A DNA stretch of 64,000 nt from Persicaria tinctoria (lineage: Eukaryota > Streptophyta > Magnoliopsida > Caryophyllales > Polygonaceae): positions 64,483,688 through 64,547,687 of the forward strand of contig JBANSL010000013.1 in assembly GCA_037127255.1 (NCBI GenBank). Reading direction: 5' to 3'. Shown piece by piece: positions 1-64,000 of the stretch (position 1 is its first letter; each line of letters starts with the position of its first letter). The notes beneath the pieces are model-generated. The model searched no databases and had not been told where the DNA came from. It saw nothing but the letters and a program-made list of their open reading frames with translations. Both the position numbers and the translations under genes were made by a program.

Positions 1-905
1 ATGCATATACCTTGACACAACACTCACACAATAGGCACTATCAGGCCTTGTATGTGTGAGATAATGCAAGCCTCCAACAAGGCTTCTATAGAAATTCTCA
101 TTACCTTTTCTTATACCATCATAAGTCTACAACTTCTCATTTGAATTCATAGGTGTCTGATTCACCTCACACCTCTCCATGTGAAACTTCTTCAACATAT
201 CTGTTCCATATTTTTCTTGCAGCAAGTTGAGATCTGCCATCTCAAATTCTTTCATCATAGAAGCTTTAAACTCATCCAACATCCCTTGCGAAGAGCTGAA
301 ATAAATGTTGACATCTGCATATAGACACACCACAATAAATTTCTTTGTGCGCTTTCTCCTAACATAGAAAGTTGGCTCATTTTCACTTCTCTCAAACTCA
401 TTCTATAGGAAGAATGCATCAATTTTGTTGTACCAGGCTTGTGGAGCTTGTTTTTAGCCGTAAAGAGCCTTATGCAGCTTGTAAACCTTAATTGTCTTCT
501 TCACCAATTCTGGCAAAACCTTTATGCTGCTCAACAAATACCTCCTCTTGCAGCTCTCCATTTAAAAATGTTAATTTGACATCAAGATGAAACACATGAA
601 TTTCCACTGTGATACTAAAGCAAGGACAACTCTCACAGTTTCAAGTCTGGCCACTAGTGAGAATGTTTCTTCAAAGTCAATCCCTCCTGCCGAGCATAGC
701 CTTTGGCTACTAGCCTTGCCTTGTGCTTCTATATACTCCTATCAGTATTGTACTTGGTTCTAAAGATCCACTTCAAGCCAATTACATTTTTTTTCCTTGA
801 GAAAGCTCCACTAGTTCCCAAGTCTTATTTTTTTGAACATACTTCATTTCCTCCTCCATTGCAACCTGCCATTGACTTTCTTTCTTGGCATTATCAAAAC
901 ATGCT
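1..905 (-). pseudogene. copia reverse transcriptase / start of RNase H, broken (G1)
   Basis: Reading the minus strand from about 800 down to 1 gives a copia RT: a KHKARLVAKGYA-like finger segment near 700, YKLHKALYG and QAPQAWYNKI near 480-430, NEPTFYVRRKRTKKF near 390-340, then the catalytic region and SLVGGLHYLTHTRPD near the left edge. The catalytic YVDD box is YADV at about 310-320, which loses the second aspartate. Several in-frame stops and frameshifts are present; the longest open piece is 127-333. It acted as polymerase in the copia cytoplasmic particle. It is dead here and truncated only by the window edge. Confidence 0.85.
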
Positions 906-1196
906 AGATCTGTAGCAATAAAAGTAAAGGCACAACACTAATATATTTCTGCTAGAGATCCGAATCTCCTTGGAGGTGACTCATTGGATGAGCTTGAAGA
1001 AGAGGAACTATGTCTTAATGATGTTAATGGTGTTGACGGAGGACTAGGACTTTTATGGTTGTTCTCTGTCATACTAGGCTCATAAACTAAACCGTCAAAA
1101 GTGACAGTCTTTTGAGTAACTATTTAATTGTTACTTTCTTGCCAGTTCCACTCTACATCTTGAACAAAAACCACACTTCTACTGTTGACTAATGTT

Positions 1197-1680
1197 CTAA
1201 AAGTCGTTTGGTGGATGCTTGACGTTGAGGTATCATCAAGTGCCAAGATGGTATAGCGGCCTTATTGGTGGATTCTTGGAGGATAGAACGGTTTTTAGTT
1301 ATTTTCTTATATTTAACTCTTGAACATATTTAAAACTCATATAATGTAATTATAAAATATGCATTTTCAAAGTCATTAACATCTTTAAATAAAAAAATCA
1401 TACAAATCAAATAAATATCATGGTCATTTTCACTGTGGTTAGATCCAAACATAAAATAAAATATAAAATCTCATAAACATGTTTAAATAAACATCACAAT
1501 CCATAATTTCTACATTAACCATATAAAACAACAAAAATCAATCTCAAATTCTAAATAAACAATCAAAGTGCCAAATGCCAAGGAAATGCCAAGCACCTTG
1601 GCGGCGTCTTGGCGGCTAACCTATACCAAGCGCCTTGGCAGTGTCTAGGCGGATGCCAAGAGCATTTTTTATAACAGTGT
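1197..1680. mobile_element. Non-coding insertion (hAT-like?) with 7-8 bp target duplication
   Basis: This 484-bp AT-rich block interrupts the G1 coding frame between the end of integrase and the VVF linker. It is bounded on both sides by the direct repeat TAATGTT (1190-1196 and 1681-1687); one base further out matches imperfectly, giving about 8 bp. The right end is rich in CCAAG/CTTGG words. Terminal inverted repeats are weak by eye. The 8-bp duplication is what hAT elements make, but the family is inferred, not shown. Confidence 0.55.
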
Positions 1681-2780
1681 TAATGTTGATAATCTTGCCA
1701 CTCGGAGGATTGTATAGCTTGAATGCTTTAGATTGAACAACATAACCAATGAACACACATTTCTCAGCCTTTTCATCAAGCTTAGCTCTCAAATTAATCA
1801 AAGCATATGCTACACAACCAAATATTCTCAAGTGACTTATATATTGATGGTTTCTTTCCCCGCTATAGTTCTAAAGGAGTCCTATTCATGACAACTTTTA
1901 TTAGAGAAATATTGAGGATGTATACTGCATTAGCAACTGCTTCACACTAAAATGTATTTGGCACCTTCTTGGCTTTAAGCATACGTCTTGCCATCTCCAA
2001 TATTGTTTTGTTCTTCCTCTCACTCACTCAATTCTGTTCAGGAGTATAAGTCGTTGTTAGCCCCCTCTTGATACCTTGCTCATCACAAAATGAGGTGAAC
2101 TCATGTGACAAGAACTCTCCACCTCTGTTTGTTCTCAAGACCTTCACAACCTTTCATGATTGCTTTTCTACCAAGGCTTTAAAATTTCTAAAGCTCTCAA
2201 ATGCCTTAGATTTAAGCTTTAGAAAATACGCCAAACTCATCTGCTATAATCATCAGTAATAAGCAAGAAATACTTGCTTCCTCCCAATGATTCAGTTTGC
2301 ATTGGTCCACATAAATCAGCATGCAATAGCTCCAAGCAATTACTTGCGCTCAGGCTTTTCCACTTGGAAATGGAACTTTAGACTGCTTTACATACGTACA
2401 TCCTTCACACAACTCATCAAGCTCTCAAAATCTAGGCAACCCATGCACCATTTCTTTTGTGCTCAACAATCTAAAACTCTAAATAGTTAAGTGGCTATAC
2501 CTCAATGCAAGTGCCATAGATTTGCATCATCATCTCCTTTGAATGTCATAGCTCTGCTGATATTGTGGGATAAATTAAGAGAAAACCTTCTGTCTCCTGT
2601 CATTGGTACAACTGCAATGACTTGATTAGATTTCTTCTCTCTGATTACACATGAGTCATCTTCAAATAGAAGTGAGTAACCTACTCCTTGCAACTGACCA
2701 ACACTGATCGGTCTAAAACTAACACCCCGCAATCGTCCGGTGTAAATTGTAGTAATCAAGTGTCGAATCATGGGGGCCAT
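1681..2780 (-). pseudogene. copia GAG-pre-integrase and integrase, broken (G1)
   Basis: From 2780 downward the minus strand encodes a GAG-pre-integrase segment (SVGQLQGVGYSLLFEDDSC, then LWHLH near 2502). Integrase follows: the zinc-finger region, a core around LRTNRGGEF near 2150-2110, TTTYTPEQN near 2060 (usual D to N in the RTNRGGEF box), and the C-terminal RIFGCVAYA...CVFIGY motif at 1831-1700. Stops and frameshifts break it. The frame stops at the 484-bp insertion and resumes at about 1196 with NSRSVVF, the normal continuation. Confidence 0.8.
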
Positions 2781-2789
2781 ATAAATATC

Positions 2790-3644
2790 AATTGCAGAAC
2801 CTCAGCTAGTTTACTAAGCCAAATAAAAGAAATGATTTTTGAAGAAATAATAAAATAAGAAAAAGAAAAATAACAAATTGCATGTTTTTATGAATATATG
2901 ATGTGTAACATTCTAGAGTTAGGATTCACCACTAAAATGTATCATCGATAGACTATATAATTTTCATACCTGAATAAATTGAAAAGAGATAATTGATGGT
3001 AAACTATCTAAACTCGTTATCAGTCAGCTTGCGCATGTCGTGATAACTATGTTCACGATCGGCATGGAGAAGAACAGGGGAGGAGGAAGTGAAGTGACGG
3101 CTCGGAAGCATCCGGGATGCACCAAGCTGGTGCTCGGAAGGTGTCCGGGAAGCAAAGGCAAGGTACTCGGCTCAGCTGCTCGGGCCCTCGGCTCTGGCCT
3201 AAAAACAGGGGACGGGTGCTTGGGATTCTCGGGAAGGCAGGGACGCTCAACTCTGCTGCTCAGGGAGGAGCTCAGCGATATTTTTTTTTTAAGGTCATTC
3301 ACAAAATTAAACAACATTGTGCACTTGGGATATATAACGATCAAAAACACATTCAAATTGAACCCAAAATTAATCAAAGTGCAGTAGCCAGAACCGAATT
3401 CAAATTAACTCTAATATATCAAATTAGGTTGGACAGATAATATGGTCAGCTACATATTAACATGCAATTGATATAGGAATAGAAATAGAACATATATAAT
3501 TTGAAAAAAAAAAGATCTTCAACACATAAGTATCACTAATCAACCCAAAATCAGCATAGAACAAAACCTAAATCGAAGTGCTGCGTGAGTTCAATTGTAA
3601 GTTTATGTACGGTTTTACCCTATACAATAAGAGACTGTCGTGCT
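2790..3644 (-). other. G1 leader region, no recognisable gene
   Basis: This stretch lies between the G1 primer-binding site and the GAG-pre-integrase segment. It is mostly AT-rich, with a GC-rich island at 3040-3270. Overlapping open frames on both strands there (3024-3377 minus, 3040-3387 plus) have no family resemblance and mutually exclusive readings. A gag would be expected here and is not seen, so gag was probably deleted. Confidence 0.5.
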
Positions 3645-3771
3645 TGATAGATTACATAGGTCTCATATTGTATAGTGGGTCTAAAGGCCCGATACCTTGT
3701 AACTTATATATATCATTGTCTAATGAATGAAACCCTCAAGGAGGATTTTACATCAATTCTATCATTCTACA
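3645..3771 (+). repeat. 5' LTR of the Ale-like copia
   Basis: 127 bp from TGATAGATT to TTCTACA. It matches 6838-6964 over its whole length with about six substitutions. The LTR ends carry the short inverted pair TGATAGA/TCTATCA. Confidence 0.92.
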
Positions 3772-3784
3772 TGGTTTCACAGTC
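3772..3784 (+). other. Primer-binding site of the Ale-like copia
   Basis: TGGTTTCACAGTC begins directly at the LTR end. It resembles the copia consensus TGGTATCAGAGC (initiator tRNA-Met primer) with an A to T change in the core. Confidence 0.7.
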
Positions 3785-3944
3785 TAAGATCCTACAACCC
3801 TAATTTCTTTTTTTCCCAAACCCTAGCTGCCGGCCTCCTTGCCCTCTTCGTCGTAGTCGCCGACCACCTTACTCCTCTCAGCCACCCCCTTTGCCGCCGA
3901 CTCACCCCCTCTCTCTCGTCCTTGTTTCTTTTTTCAAAAAAAAA

Positions 3945-5672
3945 AATGTCCTCCTCACATGACTTTAGTTGCGGCCGCGGCATCGGCAGCGGCCGCGGCA
4001 TACGTGGACTCGCGACTCTCGTCCTTGGAACGCCGTCCCTCGATGGTCCCCGGTGCCTGGCTTCAACCCTCATTGGATACACTCCGGCTCTCCTGCCCTA
4101 CGATATGCCGGTCCTCAGGCCTATCTGACATCGTCAGATCAAGCCTATGTTCCGCCTGATCCTGATAGGCATCACGTATTCTCCTCTACGCAAACGACAT
4201 CTCCCGACTCTTCGTGGTACATGGACACTGGTGCCACCTCACATATGACGAACTCATCAGGTAACCTCTCTTCTATTTTCTTTAAAGGTCCTGCACACTC
4301 TATTATCGTCGGCAATGGTGGTCGCCTTGCTACTTCGGGGATTGGCCATGCCAAATTACAGACCCCAACCCACCCCCTACACCTTAACAATGTCCTCATT
4401 TCCCCAAAGATCGTCAAAAACCTTATCTCTGTCCATCGGTTCACTATTGACAATAACGTTTCTCTTGCGTTTGATCCATTTCGTTTCTCTGTGAATGATC
4501 TTACTACGAGGGTTACTCGCATGAGATGTAATAGCACCGGGGAGCTCTACCCTGTCACACCACCTCCTGCATCCAATCAGTCGTGCCCGGTCGCCCTCTC
4601 GGCATCGTCGTCCAGCCTGTGGCATGCATGCCTAGACCATCCCAGTGCTGCCATTCTAGATGTCCTCCGTTCTCAGAGTCTTATCACCTGTAATAAAGAC
4701 CTACGCTCTAGTTTATGTTCTTCCTATCAGTTAGGCAAACATGCAAGACTGACGTTCCAACGCTCTTTGAACTCCACCCTTGCTCCTTTTGATATCATTC
4801 ATAGTGACATTTGGACCTCTCCTGTGCCTAGCAAGGAGGGTAACAAGTACTATCTCTTGTTCCTTGATGATGACACTCATTTCTTATGGGTCTTTCCGTT
4901 GCATTTCAAATCTCAAGTGTTTCCTATCTTTGTCAAGTTTCATGCCTACATCAAAACACAGTTTCAAACATCTATCAAATGCTTCCAATGTGACAATGGT
5001 CGTGAATTTGACAACAAAGACTTTCACTCTTTCTTCGCCACAAATGGGATCTCCTATCAGTTGTCTTGACCCTATACTTCCCAGCAGAATGGCAAGGCCG
5101 AACGAATCATTAGAACCATAACCAATATGATGCGCTCTCTCCTCTTTCACGTATCTATTCCCCTTACATATAGGCCTCAGGCCTTATCAACCACATGTTA
5201 TCTCCTCAACATTCTCCCATCCACTACCCTACATCATTGCTCACCAACTCAGGCACTCTATTACACCTTGCCCAGGTATGATCACCTTCGTACCTTCGGG
5301 TACTTGTGCTTCCCAAACCAGTCCTCCACCGCTCCTCACAAGCTTCACCCGCACTCCACTCAATGTGTCTTCCTAAGCTATCCGTCTGATCATCGCGGTT
5401 ACCTTTGCCTCGATGTTTGGATCCATAAGCTTATTGTGTCACGTCATGTCACTTTTGAGGAGTCTCGTTTTCCCTTCTCTTCTTCTCCTCTCCCATCTTC
5501 GACACCTCCTATGTCCCAGTCTGAGTCAGAGTCTTCCTTCCCCCACTTTCTCCTACCCCAGAGCTCTACCGGTGCTCCTGCCTCTCCACCTACACCGCCC
5601 CCACCGCCACCTCCTCTTCCTACCACCAGACCGCACACCCGTAGCATCTCCGGTATCTTTAGACCTCGTTAG
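3945..5672 (+). pseudogene. copia gag C-terminus, protease and integrase, broken
   Basis: A glycine/arginine-rich stretch near 3970-4010 is the end of gag. Next come the protease (WYMDTGATSHMT near 4220), the GAG-pre-integrase WHACLDH motif near 4620, and the integrase core: HSDIWTSP near 4800, DNGREF near 4995, SQQNGKAER near 5085, FGYLCFP near 5295. A TGA at 5067-5069 (usual Arg codon context before CPYTSQQNG) interrupts integrase, and the frame ends at 5670 after a proline-rich linker. There is no gag N-terminal domain. Confidence 0.85.
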
Positions 5673-5769
5673 ATCGTCTTTATAAACGACACCCATCACC
5701 CCGCCCCACCCCCTCCTGCATACTCCAGACCTTCTCCTCTGTCACACCAGATGCCGCGGCCGCAACATC

Positions 5770-6840
5770 ATGCTGCGCCCGCGGCATATCAACCCGCCGC
5801 GTCCCTCTTGCCGCTCGGATACGTCTCTGTTTATCTATCGCAGATGCACATGCATGGCTTTTCTGTTACTATATGTCGACGACATCATCCTCACCGCCTC
5901 TTCTGATGCTCTTCGAACGTCTATTATTTCACAGTTGAGTGTCGAGTTCGCCATGTCAGATCTGGGTCCGTTGTCTTACTTCTTGGGAGTCACCTTGCAA
6001 CGTCATGCTTCTGGGCTGTTTCTCTCTCGGAGTAAGTATGCTGCCGAGATTGTTGATCGGGCCAAGATGAGTAACTGCAAGCCAATTGTCACCCCTGTGG
6101 ATACTTCCAACAAGCTCAGTGCTCACTATGGTCCTCTGTGTGATGATCCGACGTTGTACAGGAGCCTCGCCGGTGCATTGCAGTATCTTACGTTCACTAG
6201 ACCAGACATCAGTTACGTCGTTCAGCAGATCTGCCTGTCCATGCATGCGCCCAGGGAACCGCACTTTCAGGCCTTGAAGCGGATCATCTGGTACATCACC
6301 GGTACCCTCGAGCTAGGCACCACAACCACCCCTTCCTCTCGGCTTGACCTCGTCGCTTACACTGATGCGGATTGGGGTGGTTGTCCTGACACTCGTCGCT
6401 CCACATCTGACGTTGTCTCCGAGTGCCGAGGCAGAGTACAGAGGCAGAGTACAGAGGTGACACTCGTCGCTCCACCCCGCTCTAGCGCCGAGGCAGAGTA
6501 CATAGGTGTCGCCAACGTTGTCTCCGAGTGCTCTTGGCTGCGCCATCTTCTTCTTGAGCTTTGCTGCCCTCTTCAGAAGGCCACCCTGGTCTACACCGAC
6601 AACGTCTCCGCCGTCTATCTGGCCAGCAACCTAGTCCAGCATCAGCAAACGAAGCACATTGAGCTCGATCTACACTTCGTTCGGGACAAGGTTGCTCTTG
6701 GACATGTTCGTGTTCTTCATGTCTCGTCCTCCTATCAGTACGCTGATATCGTCACCAAGGGTTTACCCCGGCAGTTGTTCCTCGATTTTCGGTCCAGTCT
6801 CACAGTACGGGACCCTCCACTTTCGACTACGGGGGTTTGA
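5770..6840 (+). pseudogene. copia RT (palm to end) and RNase H with internal rearrangement
   Basis: The frame is open from 5770 to the TGA that overlaps the 3' LTR start. It begins just before the intact catalytic YVDDI at about 5873, so the RT fingers (roughly 150 residues) are missing. SDLGPLSYFLGV, RPDISYVVQQ and the RNase H motifs YTDADW, SSAEAEYIGVAN, TKHIELDLHFVRD and IVTKGLPR follow in order. Between YTDADW and SSAEAEY the normal segment is replaced by a duplicated patchwork at about 6385-6530, so the enzyme is unlikely to fold. Confidence 0.87.
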
Positions 6841-6964
6841 TAGATTACATAGGTCTCATATTGTATAGTGGGCCTAAAGGCCCGATACCTTGTAACCCAT
6901 ATATATCATTGTCTAATGAATGAAACCATCAAGAATGATTTTACATCAATTCTATCATTCTACA
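6838..6964 (+). repeat. 3' LTR of the Ale-like copia
   Basis: A 127-bp copy of 3645-3771, preceded by the short G-rich tract ACGGGGGTT that serves as polypurine tract. The RNase H stop codon overlaps its first bases. ATGCT follows, matching the left flank GTGCT. Confidence 0.92.
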
Positions 6965-6976
6965 ATGCTGATAACG

Positions 6977-7173
6977 TGTTACGAGAATTGAGAGAAAATA
7001 GAACAATCGTAAAAGAAGTGTATAAGGAAGATAAACTCTGTTGTTTGTGTATCTACTCAAGTGAGGTTACAAGGCCTTATATAGGCAAAATAGAAATAGA
7101 TACATAAATGAAGCTATAATAATAAGAGTTATAGAAGTTGAAACCTCCACCAATTCAAGCAGATATTATAACA
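6977..7173 (-). repeat. 5' LTR of copia G1
   Basis: Read on the minus strand it starts TGTTATAATATCTGC at 7173 and ends TCTCGTAACA at 6977, followed at once by CGTTATCAGC, a copia primer-binding-type sequence. A TATA-like TATATAAGG lies inside. The partner LTR is outside the window, so the ends rest on TG...CA, the adjacent PBS and the abrupt change to exon-like sequence after 7173. Confidence 0.65.
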
Positions 7174-7252
7174 ATTCTATGTTTATTTTTTATTATTTCC
7201 AGAGGTTTCAGTTCCGCACGCCCCTTATATTGGTACTTTGTTTTCTGGATAG

Positions 7253-7792
7253 CAGCATAAAATCTACAGAGCCTTGGAAGGGTTCAAAACAAGTGCTCCC
7301 ATTCAAATTATTGATCTGTCTGCATCAACAGTTGTTGATCGTTTTACCTCTCTAAGAGAAGATATGAAGTCGATGGGGGAGGAGGAGTTGAAACATATCC
7401 TAAATAGTATAGCAGTAGCTGCAACTCTTCTCATAACGCTCACTTTCGCAGCAGCATTCATGGTTCCCGGTGGGTATGACCAAAGCAATGGGAAATTGCT
7501 GCGAATAAAGGAGGCTTCCATTCAACTGTTCATTGCTTTAGACGTTGCGGCCTTGCTGCTGAGTGTATTAATCTTACTCAAGTACACATTTGCAGTTGGA
7601 ATTGGATACCATATGGAACTGAGGAGGTTCACAAGGTGGAGTCTCTTTATGATACAGGCGGCCCTTATTACTACCATGGTTGCTTTCATGAGTGGTGTGT
7701 ATGCCATGGTGTCTCACGCTGCACTTTGGGTGTTTATAGGATCCCTTGTGCTCATTGGATACCTGTCACTCTATGTTGTTTGTGTGAGATGA
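7253..7792 (+). CDS. Last exon of an ankyrin-repeat/PGG-domain membrane protein (ITN1/ACD6-like), 5' part missing
   Basis: The open frame (from after a TAG at 7250 to the TGA at 7790-7792) encodes the plant PGG domain. NSIAVAATLLITLTFAAAFM followed by VPGGYDQSNG is the family signature near residues 50-75, then come three further hydrophobic segments, giving four predicted membrane spans. PGG proteins normally carry N-terminal ankyrin repeats and act at membranes in stress and defence signalling; no ankyrin repeat is present here. The frame has no ATG near its start, and acceptor-like AG dinucleotides at 7200-7255 suggest a spliced last exon. Copia G1 ends 80 bp upstream, so the rest of the gene is either left of the window or lost. 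The exon is intact, which hints at a recently living gene. Confidence 0.75.
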   Translation, partial: QHKIYRALEGFKTSAPIQIIDLSASTVVDRFTSLREDMKSMGEEELKHILNSIAVAATLLITLTFAAAFMVPGGYDQSNGKLLRIKEASIQLFIALDVAALLLSVLILLKYTFAVGIGYHMELRRFTRWSLFMIQAALITTMVAFMSGVYAMVSHAALWVFIGSLVLIGYLSLYVVCVR

Positions 7793-8119
7793 ACGCCATG
7801 GCCACAACTATGTATCTTTGACAACAAGTGTTGTACGAACTATTTTTATCTTCATAAAAAAAAACAAAAAAAAAGAACAAAACAAACAAGTTCTACAACA
7901 AATATGCTTTTGGGCGGCAAAAACTATAAAATTTAGGTGACAAAAAAATTTTCGACGCCCAAAATGGCCTTTCGGTGACAAAACTCTAATTGGTCGCCCA
8001 AAACTACTTTCTCTGACGAAATATTAAAATTGTCGCCCCCAATAAAAGCTATACCAAAGATGGTGTTTAGTTGCCCTTTCTTCCAGTGACAAACAAATTT
8101 TGAGGCCCAAAATGTTTAT

Positions 8120-8540
8120 ATCGTGGCCCAAAATGGTGTTTATACTGTGGCCCAAAATATATACTATGTATTAGGGAAGCTGAACAAACCACCAGTGCCC
8201 TTCCTTCTCCGACCTAGACGCCGCCATCTCCACCTTCGTCAAATCCATTCCGGTTGCTTCTCCTTCTCCGACCACAGTTCCTGCGCTATTACTGCCGGAG
8301 AACCTCTCTTTGCTTCTCCTTCTCCGACTGAAACCTCTTCTTCAACGTCCCTCTCCCAGTCTTCTTCGCGAACATGGTACAACCTTCGCTCCAGACGATC
8401 GCAACTTGTTCGTCACCCCTTAGCCATGTCCCAGGCCCATGGAAAGCCCGAAGTTCTCCCAGTCAGTGCCAAAGGTCTTGGAGACACCGATTTCCTTTGT
8501 AATCTCTCTCTCTCTCTCTCTACTCGTTTCTTCGATGTTC
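8120..8540 (+). other. First-exon-like C-rich segment, function unknown
   Basis: A pyrimidine- and C-rich block, unlike its AT-rich surroundings, resembles a plant 5' leader and first exon. An ATG at 8426 opens a short frame of about 26 codons that runs into a (CT)n tract with a possible GT donor. I do not recognise the peptide. It lies between the left repeat array and the Kelch exons and may be another captured gene piece. Confidence 0.3.
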
Positions 8541-8544
8541 AATA

Positions 8545-10640
8545 ATTTTTTTCCACTTTCGATTACTCTTCCTACAATAGATTGATTCGTTAGAGGTTCA
8601 TCTGATGTTGCCATCTCATTGATGTGTCATTTGATTTCAGAACTAACAATTTTACACCTTCACTTGTGATACTTAGGGTTTTTGATGTGCGAAATTATCG
8701 GTGGATGAAGATCTAATCTCAAAGTATTTCAGTTAAGAATGATTCTTATCTTTTGAGATTGAGATATTAGGATTGTATGGTTTGAATCTTTCAATTTTTG
8801 AATTACTTCGATTGTTCAATTCGAGAAAGAATTAGTCAGATTGAGATATTAAGGATCTGTAATTTCTTATTGTTATTTTTTCTCAATTCTTGGCCTTGAA
8901 TTCCAGTAAATTTCTATGAGACTTCACGGAAACAATGTGGTCTTGTGTAGGCCTGTCAATCATAGGACCTTTGTTAATCTTCTCTTTCTTTGGATTAAAC
9001 TGGGAGCGAGGAGGCCCTGGCGAGCCCTAGCAGTTATGCTGGTGAGAGAGGGACTAGATTTGTGATCATATGCTAAATGTATAGTTGGTTTATGATATTC
9101 AATTAATTATTTCATAACTTTTTAGATGTACCTTCAGAGCTACTGGCTGGTTCAATATTTGGATCTGTTACTTGGTTATTTATTGTAAATTTTATTTGTT
9201 TTTCCATTCCCATTGTTGTACTGAAGGCCTTACGCAATGGCAAAGCTCGTGTGGGTGAGACTGGATGATGATCCACAAAAATTGGACTACATTTCGGTAA
9301 CCTCTTTTTCTGTTTCATTTAATCAAACACTATTACAAGCACTAAGATGTTCATATATAATCTTTTCTTATGTAAATAATGATGGTCTATATGATCTTCA
9401 GATTTCAGTTGGACTTCATCTATATCCTTGGAATCCTCTTCTACATATAGGTGGTGTTGCCAAATTTAATTCATGATGCTTGTTTAGAATCTGTCTTAAT
9501 TGTTTTTGAGTGTTTGTCTCCATTTTTTATGCATGTTTCCGAGATTTGCCTTCATTATTTATGCATTTCTCGATAAAATTTCCAAAGCTTACTGTTTGCT
9601 CGTTTCATCAAGTCTAGACAGAAGTTCGTTCTATGCTCCGTAGTTTGGACACATCTAAATTAATGAGCGACAATGTTGTTAACCATCAGGTAATTATTAC
9701 TCTTTCATATTTATTGTCTTCCTGATAGAGAGACACGAGAACAGGAATTAGTTTTGTTTCTACAGAGATCGGATTTGTTTGATGACAATGGTTTTCAATC
9801 TTTAAATCATCATGATTGGAATTTTCTTCCCTGGATAGAATCCACTTTACATACTTCATGATTTTGCCTTTGTTTGCGGGGAGAGATATTTCTTAATAAA
9901 TAATTACAATATCCAAATGGAAGTTTCTTTTGTTGATGGTTCTTTTGTATATATATTTATAATTAATGTGATAAGATTTTAGACCAACCCAATAACTCAC
10001 ATGTGGCCAATTTTTTCCGCATCATGGCTCCATTTGGTTTGACTTTGATTTGGTGCACTTCTCACTCGGTGTAATGAGTATTCATTTCTGAAGTTATATA
10101 TAAATAAAGTTTTATGTTAAATAAAGTTGCTTAGTTGTTTATATATGGTGCATATATCATATATTATCATTTTGCTTCAAATGGAGACCTGACACCACAA
10201 TTCTTATAATGTGTCAGTATGAAACTATGAAAGAGTATCATACATGTTCAGTGGTTGAATGAACATCAATTGGCTCATCTTAAGGTAAGTCTTGTAAATT
10301 AGTCCTTCTGATCTGCATGTGTTGGCATTATAGGGAGATGTGTTCTATATTGACTCTAAGGTAGCATTAAATCATGTAAAAGGTATATATTGATACCTTT
10401 AATGGGTTTGGCTTGCTGAAGGAAGAATTTGTACGTACCACCTTGGACGTTATTCATTGCATTTCAAAGAAACATTTCAAAGAAATCTTTTTTGAGTTAT
10501 ATATGTTGGCTCTTCAGCTAGGGCTTTCGTTGCTTGTTTCCTTAATATTTTTGTGAAATATTGAATATGTTCAGAGAAATGTTTTTTTCCCACCTCTCCC
10601 TCCGTGCTGAATATGTTCCATTTTTTGCCTTGATTTTCTT
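8545..10640 (+). other. AT-rich intron-like DNA, no assignable gene
   Basis: The stretch is AT-rich with splice-like junctions but no family motif. Short readable segments near 8950-9030, 9120-9240 and 9610-9690 could be exon remnants; I could not place them in a known protein. Confidence 0.3.
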
Positions 10641-10660
10641 AATCAGTCTATGTGTGGGGA

Positions 10661-10712
10661 TTCTCTCTCTCTCTCTCTCTCTCTCTCCCTCTCCCTCTCT
10701 CTCTCTCTCTCT
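10661..10712 (+). repeat. (CT)n microsatellite
   Basis: An interrupted CT run of about 50 bp. It is low complexity and would create artefactual Ser/Leu frames. Confidence 0.95.
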
Positions 10713-10981
10713 TCTATTTTCAGTTTTTCTCTTAATGTGAAGGAAATGAAAAACGTTTATATAGATCACTTTATAACTATACCTATCCCATATGAGCGCA
10801 GGACCTTAGTTTTTATTGTCTTATTGAAAATTTCCTTGTGTTTTAATATGCTAATCTTAATCATCTAAGACTTTTTTGTATTGACTGATTGACTCTATCA
10901 GCTATCACTACATTGTGGTTAAAGTGTTGTTTTAATGACAAAGAGTTGCATTATGTATAATCACATATATACTTTGCAGGA

Positions 10982-11461
10982 CTAGCAGGTGCTACTGCAG
11001 ATGTTCATTGCTATGATGTATTGACTAATAAATGGTCTAGTTAAGCACTAAGCAGTGCTTTCTTCTTATATATCTTTATCTCATCAGTGTTGCAGTGTTT
11101 CACATTGGGTCATTACTGTCTCTTAGCCTTTTGTTGTTGTGTGTTCTACTGTAGTGCAAACTTTTGTTTTATTGCAGCTACTTCCTTTTTTCTCAATGGC
11201 AGAGTGGCATTGGTCCGTCAGGTTTGTATGCGGAGGATCTTCATGTTCTTGATACTAATTATTTTTTTCTTGTTAATTACTTAATATACTTCTCATTTAA
11301 CTTCATTCTATATTATTGAAATATTATCAAGATACTAATTATTTGATCAATGCATTACAGGGAAGAGGCCTCTGGCCGATGTTTGGGCCTTGGACATAGC
11401 TGCTAAATCATATGAGTGGAGGAAGTTGGAGCCAGAAAGTGAAAAGTTATCCTCCATGCAT
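10982..11461 (+). pseudogene. Kelch-domain exons of a BSL (BSU1-like) Ser/Thr phosphatase, captured fragment
   Basis: Three exon-like pieces in order match the N-terminal Kelch half of plant BSL phosphatases (brassinosteroid signalling): LAGATADVHCYDVLTNKW at 10982-11037, QSGIGPSGLYAEDLHVLD at about 11200-11255, and KRPLADVWALDIAAKSYEWR onward at 11361-11461, ending at a good GTAAGT donor. AG acceptors precede the first and third pieces. Whole stretches of the normal Kelch region between them are absent, and the first exon ends in TT instead of a GT donor, so this cannot make the phosphatase. The catalytic domain is absent. It lies inside the CACTA-like interval, as expected for transposon gene capture. 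Confidence 0.75.
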
Positions 11462-11697
11462 GTAAGTGTCTTGTATTTCTATTCAAGAGTTCACTTGTGG
11501 ATATATCAATTTCCTACTGGACTTTTAGAAGATGGGACAGTGCTGTCATTATTGTTGTTGTTGTGATTTATTTTGAAAGTTGATCTTTAGCTGAGTTTTC
11601 AGTGTGGTTAGTTTATTTTGAGTATTCATCATACTTGTAGCTGTAGGTATTCATCATGGATTCGATAATTTTGAGTCTCTTTTTTCAATTGTCAAGA

Positions 11698-11768
11698 GGG
11701 CATTTGGTCTAATGGTATGATTCTCGCTTTTTGTGCGAGAGGTCCGAGTTCGATTCTCGGAATGCCCC
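11698..11768 (+). tRNA. Proline-type tRNA gene with UUU anticodon (probable pseudogene)
   Basis: The 71-nt sequence folds as a cloverleaf: acceptor GGGCATT/AATGCCC, a D arm with TGGTCTAATGG (A box), anticodon stem CTCGC/GCGAG, and T stem CCGAG/CTCGG around TTCGATT (B box). The body matches plant tRNA-Pro. The anticodon loop, however, is TTTTTGT, giving UUU (lysine) where tRNA-Pro has UGG, and the variable region is one base short. No TTTT terminator follows at once. Either it is a decayed proline tRNA or an identity-switched one; decay is more likely. Confidence 0.7.
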
Positions 11769-11889
11769 ATTTAGTTGACAAGGGTGCTCGAAATGACTAA
11801 GGATTAGGTAGGTAGGTTAAAACAGATTAAATGTGAAAATTTAGGGGAAATCATATTTTATCATTTTTATCTTTTGTGACAAAATAAAA

Positions 11890-12215
11890 TAATTCTCTCA
11901 AAAAATAGGGTAGAATGGGTGACAGACAAAAGGTTAAATTTATCACAAAAATAGGCTACTTTGGGCGACAAAAGGAAACGTTCATCACAAAAAATGGGCT
12001 ACTTTGGGCGACAAAACTGTTACCTTGGGAGACGAAAGTAAAATATCCGTCACAAAAACTACAGGGCAACAAAATTCGAATTTCATCACAAAAGAGCTAC
12101 CTACGGCGACGAAATTTTTTTTGGTCGCCTAAACTTTGGGAGACGGGGCTGAGGCGACGAATAAGGGACGAAACGCATTTTGTCACAAACCACTTTGGGC
12201 GACGAAAAAATGATT
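11890..12215. repeat. Right subterminal repeat array of the CACTA-like element
   Basis: About ten degenerate units built on TTTGGGCGACAAAA or CGTCACAAAA words, spaced 25-40 bp. They mirror the array at 7905-8160 and create the open frame 11915-12238, which I take as non-coding. Confidence 0.6.
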
Positions 12216-12239
12216 CATGTTTTATGTTATCCATATAAA

Positions 12240-12827
12240 CCCTATTCAATCCTAGGTTTAATACTCCATTAATGTTAGATGATTAGCTAGAGACAGGGCC
12301 GTGCCAATCATTTTGGGGGGCATGTACAATTTTTTTAAAAGAAAAATCATATTAGTAAAATTAAATTATTTTCTAATCCTACTGAAATTTAAATAATGAA
12401 AAATAGGAAGAACACAAGGATCAAAAACATCTAAAAATCAACAACAAATTTAAATATTACTATAAATAACACATAAATAATTTTTTCTTTAAAAAATTGA
12501 CCAAATTGCAAAATGTTGAAAAATATTTTATCAAAATTTAGATTAAATTAATCTAAATACTTAGAAATAATGTGATAATTAAATGTTTCTAAATACATTT
12601 AGGATAAAAAGGCTGTAGATGTTTATTAAAAAAAACAAAAGCATGCATGATTTTGTATATTTGTGTAATTAGTTGCAAAAAAAGTTGTTAATGAAAAAAA
12701 GACAAAGGAAGAAAAAAGAAAAGAAAACAGTAGAACATTAAAAAAAGGAAAATCGGAATGATTTTTAACAAAAAAGTAGAAAAACTAAGAAGTGAAATAA
12801 ATATGGAAAGAAACTCACACATTTAAA
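12240..12827. other. AT-rich spacer, no gene seen
   Basis: Very AT-rich. The segment starting near 12293 (GGGCCGTGCCAATCATTTTG) resembles the end of a common plant non-autonomous DNA element, but no opposite end was found. Confidence 0.3.
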
Positions 12828-14003
12828 ATGAAAACCTCACCCTTTCTAAAGAACGCGCCTCACGCGCTAGGGTTTCACAACCCCGTCTGCCACCACCTTC
12901 TTCCTCTTTCCTTAATCAGTTTGCCATTCAGCCCCGCGCCGATCTATCCGATCCCCGACTTTGCCCAATCCGCACCTTTGGAGGTAGCTCCCTCCACTTG
13001 CAATCCTCAATGGATTTCGGAAAAAAATTGGGCGAAATGCCCTCCGATTTCATCAACTGCTCACTTGCGTCTTGAGCGTTCTGCTCCCTATTCATCCTCC
13101 GGGAGGAGTAACTGTTTCCTCTGGGTTTATTACCCACTGTTGGGGTCGTCAGGGCTTCAGGATGGGCGCGGAGCTGTCGCTGCGCATATTGGTCGGTTGT
13201 TTGGGCGGTGGACCGGGTGGCTCTTCCTCTTCTGCATCCTTGGAGATTGGAAGCGACAACGACTCCATTTCACGAGTATTGTGTCCACGACACAGGTTAC
13301 TCGTACTAATTGTTGGATTTACTACCACTCGCAACTAATTTCTTTTGGGCTGACCACCTACTTAGCTTTTGATGTTTGGCACCTAGTTCCTTTCATTATG
13401 TTTACAAGTTGTATTAGGCCAAGGCCTGGCTGTACACTAAATCGTTATGGCGTCACACGCCAACCAATTATTGAGTGTTGCTTTTCCGTCGTTTGTGTCG
13501 TTAGTTCGGCCTGCTGCTGTGTTTCCGTTTTCTGTGGCATGTTAGCTTTGATTCGGGTTGTGTTCCACTGCCATCGACGGTGGTGTGTGGGGATGTCGTC
13601 TGTTGCAGTTTTTCGGCGCCGAGTGATGGTGCACTTGATACTTTTAGCCTTACCAGCTACAACGGATGGGAGATCTCCCAACTGCAGCCCTACTACTGAC
13701 TTTCACCATCATTTGGATAGGCTAAAACAATTGCTCGTGTCTTCTCTATTGGGGAGACTTACCAGTGAATTTTTTTGCCAAGGTTGGAGGAGCACTCCTA
13801 TGGTTAAGTTATATAACTTTAGTTTACTTCTTAAGTCTCACTTCAAATATTGCTTATTGAGATCCTTTGTCTATGGGTGTGTTTACCACCGAAAACATGT
13901 TTCTTCTAGTTGGTGTACTTCTCCACTAGGTCGCCTTATGTTCTTTCCATGGCCAGGCTCTCCATTACATGTAATACATGTAGATTTTCCCTTTGCAGGT
14001 TAA
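12828..14003 (+). CDS. Long open frame of unknown status
   Basis: A 391-codon frame opens at an ATG preceded by AT-rich DNA and followed by leader-like sequence (GCTAGGGTTTCACAACCC). The predicted product is Cys-, Ser- and His-rich without recognisable domain order, and I see no family. The frame runs into the first copy of the 245-bp tandem repeat. Codon composition does not look like a plant protein, so chance openness is at least as likely as a real or young gene. Confidence 0.15.
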   Translation: MKTSPFLKNAPHALGFHNPVCHHLLPLSLISLPFSPAPIYPIPDFAQSAPLEVAPSTCNPQWISEKNWAKCPPISSTAHLRLERSAPYSSSGRSNCFLWVYYPLLGSSGLQDGRGAVAAHIGRLFGRWTGWLFLFCILGDWKRQRLHFTSIVSTTQVTRTNCWIYYHSQLISFGLTTYLAFDVWHLVPFIMFTSCIRPRPGCTLNRYGVTRQPIIECCFSVVCVVSSACCCVSVFCGMLALIRVVFHCHRRWCVGMSSVAVFRRRVMVHLILLALPATTDGRSPNCSPTTDFHHHLDRLKQLLVSSLLGRLTSEFFCQGWRSTPMVKLYNFSLLLKSHFKYCLLRSFVYGCVYHRKHVSSSWCTSPLGRLMFFPWPGSPLHVIHVDFPFAG

Positions 14004-14539
14004 GGATTAGGGTTAGGGTCGTGCTGATTTTGACCCGTGGACCCGACAGGTTGAACCTAAAGAATCGACCTGTCGGGTTCAACCCATTGGGTCAACAATT
14101 GAAAAATAAATCGAGGCGAAGAGGAAGAGGAATATATTCAACATTCTAGAATGGTGGAGCCATCCGACAAGATCCCGATTTCCCATTCTGCTGGACATTG
14201 CTTGTCAAATATTCGCCGCTCCTTGCTCAACTGTAGCGGGAACCCGAATGGTCAATGACCCGGCGGGTAAGGGTCAACAAGGATCATGGTATAGGCATGC
14301 AGGTTAAGGATTAGGGTTAGGGTCGTGCTGATTTTGACCCGTGGACCCGACAGGTTAAATCTGAAGAATCGACCTGCCGGGTTCAACCCATTGAGTCAAC
14401 AATTTAAAAATAAATCGAGGCGAAGAGGAAGAGGAATTCAACATTCTAGAATGGTGGAGCCATCCGAAAAGATCCCGATTTCCTATTCTGCTGGACATTG
14501 CTTGTCAAATATTCGCCGCTCCTTGCTCAACTGTAGCGG
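13995..14539. repeat. Two direct copies of a ~245-bp unit
   Basis: 13995-14239 and 14299-14539 are near-identical copies (period about 304 bp), both starting GCAGGTTAAGGATTAGGG and ending CAACTGTAGCGG. They differ by scattered substitutions and a 4-bp gap. Each contains the dyad words GACCCGACAGG/CCTGTCGGGT. Confidence 0.9.
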
Positions 14540-15165
14540 TGGAGCAACTTTTTAGCCAAGGTGGTTAAATATCAAGCGAGAAGAGATTAAGGTTGTTGCC
14601 CCAGATGATGGAAGATCAAGTTGTCTAAATGATTGGAAGAGGCCAGAGGTGAGGATTCAAAAGAATGACCACTTATTCGAGCCAGACTCGGGTGAGGAGC
14701 TCGTTGATGGAAAAATGGTCGAGAGCTAAGATGCAGAGCAAGACGGAGAGTCCTAGCATCAGATAAGGTAAGTGGGGATCAGAACGAAGGTCAAGAACTA
14801 CGTGAGCTCTGAGTCTGTTTCCTCTTCCCCGAGAGGATACGTTAGCAACTGGAAATTAAAACCGGTCGAAACCATTCTTCCTTTTTCTTTTTATTTTTGT
14901 AAACTAAAAAAACTATTTTTTTAAATAAATGACATGTCATGACCCGACGGGTCAAAGAGTCGACTCTTGACCCGACGGGTCACAACAACTCGTTGACCCA
15001 TGACTTGGAAGAGTCAGGGTTAGGGTCAAGGATATCCCGACCATTGACCCGACGGATCTGACCCGTGCTCATGTCTATATATAAGGTTCCTCCAGTTGGA
15101 GAACTATCTAATATAGAAAATTTTCAAATACCCTCTTTGTATGCATACAAAGACATACAATATGG
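14540..15165. other. Spacer with GACCCGACGGGTC dyads
   Basis: No gene. Between 14938 and 15065 the words GACCCGACGGGTC and GGGTTAGGGTC recur and echo the start of the 245-bp repeat about 1 kb upstream in inverse sense. The whole 13995-15070 block may be one non-autonomous DNA element. The part near 15060-15160 may be the end of the copia 3 LTR (TATATATAAGG at about 15075). Confidence 0.35.
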
Positions 15166-15169
15166 ATTC

Positions 15170-15439
15170 TGTTGGGACACTTGTGAATCCCACATCGGAA
15201 GTGGGAGGATTTTGACCCAACATATAAGTGGATGGGCTACTCCACCTAAACCCCAACAAACTGGCTTATATTTTTGTTGGGGGAAAGTCGTGTTGGGCCC
15301 GACCAGAAAGCCCAAAATATAAGCCAGGCTGGGGCACCATCCCAAAACCAATTGACATTAGGTGGAGTAGCGCATCCACTTATATGATAGGTTCATAATC
15401 CTCACACTTCCGATGTGTGATTTCACAAGTATCCCAACA
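15170..15439. mobile_element. 270-bp element with ~85-bp inverted repeats and GATTC target duplication
   Basis: It begins TGTTGGGA and ends TCCCAACA, with GATTC directly on both sides (15165-15169 and 15440-15444). The outer 85 bases of each end are inverted copies, close to 90% alike by eye, so a single strand would fold into a long hairpin. TG...CA ends plus a 5-bp duplication also allow a solo LTR, but inverted repeats this long point to a foldback/MITE type. The left arm holds ATCCCACATCG, identical to the plant snRNA upstream sequence element. Confidence 0.65.
15187..15228 (+). promoter_or_regulatory. snRNA-type promoter motif pair (USE + TATA)
   Basis: ATCCCACATCG (15187-15197) is a perfect match to the plant USE consensus RTCCCACATCG. 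TATAAG starts at 15223, 25 bp after it. That spacing is the one plants use for Pol III (U6-type) rather than Pol II snRNA genes. No snRNA follows; a TTTTT run at 15271-15275 would stop a Pol III transcript very early. Confidence 0.45.
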
Positions 15440-15464
15440 GATTCTAGATCATGAAATGGTATCA
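15440..15464 (+). mobile_element. Copia 3: LTR end and primer-binding site, left of insertion A1
   Basis: ATGGTATCA at 15456-15464 is the core of a copia initiator-Met primer-binding site, and TATCACAACC resumes at 24494 after element A1. The LTR of this copia must therefore end near 15455. Its start was not located, because the 270-bp element sits just upstream. Confidence 0.6.
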
Positions 15465-16264
15465 TGGTGCGGGACGAACATCTTTGGCACTTTCCCTCTT
15501 TGCCAAATAGTAATAAAAATCCAAACTTAAACACACAACCAATAGATTAGGCAACCAAACACTTGATAAACCAAATAAATCATAGTATAGCGATGAAGTC
15601 CGATGTCGAACCCACAGGGAGAAGTGATTTCCTATTCAATGACTCTAGACAAGAGTATTTAAAGCAAAGCAATAATCTTTTGAACAAATAGGAAATATAT
15701 AAGTAACCGGATTGCAAATCACAAAGCAAATTCATATCAAATGAGAAATAACATTTCACATGTAATTCTCTGACAAATGTTGGAATTCATGGTCCTCGGA
15801 TTGATTTATCAATTATTCATATTCTTAGGTCTACTTGACTAAAGTCAAGAGATATGCAGAGATTCACTCATCTGATTCATATCACTAAAGAATAGCATTA
15901 AGAATTCAAGTAATCAAGACCAATTGGCACATTGAATCTATTCAATCAAGACAGATAGACGCATACCAAACTCAATCTTAATAAAATATCCTCAACATAG
16001 ATCAACTGAAATCATTCACTATAAAGACAAAGAGACATCACTATCATCAATACCTTTGTTGACTATCGAGAAAACAACAACGAATTCATAACTAGAGATG
16101 CAATTCCTAACATGTTGATCGGGCATAGAAAGGAACACAAATATAAATTAAGCACAAGATGATAACTAAGATCATGAATAATCAAATAAACTCAAGTCCT
16201 CAAAATCCAAACAACCATGTCTTCGAATTACAGGCGAAACTATGAGTTTAGCAACTCATAGGCC

Positions 16265-16311
<47 letters not shown>

Positions 16312-16774
16312 ATTGAGTTCATAGTTTCTCTCTAACGTCATACGTATATCTAAAGAACTGAAAAAAAAACTAAATAGAGTCTCCTAAGGTCGGCAAAAAC
16401 CCTAGAGGAATTAATAAGAAATAATATAAAATAATAGTCTTCGGATCCAAAACCACATATTCGGGATCTGGGGCAACGACGGGCGCCGTGCCCGACGTTC
16501 CTCATTTTCCTTCAATGAATTCTAATGTCGTGCCTCCTTGCTCCTCATTAGCTTTTCCTCATCCCCCATATGCTCCAAAAAATGCTTCTTAAGCTCTTTC
16601 CATAGTCCATCTAAGGTTGGAATGTAATTCTGCATAATAAACACTAAAAACGCATAGATTCCGAACTCGAATACTTCGCAAGTAATAAACAGAACTAGAC
16701 TTAAAACATAACAAAACCAATACCCAATAGCAATAAGAAACACATATAATGCCTATATGAAATATGCATTATCA
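15465..16774 (-). repeat. 3' LTR of A1
   Basis: 1310 bp. On the minus strand it begins TGATAATGCATATTTC and ends CCCGCACCA. It contains a CT microsatellite (about 16267-16310) and a one-mismatch copy of the A1 palindrome at 16478-16489. Confidence 0.92.
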
Positions 16775-16812
16775 AATCCCCTCACACTTAACTCTTGATT
16801 GTCCTCAAGCAA
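16775..16812 (-). promoter_or_regulatory. Polypurine tract plus hairpin of A1 (module 1)
   Basis: On the transcribed strand a hairpin (TTGCTTG, loop AGGA, CAATCAA, one mismatch) is followed by TTAAGTGTGAGGGGATT and the LTR start. The purine run primes plus-strand synthesis. The hairpin recurs at the same place in A2, C and D. Confidence 0.7.
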
Positions 16813-18430
16813 TCATAGGGAAAAACATCATCCACGCATCCCACAAGAAATCTTTCACAACTTTACTCATCAAAAGCAATATCATCAATAGTGAAAATAT
16901 AACCAAACATATACACATCATATATATATATATATATATGGGATCAAGTAGCTTGCATGCTCGAAAATCAACCTTACTAAGGATAAAATGTGTATCTCTC
17001 ACTCTCATGTGTTTAGGCTTTAAGCACACACTCACCTCAATTCTATATACAAGCATCAACTACAATATTGACATTTATATCACAAAATCTCCACCGGATA
17101 CGTCAATGCAAAAATAAAAACATCAAGAGGACTTTCGCTTAATGGAAACCTTCATAGAAGATTCCATTCGGTGGGGTTTGTAATGGGGCTTGGTAGAAAC
17201 ATAAGGGCAAGGAATTGTGTTTGATCATGTGGTGGTATAAATTACGGGAAAACAAGATTCCAAAACTCCCAACATAACACAAACCAACTCAATAAATCAA
17301 GCTCACAAATGCACAACATCTCTCAATATCATCAAAATAACTCCAAAAATCTCAAATCTCACCATCTTACATATCATGCAATCTCAACACCCAACCAATG
17401 TATCTCATAACCAACATAAATCTCAATTCTTCCTCATTATGCAAACATAAGATAAATGTCTCTTTTTTCTTTTCTTTTTTTCTTTTTTGTTTCTTTTTCT
17501 TTTTTTCGGATTTTTTTTGATAACTTACTTTTACCCCTAGGTGAATTTTATCCCCCCTAGGTCCAAGGTTTTTTTTCCTTTTTTTTTTCTTGAGCCTAAG
17601 TACATGAAAATCAAATGCATATACATGAGGGACTAAATAAGCACATAACATTACATTTTCTCAAAAACCATAAACCATAAAATCACACTTTAGCTTCATT
17701 CTCCTCAATCTCCAAAATAGATTCCATAACCCACTCAAAATCTCAATTCCCCCGGAATAATGGTAAGATTCATCATATGCTAGGAATAATAATTTTGTGG
17801 AGCTAACAACAAAAAGGCTAAAGGTTCAAATTGGCTTCAAAGCAAGATATAACATTGAGTAGATATGGATAAATATGTGGCTAAAAGGTTGCCTCTATCA
17901 TTTGAACTTATCAAGCATTGAACATGTATATAATCGGCCTTGAAAATAGATAATCATGGCGATACTCAATGATAAATGCATAGGAAGAGTATATCACACA
18001 AGAAAAGCAAAAGAAATATATGTGTATCCCTCCCTTATAAGGCCAAAAATATCTCACTGGAACAATTTTTTTGTAGCATTCCAAGCATAATCCCACACTT
18101 AGATCATACATGCTCAATTATACATGTTCAATCATATTTCACATAAAAACCAATTTTCAAGATAAGATCAAATCATTCCAGAATTCCATGAGATTTATAA
18201 GATCACGTCATGACAAACTCAAATTAAGATGGGTATCCTTGACAACACAATATGCAAAACCACAAAACAAAACTCACTTTTTTCATGATTTTTTCGACAT
18301 TTTTCAAAAAAAATTCTTTTTTTTTTACATTTCATATAACATAAAACAAATAACATAAAGAAATAACAAAGACTCAAAAGCAAAAATTCAAAGACAAACA
18401 GAAATTCAAACATGCACTAACCAAACTAAT
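16813..18430 (-). other. 3' non-coding region of A1
   Basis: No gene. It holds a (TA)n tract at 16921-16938 and a long interrupted T/C tract at 17455-17590 (purine-rich on the transcribed strand). Comparable tracts lie at matching places in A2 (29155-29195) and D (52300-52370). Confidence 0.6.
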
Positions 18431-18439
18431 TCACTTCAA

Positions 18440-18481
18440 TCTCCCCCCCCTCCCCCCTTACATGTACCATTGTCCTCAATG
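18440..18481 (-). promoter_or_regulatory. Second hairpin + polypurine module of A1 (module 2)
   Basis: CATTG-TCCT-CAATG (18468-18481) stands next to an uninterrupted C-rich run at 18441-18457, which is polypurine on the RNA strand. It lies just after the ATHILA ORF stop, about 1.7 kb before the 3' LTR, so it is not the LTR-adjacent PPT. Confidence 0.6.
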
Positions 18482-18551
18482 CACATAAACACAAAACGGA
18501 ACAATGAAAATATAAAAATAAAGGGTTTGAAAGAAGCAAATGACTGACCAA

Positions 18552-19846
18552 TTACTGTGAAGGCGGGGTCTGGGTTCCGGACCATTGATTGATGTCCTGA
18601 AGGGCAATCAATACGGCGCTCTGAAGACTAGAGAGCTTCTCCGCAAGTTTGGCGAGCTTATCAACAATGCTCGCTTCATAATCAGCAAATCGACGCTCGA
18701 TATCAACCGAAGTGGCATATGTAGGCTCGACGTCTTCTTTATCAACTTCTTCTTTCTCTTCGACGACCTCAACTTCTTCTGCAACTTCTGTAATTTCAGC
18801 AGGCAAAACACCAGCATCTTCATCAACAAGCTCATCAGCTGCAACCTCATCATCCGCATTCTCATTGTCGGTGGCCTCATTATTAATAATAGCCCAATGC
18901 TTTAACCAGCTCTTCTCCGCATGATCTAATGGAAACTGGTTGTGATAGAGATTGAAGTCTGAAAGCCTCAGGCACTCTGGTATATCCGCATGCAGATAAT
19001 TGTGATGCTTCCTTCTTGGCCCCGACATCAATTTAAAACACCAGGTTTTATCCGTTCGTTGGGCCCACTCAATCATCTCCCACCATTGCAGGCTGTAAAG
19101 ATTATAAACATTCTTATCATCGAGGCGCTGCAAACCATCCAGGCAGACACCTACTCGGCGTGCAATCAGCGAAATCAAACCTCCGAACAAAACAATGTGC
19201 CACTACCTCACATGAGTAGCTCTAATCACTTCCATACAGTTTCCCAAAAATAGTTGAACCCAGTCTGGGATGTACACCTCTCCTTGAGTCATGCAGAAAA
19301 TATAGCTCTAGACTCTCATAGTAACAATGGACGGATTCTCCACACCCAGGAAAGAGTAGCAGAGTACCAAATAACATAACCTCAACGCAGGATGAGTAAT
19401 CATTGATTCGTGGTACTGTTCGTCAAAGTCAACGAACTATGAAATAGCCTCATTCCACAAATCAAGAGGATCTCGAGCGCCTAACTTATCAGAAAATCTA
19501 GCACCAGCAGGCCACTTGTTAACACCAAAGGCTTGTGCAATGAGATCCTTACTCACCACGAACTTTCGATTCCTCGGCTGAAAACGAATCTCCATATCAG
19601 AGCGATAATCCAGGGTGGCCAAGAACTCTCTTACTAATGCTGGATAGGTGTAAGCAGACACATCCAAGAAATCTTCCAATCCCCCATCTCGCAGGAGTCG
19701 ATGGACCTCCCTATAAATTCCCAGTTTCTTCAACGTCGGGGGGTAAAAGAATATGGTGGATTCATACCATCTTTCTTCAAGCTTGAGCCAAGGATCCTCT
19801 TCTTTCTAAGACAGAAAAAGGGGCTTCTTCATACCAGGGGTCGACA
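18552..19846 (-). pseudogene. ATHILA-type ORF (plant retroelement ORF1/env-position protein), broken
   Basis: Two open pieces (19437-19733 and 18552-19190), plus a start region near 19846, read in order on the minus strand. The first carries LGIYREVHRLLRDGGLEDFL and YPALVREFLATLDY, the core signature of the Arabidopsis Athila ORF-1 family. The second has FGGLISLIA and ends in an acidic, Glu/Val-rich, probably coiled-coil tail. Stops or frameshifts separate the pieces. The protein occupies the place after pol where Athila elements have their extra ORF; its function is unknown. Element D has a better copy (53252-54517). Confidence 0.75.
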
Positions 19847-20019
19847 TGATGTAACTTGAGGAAAAACCGAAGAAAATCTACAAAAACGACCAAAAATCGG
19901 GCTCGTTGTAGAGGCGGCGGGCGCCGTGTACGTAAAGGAATGGAATGAGTAAAAATTGATTTTTGTGGATGTAGGGTAGTGGCGGAAAGTGTTTTGGTGG
20001 ATTGAATCGATTGAAACAC

Positions 20020-20721
20020 AAGGCTTTAGGCAGTTCGATTGGATTCCAGTAGACTTTTGGTATTCTTGAGATTCCTCTTGAGCAAGTTTAATTGATCCAC
20101 AAATAAGGAGAAATATTATATGGTGAGTTGGAAGGAAATCTATCAAAAAGAAAAAGAAAAAATATTAGAACTAGATAGAATAGAAATAGAAAGGATATAA
20201 ATCTAATCCTAGGAAATAAGTACACTATCCTAAAAAGAAAAATCTAACCCTAAAATAAAATAGAAAATAAATAAGGGATAAAATATTAACCTAAGATAGA
20301 TAGAAAATAATCTAACCTGAAATAGATAAGAAACAATCTAATCCTAGGTAGAACCAAAATAAAGGAAAACAATCTAGTCCTATAAAACATAAAAATTAAA
20401 ATAACCGAAACTCGGAAAATAATCAAAAAGAAAAATATAGAAACTTCCCTTCTAAGTTTACCAAAATTCGGATTCGTCAAGCGGACATACAGGCGGCGGG
20501 CGCCGTGTCCACATAATGCAACTCCGTCTTTTAAATCAATCAAAACTCAAACCCAAAATCGGTTTCACTTACCGTAACTTCCAAAATCCTTTGACACGAT
20601 TGATCCTACTTTATTTAATTGAAAAACAAATGCAAAAATAGAAATACTACCTAACTCCTTGGGTTACCTCCCAAGAAGCGCCTTTGTTTCACGTCTTTGG
20701 CTCGACGTGATGCAATCTTGA
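20020..20721 (-). other. A1 spacer replacing RT-RNase H-integrase
   Basis: About 0.7 kb of AT-rich DNA separates the protease from the ATHILA ORF, where 3 kb or more of pol would be expected. It contains an exact CGGCGGGCGCCG at 20494-20505 (another at 19915-19926) and repeated ATCTAACC/TAGATAGAA words. The hairpin described next lies near its right end. Confidence 0.7.
20658..20675 (-). promoter_or_regulatory. Conserved hairpin CTTGGG-AGGTAA-CCCAAG (A1)
   Basis: A six-bp stem with a six-base loop lies 46 bp beyond the protease stop. Element D has the same structure at 55602-55619 with one stem pair changed from T-A to C-G on both sides. The flanking AGAAGCG is also shared. The loop AGGTAA contains a donor-like AG/GTAA in A1 but AGGCAA in D. 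Role unknown. Confidence 0.6.
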
Positions 20722-21591
20722 TCAAGTTATTCCACCAACATCTCCAACACTTGTTCTTCTCAGAACAAGAGGCGGAACTTTAGGAACTTCTCTGACATAG
20801 CCATCATTAGCATCCATCGATTCCTTATTGAAATGAGTAACTCTGGGAGACACATTTTCATGCGACTGAAACAAATTCTCAATTTTCTTTTCAATGTCAT
20901 CTTTCCCTAATCCAATTTCATCTTTGTTAGAGAACTCAAGATTCATAGATTCAATTTCAGCAAAAGCATCTAACAAAGCATTTGATTCATTCATGTGAAT
21001 AGTTTCATTAGAGTCAAGAACATCTATGGAATCATTGGCAGAAGAAACAATAGGCTCAAATATACAAACCTCAATATTTCTACCATCAAATTCCATAGTT
21101 AGTGAACCTTCAAAACAATCAATCTTAGTTTTAGCCGTTCGTAAGAATTGCCTTCCCAAGATAATCGGGGTTTCGGGCGTACCTTGTTTCATGTCTAGAA
21201 TGAAGAAATCAGCTGAAAAAATCAAATCATTTACCTTTACCAACACACCTTCAACAACTCCTCTAGGATTAATACTAGAACGATCAGCGAGTTGTATAGT
21301 AACACTAGTTTCAGAAAATGAATTGAGACCCAAAAACATGTACAAGTTATAAGACATAACATTGATTGAAGCACCTAGGTCTAACATAGCTTTGGTGAAG
21401 CTAGCATTGCCTATTTCACATGGTATAGTAAACATACCTAGATCTCCGCACTTTTCAGGCAATTGTTTCTGAAGCAAAGCAGAAACATTCTCACTTAAAC
21501 TTACCTTTTCCTTCTTTCTCATCCTTTGCTTGCGCTTTATCGTGCATAGGTCTTTCAAGAATTTCGCATAGCGAGGCACAGTTTTAATCAA
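20722..21591 (-). CDS. Athila-type aspartic protease domain ORF (A1)
   Basis: This is a 289-codon open frame. It opens with PRYAKFLKDL, typical of the gag-protease junction in Athila elements, then KMR-rich linker and the retropepsin: LDLGASINVM near residues 91-100 holds the catalytic Asp (DLGAS in this lineage), and PIILGRQFL near residue 163 is the second conserved motif. A Ser/Asp/Glu-rich tail follows. The protease would process Gag in the particle. No RT follows, unlike an autonomous element. The frame is open, but its true start depends on the broken gag upstream. Confidence 0.8.
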   Translation of the reverse strand: MIKTVPRYAKFLKDLCTIKRKQRMRKKEKVSLSENVSALLQKQLPEKCGDLGMFTIPCEIGNASFTKAMLDLGASINVMSYNLYMFLGLNSFSETSVTIQLADRSSINPRGVVEGVLVKVNDLIFSADFFILDMKQGTPETPIILGRQFLRTAKTKIDCFEGSLTMEFDGRNIEVCIFEPIVSSANDSIDVLDSNETIHMNESNALLDAFAEIESMNLEFSNKDEIGLGKDDIEKKIENLFQSHENVSPRVTHFNKESMDANDGYVREVPKVPPLVLRRTSVGDVGGIT

Positions 21592-22924
21592 ATTAAAAAG
21601 TGGAATATTTACCTCAAAATGAGCAAAGGTGTCGTAAAGAATTTGTTCATCTTCCTACTTGCGATCAGATCTTATGGGATGAGGAAAGCGCAAGCAAAGG
21701 GTCTCTCTTCAACATTCCTAGTGGGTGTATTCACTTGTTTACCTCCTCTAAGGGTCATGGCGCTGACATTTTCCTTCGGATTCACCACCACTGGAGATGG
21801 CAACTTCCCCGAATCCTTCGCTTTCAATTCACCAATCTCCTTACCAATTTGACTCAGCAACTTTTCTTGAACACTCATCTTGTCCAATAACAACCTCAAT
21901 GTCTCATCTCTGTCATCTTTTTGAGTGGTTCTAGGATGATACTCATATTGTTCTCTTTGAAAAGGAACTTGTTGTTGCTGGCCTCTTCTATTGAATCCAC
22001 TTTGGTAGTTTGAATTGTATCCTTGATTGTAATTGTTACCAAAGTTGCAGCGAGGTCCATAATCTATAACATTCACTTCAGCGGTGCTCTTCTGAATCAA
22101 GGGATACTTATCATTCGGATGAGTATCCATCTCAACAAACTCCACAATGTCTAGACTGAGGGGGTTGATTCATAACCATCTTGTTCACGATCTCCATAAG
22201 CCTATCGATATCGTCCTTGTGTCCATCTCTTGAACTATCCAACTTATGAACTCCTCTAACTCCTTGGTATCTCCCATATTGTTGCGATGCATTAGCCAAC
22301 CCTTCAAAAATCTGCATTGATTCCTGATGTGTTTTGTCCAAAATATCTCCCCCACTAGTAGCATTGGTGAAACTCCTATTGGTGTCAAGCAAGCCTTCAT
22401 AAAGATATAGCACTAGATCATCCTCGGGTATACCGTTGCGGACAACTACCCTTAAGCTTCTTGAACCACTCAACATACTCATAAATACTCTCCGTAGATG
22501 ATTGCTCAATACCGGACAACTCCTTCTTAAGTTTGTTGAGGCGAGTCGTAGGAAAGTACTTTTGCAGGAAAACTTTCTTCAATTGCACCCAAGTAGTAAT
22601 GCTTTTTGGGGTAGGTAGTAAAGTCAATCGCTTGCAGCATCTTTTAGAGTAAAGGGGAACACTCTCAGCATCAATTGGTCGTCAGACAAGCCTTGGGGTC
22701 TCAGTCTATCACACACACTCACAAAGGTAGCAAGGTGCTTGTTTGGCTCCTCCCCAGGCAATCCATGAAAGTTAGGCAAAATAGATGACCAATTCGACTT
22801 GAACTCAAATCTTGAACCCTCAGGGAGATCCGGAAGACTAATTGCAAGTGGTTGAACACTCAAATCAAGCTCTGTTAGGTTCCTCAGGGTCCTTTTTGGC
22901 GTATTAATAACAACGTTTGCCATC
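21592..22924 (-). pseudogene. Gag of A1, frameshifted
   Basis: Starting at ATG 22923 the minus strand gives the Athila gag: NWSSILPNFHGLPGEEPNKHLATF, then (in another frame) WVQLKKVFLQKYFPTTRLNKLKKEL with the retroviral-type gag core, QSSTESIYEYVEWFKKL, and a Gln/Asn-rich region with GNNYNQGYNSNYQSGFN near 22040. Frames switch near 22625, 22500 and 22140. No CCHC knuckle is obvious. A spliced or shifted protein is unlikely; it is degenerate. Confidence 0.8.
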
Positions 22925-23097
22925 TCTTCGTCTGTCTAAACCGCAAGCCTCCTCTTAAATCGAAAAGATCTTTCAACCTCGGGATCAAAAGATAAAGACG
23001 ATGAATTAGAAGATCTAGTTTGAACCATGCAAAGACAAAATAAACTTAAAAATAAAGAGTAATTGATAGAGTTAAAGAAAAGCAAACTCCTTTCTTC

Positions 23098-23115
23098 TCC
23101 CCGGCAACGGCGCCA
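23098..23115 (-). other. Primer-binding site of A1
   Basis: TGGCGCCGTTGCCGGGGA on the minus strand, 6 bp inside the 5' LTR end. D has an identical site and C has one base different. Confidence 0.85.
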
Positions 23116-23121
23116 AGAATT

Positions 23122-23924
23122 TGGTGCGGGATGAACGTCGTTGGCACTTTCGCCTTTTGCCAAATAGTAATAAAAATCCAAACTTAAACACACAACCAAT
23201 ATATTAGGCAACCAATCACTTGATAAACCAAATAACTACTAGTATAACGATGAAGTCCGGTGTCGAACCCACAAGGAGAAGCGATTTCCTATGCAATGAC
23301 TCTAGACAAGACATTATAAAGCAAAACAATAATCTTTTGAACAAATAGCAAATATAAAAGTAACCAGATTGCAAATCACAAAGAAAATTGATATCAAAGG
23401 AGAAAGAACACTTCACCTGTAACTCTCTGATAATGTTTGGAATTCATGGTCCTCGGATTGATTTATCAATTATTCATATTCTTAGGTCTACTTGACTAAA
23501 GTTGAGAGATCCGGAAAGATTCACTCATCGTATTCAATATCACTAAAGACTAGTATTAAGAACTCAAGTAATTAAGACCAATTGGCACATTGACTCTATT
23601 CAATCAAGACAGATAGGCGCATACCGAACTCAATCTTAATCAAATATCCTCAACATAGATCAACTGAAATCATCCACTGCAAAGACAAAAAGACATCACT
23701 ATCATCAATACCTTTGTTTGCTATCTAGAAAACAACAACGAATTCATATCTAGAGATGCAATTCCTAACATGTTGATCAGGCATAGAAAGGAACACAAAT
23801 ATAAATTAAGCACAAGATGATAACTAAGAACATGAATAATCAAATAAACTCAAATCCTCACAATCCAAACAACCATATCTTCGAATCACATGCGAAACTA
23901 TGAGTTTAGCAACTCATAGGCCAA

Positions 23925-24001
<77 letters not shown>

Positions 24002-24493
24002 AATTGAGTTCATAGTTTCTCTCTAATGTCGTACGTATGTGTAAAGAACTGAAAAACAACTAAATAGAGTCTCCTAAGGTCGGAAAAAACCCTAGAGAAA
24101 TTAATAAGAAATAATATAAAATAATAGTCTTCGGATCCAAAACCGCGTATCCGGGATCTGGGGCAACGGCGGGCGTCGTGCAAGGGGCGACATGCGTCGT
24201 TCCTGCAGTGCTCGACGTTCCTCATTTTCCTTCAACGAATTCCAATGTCATGCCTCCTTGCTCCTCCTTACCTCTTCCTCGACCTCCATATGCTCCAAAA
24301 ATGCACTTTAAGCTCTTTCCATAGTCCATCCAATGTCGGAATGTAATTCAGCAAAATAAACACTAAAAACGCATAGATTCCGAACTCGAATACTTCACAA
24401 GTAATAAACAGAACTAGACTCAAAACATAACAAAACCAATACCTAACAGCAATAAGAAACACTTATAATGCCTATATAAAATATGCATTATCA
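23122..24493 (-). repeat. 5' LTR of A1
   Basis: 1372 bp, the partner of 15465-16774. The extra length is largely a longer CT microsatellite (about 23930-23998) and a short unit at 24180-24215 next to the GGCGGGCG palindrome. Confidence 0.92.
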
Positions 24494-25690
24494 TATCACA
24501 ACCAATCTTTTTTACCCTTCTCTCGATTCCCTTTAATTGATCAGCCACCATCACCACAACCATTATGTCTGCCACCGATAGCACCTCTCATAGCCCCTCT
24601 GGTGACGAAACCCCGAACACCACCCCACCTCCTCACTACGATGACAACTCTTCATCCTGATCCTCGGGGCGCCCCCCTTCTGGTCGCCGTCCTCAACTCA
24701 TCTAGCAACACGGGTCTCCAATTGCCCACCTTTTCGGTCAAGCTTGATCGCTCCAACTACACGATCTAGCAAGCCAACATTATTTATACGTTGGATGCAT
24801 GTGAACGGTAGGACCATGTCCTCGTTGGCAACTCTCCACCCAAAACAATCACCACTACCTCAGACACCTCGCCCCCTCAAACTAGTCCTAACCTTGAATA
24901 CCTCACTTGCAAGCACAGGGAAAAATTCGTTCTTGTGTGGATCCGAACTACAATCTCGTCCAACCTTCTTGGCTATGTCACTCGATATGCCATTTCCCGG
25001 GAGGATTGGCTTACGCTGGAACACCTGTTCCATGCTCAATCCCGTGTTCGATCTATGCACCTCAAGTCTCAATTGCAGTCACTTTTCAAAGGCATTCTCT
25101 TTGTTCTAGAATATTTGGAGAAAAAAAGAGATATTGGAGATGATCTTGCTGATTGTCGAAGAAGACATCATCACCTTGGTCCTTCATGGCCTTGATCCGT
25201 CTTATGGTGCTTTTTGTGCATCCATCAATGTCCACCTTGACACTCTAACATCAGGCACTTTACTTTACTTTTTGCTACGTGAGGAGGAACGCTTGATCGA
25301 ATTGGCTGGTATCTTCAATCTCACCAACTTGCATCCAATTACGGCCAATCTCGCCCTCGTCGCTCTGATCGATCATCATCTTGATCCACTCAGTTCGCTT
25401 CTCAACAACATTGTCCACCTCCTGAGTGCTCATCTTCAAGATCGGTTGGTAGCATTGAGCCTACAACTCGCTCTCGCCCTTAGTGCCAATTATGTGATCG
25501 CATGGGCCACCTAGCAAAGGATTACTTTAGCCATCTAAATCTTCAGGCCATCCCATCTCGGCTGAGCATCTCAATCAGCAACACCCGACAGCTCCCTCCG
25601 CTTACTCAGTTTCTTCGTCCTCAATTCATGATCCAACCTCGTACTTTGAAATGGGAGGTACTGACCATGTCAGTACCTCGGTAACAATAC
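24494..25690 (+). pseudogene. Copia 3 gag, broken
   Basis: This continues the copia interrupted by A1. After the PBS remnant an ATG at 24565 opens a Ser/Thr/Pro-rich N-terminus; FSVKLDRSNYT near 24735, and the helical segments around SRVRSMHLKSQLQSLFKG (25040-25100) and ILLIVEEDIITLVLHGLDPSY (25140-25205) are copia gag (UBN2/Retrotran_gag_2) motifs. Stops and frameshifts are frequent. A residual knuckle-like region lies near 25490-25510. Confidence 0.75.
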
Positions 25691-25879
25691 TACCCTACCT
25701 ATTTCACATTTTGGTAGCACCTTTTTTTTTCCTACATCTTCTCGTCCCATCTCTCTATCAAACATTCTTTTGTGCCCTATAGGAATAAAAATTTTGTTAG
25801 CATTTCTAAACTAACCCATGATAATAATGTTTTACTTTAATTTCATCCTTCCTTCTGTTTGATCAAGGATATGTAGGGG

Positions 25880-26576
25880 CGACCTCTTCTCAAATGCCTG
25901 GTCAGTGATGGCTTATACAAGTTGACTTTGTCAACCTCTGCGGTCTCCAAACAAGTTCTCGTTCGTGAGCGCACATCCCCGGTACATTGGCACAATTGAT
26001 CCGGTCATCCCAATCAGGCTATTTTACAATACATGTTGTGTGAGTTTCATTTACCTGTTTCGTTCAATAAGGCCTTCGACCCTTGTCGGTTTTGTTCTTT
26101 ACGCAAAAGTAAGCATCTCCCTATTATGTCAAACCATATTCCAAAAATGATTCCCTTTGAATTGGTTTATTCAGTTGTTTGGGGCCCTGCACCCACTTTG
26201 TCTCTAAATCGTTGTCATTACTTTGTGTTATTTGTTGATGATTTTATCCGGTTTACTTGGATATATTTCTTGTCTCACAAATCACAAGTTTTGGAATACT
26301 TCTGTCTATTCCAATCCATGATCAAAACACAATTCAATGCAACCATAAAAGAACTACAAACCGATTGGGGGTGAATTTCAGTCCCTAAAATCCATGTTAC
26401 AAGAGCAAGGCATAGTACATCGTGTCTTCTGCCCATACACTCGATCTCAAAAGGGCATAGTTGAACGTCGTAACTGCACCATACAAGAAAAAGGCCTTAC
26501 CTTGCTTGCTCAATCTCGTCTTCCACCACAATTTTGGGAACATGCTTGGCCGAGATAAATCGTCGTGTGTGAATCT
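25880..26576 (+). pseudogene. Copia 3 integrase, truncated by A2
   Basis: From about 25890 the plus strand shows a GAG-pre-integrase remnant, an integrase zinc-finger region, and a core with HYFVLFVDDFIRFTW near 26220-26270, IKTQFNATIKELQTDWG near 26325-26370, and a shifted KGIVERRN region near 26460. Coding homology stops where the A2 LTR begins at 26577. RT and RNase H of this element are not found elsewhere in the window. Confidence 0.78.
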
Positions 26577-29019
26577 TGCCAAAGAAATTCCCACACAAAT
26601 AACTAGTATAACGATAAGTGGAGGGTCAAACCCACAGGAAAATCTAAGATTCGAGATCTAAAAGCAGCTTTACCAAGAAGTGGAAAATAAACAAGTAAAT
26701 ATGAGAAATAGAACTAAAGATGAAGATTGCAAATGAAATAACCAAGCATAAGAATAATGGTTTTTATTTCAATTCAATAGAGAAAATAGTTCCACCTGCG
26801 CTTTCATCGACACTGTTTGGCTTAATTGGTCCCAGACATAAACTCAAGTTGTATAATTCCTTTAACTTACATTCCTCCCATCTTAGTTTGAATAGATTAA
26901 AGCACAAAGAGCATAATTAACCCCTTATACCTTTAAGCAACCTAAGCACGGACAAAGATTTAACACAAATATAACACAAATTCCTAAGAATCTAGGCATA
27001 TAAATAACACCAAGTATGCAAGGTAACTGATGTTTAAGACATATGTCAAAATCCCTACTTATTCATGATCAAACAAAGGTTCTCACAATCCTAAGTATGC
27101 TACTACAGAATTCATTCAATGACGAAAAAATAAAAACCTAGCAAGATACTATTATGGCCACGAATCACAATAATATCATCGATAACCGCAAGGGAAATCA
27201 AAAGAACAGTAGGAAAAAACTGAATTTAAGCCTCACAAATCACCGACCAAGTCTCCGAAAACAGGTGAAATAAATAACGAACTTAGCCACTCATGGCTTA
27301 CCTAAATCTCCTTCGAATTGATGGAAAATTAAGCAAACTTGAATGGATGATGAAGAGTCTATAATCAAGACTTGACAAAGTGAAATCGAATAAGATAATG
27401 TTAATGCGGAATATAAAAGATGAACACACGAATTGTTAACGAGGTTCGGCACGAACTTGGCCTACGTCCCCGCCTGTAGGATTCAAACACTTCTTATTTC
27501 ACTTCACTTGATCCTAGAACTTCCTAGAGAAACTACCCTTTCTCTATACAAAGCATCATCACTTCTATTCTAGCTCTCATCCTTACAAGTGAAATAAAAG
27601 CTCACACCACACACCAAGTGTGCTTGATCGAGTATAAAATACTCTAAGTGTAAAATGAATGACTTGTACAATAAGTGCTTGTGTTTCCCTCAACTCTTAA
27701 AAAATAAACAACACTTAAGCTTTGAGAGAATGTAAGAGAAACTTGAGATGACGAATGCTTTAGGATGCTATGATTGCTTGAGTGCTTTCTTAGGTACTTG
27801 ACATCCTTTTGCCTTCGTCTTTATATAGTCGAAAAACTTTGAGAGCTTCTTGGAGGGATGACCGTTTGAATTTCAAATTCTTTCCAAGACATTTGAATTC
27901 TTTCCGAAAATGATCCTTCCGTTTGTGTGCTTTCCAAGGTTGTTCCTTCAATCTCTTTCGTGATCACGTATGATCAAGTATGAATCGGTTCTTTCCTTGT
28001 GTGGCATATGAAATCCTAAAAGAACATACATAATGTATCTAGCACACAAAAATGGGTTAGAGGAGACATATATATCGATTAAGACCAGACCAAATCTCAT
28101 AGCCCAAGATAAAGCCCATTATATAACTTAGGCCCAATAAGGTTGGCCTCGGATCATTTCCTGTGAGAGAACAAGTCAATAGAAAAAAGCATAAGTGTTT
28201 ATCCAAACATTTTAGTCTGGGTTTCAAGACCTTGAATCCCAACCTTTTGTCTTTCATCATCCTTTAGATCCATGCACGTTAGTTATCAAGATCTTATAGT
28301 TAAGGTGGAGTCTTCAGATGAATAACCTATTGTAAATTATGATTGAAAGTCTGAGAATTATTGTTCTCCAATGTCTAATTTCGTGCCTCTCTCAATAGAG
28401 GGGAAGAGACCACGAAAACATAGATACTTTCCTTAAAGATAATGCGGAAATAATCCTAAAATAATATAAAATATCCTCAAAATATTAAAACGGAAAATAA
28501 TAATAAATAAGACTGAATATCTCTTCCTTAAACCAAAAGGAATAAGTCCTCCAAAGATTGGATCGAATTTTATTTCGTGGAGATAGAATATGATCTTCAA
28601 AATGAACTTCTCTGTGAAATCTCGCCGCCGCAAAAGGTCTCTCGCCATCGCGAATAGTGGTGTTCAACTTGATCTTCTTGCGGGCAGCTTCCCATGGTGA
28701 GATGGAGATCTCGCGGCCGCGATCTGGTGTCTCACGGCTGCGACTCATGTCATAACCGAGCTTTGCTCTCTCAGTGTTGTTGTGCTCGGCCTTTGCTTCC
28801 CATGTCTTCTTTTCCTTTGCTTTCTTCATCTTCTTCTGTCCATTATGATCCTTTCTAGGCTAACCACATGCCGAATCTGCATAAAACAATCAAAATAGCG
28901 TAGTTTTTAAACTTTTCAACTAAAAGGGCATAATATGAAATTAACTATAAAACATAACCAAATACCCATGAAATGCAACTAAAACTACTCTATAATGTCT
29001 ATTGAAATATGCATTATCA
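26577..29019 (-). repeat. 3' LTR of A2, enlarged by an internal insertion
   Basis: On the minus strand it starts TGATAATGCATATTTC at 29019 and runs to about 26577. Its outer parts resemble the LTRs of A1 and D in layout. At 2443 bp it is much longer than theirs; removing 27412-28440 and one target copy gives about 1.4 kb. An exact TCGCGGCCGCGA palindrome sits near 28710, with degenerate relatives around it. Confidence 0.75.
27412..28440. mobile_element. Insertion inside the A2 LTR with 9-bp duplication AATGCGGAA
   Basis: AATGCGGAA occurs at 27403-27411 and again at 28441-28449, flanking a 1029-bp non-coding block that the LTR does not need. The block starts with words common in plant repeats (AACGAGGTTCGGCACG). 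Nine bp is the duplication size of Mutator-like elements, but inverted ends are not evident, so the class is open. Confidence 0.5.
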
Positions 29020-29058
29020 AACTCCCCCACACTAAAGCTTCGCTAGTCCTCGAGCGAA
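29020..29058 (-). promoter_or_regulatory. Polypurine tract plus hairpin of A2 (module 1)
   Basis: The C-run ACTCCCCCACAC (29021-29032) is polypurine on the RNA strand. Next to it lies TTCGCTAG-TCCT-CGAGCGAA (29039-29058), an eight-bp stem with one mismatch and the same TCCT loop as A1 and D but different stem bases. Confidence 0.7.
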
Positions 29059-29228
29059 TAATAAAAACAACCTATACCTACGAGTTCATCCTTCATGCAA
29101 TAGCCTTAATCAAAAGCAAATCAATTTGAAAGGAGCACAAGATCAAGCTTCCTTTTCTCTTTTTTTTTTCTCTCATTTTTTTCTTGCTTGCTTTCTTTCA
29201 GCTTTGGTGTATTTCTTACACTAGTAAC

Positions 29229-29433
29229 AAACATGGGTGTCATGAATGACCCCGGTCTATCAACACCTCAACTAACTTGAATAAAGTCCACTTGAACATC
29301 TTTTGCCGTGAGTTGCAAACATGGGTGTCATTAATGAACCCGGTTACTCAATGATCAAGCTTCCTTTCTTAGTGGATAGTTTTCAACACCATTTTACGTG
29401 AATCATACCCGTGGGTGTCATGAATAGATCCGG
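29229..29433. repeat. Three spaced copies of a GGGTGTCATGAATGACC motif
   Basis: Copies begin near 29231, 29319 and 29410, each reading about ATGGGTGTCATGAATGACCC with its own changes and ending in CCGG. The core GTCAT-GA-ATGAC is a dyad. One more copy lies at about 37877 in element C. The rest of 29060-30000 is non-coding 3' region. Confidence 0.8.
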
Positions 29434-30002
29434 TTACTAAGTGTATCAACCATTGCCACATTATTTCACTCTAACTCTCAATAAGCCACTAAAGCCAAAT
29501 GTTAAACATAAAAGAATAAACTCTGCAAGAAACAAACATGTGAGTCGGTCTTGACAATAGATAATAAAGTCAATATTAAGAGGTAGAAACATAAGGAGAA
29601 TAAATCACATCTATAAGCAAAAGGACAATAGATGAATCCAATAAGGCTAAAACAATCTCACAAGGGTAATGTTTTGTAGGATTTCAATCATACTCAAGCA
29701 TAATCATACATGCTCAATTACACCACTAATCATCCTCCATAAGAAAATATGTTAAAGCAGTAAGGCTAATCAATTCAAACTAATCTTAGGATTTACAAGT
29801 CCATGCCATAAGAAATGTAGAGTTTCGCTAACTAAGGTGGGTATTTAGATAACAACATATTATATGCAATGCATGATATTTTTTTATTTTTCTACTTTTT
29901 TCTTTGATTTTAAGATGCATAAATAAAATAAAGACATAACTAAAATTTAAACATGAAATGCATACAAGAAATTGAAACATGATCTAACTAGATGCACTAA
30001 AT

Positions 30003-30042
30003 CCCTCCTCCACACTTAAATCTTTCATTGTCCTCAATGAAA
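30003..30042 (-). promoter_or_regulatory. Second hairpin + polypurine module of A2 (module 2)
   Basis: TTTCATTG-TCCT-CAATGAAA (30023-30042) is a perfect eight-bp hairpin beside CCCTCCTCCACACTTAAA (polypurine on the RNA strand). It lies about 1 kb before the LTR, just after the ORF end. Confidence 0.7.
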
Positions 30043-30139
30043 CAGAAAAGACAACAAAAATAAACAATTAAAATCGAGGTGAGGGAAGAGAAAACTAACA
30101 TGCTCACTGATGTGGTGGATGTGTTTGATAGCCTGGAAA

Positions 30140-30661
30140 CTATAATCTACGGAACTCGGAGCAAAAATCTTCAAAACTCTTCCTCTGGACTTCTTGAGCA
30201 GCTCTGATCTCAGCCTGAGAATCACGAAGAGCAGCCAGTTGGATGTCAATAGAATCGAACCGATGATCGACAGAACCAAACCTTTGATCGACAAAAGCGA
30301 ACCTCTGGTCGATAAAGTCATCCATGCGCCGATAATTGCGAACCATGTGGCACTGGTTGTTGAATATCATTTGCTGCTGGTCCTGGATAGGACGAAAGAA
30401 TTGCTCGAAGTAGACCTGTGAAGGAAACTCAGCTCCAAAACCTCCATAAGATGAACTGGTGCCCACATAATAGTTCTCGCCCGGAAAGGTAGTCTCCTCA
30501 GGAGTAGCGTGCTCATACTTCATGTCGTCTCTCTGCTCCTGGTGAGGAATCACTAGCTGCAGCTGAACAGGAGACATCTGAGCACCTGGCAGCTCATTGG
30601 GAACAAGAAGATGGGCAGTGGAGAGACCAGTCGGCAGGTCCTGGCGAGGAAGATAAATCAT
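30140..30661 (-). pseudogene. C-terminal part of an ATHILA-type ORF (A2), 5' truncated
   Basis: A 173-codon open frame. Its middle (YYVGTSSSYGGFGAEFPSQ) and its tail of repeated DQRFAFVDQRFGSVDHRF units, ending in a charged helix, parallel the C-terminus of the D ORF (GGASSSHGG...FRQITERQDATDRQI). The N-terminal FLATL core is missing because element B begins 50 bp upstream. The start codon used for the coordinates is arbitrary. Confidence 0.6.
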
Positions 30662-30870
30662 GTGAGCTCTGTCTCACCCAGAGAACCAATGGTAACCATC
30701 ACCCGCTACAGTTTATGTGCGCTCAATTTTCCAAGTTTTGCTTTAACTTTCATATCGATTTCTGTCCACATTTTATATTTCTGGATTCGAATAATGCAGA
30801 AATTGTGTAGTTTATGTTTATTTGTCCACATTTTATATTTCTACGCATCCACTCTAGACTAAAAAAGATC

Positions 30871-32235
30871 ATGGCGACCGCAGAAACTCGGGTTGAGATG
30901 ATCGAAAGGCTTCAGAGGGAGCTACTAACTAATACTACTGCTCTTGTTGCTGACAGGGCACGCGCCGACCGGGAAGCGGAACAAAGAAGGCAATTCGAGG
31001 CACAAGTCAACTAGTATCCACGAACGGCAAAGCAATACATGCATCCAACGTTGATTGTGCCTGAATCGGTGATTCTTATCCCTTCCTCTAATTTTGAAAT
31101 TAAAACAAATTTCCTTTCTGAGATTAAAAGTAATGCTTTTGAAAGAAGACCTAATGAATGTCCCCTATCACATATTACTTCTTTTGTTGACCTATGCGAG
31201 ACCCTCGCCGATGGCGATAATTTGGAACATGTAAAGCTAAAATCTTTTCGATGGTCTCTTGAAGGGAAAGCATTACAATGGCTCGAGGGCCTTACTCCCC
31301 GATCGTTGACTACATGGACGGAGGTTATGGATGTGTTCCTCAACAAGTTCTTTCCTCAAGCTAAGACGCGATGCTGCGACAAAAGATCACTTCTTTTAAG
31401 CAAAAGCCTGGTGAGACACTGGCGCAGGCATGAGAGCGATACAAGGAGCTTTTATGATCTTGCCCTACGCATGGGAAACCACCTTACGCCATCCAGTAGA
31501 TCTTCTACAACTCTCTTGATGTGCCGAGTAGGAAGAGAATCAACTCTTACAATTCCTACCGGTACATTGAGCTTACACCTACGGAGGCTTGGGCTACTAT
31601 TGAGAGGCTGACCAACTTCGACAATACCTATAGGAATCATGTGGCCTACGACTCAAGGCCTGCCCCATCCATGCCACTATACGAACCTCCGAAAGAGATT
31701 AACCCTGATGTTAGGGCACAATTCCACAATGACCAGGTACGCCTCCCTACAAAACAAGTTAAGTTTCTTACTAAAGACCAACCTTGTTTGGAGTGTGGAT
31801 CCGTCAGGCACAACACCACTTCCTGCCCACACATCGATCAAGTTATGCTTGCAGAAACACATAAAGAGGCGCGCTACGTGGGGGGTCCTAACTACTCAGG
31901 ACAAAATCAGCAACAAAACTGGGGTTATTATTGCCAACCCCAGTACCAAAGAGATCCCCCACCCTACAGAGCTCCGTGACATCCAGAGAGGGAGCAAAAG
32001 AAAGATGACATGCAACTTGTTCTCGATGAGTTGAGGAGGAATCATGTCAAAAATAAGCAAACCACCAATTCTATCCACACTCAGCTGCACGTCATCAACT
32101 CCAGACTTGGGGAGATCGACATCTGGCGGAAGACTATGGAGACCCAAATGGGTCAATTGGCTGCATCAATCCCCAAACCACCAGGATCGCTCCCTGGATC
32201 ATCCGAGCCTAATCCCAAAGGTAAGTATGCATGAC
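30871..32235 (+). pseudogene. Gag of element B, broken
   Basis: ATG at 30871 starts MATAETRVEMIERLQREL, nearly the same N-terminus as the C gag. A stop at about 31012 interrupts it. The gag core (FVDLCETLADGDNLEHVKLK, then WLEGLTPRSLTTWTEVMDVF and NKFFPQAKT) follows at 31180-31360, and a frameshift at about 31365 leads to the C-terminal part. The zinc knuckle CLECGSVRHNTTSC at about 31790-31830 has the C-x2-C-x4-H-x4-C spacing. The tail (31990-32235) is helical. Confidence 0.8.
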
Positions 32236-32291
32236 ACCTGGCCGCTATGTACCTAAGGAGATAGCGTCAACTACAAACGCCTGAGCAAACA

Positions 32292-33405
32292 ATGGAGGAA
32301 GAAGCCGCTGGAGATGACTCGATATCGACTCATCTAGTCAATATTGACCCACATCCACTCGATGTCAAGTCCCCACTCGATGTCGACTCATCTCACCAGC
32401 AACACCAGAAGCAGGCCCCTCCAGTCGATATCAACTCGACACCAATCGATATCGACTCAGCCCACTTGACATGGAAAAAAGAAGTTCCAACGTTTTGTGA
32501 AGATGCTTCAGAGGCTCAACGTCACCATTCCCTTCACTGAAGCTCTTAATGAGATGCCCTCATATGTAAAATTCCTCAAAGACATCCTAAGCAAGAAGAG
32601 CGGTCACTGGCTGAGATCGCAGAGGAGTGTAGCAAGATGGAGCTTCCGAAAAAGAGGCCATACCCAGGTAAGTTCGCTATAACCATTGATTTTGGTCAAC
32701 ATCGTTTCAATGGACTTTGTGAATTAGGAGCCAGTATGAGCATCGTGTCTCTATCAATTTGGTCCAAAGTGAAGATAGGAGCTCTAGAGCATGTAGATGC
32801 AACTTCTCAGTCGAAAACAACACGGTGGTTATCCCTACATGCATGGTGGATGATGTACTAGTTCAAGTAAGTAAGTTCTTTGTCCTGTTGATTTTCTTGT
32901 AATTGATATGGCAGAGGGCCCTGCTTATCCTATTATTTTAGGGAGACCATTCTTAGTAGCTGTCGAAGCCAACATAAACGTAAGAAAGAGAGTGCTCATA
33001 TTCATAATCAGGGATGAGGTAATTGAGTACTCTTTCAACAAGTCTATAGCAAAGCACAATGGTCCTTTAGAGGTCAAATCCATCAAGGGAGGTTACATCA
33101 CCTATGGGGAACCAAAGGTAAGAACAATGAACCCCGAGGAGTTAGAGAGGAGGGCTATGGAAGCCCAAATGGAGCAGATTGTAGCAATCTGGAACAAGCA
33201 CACAGGAAATCCAGTCGACATCGACTCAGGTAACCCGAAATCGACCGACCTTTTTCCAGATTTCGCTGCAGGAGCTAACTATTGGGTCGACATCAAGTCA
33301 ACTCACTCGATATCGAGTGAGACACTCAACATCGACCTAAATCAGAATCTCCGCCATCGACCAAGCCAAAAGGCACTACCAGCCACTCAATATCGACTCA
33401 TATGA
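32292..33405 (+). pseudogene. Linker and retropepsin of element B, active site altered
   Basis: The linker 32292-32480 reads as Asp/Ile/Ser repeats because the DNA is made of TCGATATCGA words. The protease then appears in three shifted pieces: PYPGKFAITIDFG near 32655, LCELGASMSIVSL near 32720-32760, and YPIILGRPFL near 32925. Element C has CDLGAS at the catalytic site; B has CELGAS, a conservative but probably inactivating Asp to Glu change. Frameshifts separate the pieces. Confidence 0.78.
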
Positions 33406-33639
33406 GTCGATATCGAGCCATACATATCGAGTCCTCACCTCCTCTCGAATCGACATCATCCCCAGACGCACAACATGAGTCAATATTGACTGACACCGGT
33501 CGATATTGACTGGACTCTCAGAAGCCGAATAACGAAAAATCAGCAGCGATAAGCCGAGGTGCGGATCTTTCTTCCCCTATTTCAATTAAAGATTTATCTA
33601 TACATGGAAGAGGTTTGCCTTGGTATGTAAGATTATGCA

Positions 33640-33839
33640 GGATATCCAATGACGATCCGAAGGACTAAAAAGTAGGAGACAAGGTGTATGTCTCCAAATC
33701 AAAGAATAATTGGTTTCCAAATAAATTCAAAGAGAAGAAGATGGACCCATTCACAATGCACAAGATCCACTCCAGAAGGCTGCAACTCAAGGACAAAAAT
33801 GGAGTCCTATTCGAAGCCCAAGCCACGTGGGCCCTGTAG
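33640..33839 (+). pseudogene. Integrase C-terminal remnant of element B
   Basis: KVGDKVYVSKSKNNWFPNKF near 33670-33730, then DPFTMHKIHSRRLQLKDKNG, is the beta-barrel tail that ends gypsy integrases. It follows the protease within about 250 bp, so a single large deletion removed RT, RNase H and the integrase core while sparing this end. Confidence 0.7.
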
Positions 33840-34512
33840 ATGCCACCCTGATCAACAATGGAAGAAGTCGGTCTAGCGACTATTAAATCTAGAGCTTGTA
33901 ACAAGACTATTTAGTTTTTAGGGTTTTGACTATTTTGAATTTGTTTTAAACCTTATTTTGGTTTTTTTTTTGCCTATTTTACTAACACATGAAGGTGCTC
34001 GGATCAACAAAAAGCGGATCCAAGGATTCAACATACAACTCCCACTCGATACTCCTTGGAACTTAGAGCTACAATCGATATCGACTCCTGCTGGCAAAAT
34101 TTAGCACCTATTTTTGAGATCTTCTGCACATGTCTAGTAATTCTTTTTACCCTTGTTTTTATACAGTGAGGACACTATAATCTTTTAAATATGGGTTGGG
34201 GGAAAGGCTTACTTTATGTGCATATTCACGATTATTTCTCAAATTGCTCATGCATGGTTACTTTGGATATATCGAATTGCCTACATGCCTCATGTTATTT
34301 TCCAAAGTCTATTTTTATAACCCCTTTGAAATTTTTTTTATTAGTGTCATGGAAGCTTAAATAGAACTCAACGATGCAAAATTAGATTCATTAGAGATAT
34401 AGGATGGAATTTCCTAGTAAAGGGAAGTCACAATGAAATGCATATTATTTCTTGAAACCCATGAAAGGAGGTAAAATTGATGTTACTTTTGACATGTTGC
34501 ACAATAAGAGGA
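33840..34512 (+). promoter_or_regulatory. 3' non-coding of B with hairpin/polypurine module
   Basis: ATACAGTG-AGGA-CACTATAA (34161-34180), a partly decayed hairpin, precedes GGGTTGGGGGAAAGG (34194-34208). The same layout is perfect in C (38594-38636, inverted). The rest matches C's region downstream to AGAGGATG. A TCGATATCGA copy lies at about 34077. Confidence 0.6.
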
Positions 34513-34520
34513 TGGAGTAG

Positions 34521-34918
34521 GAGCTTCTCTAATAAGCTGGCATTCAAAGAAACAACATTATGTAGCACTTTCAACTGCTAAGGCTGAACATATAGCTGTT
34601 GGAGCATGTTGCTCACAAGTCTTATGGATTGCTCAACAGCTTCAAAACCTCGGCATTGATCTCAAAGGCATACCAATCAAGTGTGACAACACAAGTGCCA
34701 TATCAATTGCAAAGAATCTTGTTCAAGATTCAAGGACCAAACATATCGATGGAAGACATCGTTTTATTCGTGATCATGTTGAAAAATGTGACATGTCTAT
34801 ATCCTTTGTATCCCCTGAATTTAAATTGGTTGATATATTTACTAAACCTTTACCTAAAGATCGTTTTAATTTCATTAGATTAGAACTTGGTATGCTTAAC
34901 AAGGAAGCACTTTCGTAG
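34521..34918 (+). pseudogene. SIRE-type copia RNase H C-terminal fragment
   Basis: An uninterrupted frame from GASLISWHSKKQHYVALSTA to LGMLNKEALS, ending at TAG 34916-34918. It holds AKAEHIAVGACCSQVLW, the conserved CDNTSAISIAKN and SRTKHIDGRHRFIRDH boxes and IFTKPLPKDRF. This is the last part of a copia polyprotein of the SIRE/Maximus kind, cut at its 5' side by the end of B. It is not the continuation of copia 3, whose sequence type differs. Confidence 0.82.
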
Positions 34919-35565
34919 GGAGAGTAATTATTCTCTCATGAAGTACAATTCAGATAATATCTCAAGGTCTTGAAACTAAATGGTCTTGAGCTAAACAAAC
35001 CCAATAATATTAATTTATTGGATCAAGATATTCAGTTATTATCTCGTAAGATAACAATTGAATATTTGAATTTTGAAAATCTGTTTTGAAAATATCTATA
35101 TTTTATCCAATTTTAGTTAAGATTTGAGTTCAAAAATTGATTTTATCCGGTTTTCCTTAATTAAACTTATCTATAGTTAATTCCAGATTTGGGTTTAGTG
35201 AATATCTTTTGTTTCAAGATTTGATTGTGGCTTTTCGGTTTCCAACGTTTTCCTATTTAAAGCAAACCCTTCCCACAACTTATCACACTTACTTTTTCAT
35301 CTCTCTCTCCAAATCTCTTGCTCTCTTCTTTGTTCCTCAAAGATTCTGTTTTTACAAAACCCTTCATCTTCCTCTTCAATCTCGGCTTCAAAGTCTCCGC
35401 TTCCAAGGGAAAGAAGGTTCAAGACACCCCTGAAATCTACTTCGACGATTCAAGGTTGTCATCTCCCCACCTGTTCCACTCGTCCGACAGCCTCGGAACA
35501 CTCCACCGGCGAAATCGGCTCTAGAAGTACCCTCTGCATGCTCAATCAAGATAAACAATGGACTC
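34919..35565 (+). repeat. Probable LTR/leader DNA of the SIRE-type fragment
   Basis: The G-rich GTAGGGAGAG follows the stop codon, as a PPT would. AT-rich DNA with a CCTATTTAAAGC TATA-like box at about 35252 and a CT-rich leader follows. Near 35385-35525 a short frame reads ASKGKKVQDTPEIYFDD, possibly the start of a further ORF; it is cut by element C at 35566. Confidence 0.4.
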
Positions 35566-37413
35566 TGTTGTAGGAGGAAATCGAGTTCAAAATATAGAAA
35601 TATAAATCAAACCAGACTCTGCCCACGCAAATAATTACAAGACTCCCTCCCGATGTAGCAAAAGGATGTCAGGTTCGATCCTTAAGAAAGTTAGTCAGCG
35701 GATCTCAAGCAGCGGATATCTCAAGTCGGATTTCGAGCTCTGGAGATTCACTCGATATCGACTAGTGGTAAGTCGATATTGACCAAATCCAGTCGATTTC
35801 TGGAAGCTGTGCAGAAGACAATCAATATCGACCAGGTTCACTCACTATCAACATGTATGCTCGATATCGACCAGTATGCTCGATATCGACCAAGTCCTCG
35901 AAATCGACATGTACCTGTAGAAACACAACTAAGCAGTGATCTTTCTGGATCGAGTATTAGAAGTCGATATCGACCAGTGTTGGTCGAAATCGAGTAGGTA
36001 ACAATGCGTAAATAAAAGCAAAAGTTCACAGATTTCGAAATAAACAATGTAAAGGAAACTTCCAAAATCGGGGTTTGCAACAACGATAACCAAACATGCA
36101 TAAGGCAAGACAAAGAGAAATAATCATGTAATCACATCAAAGGATCAAGCTTTCGCCTTTTCCAACGATTAGACAACTCTTTCAAGAAACCATAATTGTA
36201 TCTACCAATTTTATGTTTATAATCCAAGTGGTTAACCTGAATCTCTATTAAATAGGTAATAAACATATAAAAGGCGGTGGATGATCAAAACACAATAAAG
36301 GTCGAATCTTTACCTCAAACACGTATGGCTATCGTCGGGATCACTCCAACCCTAGAAGTAGGTGGACTACTCGCTCTTCATCATAGGAAAAGACATCAAT
36401 AATAAAAGAAAACTAACTTGCATTAAAATAAACCAAAGCTTACAACCGATTGAAGCCAAATTGCTCTCGCTCTCCAACTCCTTCTCGGCCTCCACTCTCT
36501 CTCTCTCCCTACTTGTGTTCTCTCTAGTTTGGAATGAATAAAAACTAGCCCCATGGGCTTTATTTATAGGCCTTAATCCTTGCAAATCAAGGTAAGGAAT
36601 ATCCATCATCTATGTAAAGATATAATTCTACTTGGAAATAAATAAATCTAATTTAGGTAAACAAGATAAATCTTAAAGGGTAATTAAATGCTCCACCCTT
36701 AGGATAGATAAAAAGATAAAATATATAAAGTCTTCATGTGCAAGGAATCTTCTCTTGAAATATCTTCTCACTCGGAATCGACCCGTACACGTCACTGGAA
36801 GTTGGTCGATATCGACCAAAGTAGGTCGATATCGAGCTATATGCTCGGCTTTGTCTCAGCTCACTCGATTTGGACTTCTGGGGGGATTACCGAGTCGATT
36901 CTGGTCGATATCGACCAACACTGGTCGATATCGAGTTGTCTTCGTGATTTCTGGTTAATTCGAGTCGATCTGGAAATTTCGACTGTGATCGGGTCTATAT
37001 CAGCCACGTTTGGTCGATATCGACCACTCTTCAGTTCTCAGCATTCTGCTCCGTCTTGAAACGCACTTTTCAGAGTCCTCGTTCGTCCGATTGACGCATA
37101 TGAATATGCGTTGGAAAGCTCTTTTCGAGGGCTACAACTCTCATGAAGACATCAGAACTTGATTCAGAATGATGAATGGCGAAAAGTGGGCTTTCCTCCA
37201 GCTGCACCATCCTTAGCTTCTTTATGACTTTCCTTCAAGCTCCAAAGTGCGTCCAATTTCTGTGAAATTAAACAGAAACTAGTGTAGACTCCATAGTTTG
37301 GCAAATAAGTATAAACTACATAGATTCTGTACTATTCTAACCCAAATGCATGAAATGTATACAGAAATCGATATAAAAGTCAATATAAAACATGGCACAA
37401 AACATGAATAACA
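35566..37413 (-). repeat. 3' LTR of C
   Basis: 1848 bp; on the plus strand it starts TGTTGTAGGAGG and ends CATGAATAACA. It contains two clusters of TCGATATCGA-type palindromes (35750-35995 and 36765-37030). Confidence 0.9.
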
Positions 37414-37450
37414 AATCACCCCATACTTAAGCTTGCTTGTCCCCAAACAA
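37414..37450 (-). promoter_or_regulatory. Polypurine tract plus hairpin of C (module 1)
   Basis: CACCCCATACTTAA (polypurine on RNA) is followed by TTGCTTG-TCCC-CAAACAA (37433-37450); the one irregular pair is a G-U wobble on the transcribed strand. Confidence 0.7.
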
Positions 37451-39600
37451 TAACTTGGATGGTCATTCAGGGGAAGAATTCAAAACTCTCAACATCATAG
37501 ATTCATTCTTATATGTCCCTGCAATTAATTATCATCATCGAAAAGGTACTAATGTCACAAATCCATGCATTCGCAATAAAAGCAACATCTACTCACAAAA
37601 TGAGGGTTATGCAAAAAATAATCTCTGTGACAAAGCCTTAATAATCAAGAGGACTTTATTTAAGCTCAATAAGGAGTAGATTTGGTAAAAGGCTTAAGGT
37701 GGGCAATTTTTGGCAATGTGGTGCTAATAATCCGGGGAAATGGAGTAATTTCCAAATTGAATTTCCACATTCCTTCTTCCTTTGATTTCTCACCTTCCAT
37801 TAATTCACTCAATGCTTTTTTTCAATATTATGCTTTTACCTCTCTTAGCTCAGCACTGCCTTCTCGCGAGTCACAAACATGGGTGTCATGAATGGCCCCG
37901 GATACTTAGTGCTTTGGACTCCTCACATGTGTGTCCCATCTCGCCGAACTATTATCTCAATGAGCACGGTCGATCTACCTTTATCGCCTGAGGTGATCAG
38001 ATTTTCTTTCACTCATTAAATTTTCCATATATTTTTCAATTTCCTGCCAAACTCCGATAATGATAATAACAACACAAACACCATATAATATCTCAACAAA
38101 ATGATTTCCATTCTCAACATAATCCCCGGATAAGAAACAAGGTAGAAAATGGGCCATATTTAGGATATGTGGAGCAAAATATGAAGTAAGGCTCAATATG
38201 GCTTTTGTGATGCATGAGTATAGGTATGGCTGAGGAATATAAACATATGAGCGTTATATGGAAAATATAAAGTCTTTCATCCTCTTATCATGCAACATGT
38301 CAAAAGCAACATCAAATTTTACCTCCTTTCATTGTTTTCAAGAAAATAATGCACTTCATTGTGACTTCCTTTTACTAGGCAATTTCATGCTATATCTCTA
38401 ATGAATCTAATTTGCATCACCGAGTTCAATTTAAGTTCCATGACACTATTTATTTGAACAATTTACAAGCTTTAGGAGATGTGTCATAAAACTTTGAGTT
38501 TAGCAATTAAGCAAAAAAATTAAAAATTCACTCAAAATTTACCATGTAGTAGCAAAATCAAGAATAAAACAATAATATAATGATAATGAGCTTTTCCCCC
38601 ACCTCATACTTAGACTATACAGTGTCCCCACTGTATGAAAATCAAACAAAACAAGGATAAAGGAAGGAACTCACCGAATAACGCGTTGTAGTGTCGAAAT
38701 AGGGCTGCAATAGATTTCCAGAAGTCGATATCGACGAAGTATAGCTTGATATCGACTTCAATTTTTCGGATTCCAAGTGTGATCATTTGGTTGAAATTTG
38801 GGGACTTTGGTCGATATCGACCAACTCACTCGATATCGAGTAAGTTTGGTCGAAATCGACCTGCTTCGTCTTCTCTCCTCCTGTCAAAATCGCCTCAGAG
38901 GTTGATATCGACTAGTATTGGTCGATATCGACCAGGTTGCTCCGACAGTTCCACTCGATCCTCGTGCCTCTCGACCTGAAATTTGTTAGTTCTCGCACAA
39001 AGACAAGATTTTCCACATGAAGTATTCAAGACAAAAATAAAAACCAAAACCAAAACCATAAGTTTCAAAGTCCTAAAATTTAAAATTTTATGTACATGCT
39101 ATCGATTTTAGAGTCGCTAGGTCGACTTCTCCGCTTGCGCTTAAGAACCCTTAATGTGGGGCCCTCCTGTGCTGGGCCCTTCTCCTGGATCATCTTGGTC
39201 CTGATTGTAATATGCAAGCTCTGCTGATAGGTAGTTGTCCGCATAGAATCCCTTGCCTTCCTTTTTCTTCTTTCTAGTCCTGATCCTGCGCAGGTTAGCT
39301 CTCTACGGGGACTTGTCTCCTCTAAAAATCTTATTTTTATTAATGGACGGAGGAGAAGTAGGGATTATACCTGATCTTACCTTTTCGTGCCCAAAATAGC
39401 AATCTTCGGGCCAAGGGTTGGTCGATATCAAGCTGACCTGGTCGGCACCCCATACTTAGGCTTCTGGCAGGTTCAGAGTTCAACAAAGGAGGTCGATATC
39501 GAGCAGGAGTGGTCGATATCGAGTGGTGTGGTCGATATCGAGTTGGGCTTGTCGATATCGATGAGCTCTCTGGTGTTTTCCCCCATTGTTGTGTGCTTGT
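37451..39600 (-). other. 3' non-coding region and tail frame of C
   Basis: A GGGTGTCATGAATGGCCCC copy lies at about 37880 (shared with A2) and a homologue of B's 3' region at 38240-38640. A short minus-strand frame at about 39145-39330 (KGFYADNYLSAELAYYNQDQ) may be the tail of a lost ORF. TCGATATCGA clusters lie at 38720-38935 and 39415-39560. Confidence 0.6.
38594..38636 (-). promoter_or_regulatory. Second hairpin + polypurine module of C (module 2)
   Basis: ATACAGTG-TCCC-CACTGTAT (38617-38636) is a perfect eight-bp hairpin beside TTTTCCCCCACCTCATACTT, polypurine on the RNA strand. Confidence 0.7.
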
Positions 39601-39610
39601 CCTCGTGGTT

Positions 39611-40141
39611 TCATATGCTCTTCACCTCCAGCCATGGAATTTCCTCCTTTGTAGGGCCAAAAGCGAAATCTAAGACCTCATTACCTATTGTGATGGTGAG
39701 CAATCGCTTCTTGACGCTGATATTAGCATCTGCAATAGCTAGAAAAGGTCTACCAAGAATAATAGGGCAAGTAGGATCTTCTGCACAATCTATAAGAAGA
39801 AAATCAACGGGGATATAGAACTTACCAACCTGGACAAGGACATTATCGACCATACATGTAGGGATTATCACTGTATTGTTTGTCATGTATAGTTTGGCAT
39901 TCACAAGCTCTATTGATCCTATCTTCACCTTTTGCCAGATTGATAAAGGCATGATGCTCACGCTTGCACCTAGATCACACAATGCCTCATATCTATATTT
40001 TCCGAATCCCACAGTAATAGAAAACTTACCAGGGTCAGGTCTCTTCTCAGAAAAGTCCATCCTTTTGCAGTCGCCGGTGATTTTTGATATTAATCGCTTT
40101 TTGCTAAGGATTTCCTTGAGGAACGTGACATATGCAGGCAT
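39611..40141 (-). CDS. Retropepsin domain of element C
   Basis: A 176-codon open frame on the minus strand. MPAYVTFLKEILSKKR is the gag-protease linker; PDPGKFSITVGFGKYRYEAL leads to the active-site box CDLGASVSIMPL near residue 58, and CPIILGRPFLAIADANIS lies near residue 128. The motifs are complete, unlike the B copy. The frame opens after a stop at the 5' side, so it is normally part of a longer Gag-PR protein whose upstream part is at 40145-41877. The following linker carries the palindrome array in coding context (Asp-Ile-Asp and Ser-Ile-Ser runs). Confidence 0.82.
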   Translation of the reverse strand: MPAYVTFLKEILSKKRLISKITGDCKRMDFSEKRPDPGKFSITVGFGKYRYEALCDLGASVSIMPLSIWQKVKIGSIELVNAKLYMTNNTVIIPTCMVDNVLVQVGKFYIPVDFLLIDCAEDPTCPIILGRPFLAIADANISVKKRLLTITIGNEVLDFAFGPTKEEIPWLEVKSI

Positions 40142-40144
40142 CTC

Positions 40145-41877
40145 CTAAAGAGCTTCTGTAAAAGGAATTAAAACATTTAGTTCCTGAAGCATCTTAACAA
40201 AGCGTTTAAACTTACCTGCAGTGGGATCTTTCAGCGCCTTAGAAGGGAAAAGGAGTGTCTTCTTTGGTTTTGGAGCAAAATTAGCTGTCGAAGGTGCTGC
40301 AGAATGATCAATATTGGTTAGAGGGGACTCGATATCGACCACATGTTGGTCGATTTCGACTGCTGGGGTCGAAATCGAGTTGACTAGTGCAGCTGGGTCA
40401 ATATCGACCTAAGGTTGGTCGATATCGACTTGTTCTGCAGTGTCGTCGTTTGCTTCTCCAATCTATGGTTTGTGCAGTTCGTGACCGCTTCTGAGCTTTA
40501 CAACAGCGACGTGTCCGAATTGCCCCTTAGGATTGGGATCTGTGTGCCCAGGGAGCTTTCCGGCTGGTCTTGGGATCTGTTGCGCGAGTTGACCCATTTT
40601 GGTCTCCATGTTCTTCTTCAAGATATCCATCTCCCCAAGTCATGTATTGAGGCCATGGAGTTGAGTCTGGATGGTGCTTGTAGATTGCTGCTATTGTGCC
40701 TGATTTCTCCTCATCTAATCGATGATTATCTGTAGATCATCTTTTCGCTAGTCCCTTTCTGGATGTCCTGGAGCTCTATATGGTGGGGGGTTCCTAGGGG
40801 CACCTTGGTTCCACTGTGGTTGATGGAACCGCTGGTCTCTCATATAGAGATTGGGACCCCCTACGTAAGGTACCTCCTCATGAGTTTCTGCCATCCTGAC
40901 TTGCTCTGTATGTGGGCACTCTAGAGTGGTGTGCCGTTGTGAACCACATTTAATGCAGGGTTGGTTGACAGAAAGAAACTTTACTTGCTTGAGGAGCTTA
41001 CGATTCTGATCTCTGTAGTACTGCTGCTTGACACCTGGATCAATCTCCTTAGGAGGCTCATAGAGGGGCATGGATGGGGCTGGCCTTGCATAGGTGTTTT
41101 CGTCGTAATTCGCAGGTGCCCCATACGTGTTGTCGAACTTGGTGAGCCTTTTGATAGTCGGTCATGCCTCTACTGGTGTCTGCGTCAGATACTTATATTG
41201 TGTGTATTGATTGATCCTTTCCTTGGTGGCCAGATCTAGAGAATTGTATAAAATATCCTAAATGACGTATGGTGATTGCCCATGAGTGGGGCATGATCGC
41301 ATCAGATCCTTATACCGATCCCATGCTCGTGCTAGCGGTTCCCCCAGGCTTTTGTTTAAAAGCTGTAATCTTTTGTCTAAGGAGCGCTGTCTTGGCGGGA
41401 GGAAATAACTTGTTGAGGAACGCATTCCTAACCTCTGCTCATGTTGTGAGGGATCGCGCAGGGAGACCTTCAAGCCACTTCAATGCTGGACCTGTAAGAG
41501 ACCAACGAAAAGCTTTCATTTTTACATATTCAAGAGTAGTACCTTCAGCAAGAGTTTGGCACATATCAGAAAAAGTAGTAATATGTTCGAGAGGGAATTC
41601 ATTAAATCTTCCTTGAAAAACATTATTTTTAATTTCAATAAGGAAGGCAATGCGAATTTCAAAGTTATTAGGAGAGACTAGAATAGCCGATTAAGGCACG
41701 ACAAGAGTCGGTTGCATGTAATCCTCAGCAGTGGTAGGGTATTGGGCAAGCTCAGCCTCTGCCTGCCTCAGCTTCCTGCTCAGTGCGTGCTCTCTCAGCG
41801 GTGAGAGCAGCATTGTTGGCTGCTAGTTCCCTCTGAAGCCTCTCAATCATCTCAGCTTGTGTTTCTGTTGTCGCCAT
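40145..41877 (-). pseudogene. Gag of element C, broken
   Basis: ATG at 41877 gives MATTETQAEMIERLQREL, as in B. The core lies around 41610-41258 in shifted frames and includes QRLGMRSSTSYFLPPRQ and LARAWDRYKDLMRSCPTHG. The C-terminal part at 41071-40748 is open and holds the zinc knuckle CIKCGSQRHTTLEC (C-x2-C-x4-H-x4-C). The remainder to 40145 includes TCGATATCGA words at 40330-40430. Several stops and shifts make it non-functional as read. Confidence 0.8.
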
Positions 41878-42029
41878 GATCCTTTTCAGTCTAGAGTGGA
41901 TGTGTATAAGACGTTTCGGGTCGTCTAAGGCGTCAAACTCAGGTAGTTGACCAGAACGGCGCATACACTGCAAAAAGAAAACTTAAGGAAAAACGTGAGA
42001 ACTAACTACCTAACGCGCGAATGACTGCT

Positions 42030-42047
42030 TCCCCGGCAGCGGCGCCA
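42030..42047 (-). other. Primer-binding site of C
   Basis: TGGCGCCGCTGCCGGGGA on the minus strand, 3 bp from the LTR, with one difference from A1 and D. Confidence 0.85.
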
Positions 42048-42050
42048 ATT

Positions 42051-43823
42051 TGTTGTAGGAGGAAATCGAGTTCAAAATATAGAAATATAAATCAAACTAG
42101 ACTCTACCCACGTAAATAATTACAAGACTCCCTCCCGATGTAGCAAAAGGATGTCAGGTTCGATCCTCGAGGAAGCTAGTCAGTGGATCTCAAGCAGCGG
42201 ATATCTCACGTCGGATTTCGACCTTAGGAGATTCACTCGATATCGACCAGTGGTAAGTCGATATCGACCAAATCTAGTCGATTTCTGGAAGCTGTGCAGA
42301 AGGCAGTCAATATCGACCAGGTTCACTCACTATCGACCAAGTCCTCGAAATCGACCTGTACCTGCAGAAACACAAATAAGCAGCGATCTTTCTGGATCGA
42401 GTATTCGAAGTCGATGTCGACCAGTGTTGGTCAAAATCGAGTGGGTAACAGTGCGTAAATAAAAGCAAAAGTTCACATATTTCGAAATAAATAATGTAAA
42501 GGAAACTTCCAAGATCGGGGTTTGCAACAACGATAACCAAACATGCATAAGGCAAGAAAAAGATAAATAATCATGTAATCACATCAAAGGATCAAGCTTT
42601 CGCCTTTTCCACCAATTAGACAACTCTTTCAAGAAACCATAATTGTATCTACCAATTTTATGTTTATAATCCAAGTGGTTAACCTGAATCTCTATTAAAT
42701 AGGTAATAAACATATAAAAGGCAGTGGATGATCAAAACACAATAAAGGTCGAATCTTTACCTCAAACACATATCGCTATCGTCGGGCTCACTCCGACCCT
42801 AGAAGTAGGTGGACTACTCGCTCTTCATCATAGGAAAAGACATCAATAATAAAAGAAAACTAACTTGCATTAAAATAAATCAAAGCTTACAACCGATCGA
42901 AGCCAAATTACTCTCACTCTCCAACTCCTTGTCGGCCTCCACTCTCTCTCTCTCTCTCCCTACTTGTGTTCTCTCTAGCTTGGAATGAATAAAAACTAGC
43001 CCCATGGGCTTTATTTATAGGCCTTATACCTTGCTAATCAAGGTAAGGAATATTCATCATCTATCTAAAGATATAATTCTATTTGGAAATAAATAAATCT
43101 AATTTAGGTAAACAAGATAAATCTTAAAGGGTAATTAAATGTTCCACCCTTAGGATAGATAAAAAGATAAAATATATAAAGTATTCATGTGCAAGCAATC
43201 TTCTCTTGAAATATCTTCTCACTCGGAATCAGCATAAGACTCGGAATCGACCTGTACTCGTCACTAGAAGTTGGTCGATATCGACCAAAGTAGGTCGATA
43301 TCGAGCTATATGCTCGGCTTTGTCTCATCTCACTCGATTTGGACTTCTGGGAGGATTATCGAGTCCATTCTGGTCGATTCGAGTCGATTTGGAAATGTTG
43401 ACTATGATCAGGTCGATATCAACCACGTTTGGTCGATATCGACCACTCTTCAGTTCTCAGCATTCTGCTCCGTCTTGAAACGCACTTTTTCGAGTCCTCG
43501 TTCGTTCGATTGTTACATATGAATATGCATTGGAAAACTCTTTTCGTGGGCTACAACTCTCATGAAGACATCCGAACTTGATTCAGAATAATGAATGGCG
43601 AAATTGGGCTTTTCTCCAGCTGCACCATCCTTAGCTTCTTCATGACTTTCCTTTAAGCTCCAAAGTGCGTCCGATTTCTGTGAAATTAAACAGAAACTAG
43701 TGTAGACTCCATATTTTGGCAAATAAGTATAAACTACATAGATTCTGGACTATTCTAACCCAAATGCATGAAATGTATACATAAATCGATATAAAAGTCA
43801 ATATAAAACATGGCACAAAACAT
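42051..43823 (-). repeat. 5' LTR of C, outer end trimmed
   Basis: It matches 35566-37413 from TGTTGTAGGAGG to AAAACATG, where the last seven bases of the partner (AATAACA) are replaced by unrelated DNA. A short segment present near 35865-35885 in the left copy is also missing. Many palindromes differ between the two copies. Confidence 0.88.
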
Positions 43824-44029
43824 GGACATTAGACTCCCTGACTCCTGGTTCTCCTATTTTGACACCCCTACATCATGGATTGAGGGTTATACAAATCGCC
43901 GATTATGCTTCTTTGACTCTGTGGATGTGTACCTCCTTGAATCTATGCCTCTACCCTGCATTACCCTCCTAAAATCTTCTTTTCTCTGGTCGATTTTAAA
44001 CCCTGGGACCATTGCTTACCCACGGCTTG
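43824..44029 (+). other. Unassigned segment between C and the LINE
   Basis: About 200 bp of open but unrecognised sequence. It is not part of the C LTR and not clearly LINE. It could be LINE upstream sequence or a scrap of the pre-insertion locus. Confidence 0.4.
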
Positions 44030-44035
44030 CCCGAT

Positions 44036-44567
44036 TGTCTTATGCCAGTTTGGTTTTATGTCAGGAAGGTCAACTACAGAGGTTATCCATTTGATGCGGT
44101 GCTTGGTAGAAAAATACAGGGAACGGAAGAAAAATTTGCATATGGTTTTCATTGATTTAGAGAAGGCGTATGATAGAGTGTCAAGAGGCCTCATTTGGGA
44201 ATGTTTGGGAGCTAAAGGGGTTCCATAAACTTACATAAGGGTTGTCAAAGATATGTATGATGGTTCACAGACTAGTGTATACTCCCACAGTGGGGACCCT
44301 GAGTACTTTGTTGTACAAGTAGGCTTGCACCAAGGCTCGGCTTTGAGCCCGTTTCTCTTTACAGTAGTCGTGGATGTGGTGTCAAGTAGTATCTAGGGTG
44401 GGATCCCGTGGTGCATGATTTTTGCGGATGATGTTGTCCTGGTGGACGAGACCAGAGCAGGGGTTAGCAGCAAACTAGAGCTATGGAGGGATAAGCTTGA
44501 GCAGAAGGGCTTCCGATTGAGCAGGACGAACACGGAGTACATGGTTTTCAGGTTGGGCGAAGAGGAA
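44036..44567 (+). pseudogene. LINE reverse transcriptase, first part
   Basis: The frame starts within RT at [18 protein letters not shown], then [20 protein letters not shown] (first catalytic Asp), GLHQGSALSPFLF and the catalytic [10 protein letters not shown] near 44430. [20 protein letters not shown] follows, up to the solo LTR. Internal stops (for example near 44226 and 44393) kill it. The enzyme would nick and copy at the target site (target-primed reverse transcription). Confidence 0.85.
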
Positions 44568-46310
44568 TGTTGTGAGCCTAATTTTCCATGTTTTATACTT
44601 ACTTTTATATCGATTTCTGCATGCATTTCATACATTTGGGTTAGAAAAGTACAGATTCTATGTAGTTTACACTTATTTTCCAAATTATGGAGCCTACACT
44701 AGTTTCTGTTTAATTTCGCAGAAATCGAGGCATTTGACAGCAATTCGGATAGAGAGGACGGAAAGCTCGAAGTCAACTACAGAAAGTCCGAGGTTAAGGA
44801 GCAACGGAACGAGGAAAGATCGAGCAAACGACAAGGAAGAAGCAACTCGACAAGGCTGGTCGATATCGACCACTTTGGTCGACATCGAGTAACCCGAGCC
44901 TAGTCAAATTCCAGTGAAGTCGAGCAGAGCACTCGAGGAACCAAGCTTGGTCGATGTCGAGTAACTTATACTCGATGTCAAGGAAACTCGACGAGCCCAA
45001 AAGATGCCCAAGCTCGAGTACAACCCCGAAGGAAGAATTCTACTCAACGTCAAGGAGTTTGGTCGACGTCGAGGACATTCCAGAAGCAGTCCAAGTCCGA
45101 GATCGAGGAGAAATCCGAGCATGAGAGGTTACTTGCAAGCCAAGATTCGAGATATTCTATCAAGAGACATCATATTCTATCAAGACAAGGAAGATCTATC
45201 CACATTAGCTTTATTTCCTTTTAGATATAATTATTTTATTTCGAAGTTTTATCTTAATGTTTTTTAGATAGAAAGTTTAGATATATATAGATATTTCTTT
45301 CCTAGATTATCTAGGGAATGAACATTATAAATAAGGCTTTAGGGGCTAGATTTTGGAATCATCCAAGCCAAGCCACAAGAGAACACATAGAGAGAGATAG
45401 CGAGTAGGAGAGAGAGAGAGAGACTTGGAGCCGAGTGGAATTGGAGAAGTTGAGAGACATTTTGGCTTCTTTCGGTTGTAAGTTTTATTTTAGTTCATTA
45501 ATGCAATTTATTTTCTTGAAATCTTTGATGAGTTTCTTGATGATGAAGAGCGAGTAGTCACCCAACTTTTAGGGTCGGGGTGAGCCCTACGGTAGCCATG
45601 TAAGGTGATGCGGTAAAGGTACAATCTTTTGATGCGATTTCGTCTTCTATCCCTACGAGCATGATTCTCTTGCGAAAGTTGAAGGTGATCCTTGTTTGTG
45701 TTATTGAAGCGAAAGTGATCTTAATGCAACTTGGATTAATTATGTTAAAAAGGTTTAGTAACAATTAGGGTTTATGCGAAATCCTCTATATTCCTATTTG
45801 TTAATAACGAAAGTTATTTGATAAAAAACATGAACTTTCATGCCTTTATGTGTTATTTTGCATGGTTATCGTTGTGGTGTTGAAACCCCAATCTTGGAAG
45901 TCCTTAGTTTATTGATTTATTTCATCAATTTCGTGTTCTGCCTTGCGAAAAGTTTCGAACTTTGTTACGTTGTTTACTCGGAATCGACAAAGCTTGGTCG
46001 GCGTCGAGTTGGTTTGGTCGAGATCAACTAGTTTTGCTTTGGTTTTTGTTTTCTATTTGTTTCTGCTTTCTGTTTTACTCGACATGGTAGTCGAAGTCGA
46101 GCACCTTACTCAAAGTCAGAGACTCTTCTGGTCGAATTCACATTGTTTTTGGAACTGAAAAGGCGGACGCTGACATGCTTCCTCGTGGATCGATCCAAAC
46201 TACCATTCACTATAACAGGAGGAAGTCTTGTATTTATTTGCTGAGACAGGGAGTCGGTTTGATTTTATATTTATATTTATTTCATACTTGACCATCCTCC
46301 TGCAACAACA
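44568..46310 (+). repeat. Solo LTR of the C/B gypsy family
   Basis: 1743 bp from TGTTGTGAGCC to CAACAACA, with perfect AGGAA duplications at 44563-44567 and 46311-46315. It is in the opposite orientation to the LTRs of C and shares their layout (compare its first 130 bp with 43680-43820 inverted). It has one exact TCGATATCGA (about 44862) and many one- or two-base variants (GTCGACATCGAG, GTCGATGTCGAG, GTCGACGTCGAG). A (GA)n tract lies near 45410. Confidence 0.92.
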
Positions 46311-46936
46311 AGGAAGAGGGAGACGAGAGTGTCATCATGGGTGGGGACTCAGTTCCGTAGAAAGATAATTTCAAGTATCTAGGGTCTGTGATGCAGAGCG
46401 ATGGAGGTGTAGACATGGATGTCAAACATCGGATTCAAGTGGGTTGGCAAAAATGGAGAGTTGCGTCATGAGTCTTATGTGATAGAAAAGTTCCACTCAA
46501 GCTCAAGGGTAAGTTCTACAAGGTGGTGGTGAGACCAACTTTATTATATGGGGCAGAGTGTTGGGCGACAACTAAGGCTCAGGAACAGAAACTCATGGTT
46601 GCGGAGATGAGGATGCTTAGGTGGATGTGTGGATTTACCTTGCGTGACAGAATAAAAAACGAAGCTATTCGAGAAAAGGTGAGAGTGGCTAGTATTCATT
46701 CTAATATGTGGGAATCGAGACTCCGATGGTATGGACATGTTCAGAGAAGAGACCCAAATGTGTCGGTACGTAGGTGTGATAACTTGGCTATTGGAAGCAT
46801 TCGGCGGAGCAAATGGCGTCCAAAGAAAAGTTGGGGTGAAGTGATTAGACATGATCTAACCACTCTAGGACTCTATGAGGATATGACACGGGACAAGTCT
46901 CAGTGGAGGAGTGCTATTCAAGTCGATGAACACTAG
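46311..46936 (+). pseudogene. LINE ORF2 C-terminal part
   Basis: The LINE continues directly after the target duplication. SSWVGTQFRR-like and FKYLGSVMQSDGGVDMDVKH-type motifs come first. The open frame 46523-46936 then carries VVRPTLLYGAECW, MRMLRWMCGFTLRDRIKNE, ESRLRWYGHVQRRD and KKSWGEVIRHDLT, ending at TAG 46934-46936. These are standard C-terminal motifs of plant RTE ORF2. A few stops lie before 46523. Confidence 0.85.
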
Positions 46937-47079
46937 TCGGGGGTGACGGCTCTCGCTCATGCTTCCTTTCTATCCCAATTTTCTTTCGTGCATCCTTACC
47001 ATCTTTTCATCCATGCCTCTTTTGCGTTCCATTTATTCTCTTAATTTTTAGTTTCTAGTGGTGTGCTTCTCTCTTATAT

Positions 47080-47204
47080 GTGGTGTCCAGTCATGGGTCA
47101 CTCGGAAACACCCTCTAAACCTAGTCGGGGCAAGGGTGCCTACATCTCGACCCCCCAGAACCTGCTCTGAGCGAGAGATACTGAGATTGTTGTTGTTGTT
47201 TTTT
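47080..47204 (+). repeat. LINE 3' end with (TTG)n tail
   Basis: The segment around GGGTCACTCGGAAACACCC and CTCGACCCCCCAGAACC, ending in GATTGTTGTTGTTG, is the 3' terminus shared by plant RTE LINEs and TS-type SINEs. Confidence 0.75.
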
Positions 47205-47212
47205 GCTCGTAG

Positions 47213-48207
47213 GGTTAAGGGGATGCTGACCTTGATCTCAGTGGTTAAAGGCACCATAATCCGCCTCAATGTCGATACCCTTTCATTCATCTTTGAATTG
47301 TCCTAAAACGTCCAGCTAAGCCCATCTTCACCATCCTTGCTTGTTGTATCTTTCCTAGAATCAATTCCAGAGAGCTTATAACCGAGAGTCTTCTCAAAAT
47401 TCTCTTCCTGGTTATGAATGGGTATGAACCTGATTGTCCCAATTTGATCCTAAACTATATGCTTCATGCCACTAATTCCACAAGACCAATGCCCCTGCCT
47501 ATGCCAACCTTTTACCCAAAATCTTCAAATTCTTCGAGGTTGACATGTCCAAAGAGGAACATCGGACCTACAATGGCTTTGTCAATGAGGAGTGCCTGGA
47601 GCGTTTGGGGATTGCCAAGAACTTGATAGGACAGTGGATGCTCAAGAAGGAGAATAAGGGAAAGGAAGTTGATGATCAAGGCATCTCCGAGGAGCGGCTG
47701 GAAAATCTTGAGATGGAGATATGGGATCTTAGGCTGGACATGAGCTGTAAGTGGATTGACATTGTCTCCCGAAAAAACAATACCCACGAGTTGCTCTCTA
47801 TCGTCGATTGCAAGCTAAATCAGATGCTTCTTCTCAACATCTTTACATTCACTGCAACTAGATCCATCATGCCACTGGATAAGGAAGTTGATGATCACAC
47901 CAGGGAGAAGACTGGAAATGTCATCCCCAATTGTGAGAAGTTGGTGAAGAAGTGTCATATCTTGCGTCCAGCTCACAAAGAACCCACAATTTTGACGGTT
48001 GAAGAGTATGGGGTCGTGAAGAAGTATCAAGGTGTTGAGCGGCAAAGGCAGATTGTTGAGATGCCCAAGAACAAGACTACGTGGGATGCTATGAAGAGGT
48101 GGCAACAGAAGACTGCAGATGGTGTTGGGAGGAAGTATGAAGGGTCGGACAAGCAGTACCTAACCTTTGAGAATGGATTGAAGAGAAGTAGCATTTCAAG
48201 GCCTTGA
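47213..48207 (+). pseudogene. Fragment of a plant transposon-protein-domain ORF (possible gag/extra ORF)
   Basis: The largest open piece is 47545-48207 (220 codons). Upstream, VKGTIIRLNVDTLSFIFEL near 47240 and YANLLPKIFKFFEVDMSKEE near 47500-47555, then GFVNEECLERLGIAKN, resemble the 'putative plant transposon protein' domain (a core usually followed by (P)YANLLTKIFKHFGVDL). The C-terminal half is charged and helical. Frameshifts separate the pieces. The match is from memory of the family pattern and is moderate. Confidence 0.4.
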
Positions 48208-48705
48208 CTTCCCTCTCACTTCTCTCTCTCGTTTTAAACTTCCTGCTCTTTTGAAAACTTCTAGTTCTATGTTGGTCTTTTGAAAAATTTTGGTGGTTGG
48301 TAAAACATTTTGATTTTTCTCTCTTTTGTTAGAAGACAAAAAGGGGAAGAAATTATGGTGCTCGCAGTTTTTATGGTTTTAGTGACTTATGTTTTTTTTT
48401 ATTTGTGGTTTGAAACCTAGATCCAGACATTTTAGCCTTATGTGATTATCTACTGGATATCTGTTTTATTTGTGCTTACATATGCTTATGGTTCTTATCG
48501 GTTGATTATGATAATTATGTTTTGTCTTCCATCAAGGGGAAGATTGAATATTCCACCTTGATTGTAATACCTTGAAAGCTAACCTGCAAGTCTTTAACAA
48601 AGGTTGATGAAAGACAAAACAAGACCCTGATTTCAATGTCTTGAAAGCAAGGCCAAATTGTTTGATCCCGTTTTAGGTTTAATAAATTCATATATATTTG
48701 TTGTG
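48208..48705 (+). other. 3' non-coding DNA with GACAAAAAGGGG and polypurine words
   Basis: AAGACAAAAAGGGGAAGAA near 48332-48350 and CATCAAGGGGAAGATTG near 48530-48547 are reminiscent of the 3' region and PPT of SIRE-type copia elements. No LTR partner was identified. It ends where Tat element E begins at 48706. Confidence 0.4.
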
Positions 48706-49543
48706 TGTTACACCAAATCTCCTATGTAATTGTAATTTCAATTTAGATGGTTGAATTGAAAAATGGATGATCGAGTATTCTTTCTGTGCTCGTCCTTTTC
48801 TCCTTTTCCCCTTTCCTTTTATATTCCCCTTCCCAATTAGTGCCCAAATTGAGCATTTTACTCTAACGGTCAAAATTTGAGGAGTTACACCATTGATTTC
48901 GGTATTATGGTGAATTTAGAGCAGCCCCGGCCGTTAGGGCAATTCGAATATTTTATCATAAATGTTGTAATGATATTACGCTTATCAGTAGCCCCTCAGA
49001 TGATTTCGGTATGGAACCGTGATGAAATGATTTGATTAAAGCCATCGATCTAAGGTTGCGAGCTTGTCTTCCTAATTAGCTCAGTTATAGCATATAAGGA
49101 CTTGGACATGCCCATTTTTCGCATCTCTGGAGTGCCGTTTCGGCCATAAATGGTTGCCTTGGCCTTGGGTGGCTACTGTGGCCTTGAATGGCTATTTGGC
49201 CTTGAATGGCTACTTTGGCCTTGAGTGGCTATTTGGCCTTGAATGGCTACTGTGGCCCTGAGTGGCTATTTGGCCTTGAATGGCTACTGTGACCTTGAGT
49301 GGCTAATTGCCCTTGAATGGCTACTGTTCCTTGAGTGGCTAATTGGCCTTGAATGGCTATTGTGCCTTGAATGGCTAATTGGCCTTGAGTGGCTATTGTG
49401 CCTTGAGTGGCTAATTGGCCTTAAGTGGCTACTGGCCTTGAATGGCTAATTGGCCTTGAATGGCTAATTGTTGATGACATGAACCCATATGCTCAAATTT
49501 GATTAAAACACTTGAAAATGAAATAAACGTTGGGGCCTCATCA
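48706..49543 (-). repeat. 3' LTR of E
   Basis: It starts TGTTACACC on the plus strand (matching 62823 onward) and is taken to end at GGCCTCATCA 49543, which gives TGATGAGGCC on the minus strand next to a purine-rich AAGAGGTTT. The inner end is inferred because the partner LTR is cut. Confidence 0.7.
49145..49475. repeat. Minisatellite of GGCCTTGAATGGCTA units
   Basis: Roughly 13-14 units of 20-26 bp built on GGCCTTGA(A/G)TGGCTA, with variable spacers (CTGT, ATT), lie inside the E LTR. It creates an artefactual Leu/Glu/Trp frame at 49243-49449. Confidence 0.9.
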
Positions 49544-49555
49544 AAACCTCTTCAT

Positions 49556-50016
49556 AGGAAAACCACTTTGGGACAAGCCACGGATGATGATCTTGTTGGT
49601 CGCTTCGGCTTGTCCGTTAGCCTGCGGGTAAGCCACGGATGAATAAAAATTCTTGATTCCATAACCTGCACAAAAAGATTTCAAAGAAGAACTATTGAAT
49701 TGTGTTCCATTGTTGGATATCAGTGCATAGGGGATTCCGAAGCGTGTGATAATGTGCTCTCACACAAACTTCTTTATCTCCACGTCTCGGATTCCAGTCA
49801 AGGCCTTTGCCTCTACCCATTTAGTGAAGTAATCCGTTGCCGTGATCATGTAGCGCCGGCTCCCGAGCGCTTTTGGGAGGGGTCCGACCAAGTCTAGCCC
49901 CCATTGGGTGAAGGGCCAGGGGCTGGTGATGGGATGCAGATCACCAGTCGGTTGTCGAATTAGCTTGGCGAACCGCTGACACTTCTCGCACCTCTTCACA
50001 TAGCACTCGGCGTCTT
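49556..50016 (-). pseudogene. Tat integrase core, distal part (E)
   Basis: From the D junction leftward: the second half of the HHCC finger (CEKCQRFA), SPWPFTQWGLDLVGPLPKAL with the first catalytic Asp, ITATDYFTKWVEA, then a stop, then ISNNGTQFNSSSF and YPQANGQAEATNK with the catalytic Glu. The second catalytic Asp (normally SDNGTQF) is Asn. The C-terminal domain is absent; the sequence passes into the LTR edge within about 40 bp. It would join the element DNA to the genome, but is inactive here. Confidence 0.83.
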
Positions 50017-51699
50017 TGACGGAGGGAAAGTCGTTGATTTCCCTCGCCAAAAATTATTCCAAAACAAACAAACTAGTATAGTATGCAAGTAAGGGGTCGA
50101 ACCCAAGAGAATCAAGTATTTCTAAATATTGTGTATTTATCAATATAAAAAGAAAAGATTTTTATGAATGAAAACAAAAGAAAATAATATTGACAAAAGC
50201 AAATAAAAGATAGAAGAAAAGCGTTTCCACCTACAAGTTCTCGACTTTGGTTTGGTTTTATTGATCATCGAATCCTTTTCAAGTTATTATCTTTTCCTAC
50301 GAATTCATCCCGTCTTGGTTTATATAGATTAAAAGTCCTACGAGTCCAATTAATCCCTTACACCTCAATGCAACCTTAATACGGTCAAGATTTAACAAAG
50401 AGATAGCAAATAGTCCCAAGAACTTGAGCATATAAATAACACCAATTAAACACGGTAAATCAATGTTTAAGATATATGTCAACTCCCTACATAATCATGC
50501 TTCAAACACGGAATCCACAATCTTATGCGTGCTACTACGGAAATAACACAAATACGAAAGTATTAAATCCTAGCATGAAATCAATATTATCAAGGTAGCT
50601 AATCAAGATAACATCAATAACATAATCAATATCGCACAAAGAAGTTGAAAGAATTATAGAGGAAAAATAACTTAAATTAGAAACTCACAAAACCACCAAC
50701 CAAGTCTCGAAAGTGTAGGCGGAAACTAGAAAATTAGCCAAACATGGCTTACCTAAGTTTTCTTCTCTTTAATGGTGATTTCTCTACTTGAAAATTAATT
50801 GAAACTTCATTAAACTAACCCTAGAACATCCTATTTATAAGCCTAATGTCCTCCATAAACAAGGTAAAAGATAGATAAACTAGATAGAAACTTCCTAAAT
50901 AAAAGATAAAAGATAGAACTTTCCTAAAATAATTCAGCGTCGGATTCCGCTGGCAGCGAGAAATTTCCGCTGGCAGCGAATGGCCTTGATTGAGCTTCTG
51001 TTGGATTTCCGCTACCAACTCGCTAGCACACTCGCTGGCAGCGACTTTCATGCCTTAGAATTTTCTCGAGCTTCTCCGAGGACCCTTCTTTCCGCTTCCG
51101 CGAGACACTGAACCCGCTGCCGCGAGCTGGGCCTTCCGCTGTCGCGAGATCTCAAACTCGCTGGGGCGAGTTCCTTCTTCCGCTGGAGCGAGTAGCCGAA
51201 GCTTCGGGTCCTGGTGATTCTCGCTGGAAGCGGAATTTTCCGCGGCAGCGGACGTCTCGATACAGCGAGATTAGTCGCTAGCAGCGGACGTTGCTTGCTC
51301 GCTTGCTGGGCAGCTCTCTCTCGCTGGCTCTCTCTTCTCGCTGGCTCTCTCTCGCTGGCTCTATGCTTCTGGTTCCACTCGCTGGCAGCGAAAGAAATCC
51401 CGCTAGCAGCGAAATCTGCCCAGAGATTTGATTCTTCATCGTTCTTCCCTTGTTCTTTCTTTCCTCCTTTCTTTCTCTTCTGAGCTTGATTTCTTGACTT
51501 CACTTGACCATGTTTAACAGCTTTTCCTTGCTTTCCACCATGTCGGATCTACGATTATGCACAATTCAACCGAAATAGCGTAGATTCCGAACTTTTCCAC
51601 AAAAAGAGTTTAATCTAAATTAACACTAAAACATGAATATTCTACAATGTAAATGCAACTAAATTATCCTATAATGCCCATTAGAAATGTGCATTATCA
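50017..51699 (-). repeat. 3' LTR of D
   Basis: TGACGGAGGG ... GTGCATTATCA on the plus strand. The region 50935-51420 is full of CGCTGGCAGCGA-type palindromes, which produce the Arg/Ser/Glu-rich frame 51048-51503. Confidence 0.95.
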
Positions 51700-51738
51700 A
51701 ACTCCCCCACACTTAACCTTTTGCTTGTCCTCAAGCAA
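51700..51738 (-). promoter_or_regulatory. Polypurine tract plus hairpin of D (module 1)
   Basis: ACTCCCCCACACTTAACC is followed by TTGCTTG-TCCT-CAAGCAA (51721-51738), a perfect seven-bp hairpin. Confidence 0.75.
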
Positions 51739-53150
51739 TACAAAAACAAGAGCAAAACCATCATACCACAAATATGATCTTCAAGCATTAACCTTGTCAA
51801 AAGCAATATCAAGTGTAGGAGACATGAGCATGAAAGTTAACATCCTAGCAAGTATATGAGTGATTCAAAACCAAAGGCACATCTAGTCCAACCTCACCGG
51901 GATCATGTGTTTTCTCTCACTCACATGTGTTTAGGCTTAATAATGCAATCTCTCGACTCGATCCAAAATGCAAAAAGCTACATAGAAATTGACACATATA
52001 TCACATATTCTCCACCGTGGATGCCATCACTTATAAGAAACATCAAGAGGTCTTTTATCAAGGTTGTAATGGGGCTTGGTAAGGAATTAAGGTAGGAAAA
52101 TATTTAGGCTTGTGGTGCTAAAAATCCGGGAAAAAGGGATCCCTAAGAACAACCGGAAGAACACTACAAATCAAATACTTCCAAAACCTAAATAACTCAA
52201 ACTTTCACTCTTAAAATACTCAACAAAAGAACTTTCTCTCAACCATACATTTTTTTCAACTCTCACATACATAATGAAAATAAAAGGCTCTTTATTCATC
52301 TTTTTTTTTCTTTTCTTTTCTTCTATTTCTTTTGACTTTTTTCTTCTTCTTTTTTCATTTTTTTTTTCTAGAGCCAAAAATACAATAATGCGCAATGTGA
52401 AGAATAAAACCAAAATTACATAATCATCCAAAACTTGTAACTTTCTCAACAATATTCTCTTTTCCATTCAAACAAATCAATCATTCACCAATTCTAATCC
52501 TAATTCCCGGATAGGGTAAGGCTTATCATTGGCTAAGGATAAATTTTGTGGTGCTTCAAAGAAAAGGGTAAGGCTCAAATTTGGCTACAAGCAAAGGATA
52601 CATATGTAGGGTGGATATGGATAATAATATGGCTAAGAAAATCATGCCTCTATCATTTGAAACTCATAAGCAATAGACATATAAAATCGGCCTCAAATAT
52701 AGATAACAATGTCAATCTCAAGAGGTAATTGCATAAGGAGAGTATAATGTCACACAAGAAAGCAAAAGGGAATAAATATGATGAAAATCCCTAAAGGCTA
52801 AAATTTCTCACTAGGACAAGTTTTTGTTGGATTTCAATAATGCCCAAAACTAGGAATCATACTTTCTCAATTGAACTAACATGCCATGCTCCCATAAAAA
52901 TCATTTCAAGTATGTGACAAGGCTAGGCAATTCAATCATATTATGGAACATATATGGTAAAACTCATCAAAATAAAATAGAGGACAAACTAAGGCAAGAT
53001 GGGTATTTGAATAATACATGAATGCAATGCATGATATTTTTGGGTTTTTGAATTTTTTTTTTTTTTTCTAATGCAATATAAATGCTAGAAATAAACATGA
53101 TATGCATGTGAAAATTTTAAATATGACCTAACTAATGCAATATGTACACT
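51739..53150 (-). other. 3' non-coding region of D
   Basis: No gene. It holds an interrupted T/C tract at 52300-52370 and an 'ATGTGTTTAGGCTTAA' segment near 51925 that parallels A1 (17010-17025). Confidence 0.6.
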
Positions 53151-53151
53151 A

Positions 53152-53195
53152 AACCCCTCCCCCACACTTGAATATTTCATTGTCCCTAATGAAAT
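53152..53195 (-). promoter_or_regulatory. Second hairpin + polypurine module of D (module 2)
   Basis: CCCCTCCCCCACACTTGAA stands next to a nine-bp stem (53174-53182 with 53187-53195) with loop TCCC, 57 bp after the ATHILA ORF stop and about 1.45 kb before the LTR. Confidence 0.7.
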
Positions 53196-53251
53196 AAAGA
53201 CAACAAAAATTAAACAATTGAAATAGGTGAGGGAGAAGGAAACTCACGAGC

Positions 53252-54517
53252 TCAATGTGGTGGTGAAAATTGGGTTTGCCACCCAAAGGGTGCCCAAGCG
53301 TTGAATTGGGTCATGATCTCCTCATGATTCTTTCGTTGTTTCTCCATGAGAATGTTATGGTTCTCCGCAATTTGTCGGTCCGTGGCATCTTGACGCTCGG
53401 TGATTTGACGGAAGGCGCTCTCAAAATAGCCATGAGAGGGAAAGCCATCATAAGACTCGCCATGGTACCCTCCATGTGAAGAACTAGCTCCCCCGCCATA
53501 AGACACTCGTGGATGGGATGTCTCCATTTGCATTACCGGCTCATACTCCATCTCCGTGGGTTCTTCATAAGGCTCCTCATAAGCATCTCCTTCGTTAGCG
53601 TTCGGAGGTGGGCCCAATGGTAAGGCGTCGGATGGAATATATAAATCGGCGGGGGACGGACCGGTGGGAAGTGGGCGAGGGAGTACCAAAGTGTGGGACT
53701 TATTGACCCCGGCATACCAAATGAAATTCCCCGCATAATCACTTTCCCTCACGATGTTAGCCTTCTTTAGCGAAGCCAAATTGAGCCTATAGTTGTCCGA
53801 ACAAGGGACATAGGCATTCAAATCAATGTCGAGCTCCAATGCAAGCAAAGTAATTAAGCCCCCAAAGCCAATCTTCACCTCTTCCTTCCTTGAATGCTTT
53901 TTAGTAGCCTCACCACAAGTGGTAAAGAAAAGGTCTACCCAATCCGGGGTCTCATGTGCTTCGGGCAATAAGCAAGTCATCCATGCCCAACTTCCTTTGG
54001 AAACTTTGTTGATCTCGGCATGCCCGAAAAAGGTGTTGTTCAAGACCTTGTGGCAAAGTCTAAGGGAAGGGTGGACGATGCTATAATTGTAGTCATTGCC
54101 GGAGGTCATGACCTTTTATGTGACTTCAAACCATCGTTGTTGAGGGGTGGAGCGACGAGGCAATTCAGACCAACGGGCGGAAGGATTGCCCGTGATTCCA
54201 AACACATTCTTCAATTCTTCAAAAGTCATAGTTTGATTTGCCCCACCTAATCGAAAAGTAAAACTATCCTCACTAGCCATTGCAAAGGTAGCCAAAAATT
54301 CCCTAACCAAATCCGGATAAGTGCGGACACACTTGTCTACCAAACCATCAATATCTCCAATGCCCATAAATGTCCGCACACTCTCCTCAAGTCCCAATAA
54401 TCTCAATGTGGGGATATCAAAAAATTTCGAAATATACCGACGAGCATCAAGATCATCCCACCTAGTCCTTTGAGCTCTAGTCAATCCTCTAGGCCTAACA
54501 ATTGGTGGAGAAGCCAT
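53252..54517 (-). pseudogene. ATHILA-type ORF of D, one in-frame stop
   Basis: ATG at 54517; the frame runs 422 codons to 53252 with a single TAA at 54116-54118. The N-terminal half has DLDARRYISKFFDIPTLRLL, TYPDLVREFLATF and TMTFEELKNVFGI, the ATHILA ORF-1 core. The second half has FFGHAEINKVSKG, GFGGLITLLALEL, YAGVNKSHTLVLPRPLPTGP, an acidic repeat (YEEPYEEPTEME), a Gly/Ser/His/Tyr stretch and a charged C-terminal helix. In an element this young the stop may be recent, or bypassed. Its product has no known enzymatic activity; particle or RNA binding is a guess. Confidence 0.82.
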
Positions 54518-55601
54518 AATAATTAATCAAAAGATGAAGACCGAAGACTCACAAATAAGGCGACTCACTGGAGGATTTTCGCTGGCAGCGAGTGGTGTCC
54601 CGCTGGCAGCGAATTGAGTCAGGCCGGAGGAGCAGCGTTATGGGTGCGATTCGCTGGCAGCGAAGGCTAATCACTGGCAGCGAACAGGGTGACACCGACG
54701 GGCTCCGGAACTGCTGCGTAAGTGGTGAGACTCGCTGGCAGCGACTGGTTTTCGCGGCAGCGAATGGAACCACCTGTTGGGCTCGGAGGTTCTGCTGTGT
54801 CGCTGGTGGCGGCTCCTATTCCGCGGGAGCGCGTCGGAGCTTCCGAAATTCCGGCGTCGTTGTCCGGACGTCGGATTCCCAAAAATTCCTTCACGAAAGT
54901 TTCCCAACTCGACCCGATCTATGCAGTGGCGGAAGAATAAAAGGGATTTGGGTGATTGTGTGGTTATGTGGTGGTTGATGGGTGGTCGAAATATGGTGAA
55001 TGGGGTGTGGTTGTGTAGATCGGCTCGTCGGAAGTCGGAATCCGGTGCCGGAATTTGATTTCGGGGTGGCGGAGATGATGAGGTGGCTATGGAGGTGAGA
55101 AGCTTGGAGGTGCTCCAATGGAGGTGTGTAGGGGGGTTTTGGAAGGAGGAAGAAGATGGTAAAAATGGGAAGTGGGTGATGATGAATATAAAAAATGGGT
55201 AAAAAGGAAAGTGGTTAAAAGGGTAAGTGGGTAAAAAGGGGTAAAAAGGAATCTCCAATATTTTATTCTTTTTTTTTTTTTTTTTTTTTTTGGAAATCTG
55301 GGTGGCTTCGGGATATGGCATAGCTCGCTGCCAGCGGGTCTGGGTTCGCTGGCAGCGAATGGGGCCGCTATGCTCGGAAGCTCCATGGTTGGTGCTGGTT
55401 TCTCTCGTTGGCAGCGACAATTTCGCTGTCAGCGAAAACAGCCCAGTACATCCTTTTTCCGACTTCTCTCTTGTCCCTACGAGGTTAGCTTCAAACTATT
55501 CCGAAAAAAATCTATCTAATGTGATAAGGAAGTCTCATTTATTAAATGACAAAACTAATTAACTAACTAGGAATTGAAATAACTAATTTAGGAAAACTTA
55601 C
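54518..55601 (-). other. Leader/spacer of D between the two ORFs
   Basis: About 1.1 kb without a credible gene. Exact or near TCGCTGGCAGCGA palindromes lie at about 54580-54750 and 55320-55440, and a long T run is at 55268-55291. Overlapping frames on both strands (54592-54978, 54671-55420) are products of the GC-rich palindromes. Confidence 0.6.
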
Positions 55602-55619
55602 CTCGGGTTGCCTCCCGAG
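55602..55619 (-). promoter_or_regulatory. Conserved hairpin CTCGGG-AGGCAA-CCCGAG (D)
   Basis: It lies 58 bp beyond the gag-position ORF stop, the same place as the A1 hairpin, with a compensatory C-G for T-A change and the shared AGAAGCG flank. Confidence 0.6.
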
Positions 55620-55676
55620 AAGCGTCCTTGTTTATCGTCATAGACTCGATGGTTTATTCATCCATGTGTTCAAGAC

Positions 55677-56441
55677 TCACTCGGACATCGCCAAAGCTCT
55701 CTTTAGCAAATCAAACTCCGATGCACACCATCTAGGTAGGCGAGCACCACATATGAAGAAGCCGAAGTCAAAAGATGTGATGTTGAAGAAGGTCTCCAAC
55801 TCTTCATATGCTCGAGCGTGACTTCCCGCCGAGGGTATGTAGTACCACCAACACAGTTCCGTTGGTGGTTTGTCGAAGTAATGCTCCCAAGGATCTACAT
55901 ATTCACCAAAATCCACAAAAGTGTAAGAAATATCATTACCTTGCTCGGGAGCCATAGAAATCGGCTCCGGACTTGATTCCTTAATTGATGACTTAGGGAT
56001 GATTTCTATGGGTGGAGTAGGTGTCAAAATACATGGTTCCTCATGCGTGCACTCATGAGACTCCATGTCAAGGGGCATCGGGCTCTCTTCTCCATCTTTG
56101 ATTGAACCATTGATGCTTGCGTCCTCATGTATCTCGCCCGCCATTGGTTTGAAAGGTAAGGGTGTGGATGCCAACATGTAGTCTTCTTCCACCTTTGCCA
56201 TGTCACCCACACAAAGGAAAATATCCCACAATTCCGGCCAATCCAAATCATAAAAGCCTTCATTTTTCAAAGATTGGGGGAATTCTCGTATCTCGGGAAG
56301 CATGCCATCTTGAACGCAAAGTACTTGTTCTTTCAAATCATCTTGGATACCCCGTGAAGCACGGTCGTCCACTAAATCTTGCACTCTTGCGAGGTAATGG
56401 TGAAAGTATTCTCCTTGGTATTGCCATAACTCCAACTCCAT
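55677..56441 (-). CDS. Gag-position ORF of D, unfamiliar
   Basis: An intact 254-codon frame from ATG 56441, about 110 bp after the PBS. The first 60 residues (MELELWQYQGEYFHHYLARVQDLVDDR, then DDLKEQVLCVQDGMLPEI) faintly recall the helical part of a retrotransposon gag core. The middle is Ser/Pro/Glu-rich, and the end (WYYIPSAGSHARAYEELETFF, CGARLPRW) is unlike any gag I know. No zinc knuckle and no protease box. Because D moved recently with this ORF intact, it may be a real product, perhaps a packaging or Gag-interacting protein. Confidence 0.55.
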   Translation of the reverse strand: MELELWQYQGEYFHHYLARVQDLVDDRASRGIQDDLKEQVLCVQDGMLPEIREFPQSLKNEGFYDLDWPELWDIFLCVGDMAKVEEDYMLASTPLPFKPMAGEIHEDASINGSIKDGEESPMPLDMESHECTHEEPCILTPTPPIEIIPKSSIKESSPEPISMAPEQGNDISYTFVDFGEYVDPWEHYFDKPPTELCWWYYIPSAGSHARAYEELETFFNITSFDFGFFICGARLPRWCASEFDLLKRALAMSE

Positions 56442-56549
56442 TGCAAACAATTAGTAACGAGGTGTCGTGAACCATAAGATAGGTCCACGACGGGGATAGA
56501 TATATATACAAATATTAATAAATACACAAAACAAAGAAATAAACTTGAT

Positions 56550-56567
56550 TCCCCGGCAACGGCGCCA
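56550..56567 (-). other. Primer-binding site of D
   Basis: TGGCGCCGTTGCCGGGGA on the minus strand, 3 bp from the LTR, identical to A1. Confidence 0.88.
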
Positions 56568-56570
56568 ATT

Positions 56571-58255
56571 TGACGGAGGGAAAGTCGTTGATGTCCCTCG
56601 CCAAAAATTATTCCCATACAAACAAACTAGTATAGTATGCAAGTAAGGGGTCGAAACCAAGAGAATCAAGTATTTCTAAATATTGTGTATTTATCAATAT
56701 AAAAAGAAAAGATTTTTATGAATGAAAACAAAAGAAAATAATATTGACCAAAGCAAATAAAAGATAGAAGAAAAGCGTTTCCACCTACAAGTTCTCGACT
56801 TTGGTTTGGTTTTATTGATCATCGAATCCTTTTCAAGTTATTATCTTTTCCTACGAATTCATCCCGTCTTGGTTTATATAGATTAAAAGTCCTACGAGTC
56901 CAATTAATCCCTTACACCTCAATGCAACCTTAACACGGTCAAGATTTAACAAAGAGATAGCAAATAGTCCCAAGAACTTGAGCATATAAATAACACCAAT
57001 TAAACACGGTAAATCAATGTTTAAGATATATGTTAACTCCCTACATAATCATGCTTCAAACACGGAATCCACAATCTTATGCGTGCTACTATGGAAATAA
57101 AACAAATACGAAAATATTAAATCCTAGCATGAAATCAATATTATCAAGGTAGCTAATCAAGATAACATCAATAACATAATCAACATCGCACAAAGAAGTT
57201 GAAAGAATTATAGAGGAAAAATAACTTAAATTAGAAACTCACAAAACCACCAACCAAGTCTCAAAAGTGTAGGCGGAAACTAGAAAATTAGCCAAACATG
57301 GCTTACCTAAGTTTTCTTCTCTTTAATGGTGATTTCTCTACTTGAAAATTAATTGAAACTTCATTAAACTAACCCTAGAACATCCTATTTATAAGCCTAA
57401 TGTCCTCCATAAACAAGGTAAAAGATAGATAAACTAGATAGAAACTTCCTAAATAAAAGATAAAAGATAGAACTTTCCTAAAATAATTCAGCGTCGGATT
57501 CCGCTAGCAGCGAGAAATTTCCGCTGGCAGCGAATGGCCTTGATTGAGCTTCTGTTGGATTTCCGCTACCACCTCGCTAGCACACTCGCTGGCAGCGACT
57601 TTCATGCCTTAGAATTTTCTCGAGCTTCTCCGAGGACCCTTCTTTCCGCTTCCGCGAGACACTGAACCCGCTGCCGCGAGCTGGGCCTTCCGCTGTCGCG
57701 AGATCTCAAACTCGCTGGGGCGAGTTCCTTCTTCCGCTGGAGCGAGTAGCCGAAGCTTCGGGTCCTGGTGATTCTCGCTGGAAGCGGAATTTTCCGCGGC
57801 AGCGGACGTCTCACTGCAGCGAGATTAGTCGCTAGCAGCGGACGTTGCTTGCTCGCTTGCTGGGCAGCTCTCTCTCTCGCTGGCTCTCTCTTCTCGCTGG
57901 CTCTCTCTCGCTGGCTCTATGCTTCTGGTTCCACTCGCTGGCAGCGAAAGAAATCCCACTAGCAGCGAAATCTGCCCAGAGATTTGATTCTTCATCGTTC
58001 TTCCCTTGTTCTTTCTTTCCTCCTTTCTTTCTCTTCTTAGCTTGATTTCTTGACTTCACTTGACCATGTTTAACAGCTTTTCCTTGCTTTCCACCATGTC
58101 GGATCTACGATTATGCACAATTCAACCGAAATAGCGTAGATTCCGAACTTTTCCACAAAAAGAGTTTAATCTAAATTAACACTAAAACATGCATATTCTA
58201 CAATGTAAATGCAACTAAATTATTCTATAATGCCCATTAGAAATGTGCATTATCA
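56571..58255 (-). repeat. 5' LTR of D
   Basis: The partner of 50017-51699, with about 20 substitutions and a 2-bp CT length change. The palindrome cluster is at 57490-57965. Confidence 0.95.
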
Positions 58256-59194
58256 GTCTTTTTGCATATATGGCCACCAATAACCTTGGGTTATTGCCCT
58301 TATAGCAAGTGACCTTCCTGCAGCGTGAACGCCACATACGCCTTCATGGATTTCGAACAAGACATTCCCCACCTTGCTTGGATGAACACACAACAAGTAA
58401 GGCCTTGTGAAGGACTTTCGATACAAGGCCTTATCCGGGGACAACCAGTAGCGAGCTGATTGCAATCTGACCTTCCTGGCTTCCTTTTTATCCTCCGGTA
58501 ACTGATAGCGGTCTAAGTAAGCCACAATTGAATCCATCCAGCTAGGCTCCCCATCGGCTAAGTGAACCTCTTTTACTAAAATACTTGGCTCTTCGAGAAT
58601 GTCGACTTGCACCGTGTATCCTTTGCTATCTCCACAAGATGATGCCAATGTGGCCAAGGCGTCAGCTATTTTATTTTGTTCCCTTGGAACCTGCTGCACT
58701 ATATACTCTTGAAAATAGGATAGCAAGTCCTTGGCCTTCACCATGTAAGCTAACACCCGTGGAGTTTCAGCCTCGAAGTCCCCTCTAATTTGATTCACGA
58801 TGAGCTGTGAGTCCGAGTATACAGCTACTCGGCTAGCCCCTTGCTGCAGCGCGGCCTTTAAACCCAATATCACCGCCTCGTATTCAGCCTCGTTATTCGT
58901 AGTCGGGAACCCGAGCTTGATGGCGGTGTGAATCACATCCCCGCTCGGCGAGATCAGTACTAGCCCTGCGCCTGACCCTTTACGAGTTGTTGAACCATCG
59001 ACTTGCAATTCCCAAGAGTCCTGCCTGCCTACCCGAGCCGTCCATGACCCCTTGTTGACGTCCGACACTTCGTTTGCAAACTCGGCTAAAAAATCAGCCA
59101 GCACTTGCGCTTTTATAACAGTTCTGGGGACGAAACTAACCTCATATTGACCGCGCTCCACCGCCCATCGAGCTACTCGGCCCGAAAGGTCCAA
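58256..59194 (-). pseudogene. Tat RNase H and start of integrase (E), cut by D
   Basis: WELQVDGSTTRKGSGAGLVL near 59005 is the RNase H start. FPTTNNEAEYEAVILGLKAA, VYSDSQLIVNQI and VPREQNKIADALATLAS are its further motifs (catalytic D-E-D present). The linker, integrase KALYRKSF, and the first half of the HHCC finger (IHEGVCGVH) follow, then GYWWPYMQKD at the junction with D. One in-frame TAA (59198-59200) separates it from the RT. This is the archaeal-type RNase H characteristic of Tat elements. Confidence 0.88.
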
Positions 59195-59197
59195 GCT

Positions 59198-60628
59198 TTA
59201 GAGGAGCGACTTCAAAGGATGGGCAGTGACGACGTCGATCGGGTGAGCCTGAAAGTAATGGTTCAACTTCCTTGCGGCCACCACCAGAGACAGTAGGAGC
59301 TTTTTAAGCGGCGAGTACCTCGTCTCGGCGTCCAAAAGAGTTTTGCTAATATAATAAATGGGGCGTTGAACCCTCTTTTCCTCCTTGATGAGCACTGCGC
59401 TTACAACATAATGTGAGACGGCCAAATATAGACTTAGTCGCTCGCCCGGACTTTGTGTCGTCAGGATCGGTGGTTGCTGCAGATACCTCTTCAAATAATT
59501 TAAGGCCAGCTCACACTCCTCATCCCATTGAAATAAGCGATCGCCCTTCAATAGCTTGAAAAATGAGCTACATTTATCAGATGACCGACTGATGAATCGG
59601 TTCAATGCAGCAGCCATTCCGGCAAGTTTTTGAACATCTTTCACAGTGTTGGGGCTCTTTAGAAGCTGCACAGCTTTAATCTGATCAAGGCTTGCTTCAA
59701 TACCCCTCCGAGTCACCAAATATCCCAGAAACTTTCCCGAGCTGACTCCAAATGCACACTTCGAAGCGTTCAAACGCAGATTGACTGCTCTCATCTTGTC
59801 GAAGACGATCTGGAGATCCGAGAGGTGCGTATCCTCCTTTTTGCTTTTCACCACCATGTCGTCGATGTACACCTCCACCTTGTCGCCAATCAGACTCCCG
59901 AATAAGTTTACGACCATACGTTGGTTAGTAGCTCCAGCATTCTTCAATCCGAATGGAATAACCTTATAACAGAAAATCCCCCTTGGTGTTATAAAAGCAG
60001 TTTTCTCTTGATCGTGCTCTGCCATTGGAATTTGATGGTATCCGCGGTAGGCGTCCAAGAAGCTCATTCGTGTGTGGCCAGCGGTGGCATCTACTAACTG
60101 GTCTATCTTGGGCAACGGAAACATATCCTTTGGACATGCTTTATTTAAGTCGGTGAAGTCGACGCAAACCCTCCATTCACCGTTCTTCTTTTTGACAACC
60201 ACCGTGTTGGATACCCACGTGGGGTACTGTACTTCTCGGACGGCATCGGCTTCTAATAGCTTCTCAAGCTCAGCCACAACAGCCTCTGTATGCTGGAGGG
60301 AGGATCGTCTCATTCTTTGCACCACTGGTTTGGCGTCCGGACGAACGTCAAGTCGATGGCAAGCTAGACTTGGTTGTAGCCCCGGCATCTCATATGGACT
60401 CCAAGCGAACAAGTCTCTGTTTCGCCTTAAGAGACCCGCTAATGACTCTCGTTCATCACCTGTGATGCCTGCACCAATTAAAAAATATTTCGAAGGTTCA
60501 TCATCACTTACAATGATTTTACGCAGCTCTTCAACCGACTTCTCATCAGACGAACGCCCTACTTCTTCCAGGATCTGCGGCGTTGCTTGGACTGAATAGG
60601 TTCTTGCCTTGCTCCCGTCCATCTTCAA
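59198..60628 (-). CDS. Tat reverse transcriptase with first RNase H (E)
   Basis: A 476-codon open frame. VQRMRRSS and VREVQYPTWVSNTVVVKKK lead into WRVCVDFTDLNKACPKDMFP, then MSFLDAYRGYHQIPM (catalytic Asp), FGLKNAGAT and the catalytic YIDDMVVKS. KCAFGVSSGKFLGYLVTRRG and the tether FKLLKGDRLFQWDEECE follow, with RPIYYISKTLLDAETRYSPL as the connection RNase H. All RT boxes look intact; it is the only complete RT in the window. It stops at TAA 59198, in frame with the next domain. Upstream the frame is closed by stops near 60635 and 60698. Confidence 0.88.
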   Translation of the reverse strand: MKMDGSKARTYSVQATPQILEEVGRSSDEKSVEELRKIIVSDDEPSKYFLIGAGITGDERESLAGLLRRNRDLFAWSPYEMPGLQPSLACHRLDVRPDAKPVVQRMRRSSLQHTEAVVAELEKLLEADAVREVQYPTWVSNTVVVKKKNGEWRVCVDFTDLNKACPKDMFPLPKIDQLVDATAGHTRMSFLDAYRGYHQIPMAEHDQEKTAFITPRGIFCYKVIPFGLKNAGATNQRMVVNLFGSLIGDKVEVYIDDMVVKSKKEDTHLSDLQIVFDKMRAVNLRLNASKCAFGVSSGKFLGYLVTRRGIEASLDQIKAVQLLKSPNTVKDVQKLAGMAAALNRFISRSSDKCSSFFKLLKGDRLFQWDEECELALNYLKRYLQQPPILTTQSPGERLSLYLAVSHYVVSAVLIKEEKRVQRPIYYISKTLLDAETRYSPLKKLLLSLVVAARKLNHYFQAHPIDVVTAHPLKSLL

Positions 60629-60697
60629 ACACTATCGAGCCACCATCTGGTCGCCCCGAACTCGTACTATGCTCCCCTTATGCGAGAATTGTATCAT

Positions 60698-61072
60698 TTA
60701 ATTAAGCGTCGAGTGAACCGCGCCCATGTTGTGAATCCACGAGCGCCCAATGATCACATTGTATGATGATGGAACATCTACGACGTAAAACTCTGTCGTT
60801 ACTGCCTTTCCTCCCAACTGAACAGTCTCCCTGAGTATCCCTTTAGGCCATACGGGGAATAATCCTAATCCGACTAACTGGGTTGATACCGGCACCAAGT
60901 CTTGCTGCGATTTCCCCAACTTCACAAAGGTTTCGTGGAACATGATGTCCACTGAACTTCCGGAGTCCACGAGCACCCGTCGAACTTCGAAGTGCCCGAT
61001 TGAAAGGGTTAAAATCAGTGGGTCGTTATGGGGAAGTTGAATCCCAGTGAGGTCATCGTCGGTGAAGCTCAA
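60698..61072 (-). CDS. Tat aspartic protease domain (E)
   Basis: A 124-codon piece: FTDDDLTGIQLPHNDPLIL, then VLVDSGSSVDIMFHETF with the catalytic DSGSS, and VDVPSSYNVIIGRSWIHNMG with the second motif. It is in frame with gag above (stop at 61112) and RT below (stop at 60698). In autonomous elements this is one polyprotein; gag-pro in Tat elements can be separated by a stop codon, so the 61112 stop might be ancestral, while the others look like decay. Confidence 0.83.
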   Translation of the reverse strand: MSFTDDDLTGIQLPHNDPLILTLSIGHFEVRRVLVDSGSSVDIMFHETFVKLGKSQQDLVPVSTQLVGLGLFPVWPKGILRETVQLGGKAVTTEFYVVDVPSSYNVIIGRSWIHNMGAVHSTLN

Positions 61073-61111
61073 GCTGTCCGTTGGCTGTCCCTTGAGTCGC
61101 TTCGAATCTCT

Positions 61112-62737
61112 TTATTCTGCTCGCAGGACCTCAAGGGCGTGACACCCCTTTCGGAACTCATGTCGCTCTCTTGCTCCTTTCTCTGGCTTTACATCGACCA
61201 TGTAGATTACCTTTCTCAGACCGTCATCTTCTAGCTCCGCTCCTTGATGATTGGTATTGACAACTTCCTTGCCTAGAACAGCTGTTGGCTTTTCATCGAT
61301 AAACTCCTTCAAATAACCTCTCTCCACCAAGTACTCCAGGTAGTTTTTTAGCGTCCGACAATCTTCTGTCATGTGCCCACTTTCGCGATAGAAAGAACAA
61401 AACTGGCTTGCATCGCGTTCGGCGGGGTCCGACCTCATTTTGCTTGGCCACTTGAAGAAAGGCTTGTCTTTAATCTTTGGGAGAATTCGATAAATCGGGA
61501 CCTTGAAGCAAGTATTAACAGCAACATTGGATGGCCTTGGAGGCAACCCCCGATCGCGGAATAAGCCCTTCTTGGAGTGACCCCTTTCCTTGGCCGAGTC
61601 GAATCCATGAGGCTTGCGGCCAGGTGACGTGGGCCTGCTGTCCATCCCGCCCTTTATGTCCTCTTCAAGCTTGGAATATTTCCTAACCTGCTCTTGTAGC
61701 TCAGCCATGCTCGTACGTGTTCTCAATGGCAGTCTTTCTCTCAAGCAGCACTCCCTCGGAAGAGCCAATTTGAAGGCTGAGATAGCTGTGCTTTCCTCAC
61801 AAGAGTCCATGTCAGAGTAACTTTCGAAGAACCGCGCAGAGAAATGCCTCAGGGGTTCGCCTCTGCGTTGCTTCAAGGCAAACAACGCGTCAATCGAGAC
61901 CGGTTCCCTACTGTTTGCTATGTATCTGGCCACGAAATTCTGAGCCAACTGACCCCAAGAAGCGATTGAATTGGGAGGGAGAGCATGGAACCATTTCGAT
62001 GCTGTTTTCCCCAAGCTTGCGGGAAACATTTTACACATCATGTTGTCATTTTCAATCCATAGGGCCATTTTATGAGTATATAACGCCACGTGATTCACCC
62101 GATTAGATTTTCCATCATATATATCGAAAGTGGGAGCCGAAAACTTATCTGGTGGGCGCTGATCTCTCAAGCGTCTGGTGAACGGAGTTGAAGTCATCTG
62201 CGATAGCTTAGCCTCAGCTTGCTCCTAAGCCTAGACCAGCGACTCTCCCTGGTTGGCGAACAGCCTCAACAGCCTTTCCTCGGCTTGGTTGACACGTTCA
62301 GAGCGCTGATGTCGCTGGTGGACTCCCTCAGCAGACCCCCGAAGATGATCTTCGTTTCTCCTTCGATCATAACCATGTGAGGTTTCTTGTCGAGCTCGCT
62401 CTGTCTGCTCAGACCTGCTGGTCTCTCCCTCTGCCATATCCTCATCAAACGCACCATCATGACCGTCTTTTTCGCCGCGATGGCGATGAGAGCCCGTGCG
62501 GCGATCCTCACATCTCTCCTGGTGCCAAGCCCCCTTGTGGCTGCGGTACCGGTTGTATTCCGCTTCACTGGCTTCATCACGGTGCCGGTTCCTCCTCTCT
62601 GCGAGTCTTATCTGGGTTCCGTCAACGATGTTGGCTAGTCGATGTTCGCTTCCTCCGACCTCCTCTCTCAGACGCTTGCCATTGGCCTTTTCAAGCTTTG
62701 CGTTCTGGTGGCACAGAACTGCGATCTCCTCCTCCAA
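61112..62737 (-). pseudogene. Tat gag (E), two in-frame stops
   Basis: The N-terminal part 62231-62737 is a charged Arg/Glu/His-rich, coiled-coil-like region starting MEEEIAVLCHQNAKLEKAN. After two close stops at about 62225-62231 the main gag 61112-62197 runs open: FDIYDGKSNRVNHVALYTHKM, KWFHALPPNSIASWGQLAQN, FVARYIANSREPVSIDALF and RRGEPLRHFSARF, the conserved Retrotrans_gag core. A knuckle-like CSFYRESGHMTEDC lies at about 61380, where Tat elements often have C-x2-H. The stops are consistent with C-to-T changes. Confidence 0.86.
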
Positions 62738-62800
62738 CTGAGGATTCTTCTAATCCAAATTCCTTTCTGCCTCTACTTCAGAAGCCTCGACCATCCTATC

Positions 62801-62822
62801 GTTCCCCACGGACGGGGCCAAA
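62801..62822 (-). other. Primer-binding site of E
   Basis: TTGGCCCCGTCCGTGGGGAA on the minus strand directly at the LTR edge. It resembles the TGGCGCCGTCTGTGGGAA type used by Tat elements. Confidence 0.65.
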
Positions 62823-62988
62823 TGTTACACCAAATCTCCTGTGTAATTGTAATTTCAATTTAGATGGTTGAATTCAAAATTGGATGATCGAGTATTCTTT
62901 CTGTGCCCGTCCTTCTCTCCTTTTCCCCTTTCCTTTTATATTCCCCTTCCCAATTAGTGCCCAAATTGAGCATTTTACTCTAACGGTC
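62823..62988 (-). repeat. 5' LTR of E, cut by copia F
   Basis: Matches 48706-48871 with few differences up to TCTAACGGTC, where F begins. Confidence 0.85.
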
Positions 62989-63546
62989 TGTTGGGGAAAA
63001 CACGGGTAGCTAACACTCGATCACGTGTGACTCGGATGGATCAGGCTCCACTTACAAACGACGACTTGTATTAATGTACAAATGTATTTTATACAACTCT
63101 CGCACGATACAAGACTCGATCTCACCGACACTCACCACTCTTGACCAACTCACTCACACTTCACTTGTGAGGATTCACTCGACTCACAACTCCACACACT
63201 ACACAACTTGAGGAGACTCACACTTCACTCACACACCACAAAATGCAACTACCCATGGCCTATTTATAGGAGCCAATGTTGGTTGCATCACCTCCATGCA
63301 TCTCCTACAAAGGACTAGAAAAATCTAGGCTCACTAGACCTCATCATTCTCCTAGATTATTCTAGATCTTGATTGCTCCTCTTTATTTCTAGACTTCTCT
63401 ACCATGTATTCGCGGTTCCGGAATGCTTCTAGAATATTCCACCATGTTCCGAGGACTTCCGCTACATTTCACATTCTTCCGGAACATTCCACTATTTAGC
63501 CCAAACCACATTTTCATATATTTGAAATATGAATTATTGTCCAACA
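62989..63546 (-). repeat. 3' LTR of F
   Basis: 558 bp, starting TGTTGGGGAAAAC and ending TTGTCCAACA on the plus strand. The inverted ends TGTTGG/CCAACA and the polypurine AATTAAGGGAGGAAT just inside (63547-63561) define it. Confidence 0.85.
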
Positions 63547-63560
63547 ATTCCTCCCTTAAT

Positions 63561-63992
63561 TCATATTTCAAATATCTCCGCCTCATCCTTAAACCGCACT
63601 TTCCTCTGCACCTTGATCTCCTTGTCATGATATCTCCTCTGCACGACTTGTCCTTCGCAGAAACAAATGTTCTTCCCATTCTTCCTCCCTTGCATGATCA
63701 AGCGTCTTCCCTTAAACACCTTGCACCAACTCTTCGTGCCAACATACTCATATCCCTCATTCGTCATCGCACCCAATGAAAGTATATTAACATTGCTTGA
63801 AGGCACGTACCTCACGTTATGAAGAGTCTGGCGTGTACCGTCATGGAGCCTCATCCTCACGCTCCCGATTCCTTTAACTCTCAACTTCTCTCCACTCGCT
63901 AGGTTGCAATGACCAAACTCTCCATCAGTCTTCAAGGTGTCAAATAAAGCTTGATCCCTGCAAATATGCATCGACGCAGCATTATCCATCAC
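63561..63992 (-). CDS. Copia protease and GAG-pre-integrase start (F)
   Basis: Open from the right part of the window to a stop at 63561. MMDNAASMHICRDQALFDTL holds the copia protease active-site region (DNAAS), GSVRMRLHDGTRQTLHNVRY with VPSSNVNILSLG is the second protease motif, and GYEYVGTKSWCKVFKGRRL begins the pre-integrase region. After VRFKDEAEIFEI it stops and the PPT follows at once. The frame has no stop up to the edge, so gag is presumably fused upstream. The intact frame suggests a fairly recent insertion. Confidence 0.82.
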   Translation of the reverse strand: MMDNAASMHICRDQALFDTLKTDGEFGHCNLASGEKLRVKGIGSVRMRLHDGTRQTLHNVRYVPSSNVNILSLGAMTNEGYEYVGTKSWCKVFKGRRLIMQGRKNGKNICFCEGQVVQRRYHDKEIKVQRKVRFKDEAEIFEI

Positions 63993-64000
63993 CCACTCAG

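Follow-up and report, generated by a model that had tools for sequence, protein, structure and literature searches.

Two systems stand as the closest precedents for the palindrome arrays described here, namely the repeated motifs of Sireviruses and, as the functional precedent, the VANC system of VANDALs, which are DNA transposons. Tnt1 and other LTR promoters also contain arrays of regulatory U3 boxes that differ between subfamilies, in few copies and in U3 only. According to the available text of Bousios et al. 2010 (PMC2829016), in which box I of Tnt1 is mentioned, the Sirevirus motifs are palindromic, element-specific in sequence, present in many copies and associated with CpG islands; in the LTR they begin 200–400 bases from its start and ahead of the TATA box, with additional copies before the env gene, and a CGG-CCG core is found in 12 of 13 boxes. 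In maize Sireviruses, hairpins have been reported to feed small RNAs (accessible parts of PMC10760457 and PMC5311732). VANC-type recognition, as described in the available portions of Hosaka et al. 2017 (PMC5735166), involves short motifs that are clustered along the element and differ between related families, and the factor acts on elements bearing its motif, resulting in sequence-specific anti-silencing. Moreover, Arabidopsis Athila comprises pol-less gag-only and gag-plus-env families, for which mobilisation in trans by families with pol has been proposed (accessible text of Marco and Marin 2008, PMC2410132). Among the matches listed on palindromes or repeated motifs in Athila, with subscription papers mostly falling outside, titles and abstract openings report no such arrays in Athila.

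The window, that is, the whole stretch of 64,000 nt analysed here (Persicaria tinctoria, GCA_037127255.1, contig JBANSL010000013.1, positions 64,483,688–64,547,687 of the forward strand), holds the elements A1, A2, B, C and D, the features of which are collected in Table 1.

Table 1. Features of the five elements, in positions of the window.
Feature	Position	Strand	Remarks
A1 3' LTR	15465–16778	-	87.7% identity to 23122–24497; TSD TATCA by eye; one degenerate dyad at 16477
A1 ATHILA ORF-1-like (PF03078-related) sequence	18552–19832	-	tblastn P0002/P0003 at 19832–19146; open part 18552–19202; no single open frame
A1 internal stretch with two exact CGGCGGGCGCCG (19915, 20494)	19915–20505	-	ORF-1-like match starts 83 bases further (19832)
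A1 open frames	20722–22169	-	second frame: aspartyl-protease matches slightly below Pfam cut-offs
A1 5' LTR	23122–24497	-	one degenerate dyad at 24167
A2 LTR dyads at 28642 and 28711 (TCGCGGCCGCGA)	28642–28722	-	298 and 367 bases from LTR start
B internal TCGAnnTCGA clusters 32319–32446, 33215–33500	32319–33500	+	at most 1 mismatch
C 3' LTR, TCGAnnTCGA arrays 35752–35984 and 36772–37014	35566–37406	-	TATA between arrays, 838 bases from LTR start
C internal arrays 38725–38922, 39422–39552, 40329–40419	38725–40419	-	flank protease frame 39611–40144
C 5' LTR, arrays 42237–42431 and 43241–43433	42051–43830	-	primer site adjoins LTR 3' end
B 3' part, TCGAnnTCGA clusters 44767–45097, 45978–46091	44767–46091	+	at most 1 mismatch
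D 3' LTR, CGCTnnnAGCG array 290–743 bases from LTR start	50016–51700	-	TSD GTCTT by eye; TATA at 861
D ATHILA ORF-1-like (PF03078-related) region	53255–54517	-	421 codons, one stop; open frame 53255–54115
D internal dyad clusters 54579–54800, 55325–55423	54579–55423	-	directly 5' of ORF-1-like region
D 5' LTR, CGCTnnnAGCG array as in D 3' LTR	56570–58256	-	98.6% to D 3' LTR; primer site adjoins LTR 3' end

Within the window, all 44 TCGAnnTCGA sites are confined to B (12) and C (32) and all 20 CGCTnnnAGCG sites to D, and TCGCnnnnGCGA occurs twice in A2 and three times in D. A direct scan of the window further located 30 copies of TCGATATCGA at 32319–44860 and eight copies of TCGCTGGCAGCGA at 51032–57935, the latter in both LTRs and the internal DNA of D. 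Using 200 dinucleotide shuffles of each element, the TCGAnnTCGA count of C compares with a shuffle mean of 0.125 (maximum 2), that of the 5' part of B (7 sites) with 0.035 (maximum 1), and the CGCTnnnAGCG count of D with 0.045 (maximum 1); similarly, an open test of every dyad with 4-base arms and spacers of 0–6 (30 shuffles per element) was passed by B, C and D with 7, 32 and 20 copies against a shuffle maximum of 4. The short palindromes that an earlier note on this DNA reported for B, C and D are thereby borne out as enriched and as exclusive by class within the window, and arrays were located in both the LTRs and the internal DNA of C and D, where the same note had placed the motifs. Genome-wide, TCGCTGGCAGCGA is found 5519 + 5409 times, compared with 40 + 42 for the reversed pattern, and 200 kb of samples chosen at will contain 180 exact TCGAnnTCGA sites, compared with 3, 6, 6 and 7 sites of four control words. 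CpG transitions account for 65 of the 161 one-mismatch variants of TCGAnnTCGA, and many copies therefore look decayed. TCGAnnTCGA reaches at least four copies in 11 of 20 random 10-kb samples, and the TCGAT/ATCGA dyad at least four copies in 6 of 20 samples. The idea that each family carries a palindrome of its own was thus rejected, because TCGAnnTCGA is common to many elements and no array could be established for A1; the palindromes fall into about three classes, one of them widely shared.

The affiliation of these elements is indicated by a pol-bearing relative, L021, in which the protease (below cut-off) is followed by RVT_1, RNase H and the zinc and core domains of integrase, with gag detected by tblastn; this gag-pro-RT-RNaseH-integrase order fits the Athila lineage of Ty3/gypsy. 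By tblastn, no RT match was obtained in A1, B, C or D. The cut-off of PF03078 (the ORF-1/env-position protein) is passed by the relatives' proteins P0002, P0003 and P0006, of which P0002 is matched by D, A1 and A2; the window's own frames gave no Pfam match, B and C no ORF-1 match, and protein P0005 of L021 reached only E 0.031 against PF03078. The primer site TTGGCGCCGTTGCCGGGG, which we take to be of the tRNA-Asp type typical of Athila, follows the long LTR in A1 and D, and C differs by one base. The earlier suggestion that autonomous partners be searched for the matching palindrome proved fruitful, as the TCGA class occurs in L021 (RT and integrase) and the D class in a second pol-bearing relative, L016, the RT region of which contains stops. 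In the scanned element proteins, no known DNA-binding domain was detected besides integrase and the protease/RT domains; a PDB match of the ORF-1 alignment to glucosidase 2 subunit beta (E 0.0015) is marginal, probably reflects an acidic stretch and was left unused.

In C, D and the locus L026, the LTR arrays precede the TATA box by about 120–570 bases; counted from the LTR start, the array begins at 384 in C (TATA at 838) and at 290 in D (TATA at 861), and C has an additional array beyond the TATA box, towards the 3' end of the LTR. The LTRs of C and L026 align at 10–393, 893–1082 and 1684–1841 (79–84%), with only four matches of 34–58 bases between these blocks, where both carry dyad arrays. 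Likewise, the LTRs of D and A2 align at 2–149 and 936–1398 (71–76%) with no alignment in between, where D has CGCTnnnAGCG and A2 has TCGCnnnnGCGA. A kept position with a changing sequence, as the earlier note supposed, is supported by both comparisons, and a "rapidly switching" specificity may be inferred from such differences between families. Internally, the arrays of D and L016 precede the ORF-1-like region, and others lie in the gag-pro, pro-RT and RNaseH-integrase linkers of gag-pol; for example, 17 exact sites fall within the open 1893-codon gag-pol frame of L021 (reading phases 9/7/1), and 14 sites within one frame of the locus L017 (9/4/1). At the four top ATHILA ORF-1 loci that were fetched, with about 1.5 kb covered on each side and the LTRs outside that range, none of the four dyad classes and no CpG dyad occurs in at least three copies (0/4), so the arrays are not a general Athila trait, and the presence of an ORF-1 gene was rejected as sufficient for them.

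The unit of the arrays is a dyad pair 19–21 bp apart. A partner with at most two mismatches lies at 19–21 bp from 169 of the 180 sampled exact TCGAnnTCGA sites, compared with 3 of 180 at 29–31 bp, and the distances of 19, 20, 21 and 22 between exact sites occur 15, 37, 17 and 2 times, with none at 26–36. The flanks outside the core are also constrained, with 336 of 360 holding G or C at position +1 and 295 of 360 holding A at position +3. Among 40 D-class sites from the window and five partly related loci, nine near pairs were counted, all at 20–21 and none at 26–36. A search for such pairs in viral contigs returned seven loci, each a single pair without an array, and these were taken as unrelated.

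With a probability of roughly 0.6, the dyad arrays of some Athila-type Ty3/gypsy lineages in this genome serve as operators to which a putative protein binds in a sequence-specific manner. The candidate protein would work as a dimer on CpG-containing dyads, and two dimers could lie next to each other on the same helical face, as dyads 20 bp apart are separated by two helical turns. Through arrays in the LTR, before the ORF-1/env-position gene of some elements and in the gag-pol linkers, the protein may decorate much of the element and thereby increase transcription or keep silencing off. Since the pol-less B, C and D have the site class of a pol-bearing relative, they could share its factor in trans, and an array interval that turns over more quickly than the remaining LTR would give rise to new site classes. 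With matching places and lineage-different palindromes, the whole resembles a docking code that DNA-binding proteins would read and that can change. Points against this reading are the 0/4 result at the fetched ORF-1 loci, the scan of element proteins with no known DNA-binding domain besides those named above, the inner-flank complementarity given below and the many copies that look decayed. Lineage-exclusive arrays common to elements with and without pol would account for which of them can be driven jointly and would offer a direct handle on silencing escape by such retrotransposons; at the same time, the binding hypothesis can be tested sharply, given the 20-bp pairing and the sites that persist in linkers of coding sequence.

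Alternatively, the dyads may be enhancer boxes for a stress or developmental transcription factor of the host, captured and multiplied in U3, with internal copies driving the ORF-1/env-position gene. This agrees with the array positions ahead of the TATA box (C, D and L026) and ahead of the ORF-1-like region (D and L016), and such a role was proposed by the Sirevirus authors for their own boxes (available text of PMC2829016); however, arrays are also found towards the 3' end of the LTR and within gag-pol linkers, far from both starts, and lineage-exclusive site classes that turn over would be odd for a fixed host factor, which makes this explanation rather unlikely. A neutral origin, in which the arrays are by-products of tandem duplication or CpG-biased mutation, is hardly credible: although Tandem Repeats Finder reports units of 19–21 bases in C and B, the spacers of the 37 exact 20-bp pairs vary freely in the middle while half-sites and spacing stay constant, dyads are retained within the open frame of L021 in more than one reading phase, and CpG mutation would destroy dyads and not make them.

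A role in RNA, whether as kissing, dimerisation or packaging signals common to pol-bearing and pol-less RNAs or as hairpins feeding small RNAs, appears very unlikely. The inner flanks of paired dyads are complementary above expectation (33/88 vs 22), so room for a hairpin remains; U3 arrays would sit at the 3' end of the genomic RNA, and excess small RNAs map to Sirevirus palindromes (accessible parts of PMC10760457 and PMC5311732). On the other side, the centre of the TCGA site is not self-complementary in 112 of 180 sampled sites, neighbouring centres are complementary no more often than by chance (37/88 vs a permutation mean of 33.7), outer flanks are complementary less often than by chance (6 vs 14.6), and the strict 20-bp period suits B-DNA. 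RNA self-kissing was hence rejected as the main constraint, and of the two modes of recognition earlier put forward, DNA-protein or RNA-kissing, the former fits better, with the inner flanks as the point against it.

Compared with the known systems, the arrays resemble the Sirevirus motifs in being palindromic, variable in sequence by element and numerous, in their LTR place upstream of the TATA box, in the copies before an env-position gene and in their CpG islands; C (32 copies) and D (20 copies) both show the cluster that starts 200–400 bases from the LTR start and ahead of the TATA box, and the at least eight copies per element by which Sirevirus motifs are characterised in the available text of PMC2829016. 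However, Sireviruses belong to Ty1/copia, whereas RT precedes integrase in L021; the CGG-CCG core given in the same text is absent from TCGAnnTCGA, CGCTnnnAGCG and TCGCnnnnGCGA (the B, C, D and A2 classes), and fixed pair spacing, gag-pol linker copies and sharing with pol-less families are unmentioned for Sirevirus motifs in that text. VANDALs are similar in their short motif clusters along the element and family-dependent sequence, yet in the available text of PMC5735166 their motifs lie in non-coding regions, the string "palindrom" is absent and a binding protein is known, whereas the arrays here extend into coding linkers and their protein is a putative one; moreover, unlike VANDAL DNA transposons, the present elements have LTRs and a primer site, with RT in a relative. 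The pol-less families beside pol-bearing ones recall Arabidopsis Athila, for which "palindrom" is absent from the available main text of PMC2410132. A U3 box array varying between subfamilies is likewise a feature of Tnt1-type promoters, which, unlike the present arrays, have few copies in U3 only. The Sirevirus parallel suggests, by analogy, a repeated solution in two lineages with env-position genes. It is tempting, though unlikely to be correct, to regard the "env-like" ORF-1 of Athila, or another element protein, as a nuclear sequence-specific DNA-binding anti-silencing factor, with the paired dyads as its lineage-specific address code, pol-less families surviving by keeping the address, and the same design reached independently by Sireviruses; if true, the "env-like" genes of both lineages would be anti-silencing genes and not envelopes.

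The A1 motif CGGCGGGCGCCG, an imperfect palindrome of two 5-base arms around GG, was found by direct scan of the window at, or one base from, the sites given for it in the earlier note (exact at 19915 and 20494, with one mismatch at 16477 and 24167), but an enriched palindrome class was not established. Picked after the fact, the words of A1 and A2 each count 2, against maxima of 0 and 1 in 200 dinucleotide shuffles; in the open test, A1 (4) and A2 (3) failed to exceed the shuffle maximum of 4, and their top dyads were other words. Within two mismatches, the A1 motif is present as a single copy each in 9 of 10 retrieved LTRs, a set that includes one from the window, which is about the expectation from common descent at 84–89% identity, and a relative, L040, has no array, with one LTR site (one mismatch) and one internal site (two mismatches); A1 was therefore rejected as an established palindrome family. 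As a side observation, its word starts with CGG and ends with CCG. The palindrome reported for A2 near 28710 is confirmed as TCGCGGCCGCGA, the single copy in the window lying at 28711, and elsewhere in the genome this word is clustered, with 587 copies genome-wide compared with 16 in the reversed control.

The palindromic motifs named in an earlier note were recovered by direct scanning within about 1 base of the places it gave. The short palindromes it describes in Athila-like families are genuine in B, C and D, where they exceed chance, and in A2 they are real as a class. For A1 this was not established: the motif occurs as one copy within two mismatches in nine of ten fetched LTRs (the window's own LTR among them), and a relative, L040, carries no array. 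In the window, TCGAnnTCGA is found 32 times in C, 12 times in B and nowhere else, CGCTnnnAGCG 20 times in D and nowhere else, CGGCGnnCGCCG twice in A1, and TCGCnnnnGCGA three times in D and twice in A2. The B, C and D dyads lie far outside the range of dinucleotide shuffles; the chosen words of A1 and A2 also exceed shuffles, though neither element is an outlier in an open test of all short dyads. Across the 1.68 Gb genome, which its Athila-type elements suggest is that of a plant, TCGCTGGCAGCGA is matched 10,928 times, counting both strands, and its reversed control 82 times; for TCGCGGCCGCGA the corresponding counts are 587 and 16. The A2 class is also clustered at other loci: L039 has four sites, and L038 has a pair spaced by 21 bp (367 and 388) plus a third site at 479.

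Element limits were set by self-alignment and inspection of edges, and TSDs were read by eye. A1, C and D have a primer site of the tRNA-Asp type. When one of the window's RT sequences was used as a tblastn query, A1, B, C and D gave no RT match. B and C encode gag and protease. The ORF-1-like region of A1, which also has a protease frame, is broken; that of D spans 421 codons and contains a single stop. ORF-1-like denotes kinship to PF03078 (ATHILA ORF-1), which is matched by relatives of the window's frames and not by those frames themselves.

Elements, dyad arrays and associated features (window coordinates unless otherwise indicated)
Feature	Position	Strand	Remarks
A1 LTRs	15465-16778 and 23122-24497	minus	TSD TATCA (by eye)
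A2		minus	
B		plus	host of nested C
C LTRs	35566-37406 and 42051-43830	minus	nested in B
D LTRs	50016-51700 and 56570-58256	minus	LTR identity 98.6%; TSD GTCTT (by eye)
C LTR arrays	384-592 and 1414-1646 from LTR start		TATA 838
L026 (genome sample) LTR arrays	388-637 and 1549-1703 from LTR start		TATA 914
D LTR array	290-743 from LTR start		TATA 861
A2 LTR dyads	298 and 367 from LTR start		
A1 LTR dyad	291 from LTR start		single
Antisense gag-pol element interrupted by D	gag 61112-62224; RT 59198-60631		
TCGATATCGA pairs, metagenomic virus contigs	L042:6060-6090; L043:1189-1219; L044:2470-2500		

No TATA word was found in the A1 and A2 LTRs. The C and L026 LTRs align outside the array intervals, with only four matches of 34-58 bases inside them, and the D and A2 LTRs align at 2-149 and 936-1398 only; the A2 LTR, whose end was positioned manually, is the longer of the two in its middle part, so an insertion there is possible. 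Internally, the D arrays (54579-55423) lie ahead of the ORF-1-like region (match from 54517), as do those of L016, a pol-bearing relative; the A1 copy at 19915 lies 83 bases ahead of its ORF-1-like match, and C has arrays on both sides of the protease frame.

Twenty 10-kb genome stretches, picked without a prior look, contain 180 exact TCGAnnTCGA sites, whereas four control words occur 3, 6, 6 and 7 times. From 20 samples, this total would scale up, as a rough figure, to more than one million sites genome-wide. At least four sites are present in 11 of the 20, and the D class appears in one sample, L016. Distances of 19, 20, 21 and 22 between exact sites number 15, 37, 17 and 2, none falls at 26-36, and further peaks lie near 72-74, 93 and 113. 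A partner with at most two mismatches stands at 19-21 bp for 169/180 sites and at 29-31 for 3/180; with exact partners only, 134/180 are paired. All nine near pairs of the D class are at 20-21 (40 sites, some from related copies). In the flanks of the TCGA core, G/C occupies +1 in 336/360 cases and A occupies +3 in 295/360. The two central bases vary (TA 63, TC 25, CA 22, TG 21, GA 17, others 32) and are self-complementary in 68/180 sites, and CpG transitions make up 65 of 161 one-mismatch variants, as expected from methylation decay.

In L021, a TCGA-class relative, an open 1893-codon frame (protease, RT, RNase H, integrase; protease 64% identical to that of C) precedes an ORF-1-like protein, P0005 (weak match, E 0.031). 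Seventeen exact sites lie inside this frame, in three linkers and in mixed phases (9, 7, 1), so that the peptide differs while the DNA word is kept. In the D-class relative L016 the RT region is interrupted by stops, three TCGCTGACAGCGA copies in two phases follow the RNase H part, and the ORF-1-like region, which contains a stop, is 85% identical to that of D.

The arrays are most likely operator arrays for a putative DNA-binding protein. RNA pairing was evaluated over 88 neighbouring dyad pairs: complementary centres number 37 vs 33.7 expected (p 0.17), complementary outer flanks 6 vs 14.6, and complementary inner flanks 33 vs 22 (p < 0.0005), the last signal being unexplained. On these counts the dyads do not seem to be constrained chiefly by hairpin formation. 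A general Athila role is counted against by the best four of 92 scored ATHILA ORF-1 loci (L048-L051): in the stretch of about 3.5 kb covered at each, with LTRs outside, the four dyad classes are absent and no dyad containing CpG reaches three copies.

Among known systems, Sirevirus repeated motifs are likewise palindromic, with a sequence specific to the element, a similar place in the LTR and relative to the TATA box, and additional copies ahead of env; they differ in belonging to Ty1/copia and in having a CGG-CCG core in 12/13 (PMC2829016). Two papers describe maize Sirevirus palindromes as cis-regulatory and as small-RNA hot spots (PMC10760457, PMC5311732). VANC proteins bind short clustered motifs that differ among related VANDAL families (PMC5735166), and pol-less Athila families are known in Arabidopsis (PMC2410132). 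In sunflower, a 3' ORF of Athila that partly resembles PF20167 (PF03078-related) has a predicted nuclear localisation signal (PMC11728184). A promoter motif has been linked to the plant mobile domain proteins, which are also a family derived from TEs (PMC7156037). No report of Athila arrays of such dyads was found among the papers listed for Athila with palindromes or repeated motifs.

Three metagenomic virus contigs each hold one TCGATATCGA pair 21 bp apart with an adjoining third near-copy; the layout resembles an operator but is regarded as having no connection with the elements of the window. In one 10-kb sample (L023:3089-9349), TCAAGnnCTTGA occurs six times and the AAGGnCTT word nine times, possibly another, CpG-free dyad class, with no 20-bp pairing. 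Direct repeats of 166 bases (48706-48871 and 62823-62988; 97% identity) probably mark the two ends of the antisense gag-pol element as its terminal repeats. D interrupts this gag-pol element, in which the window scan found no site of the four CpG dyad classes; a tandem array of 18/37-base units lies at 49159-49470, within the element that received the D insertion. An open frame at 46472-46936 resembles, by eye, a LINE reverse transcriptase C-terminus, and a Ty1/copia-type element at 3644-6964 has integrase and RT frames and is bounded by short direct repeats of 128 bases.
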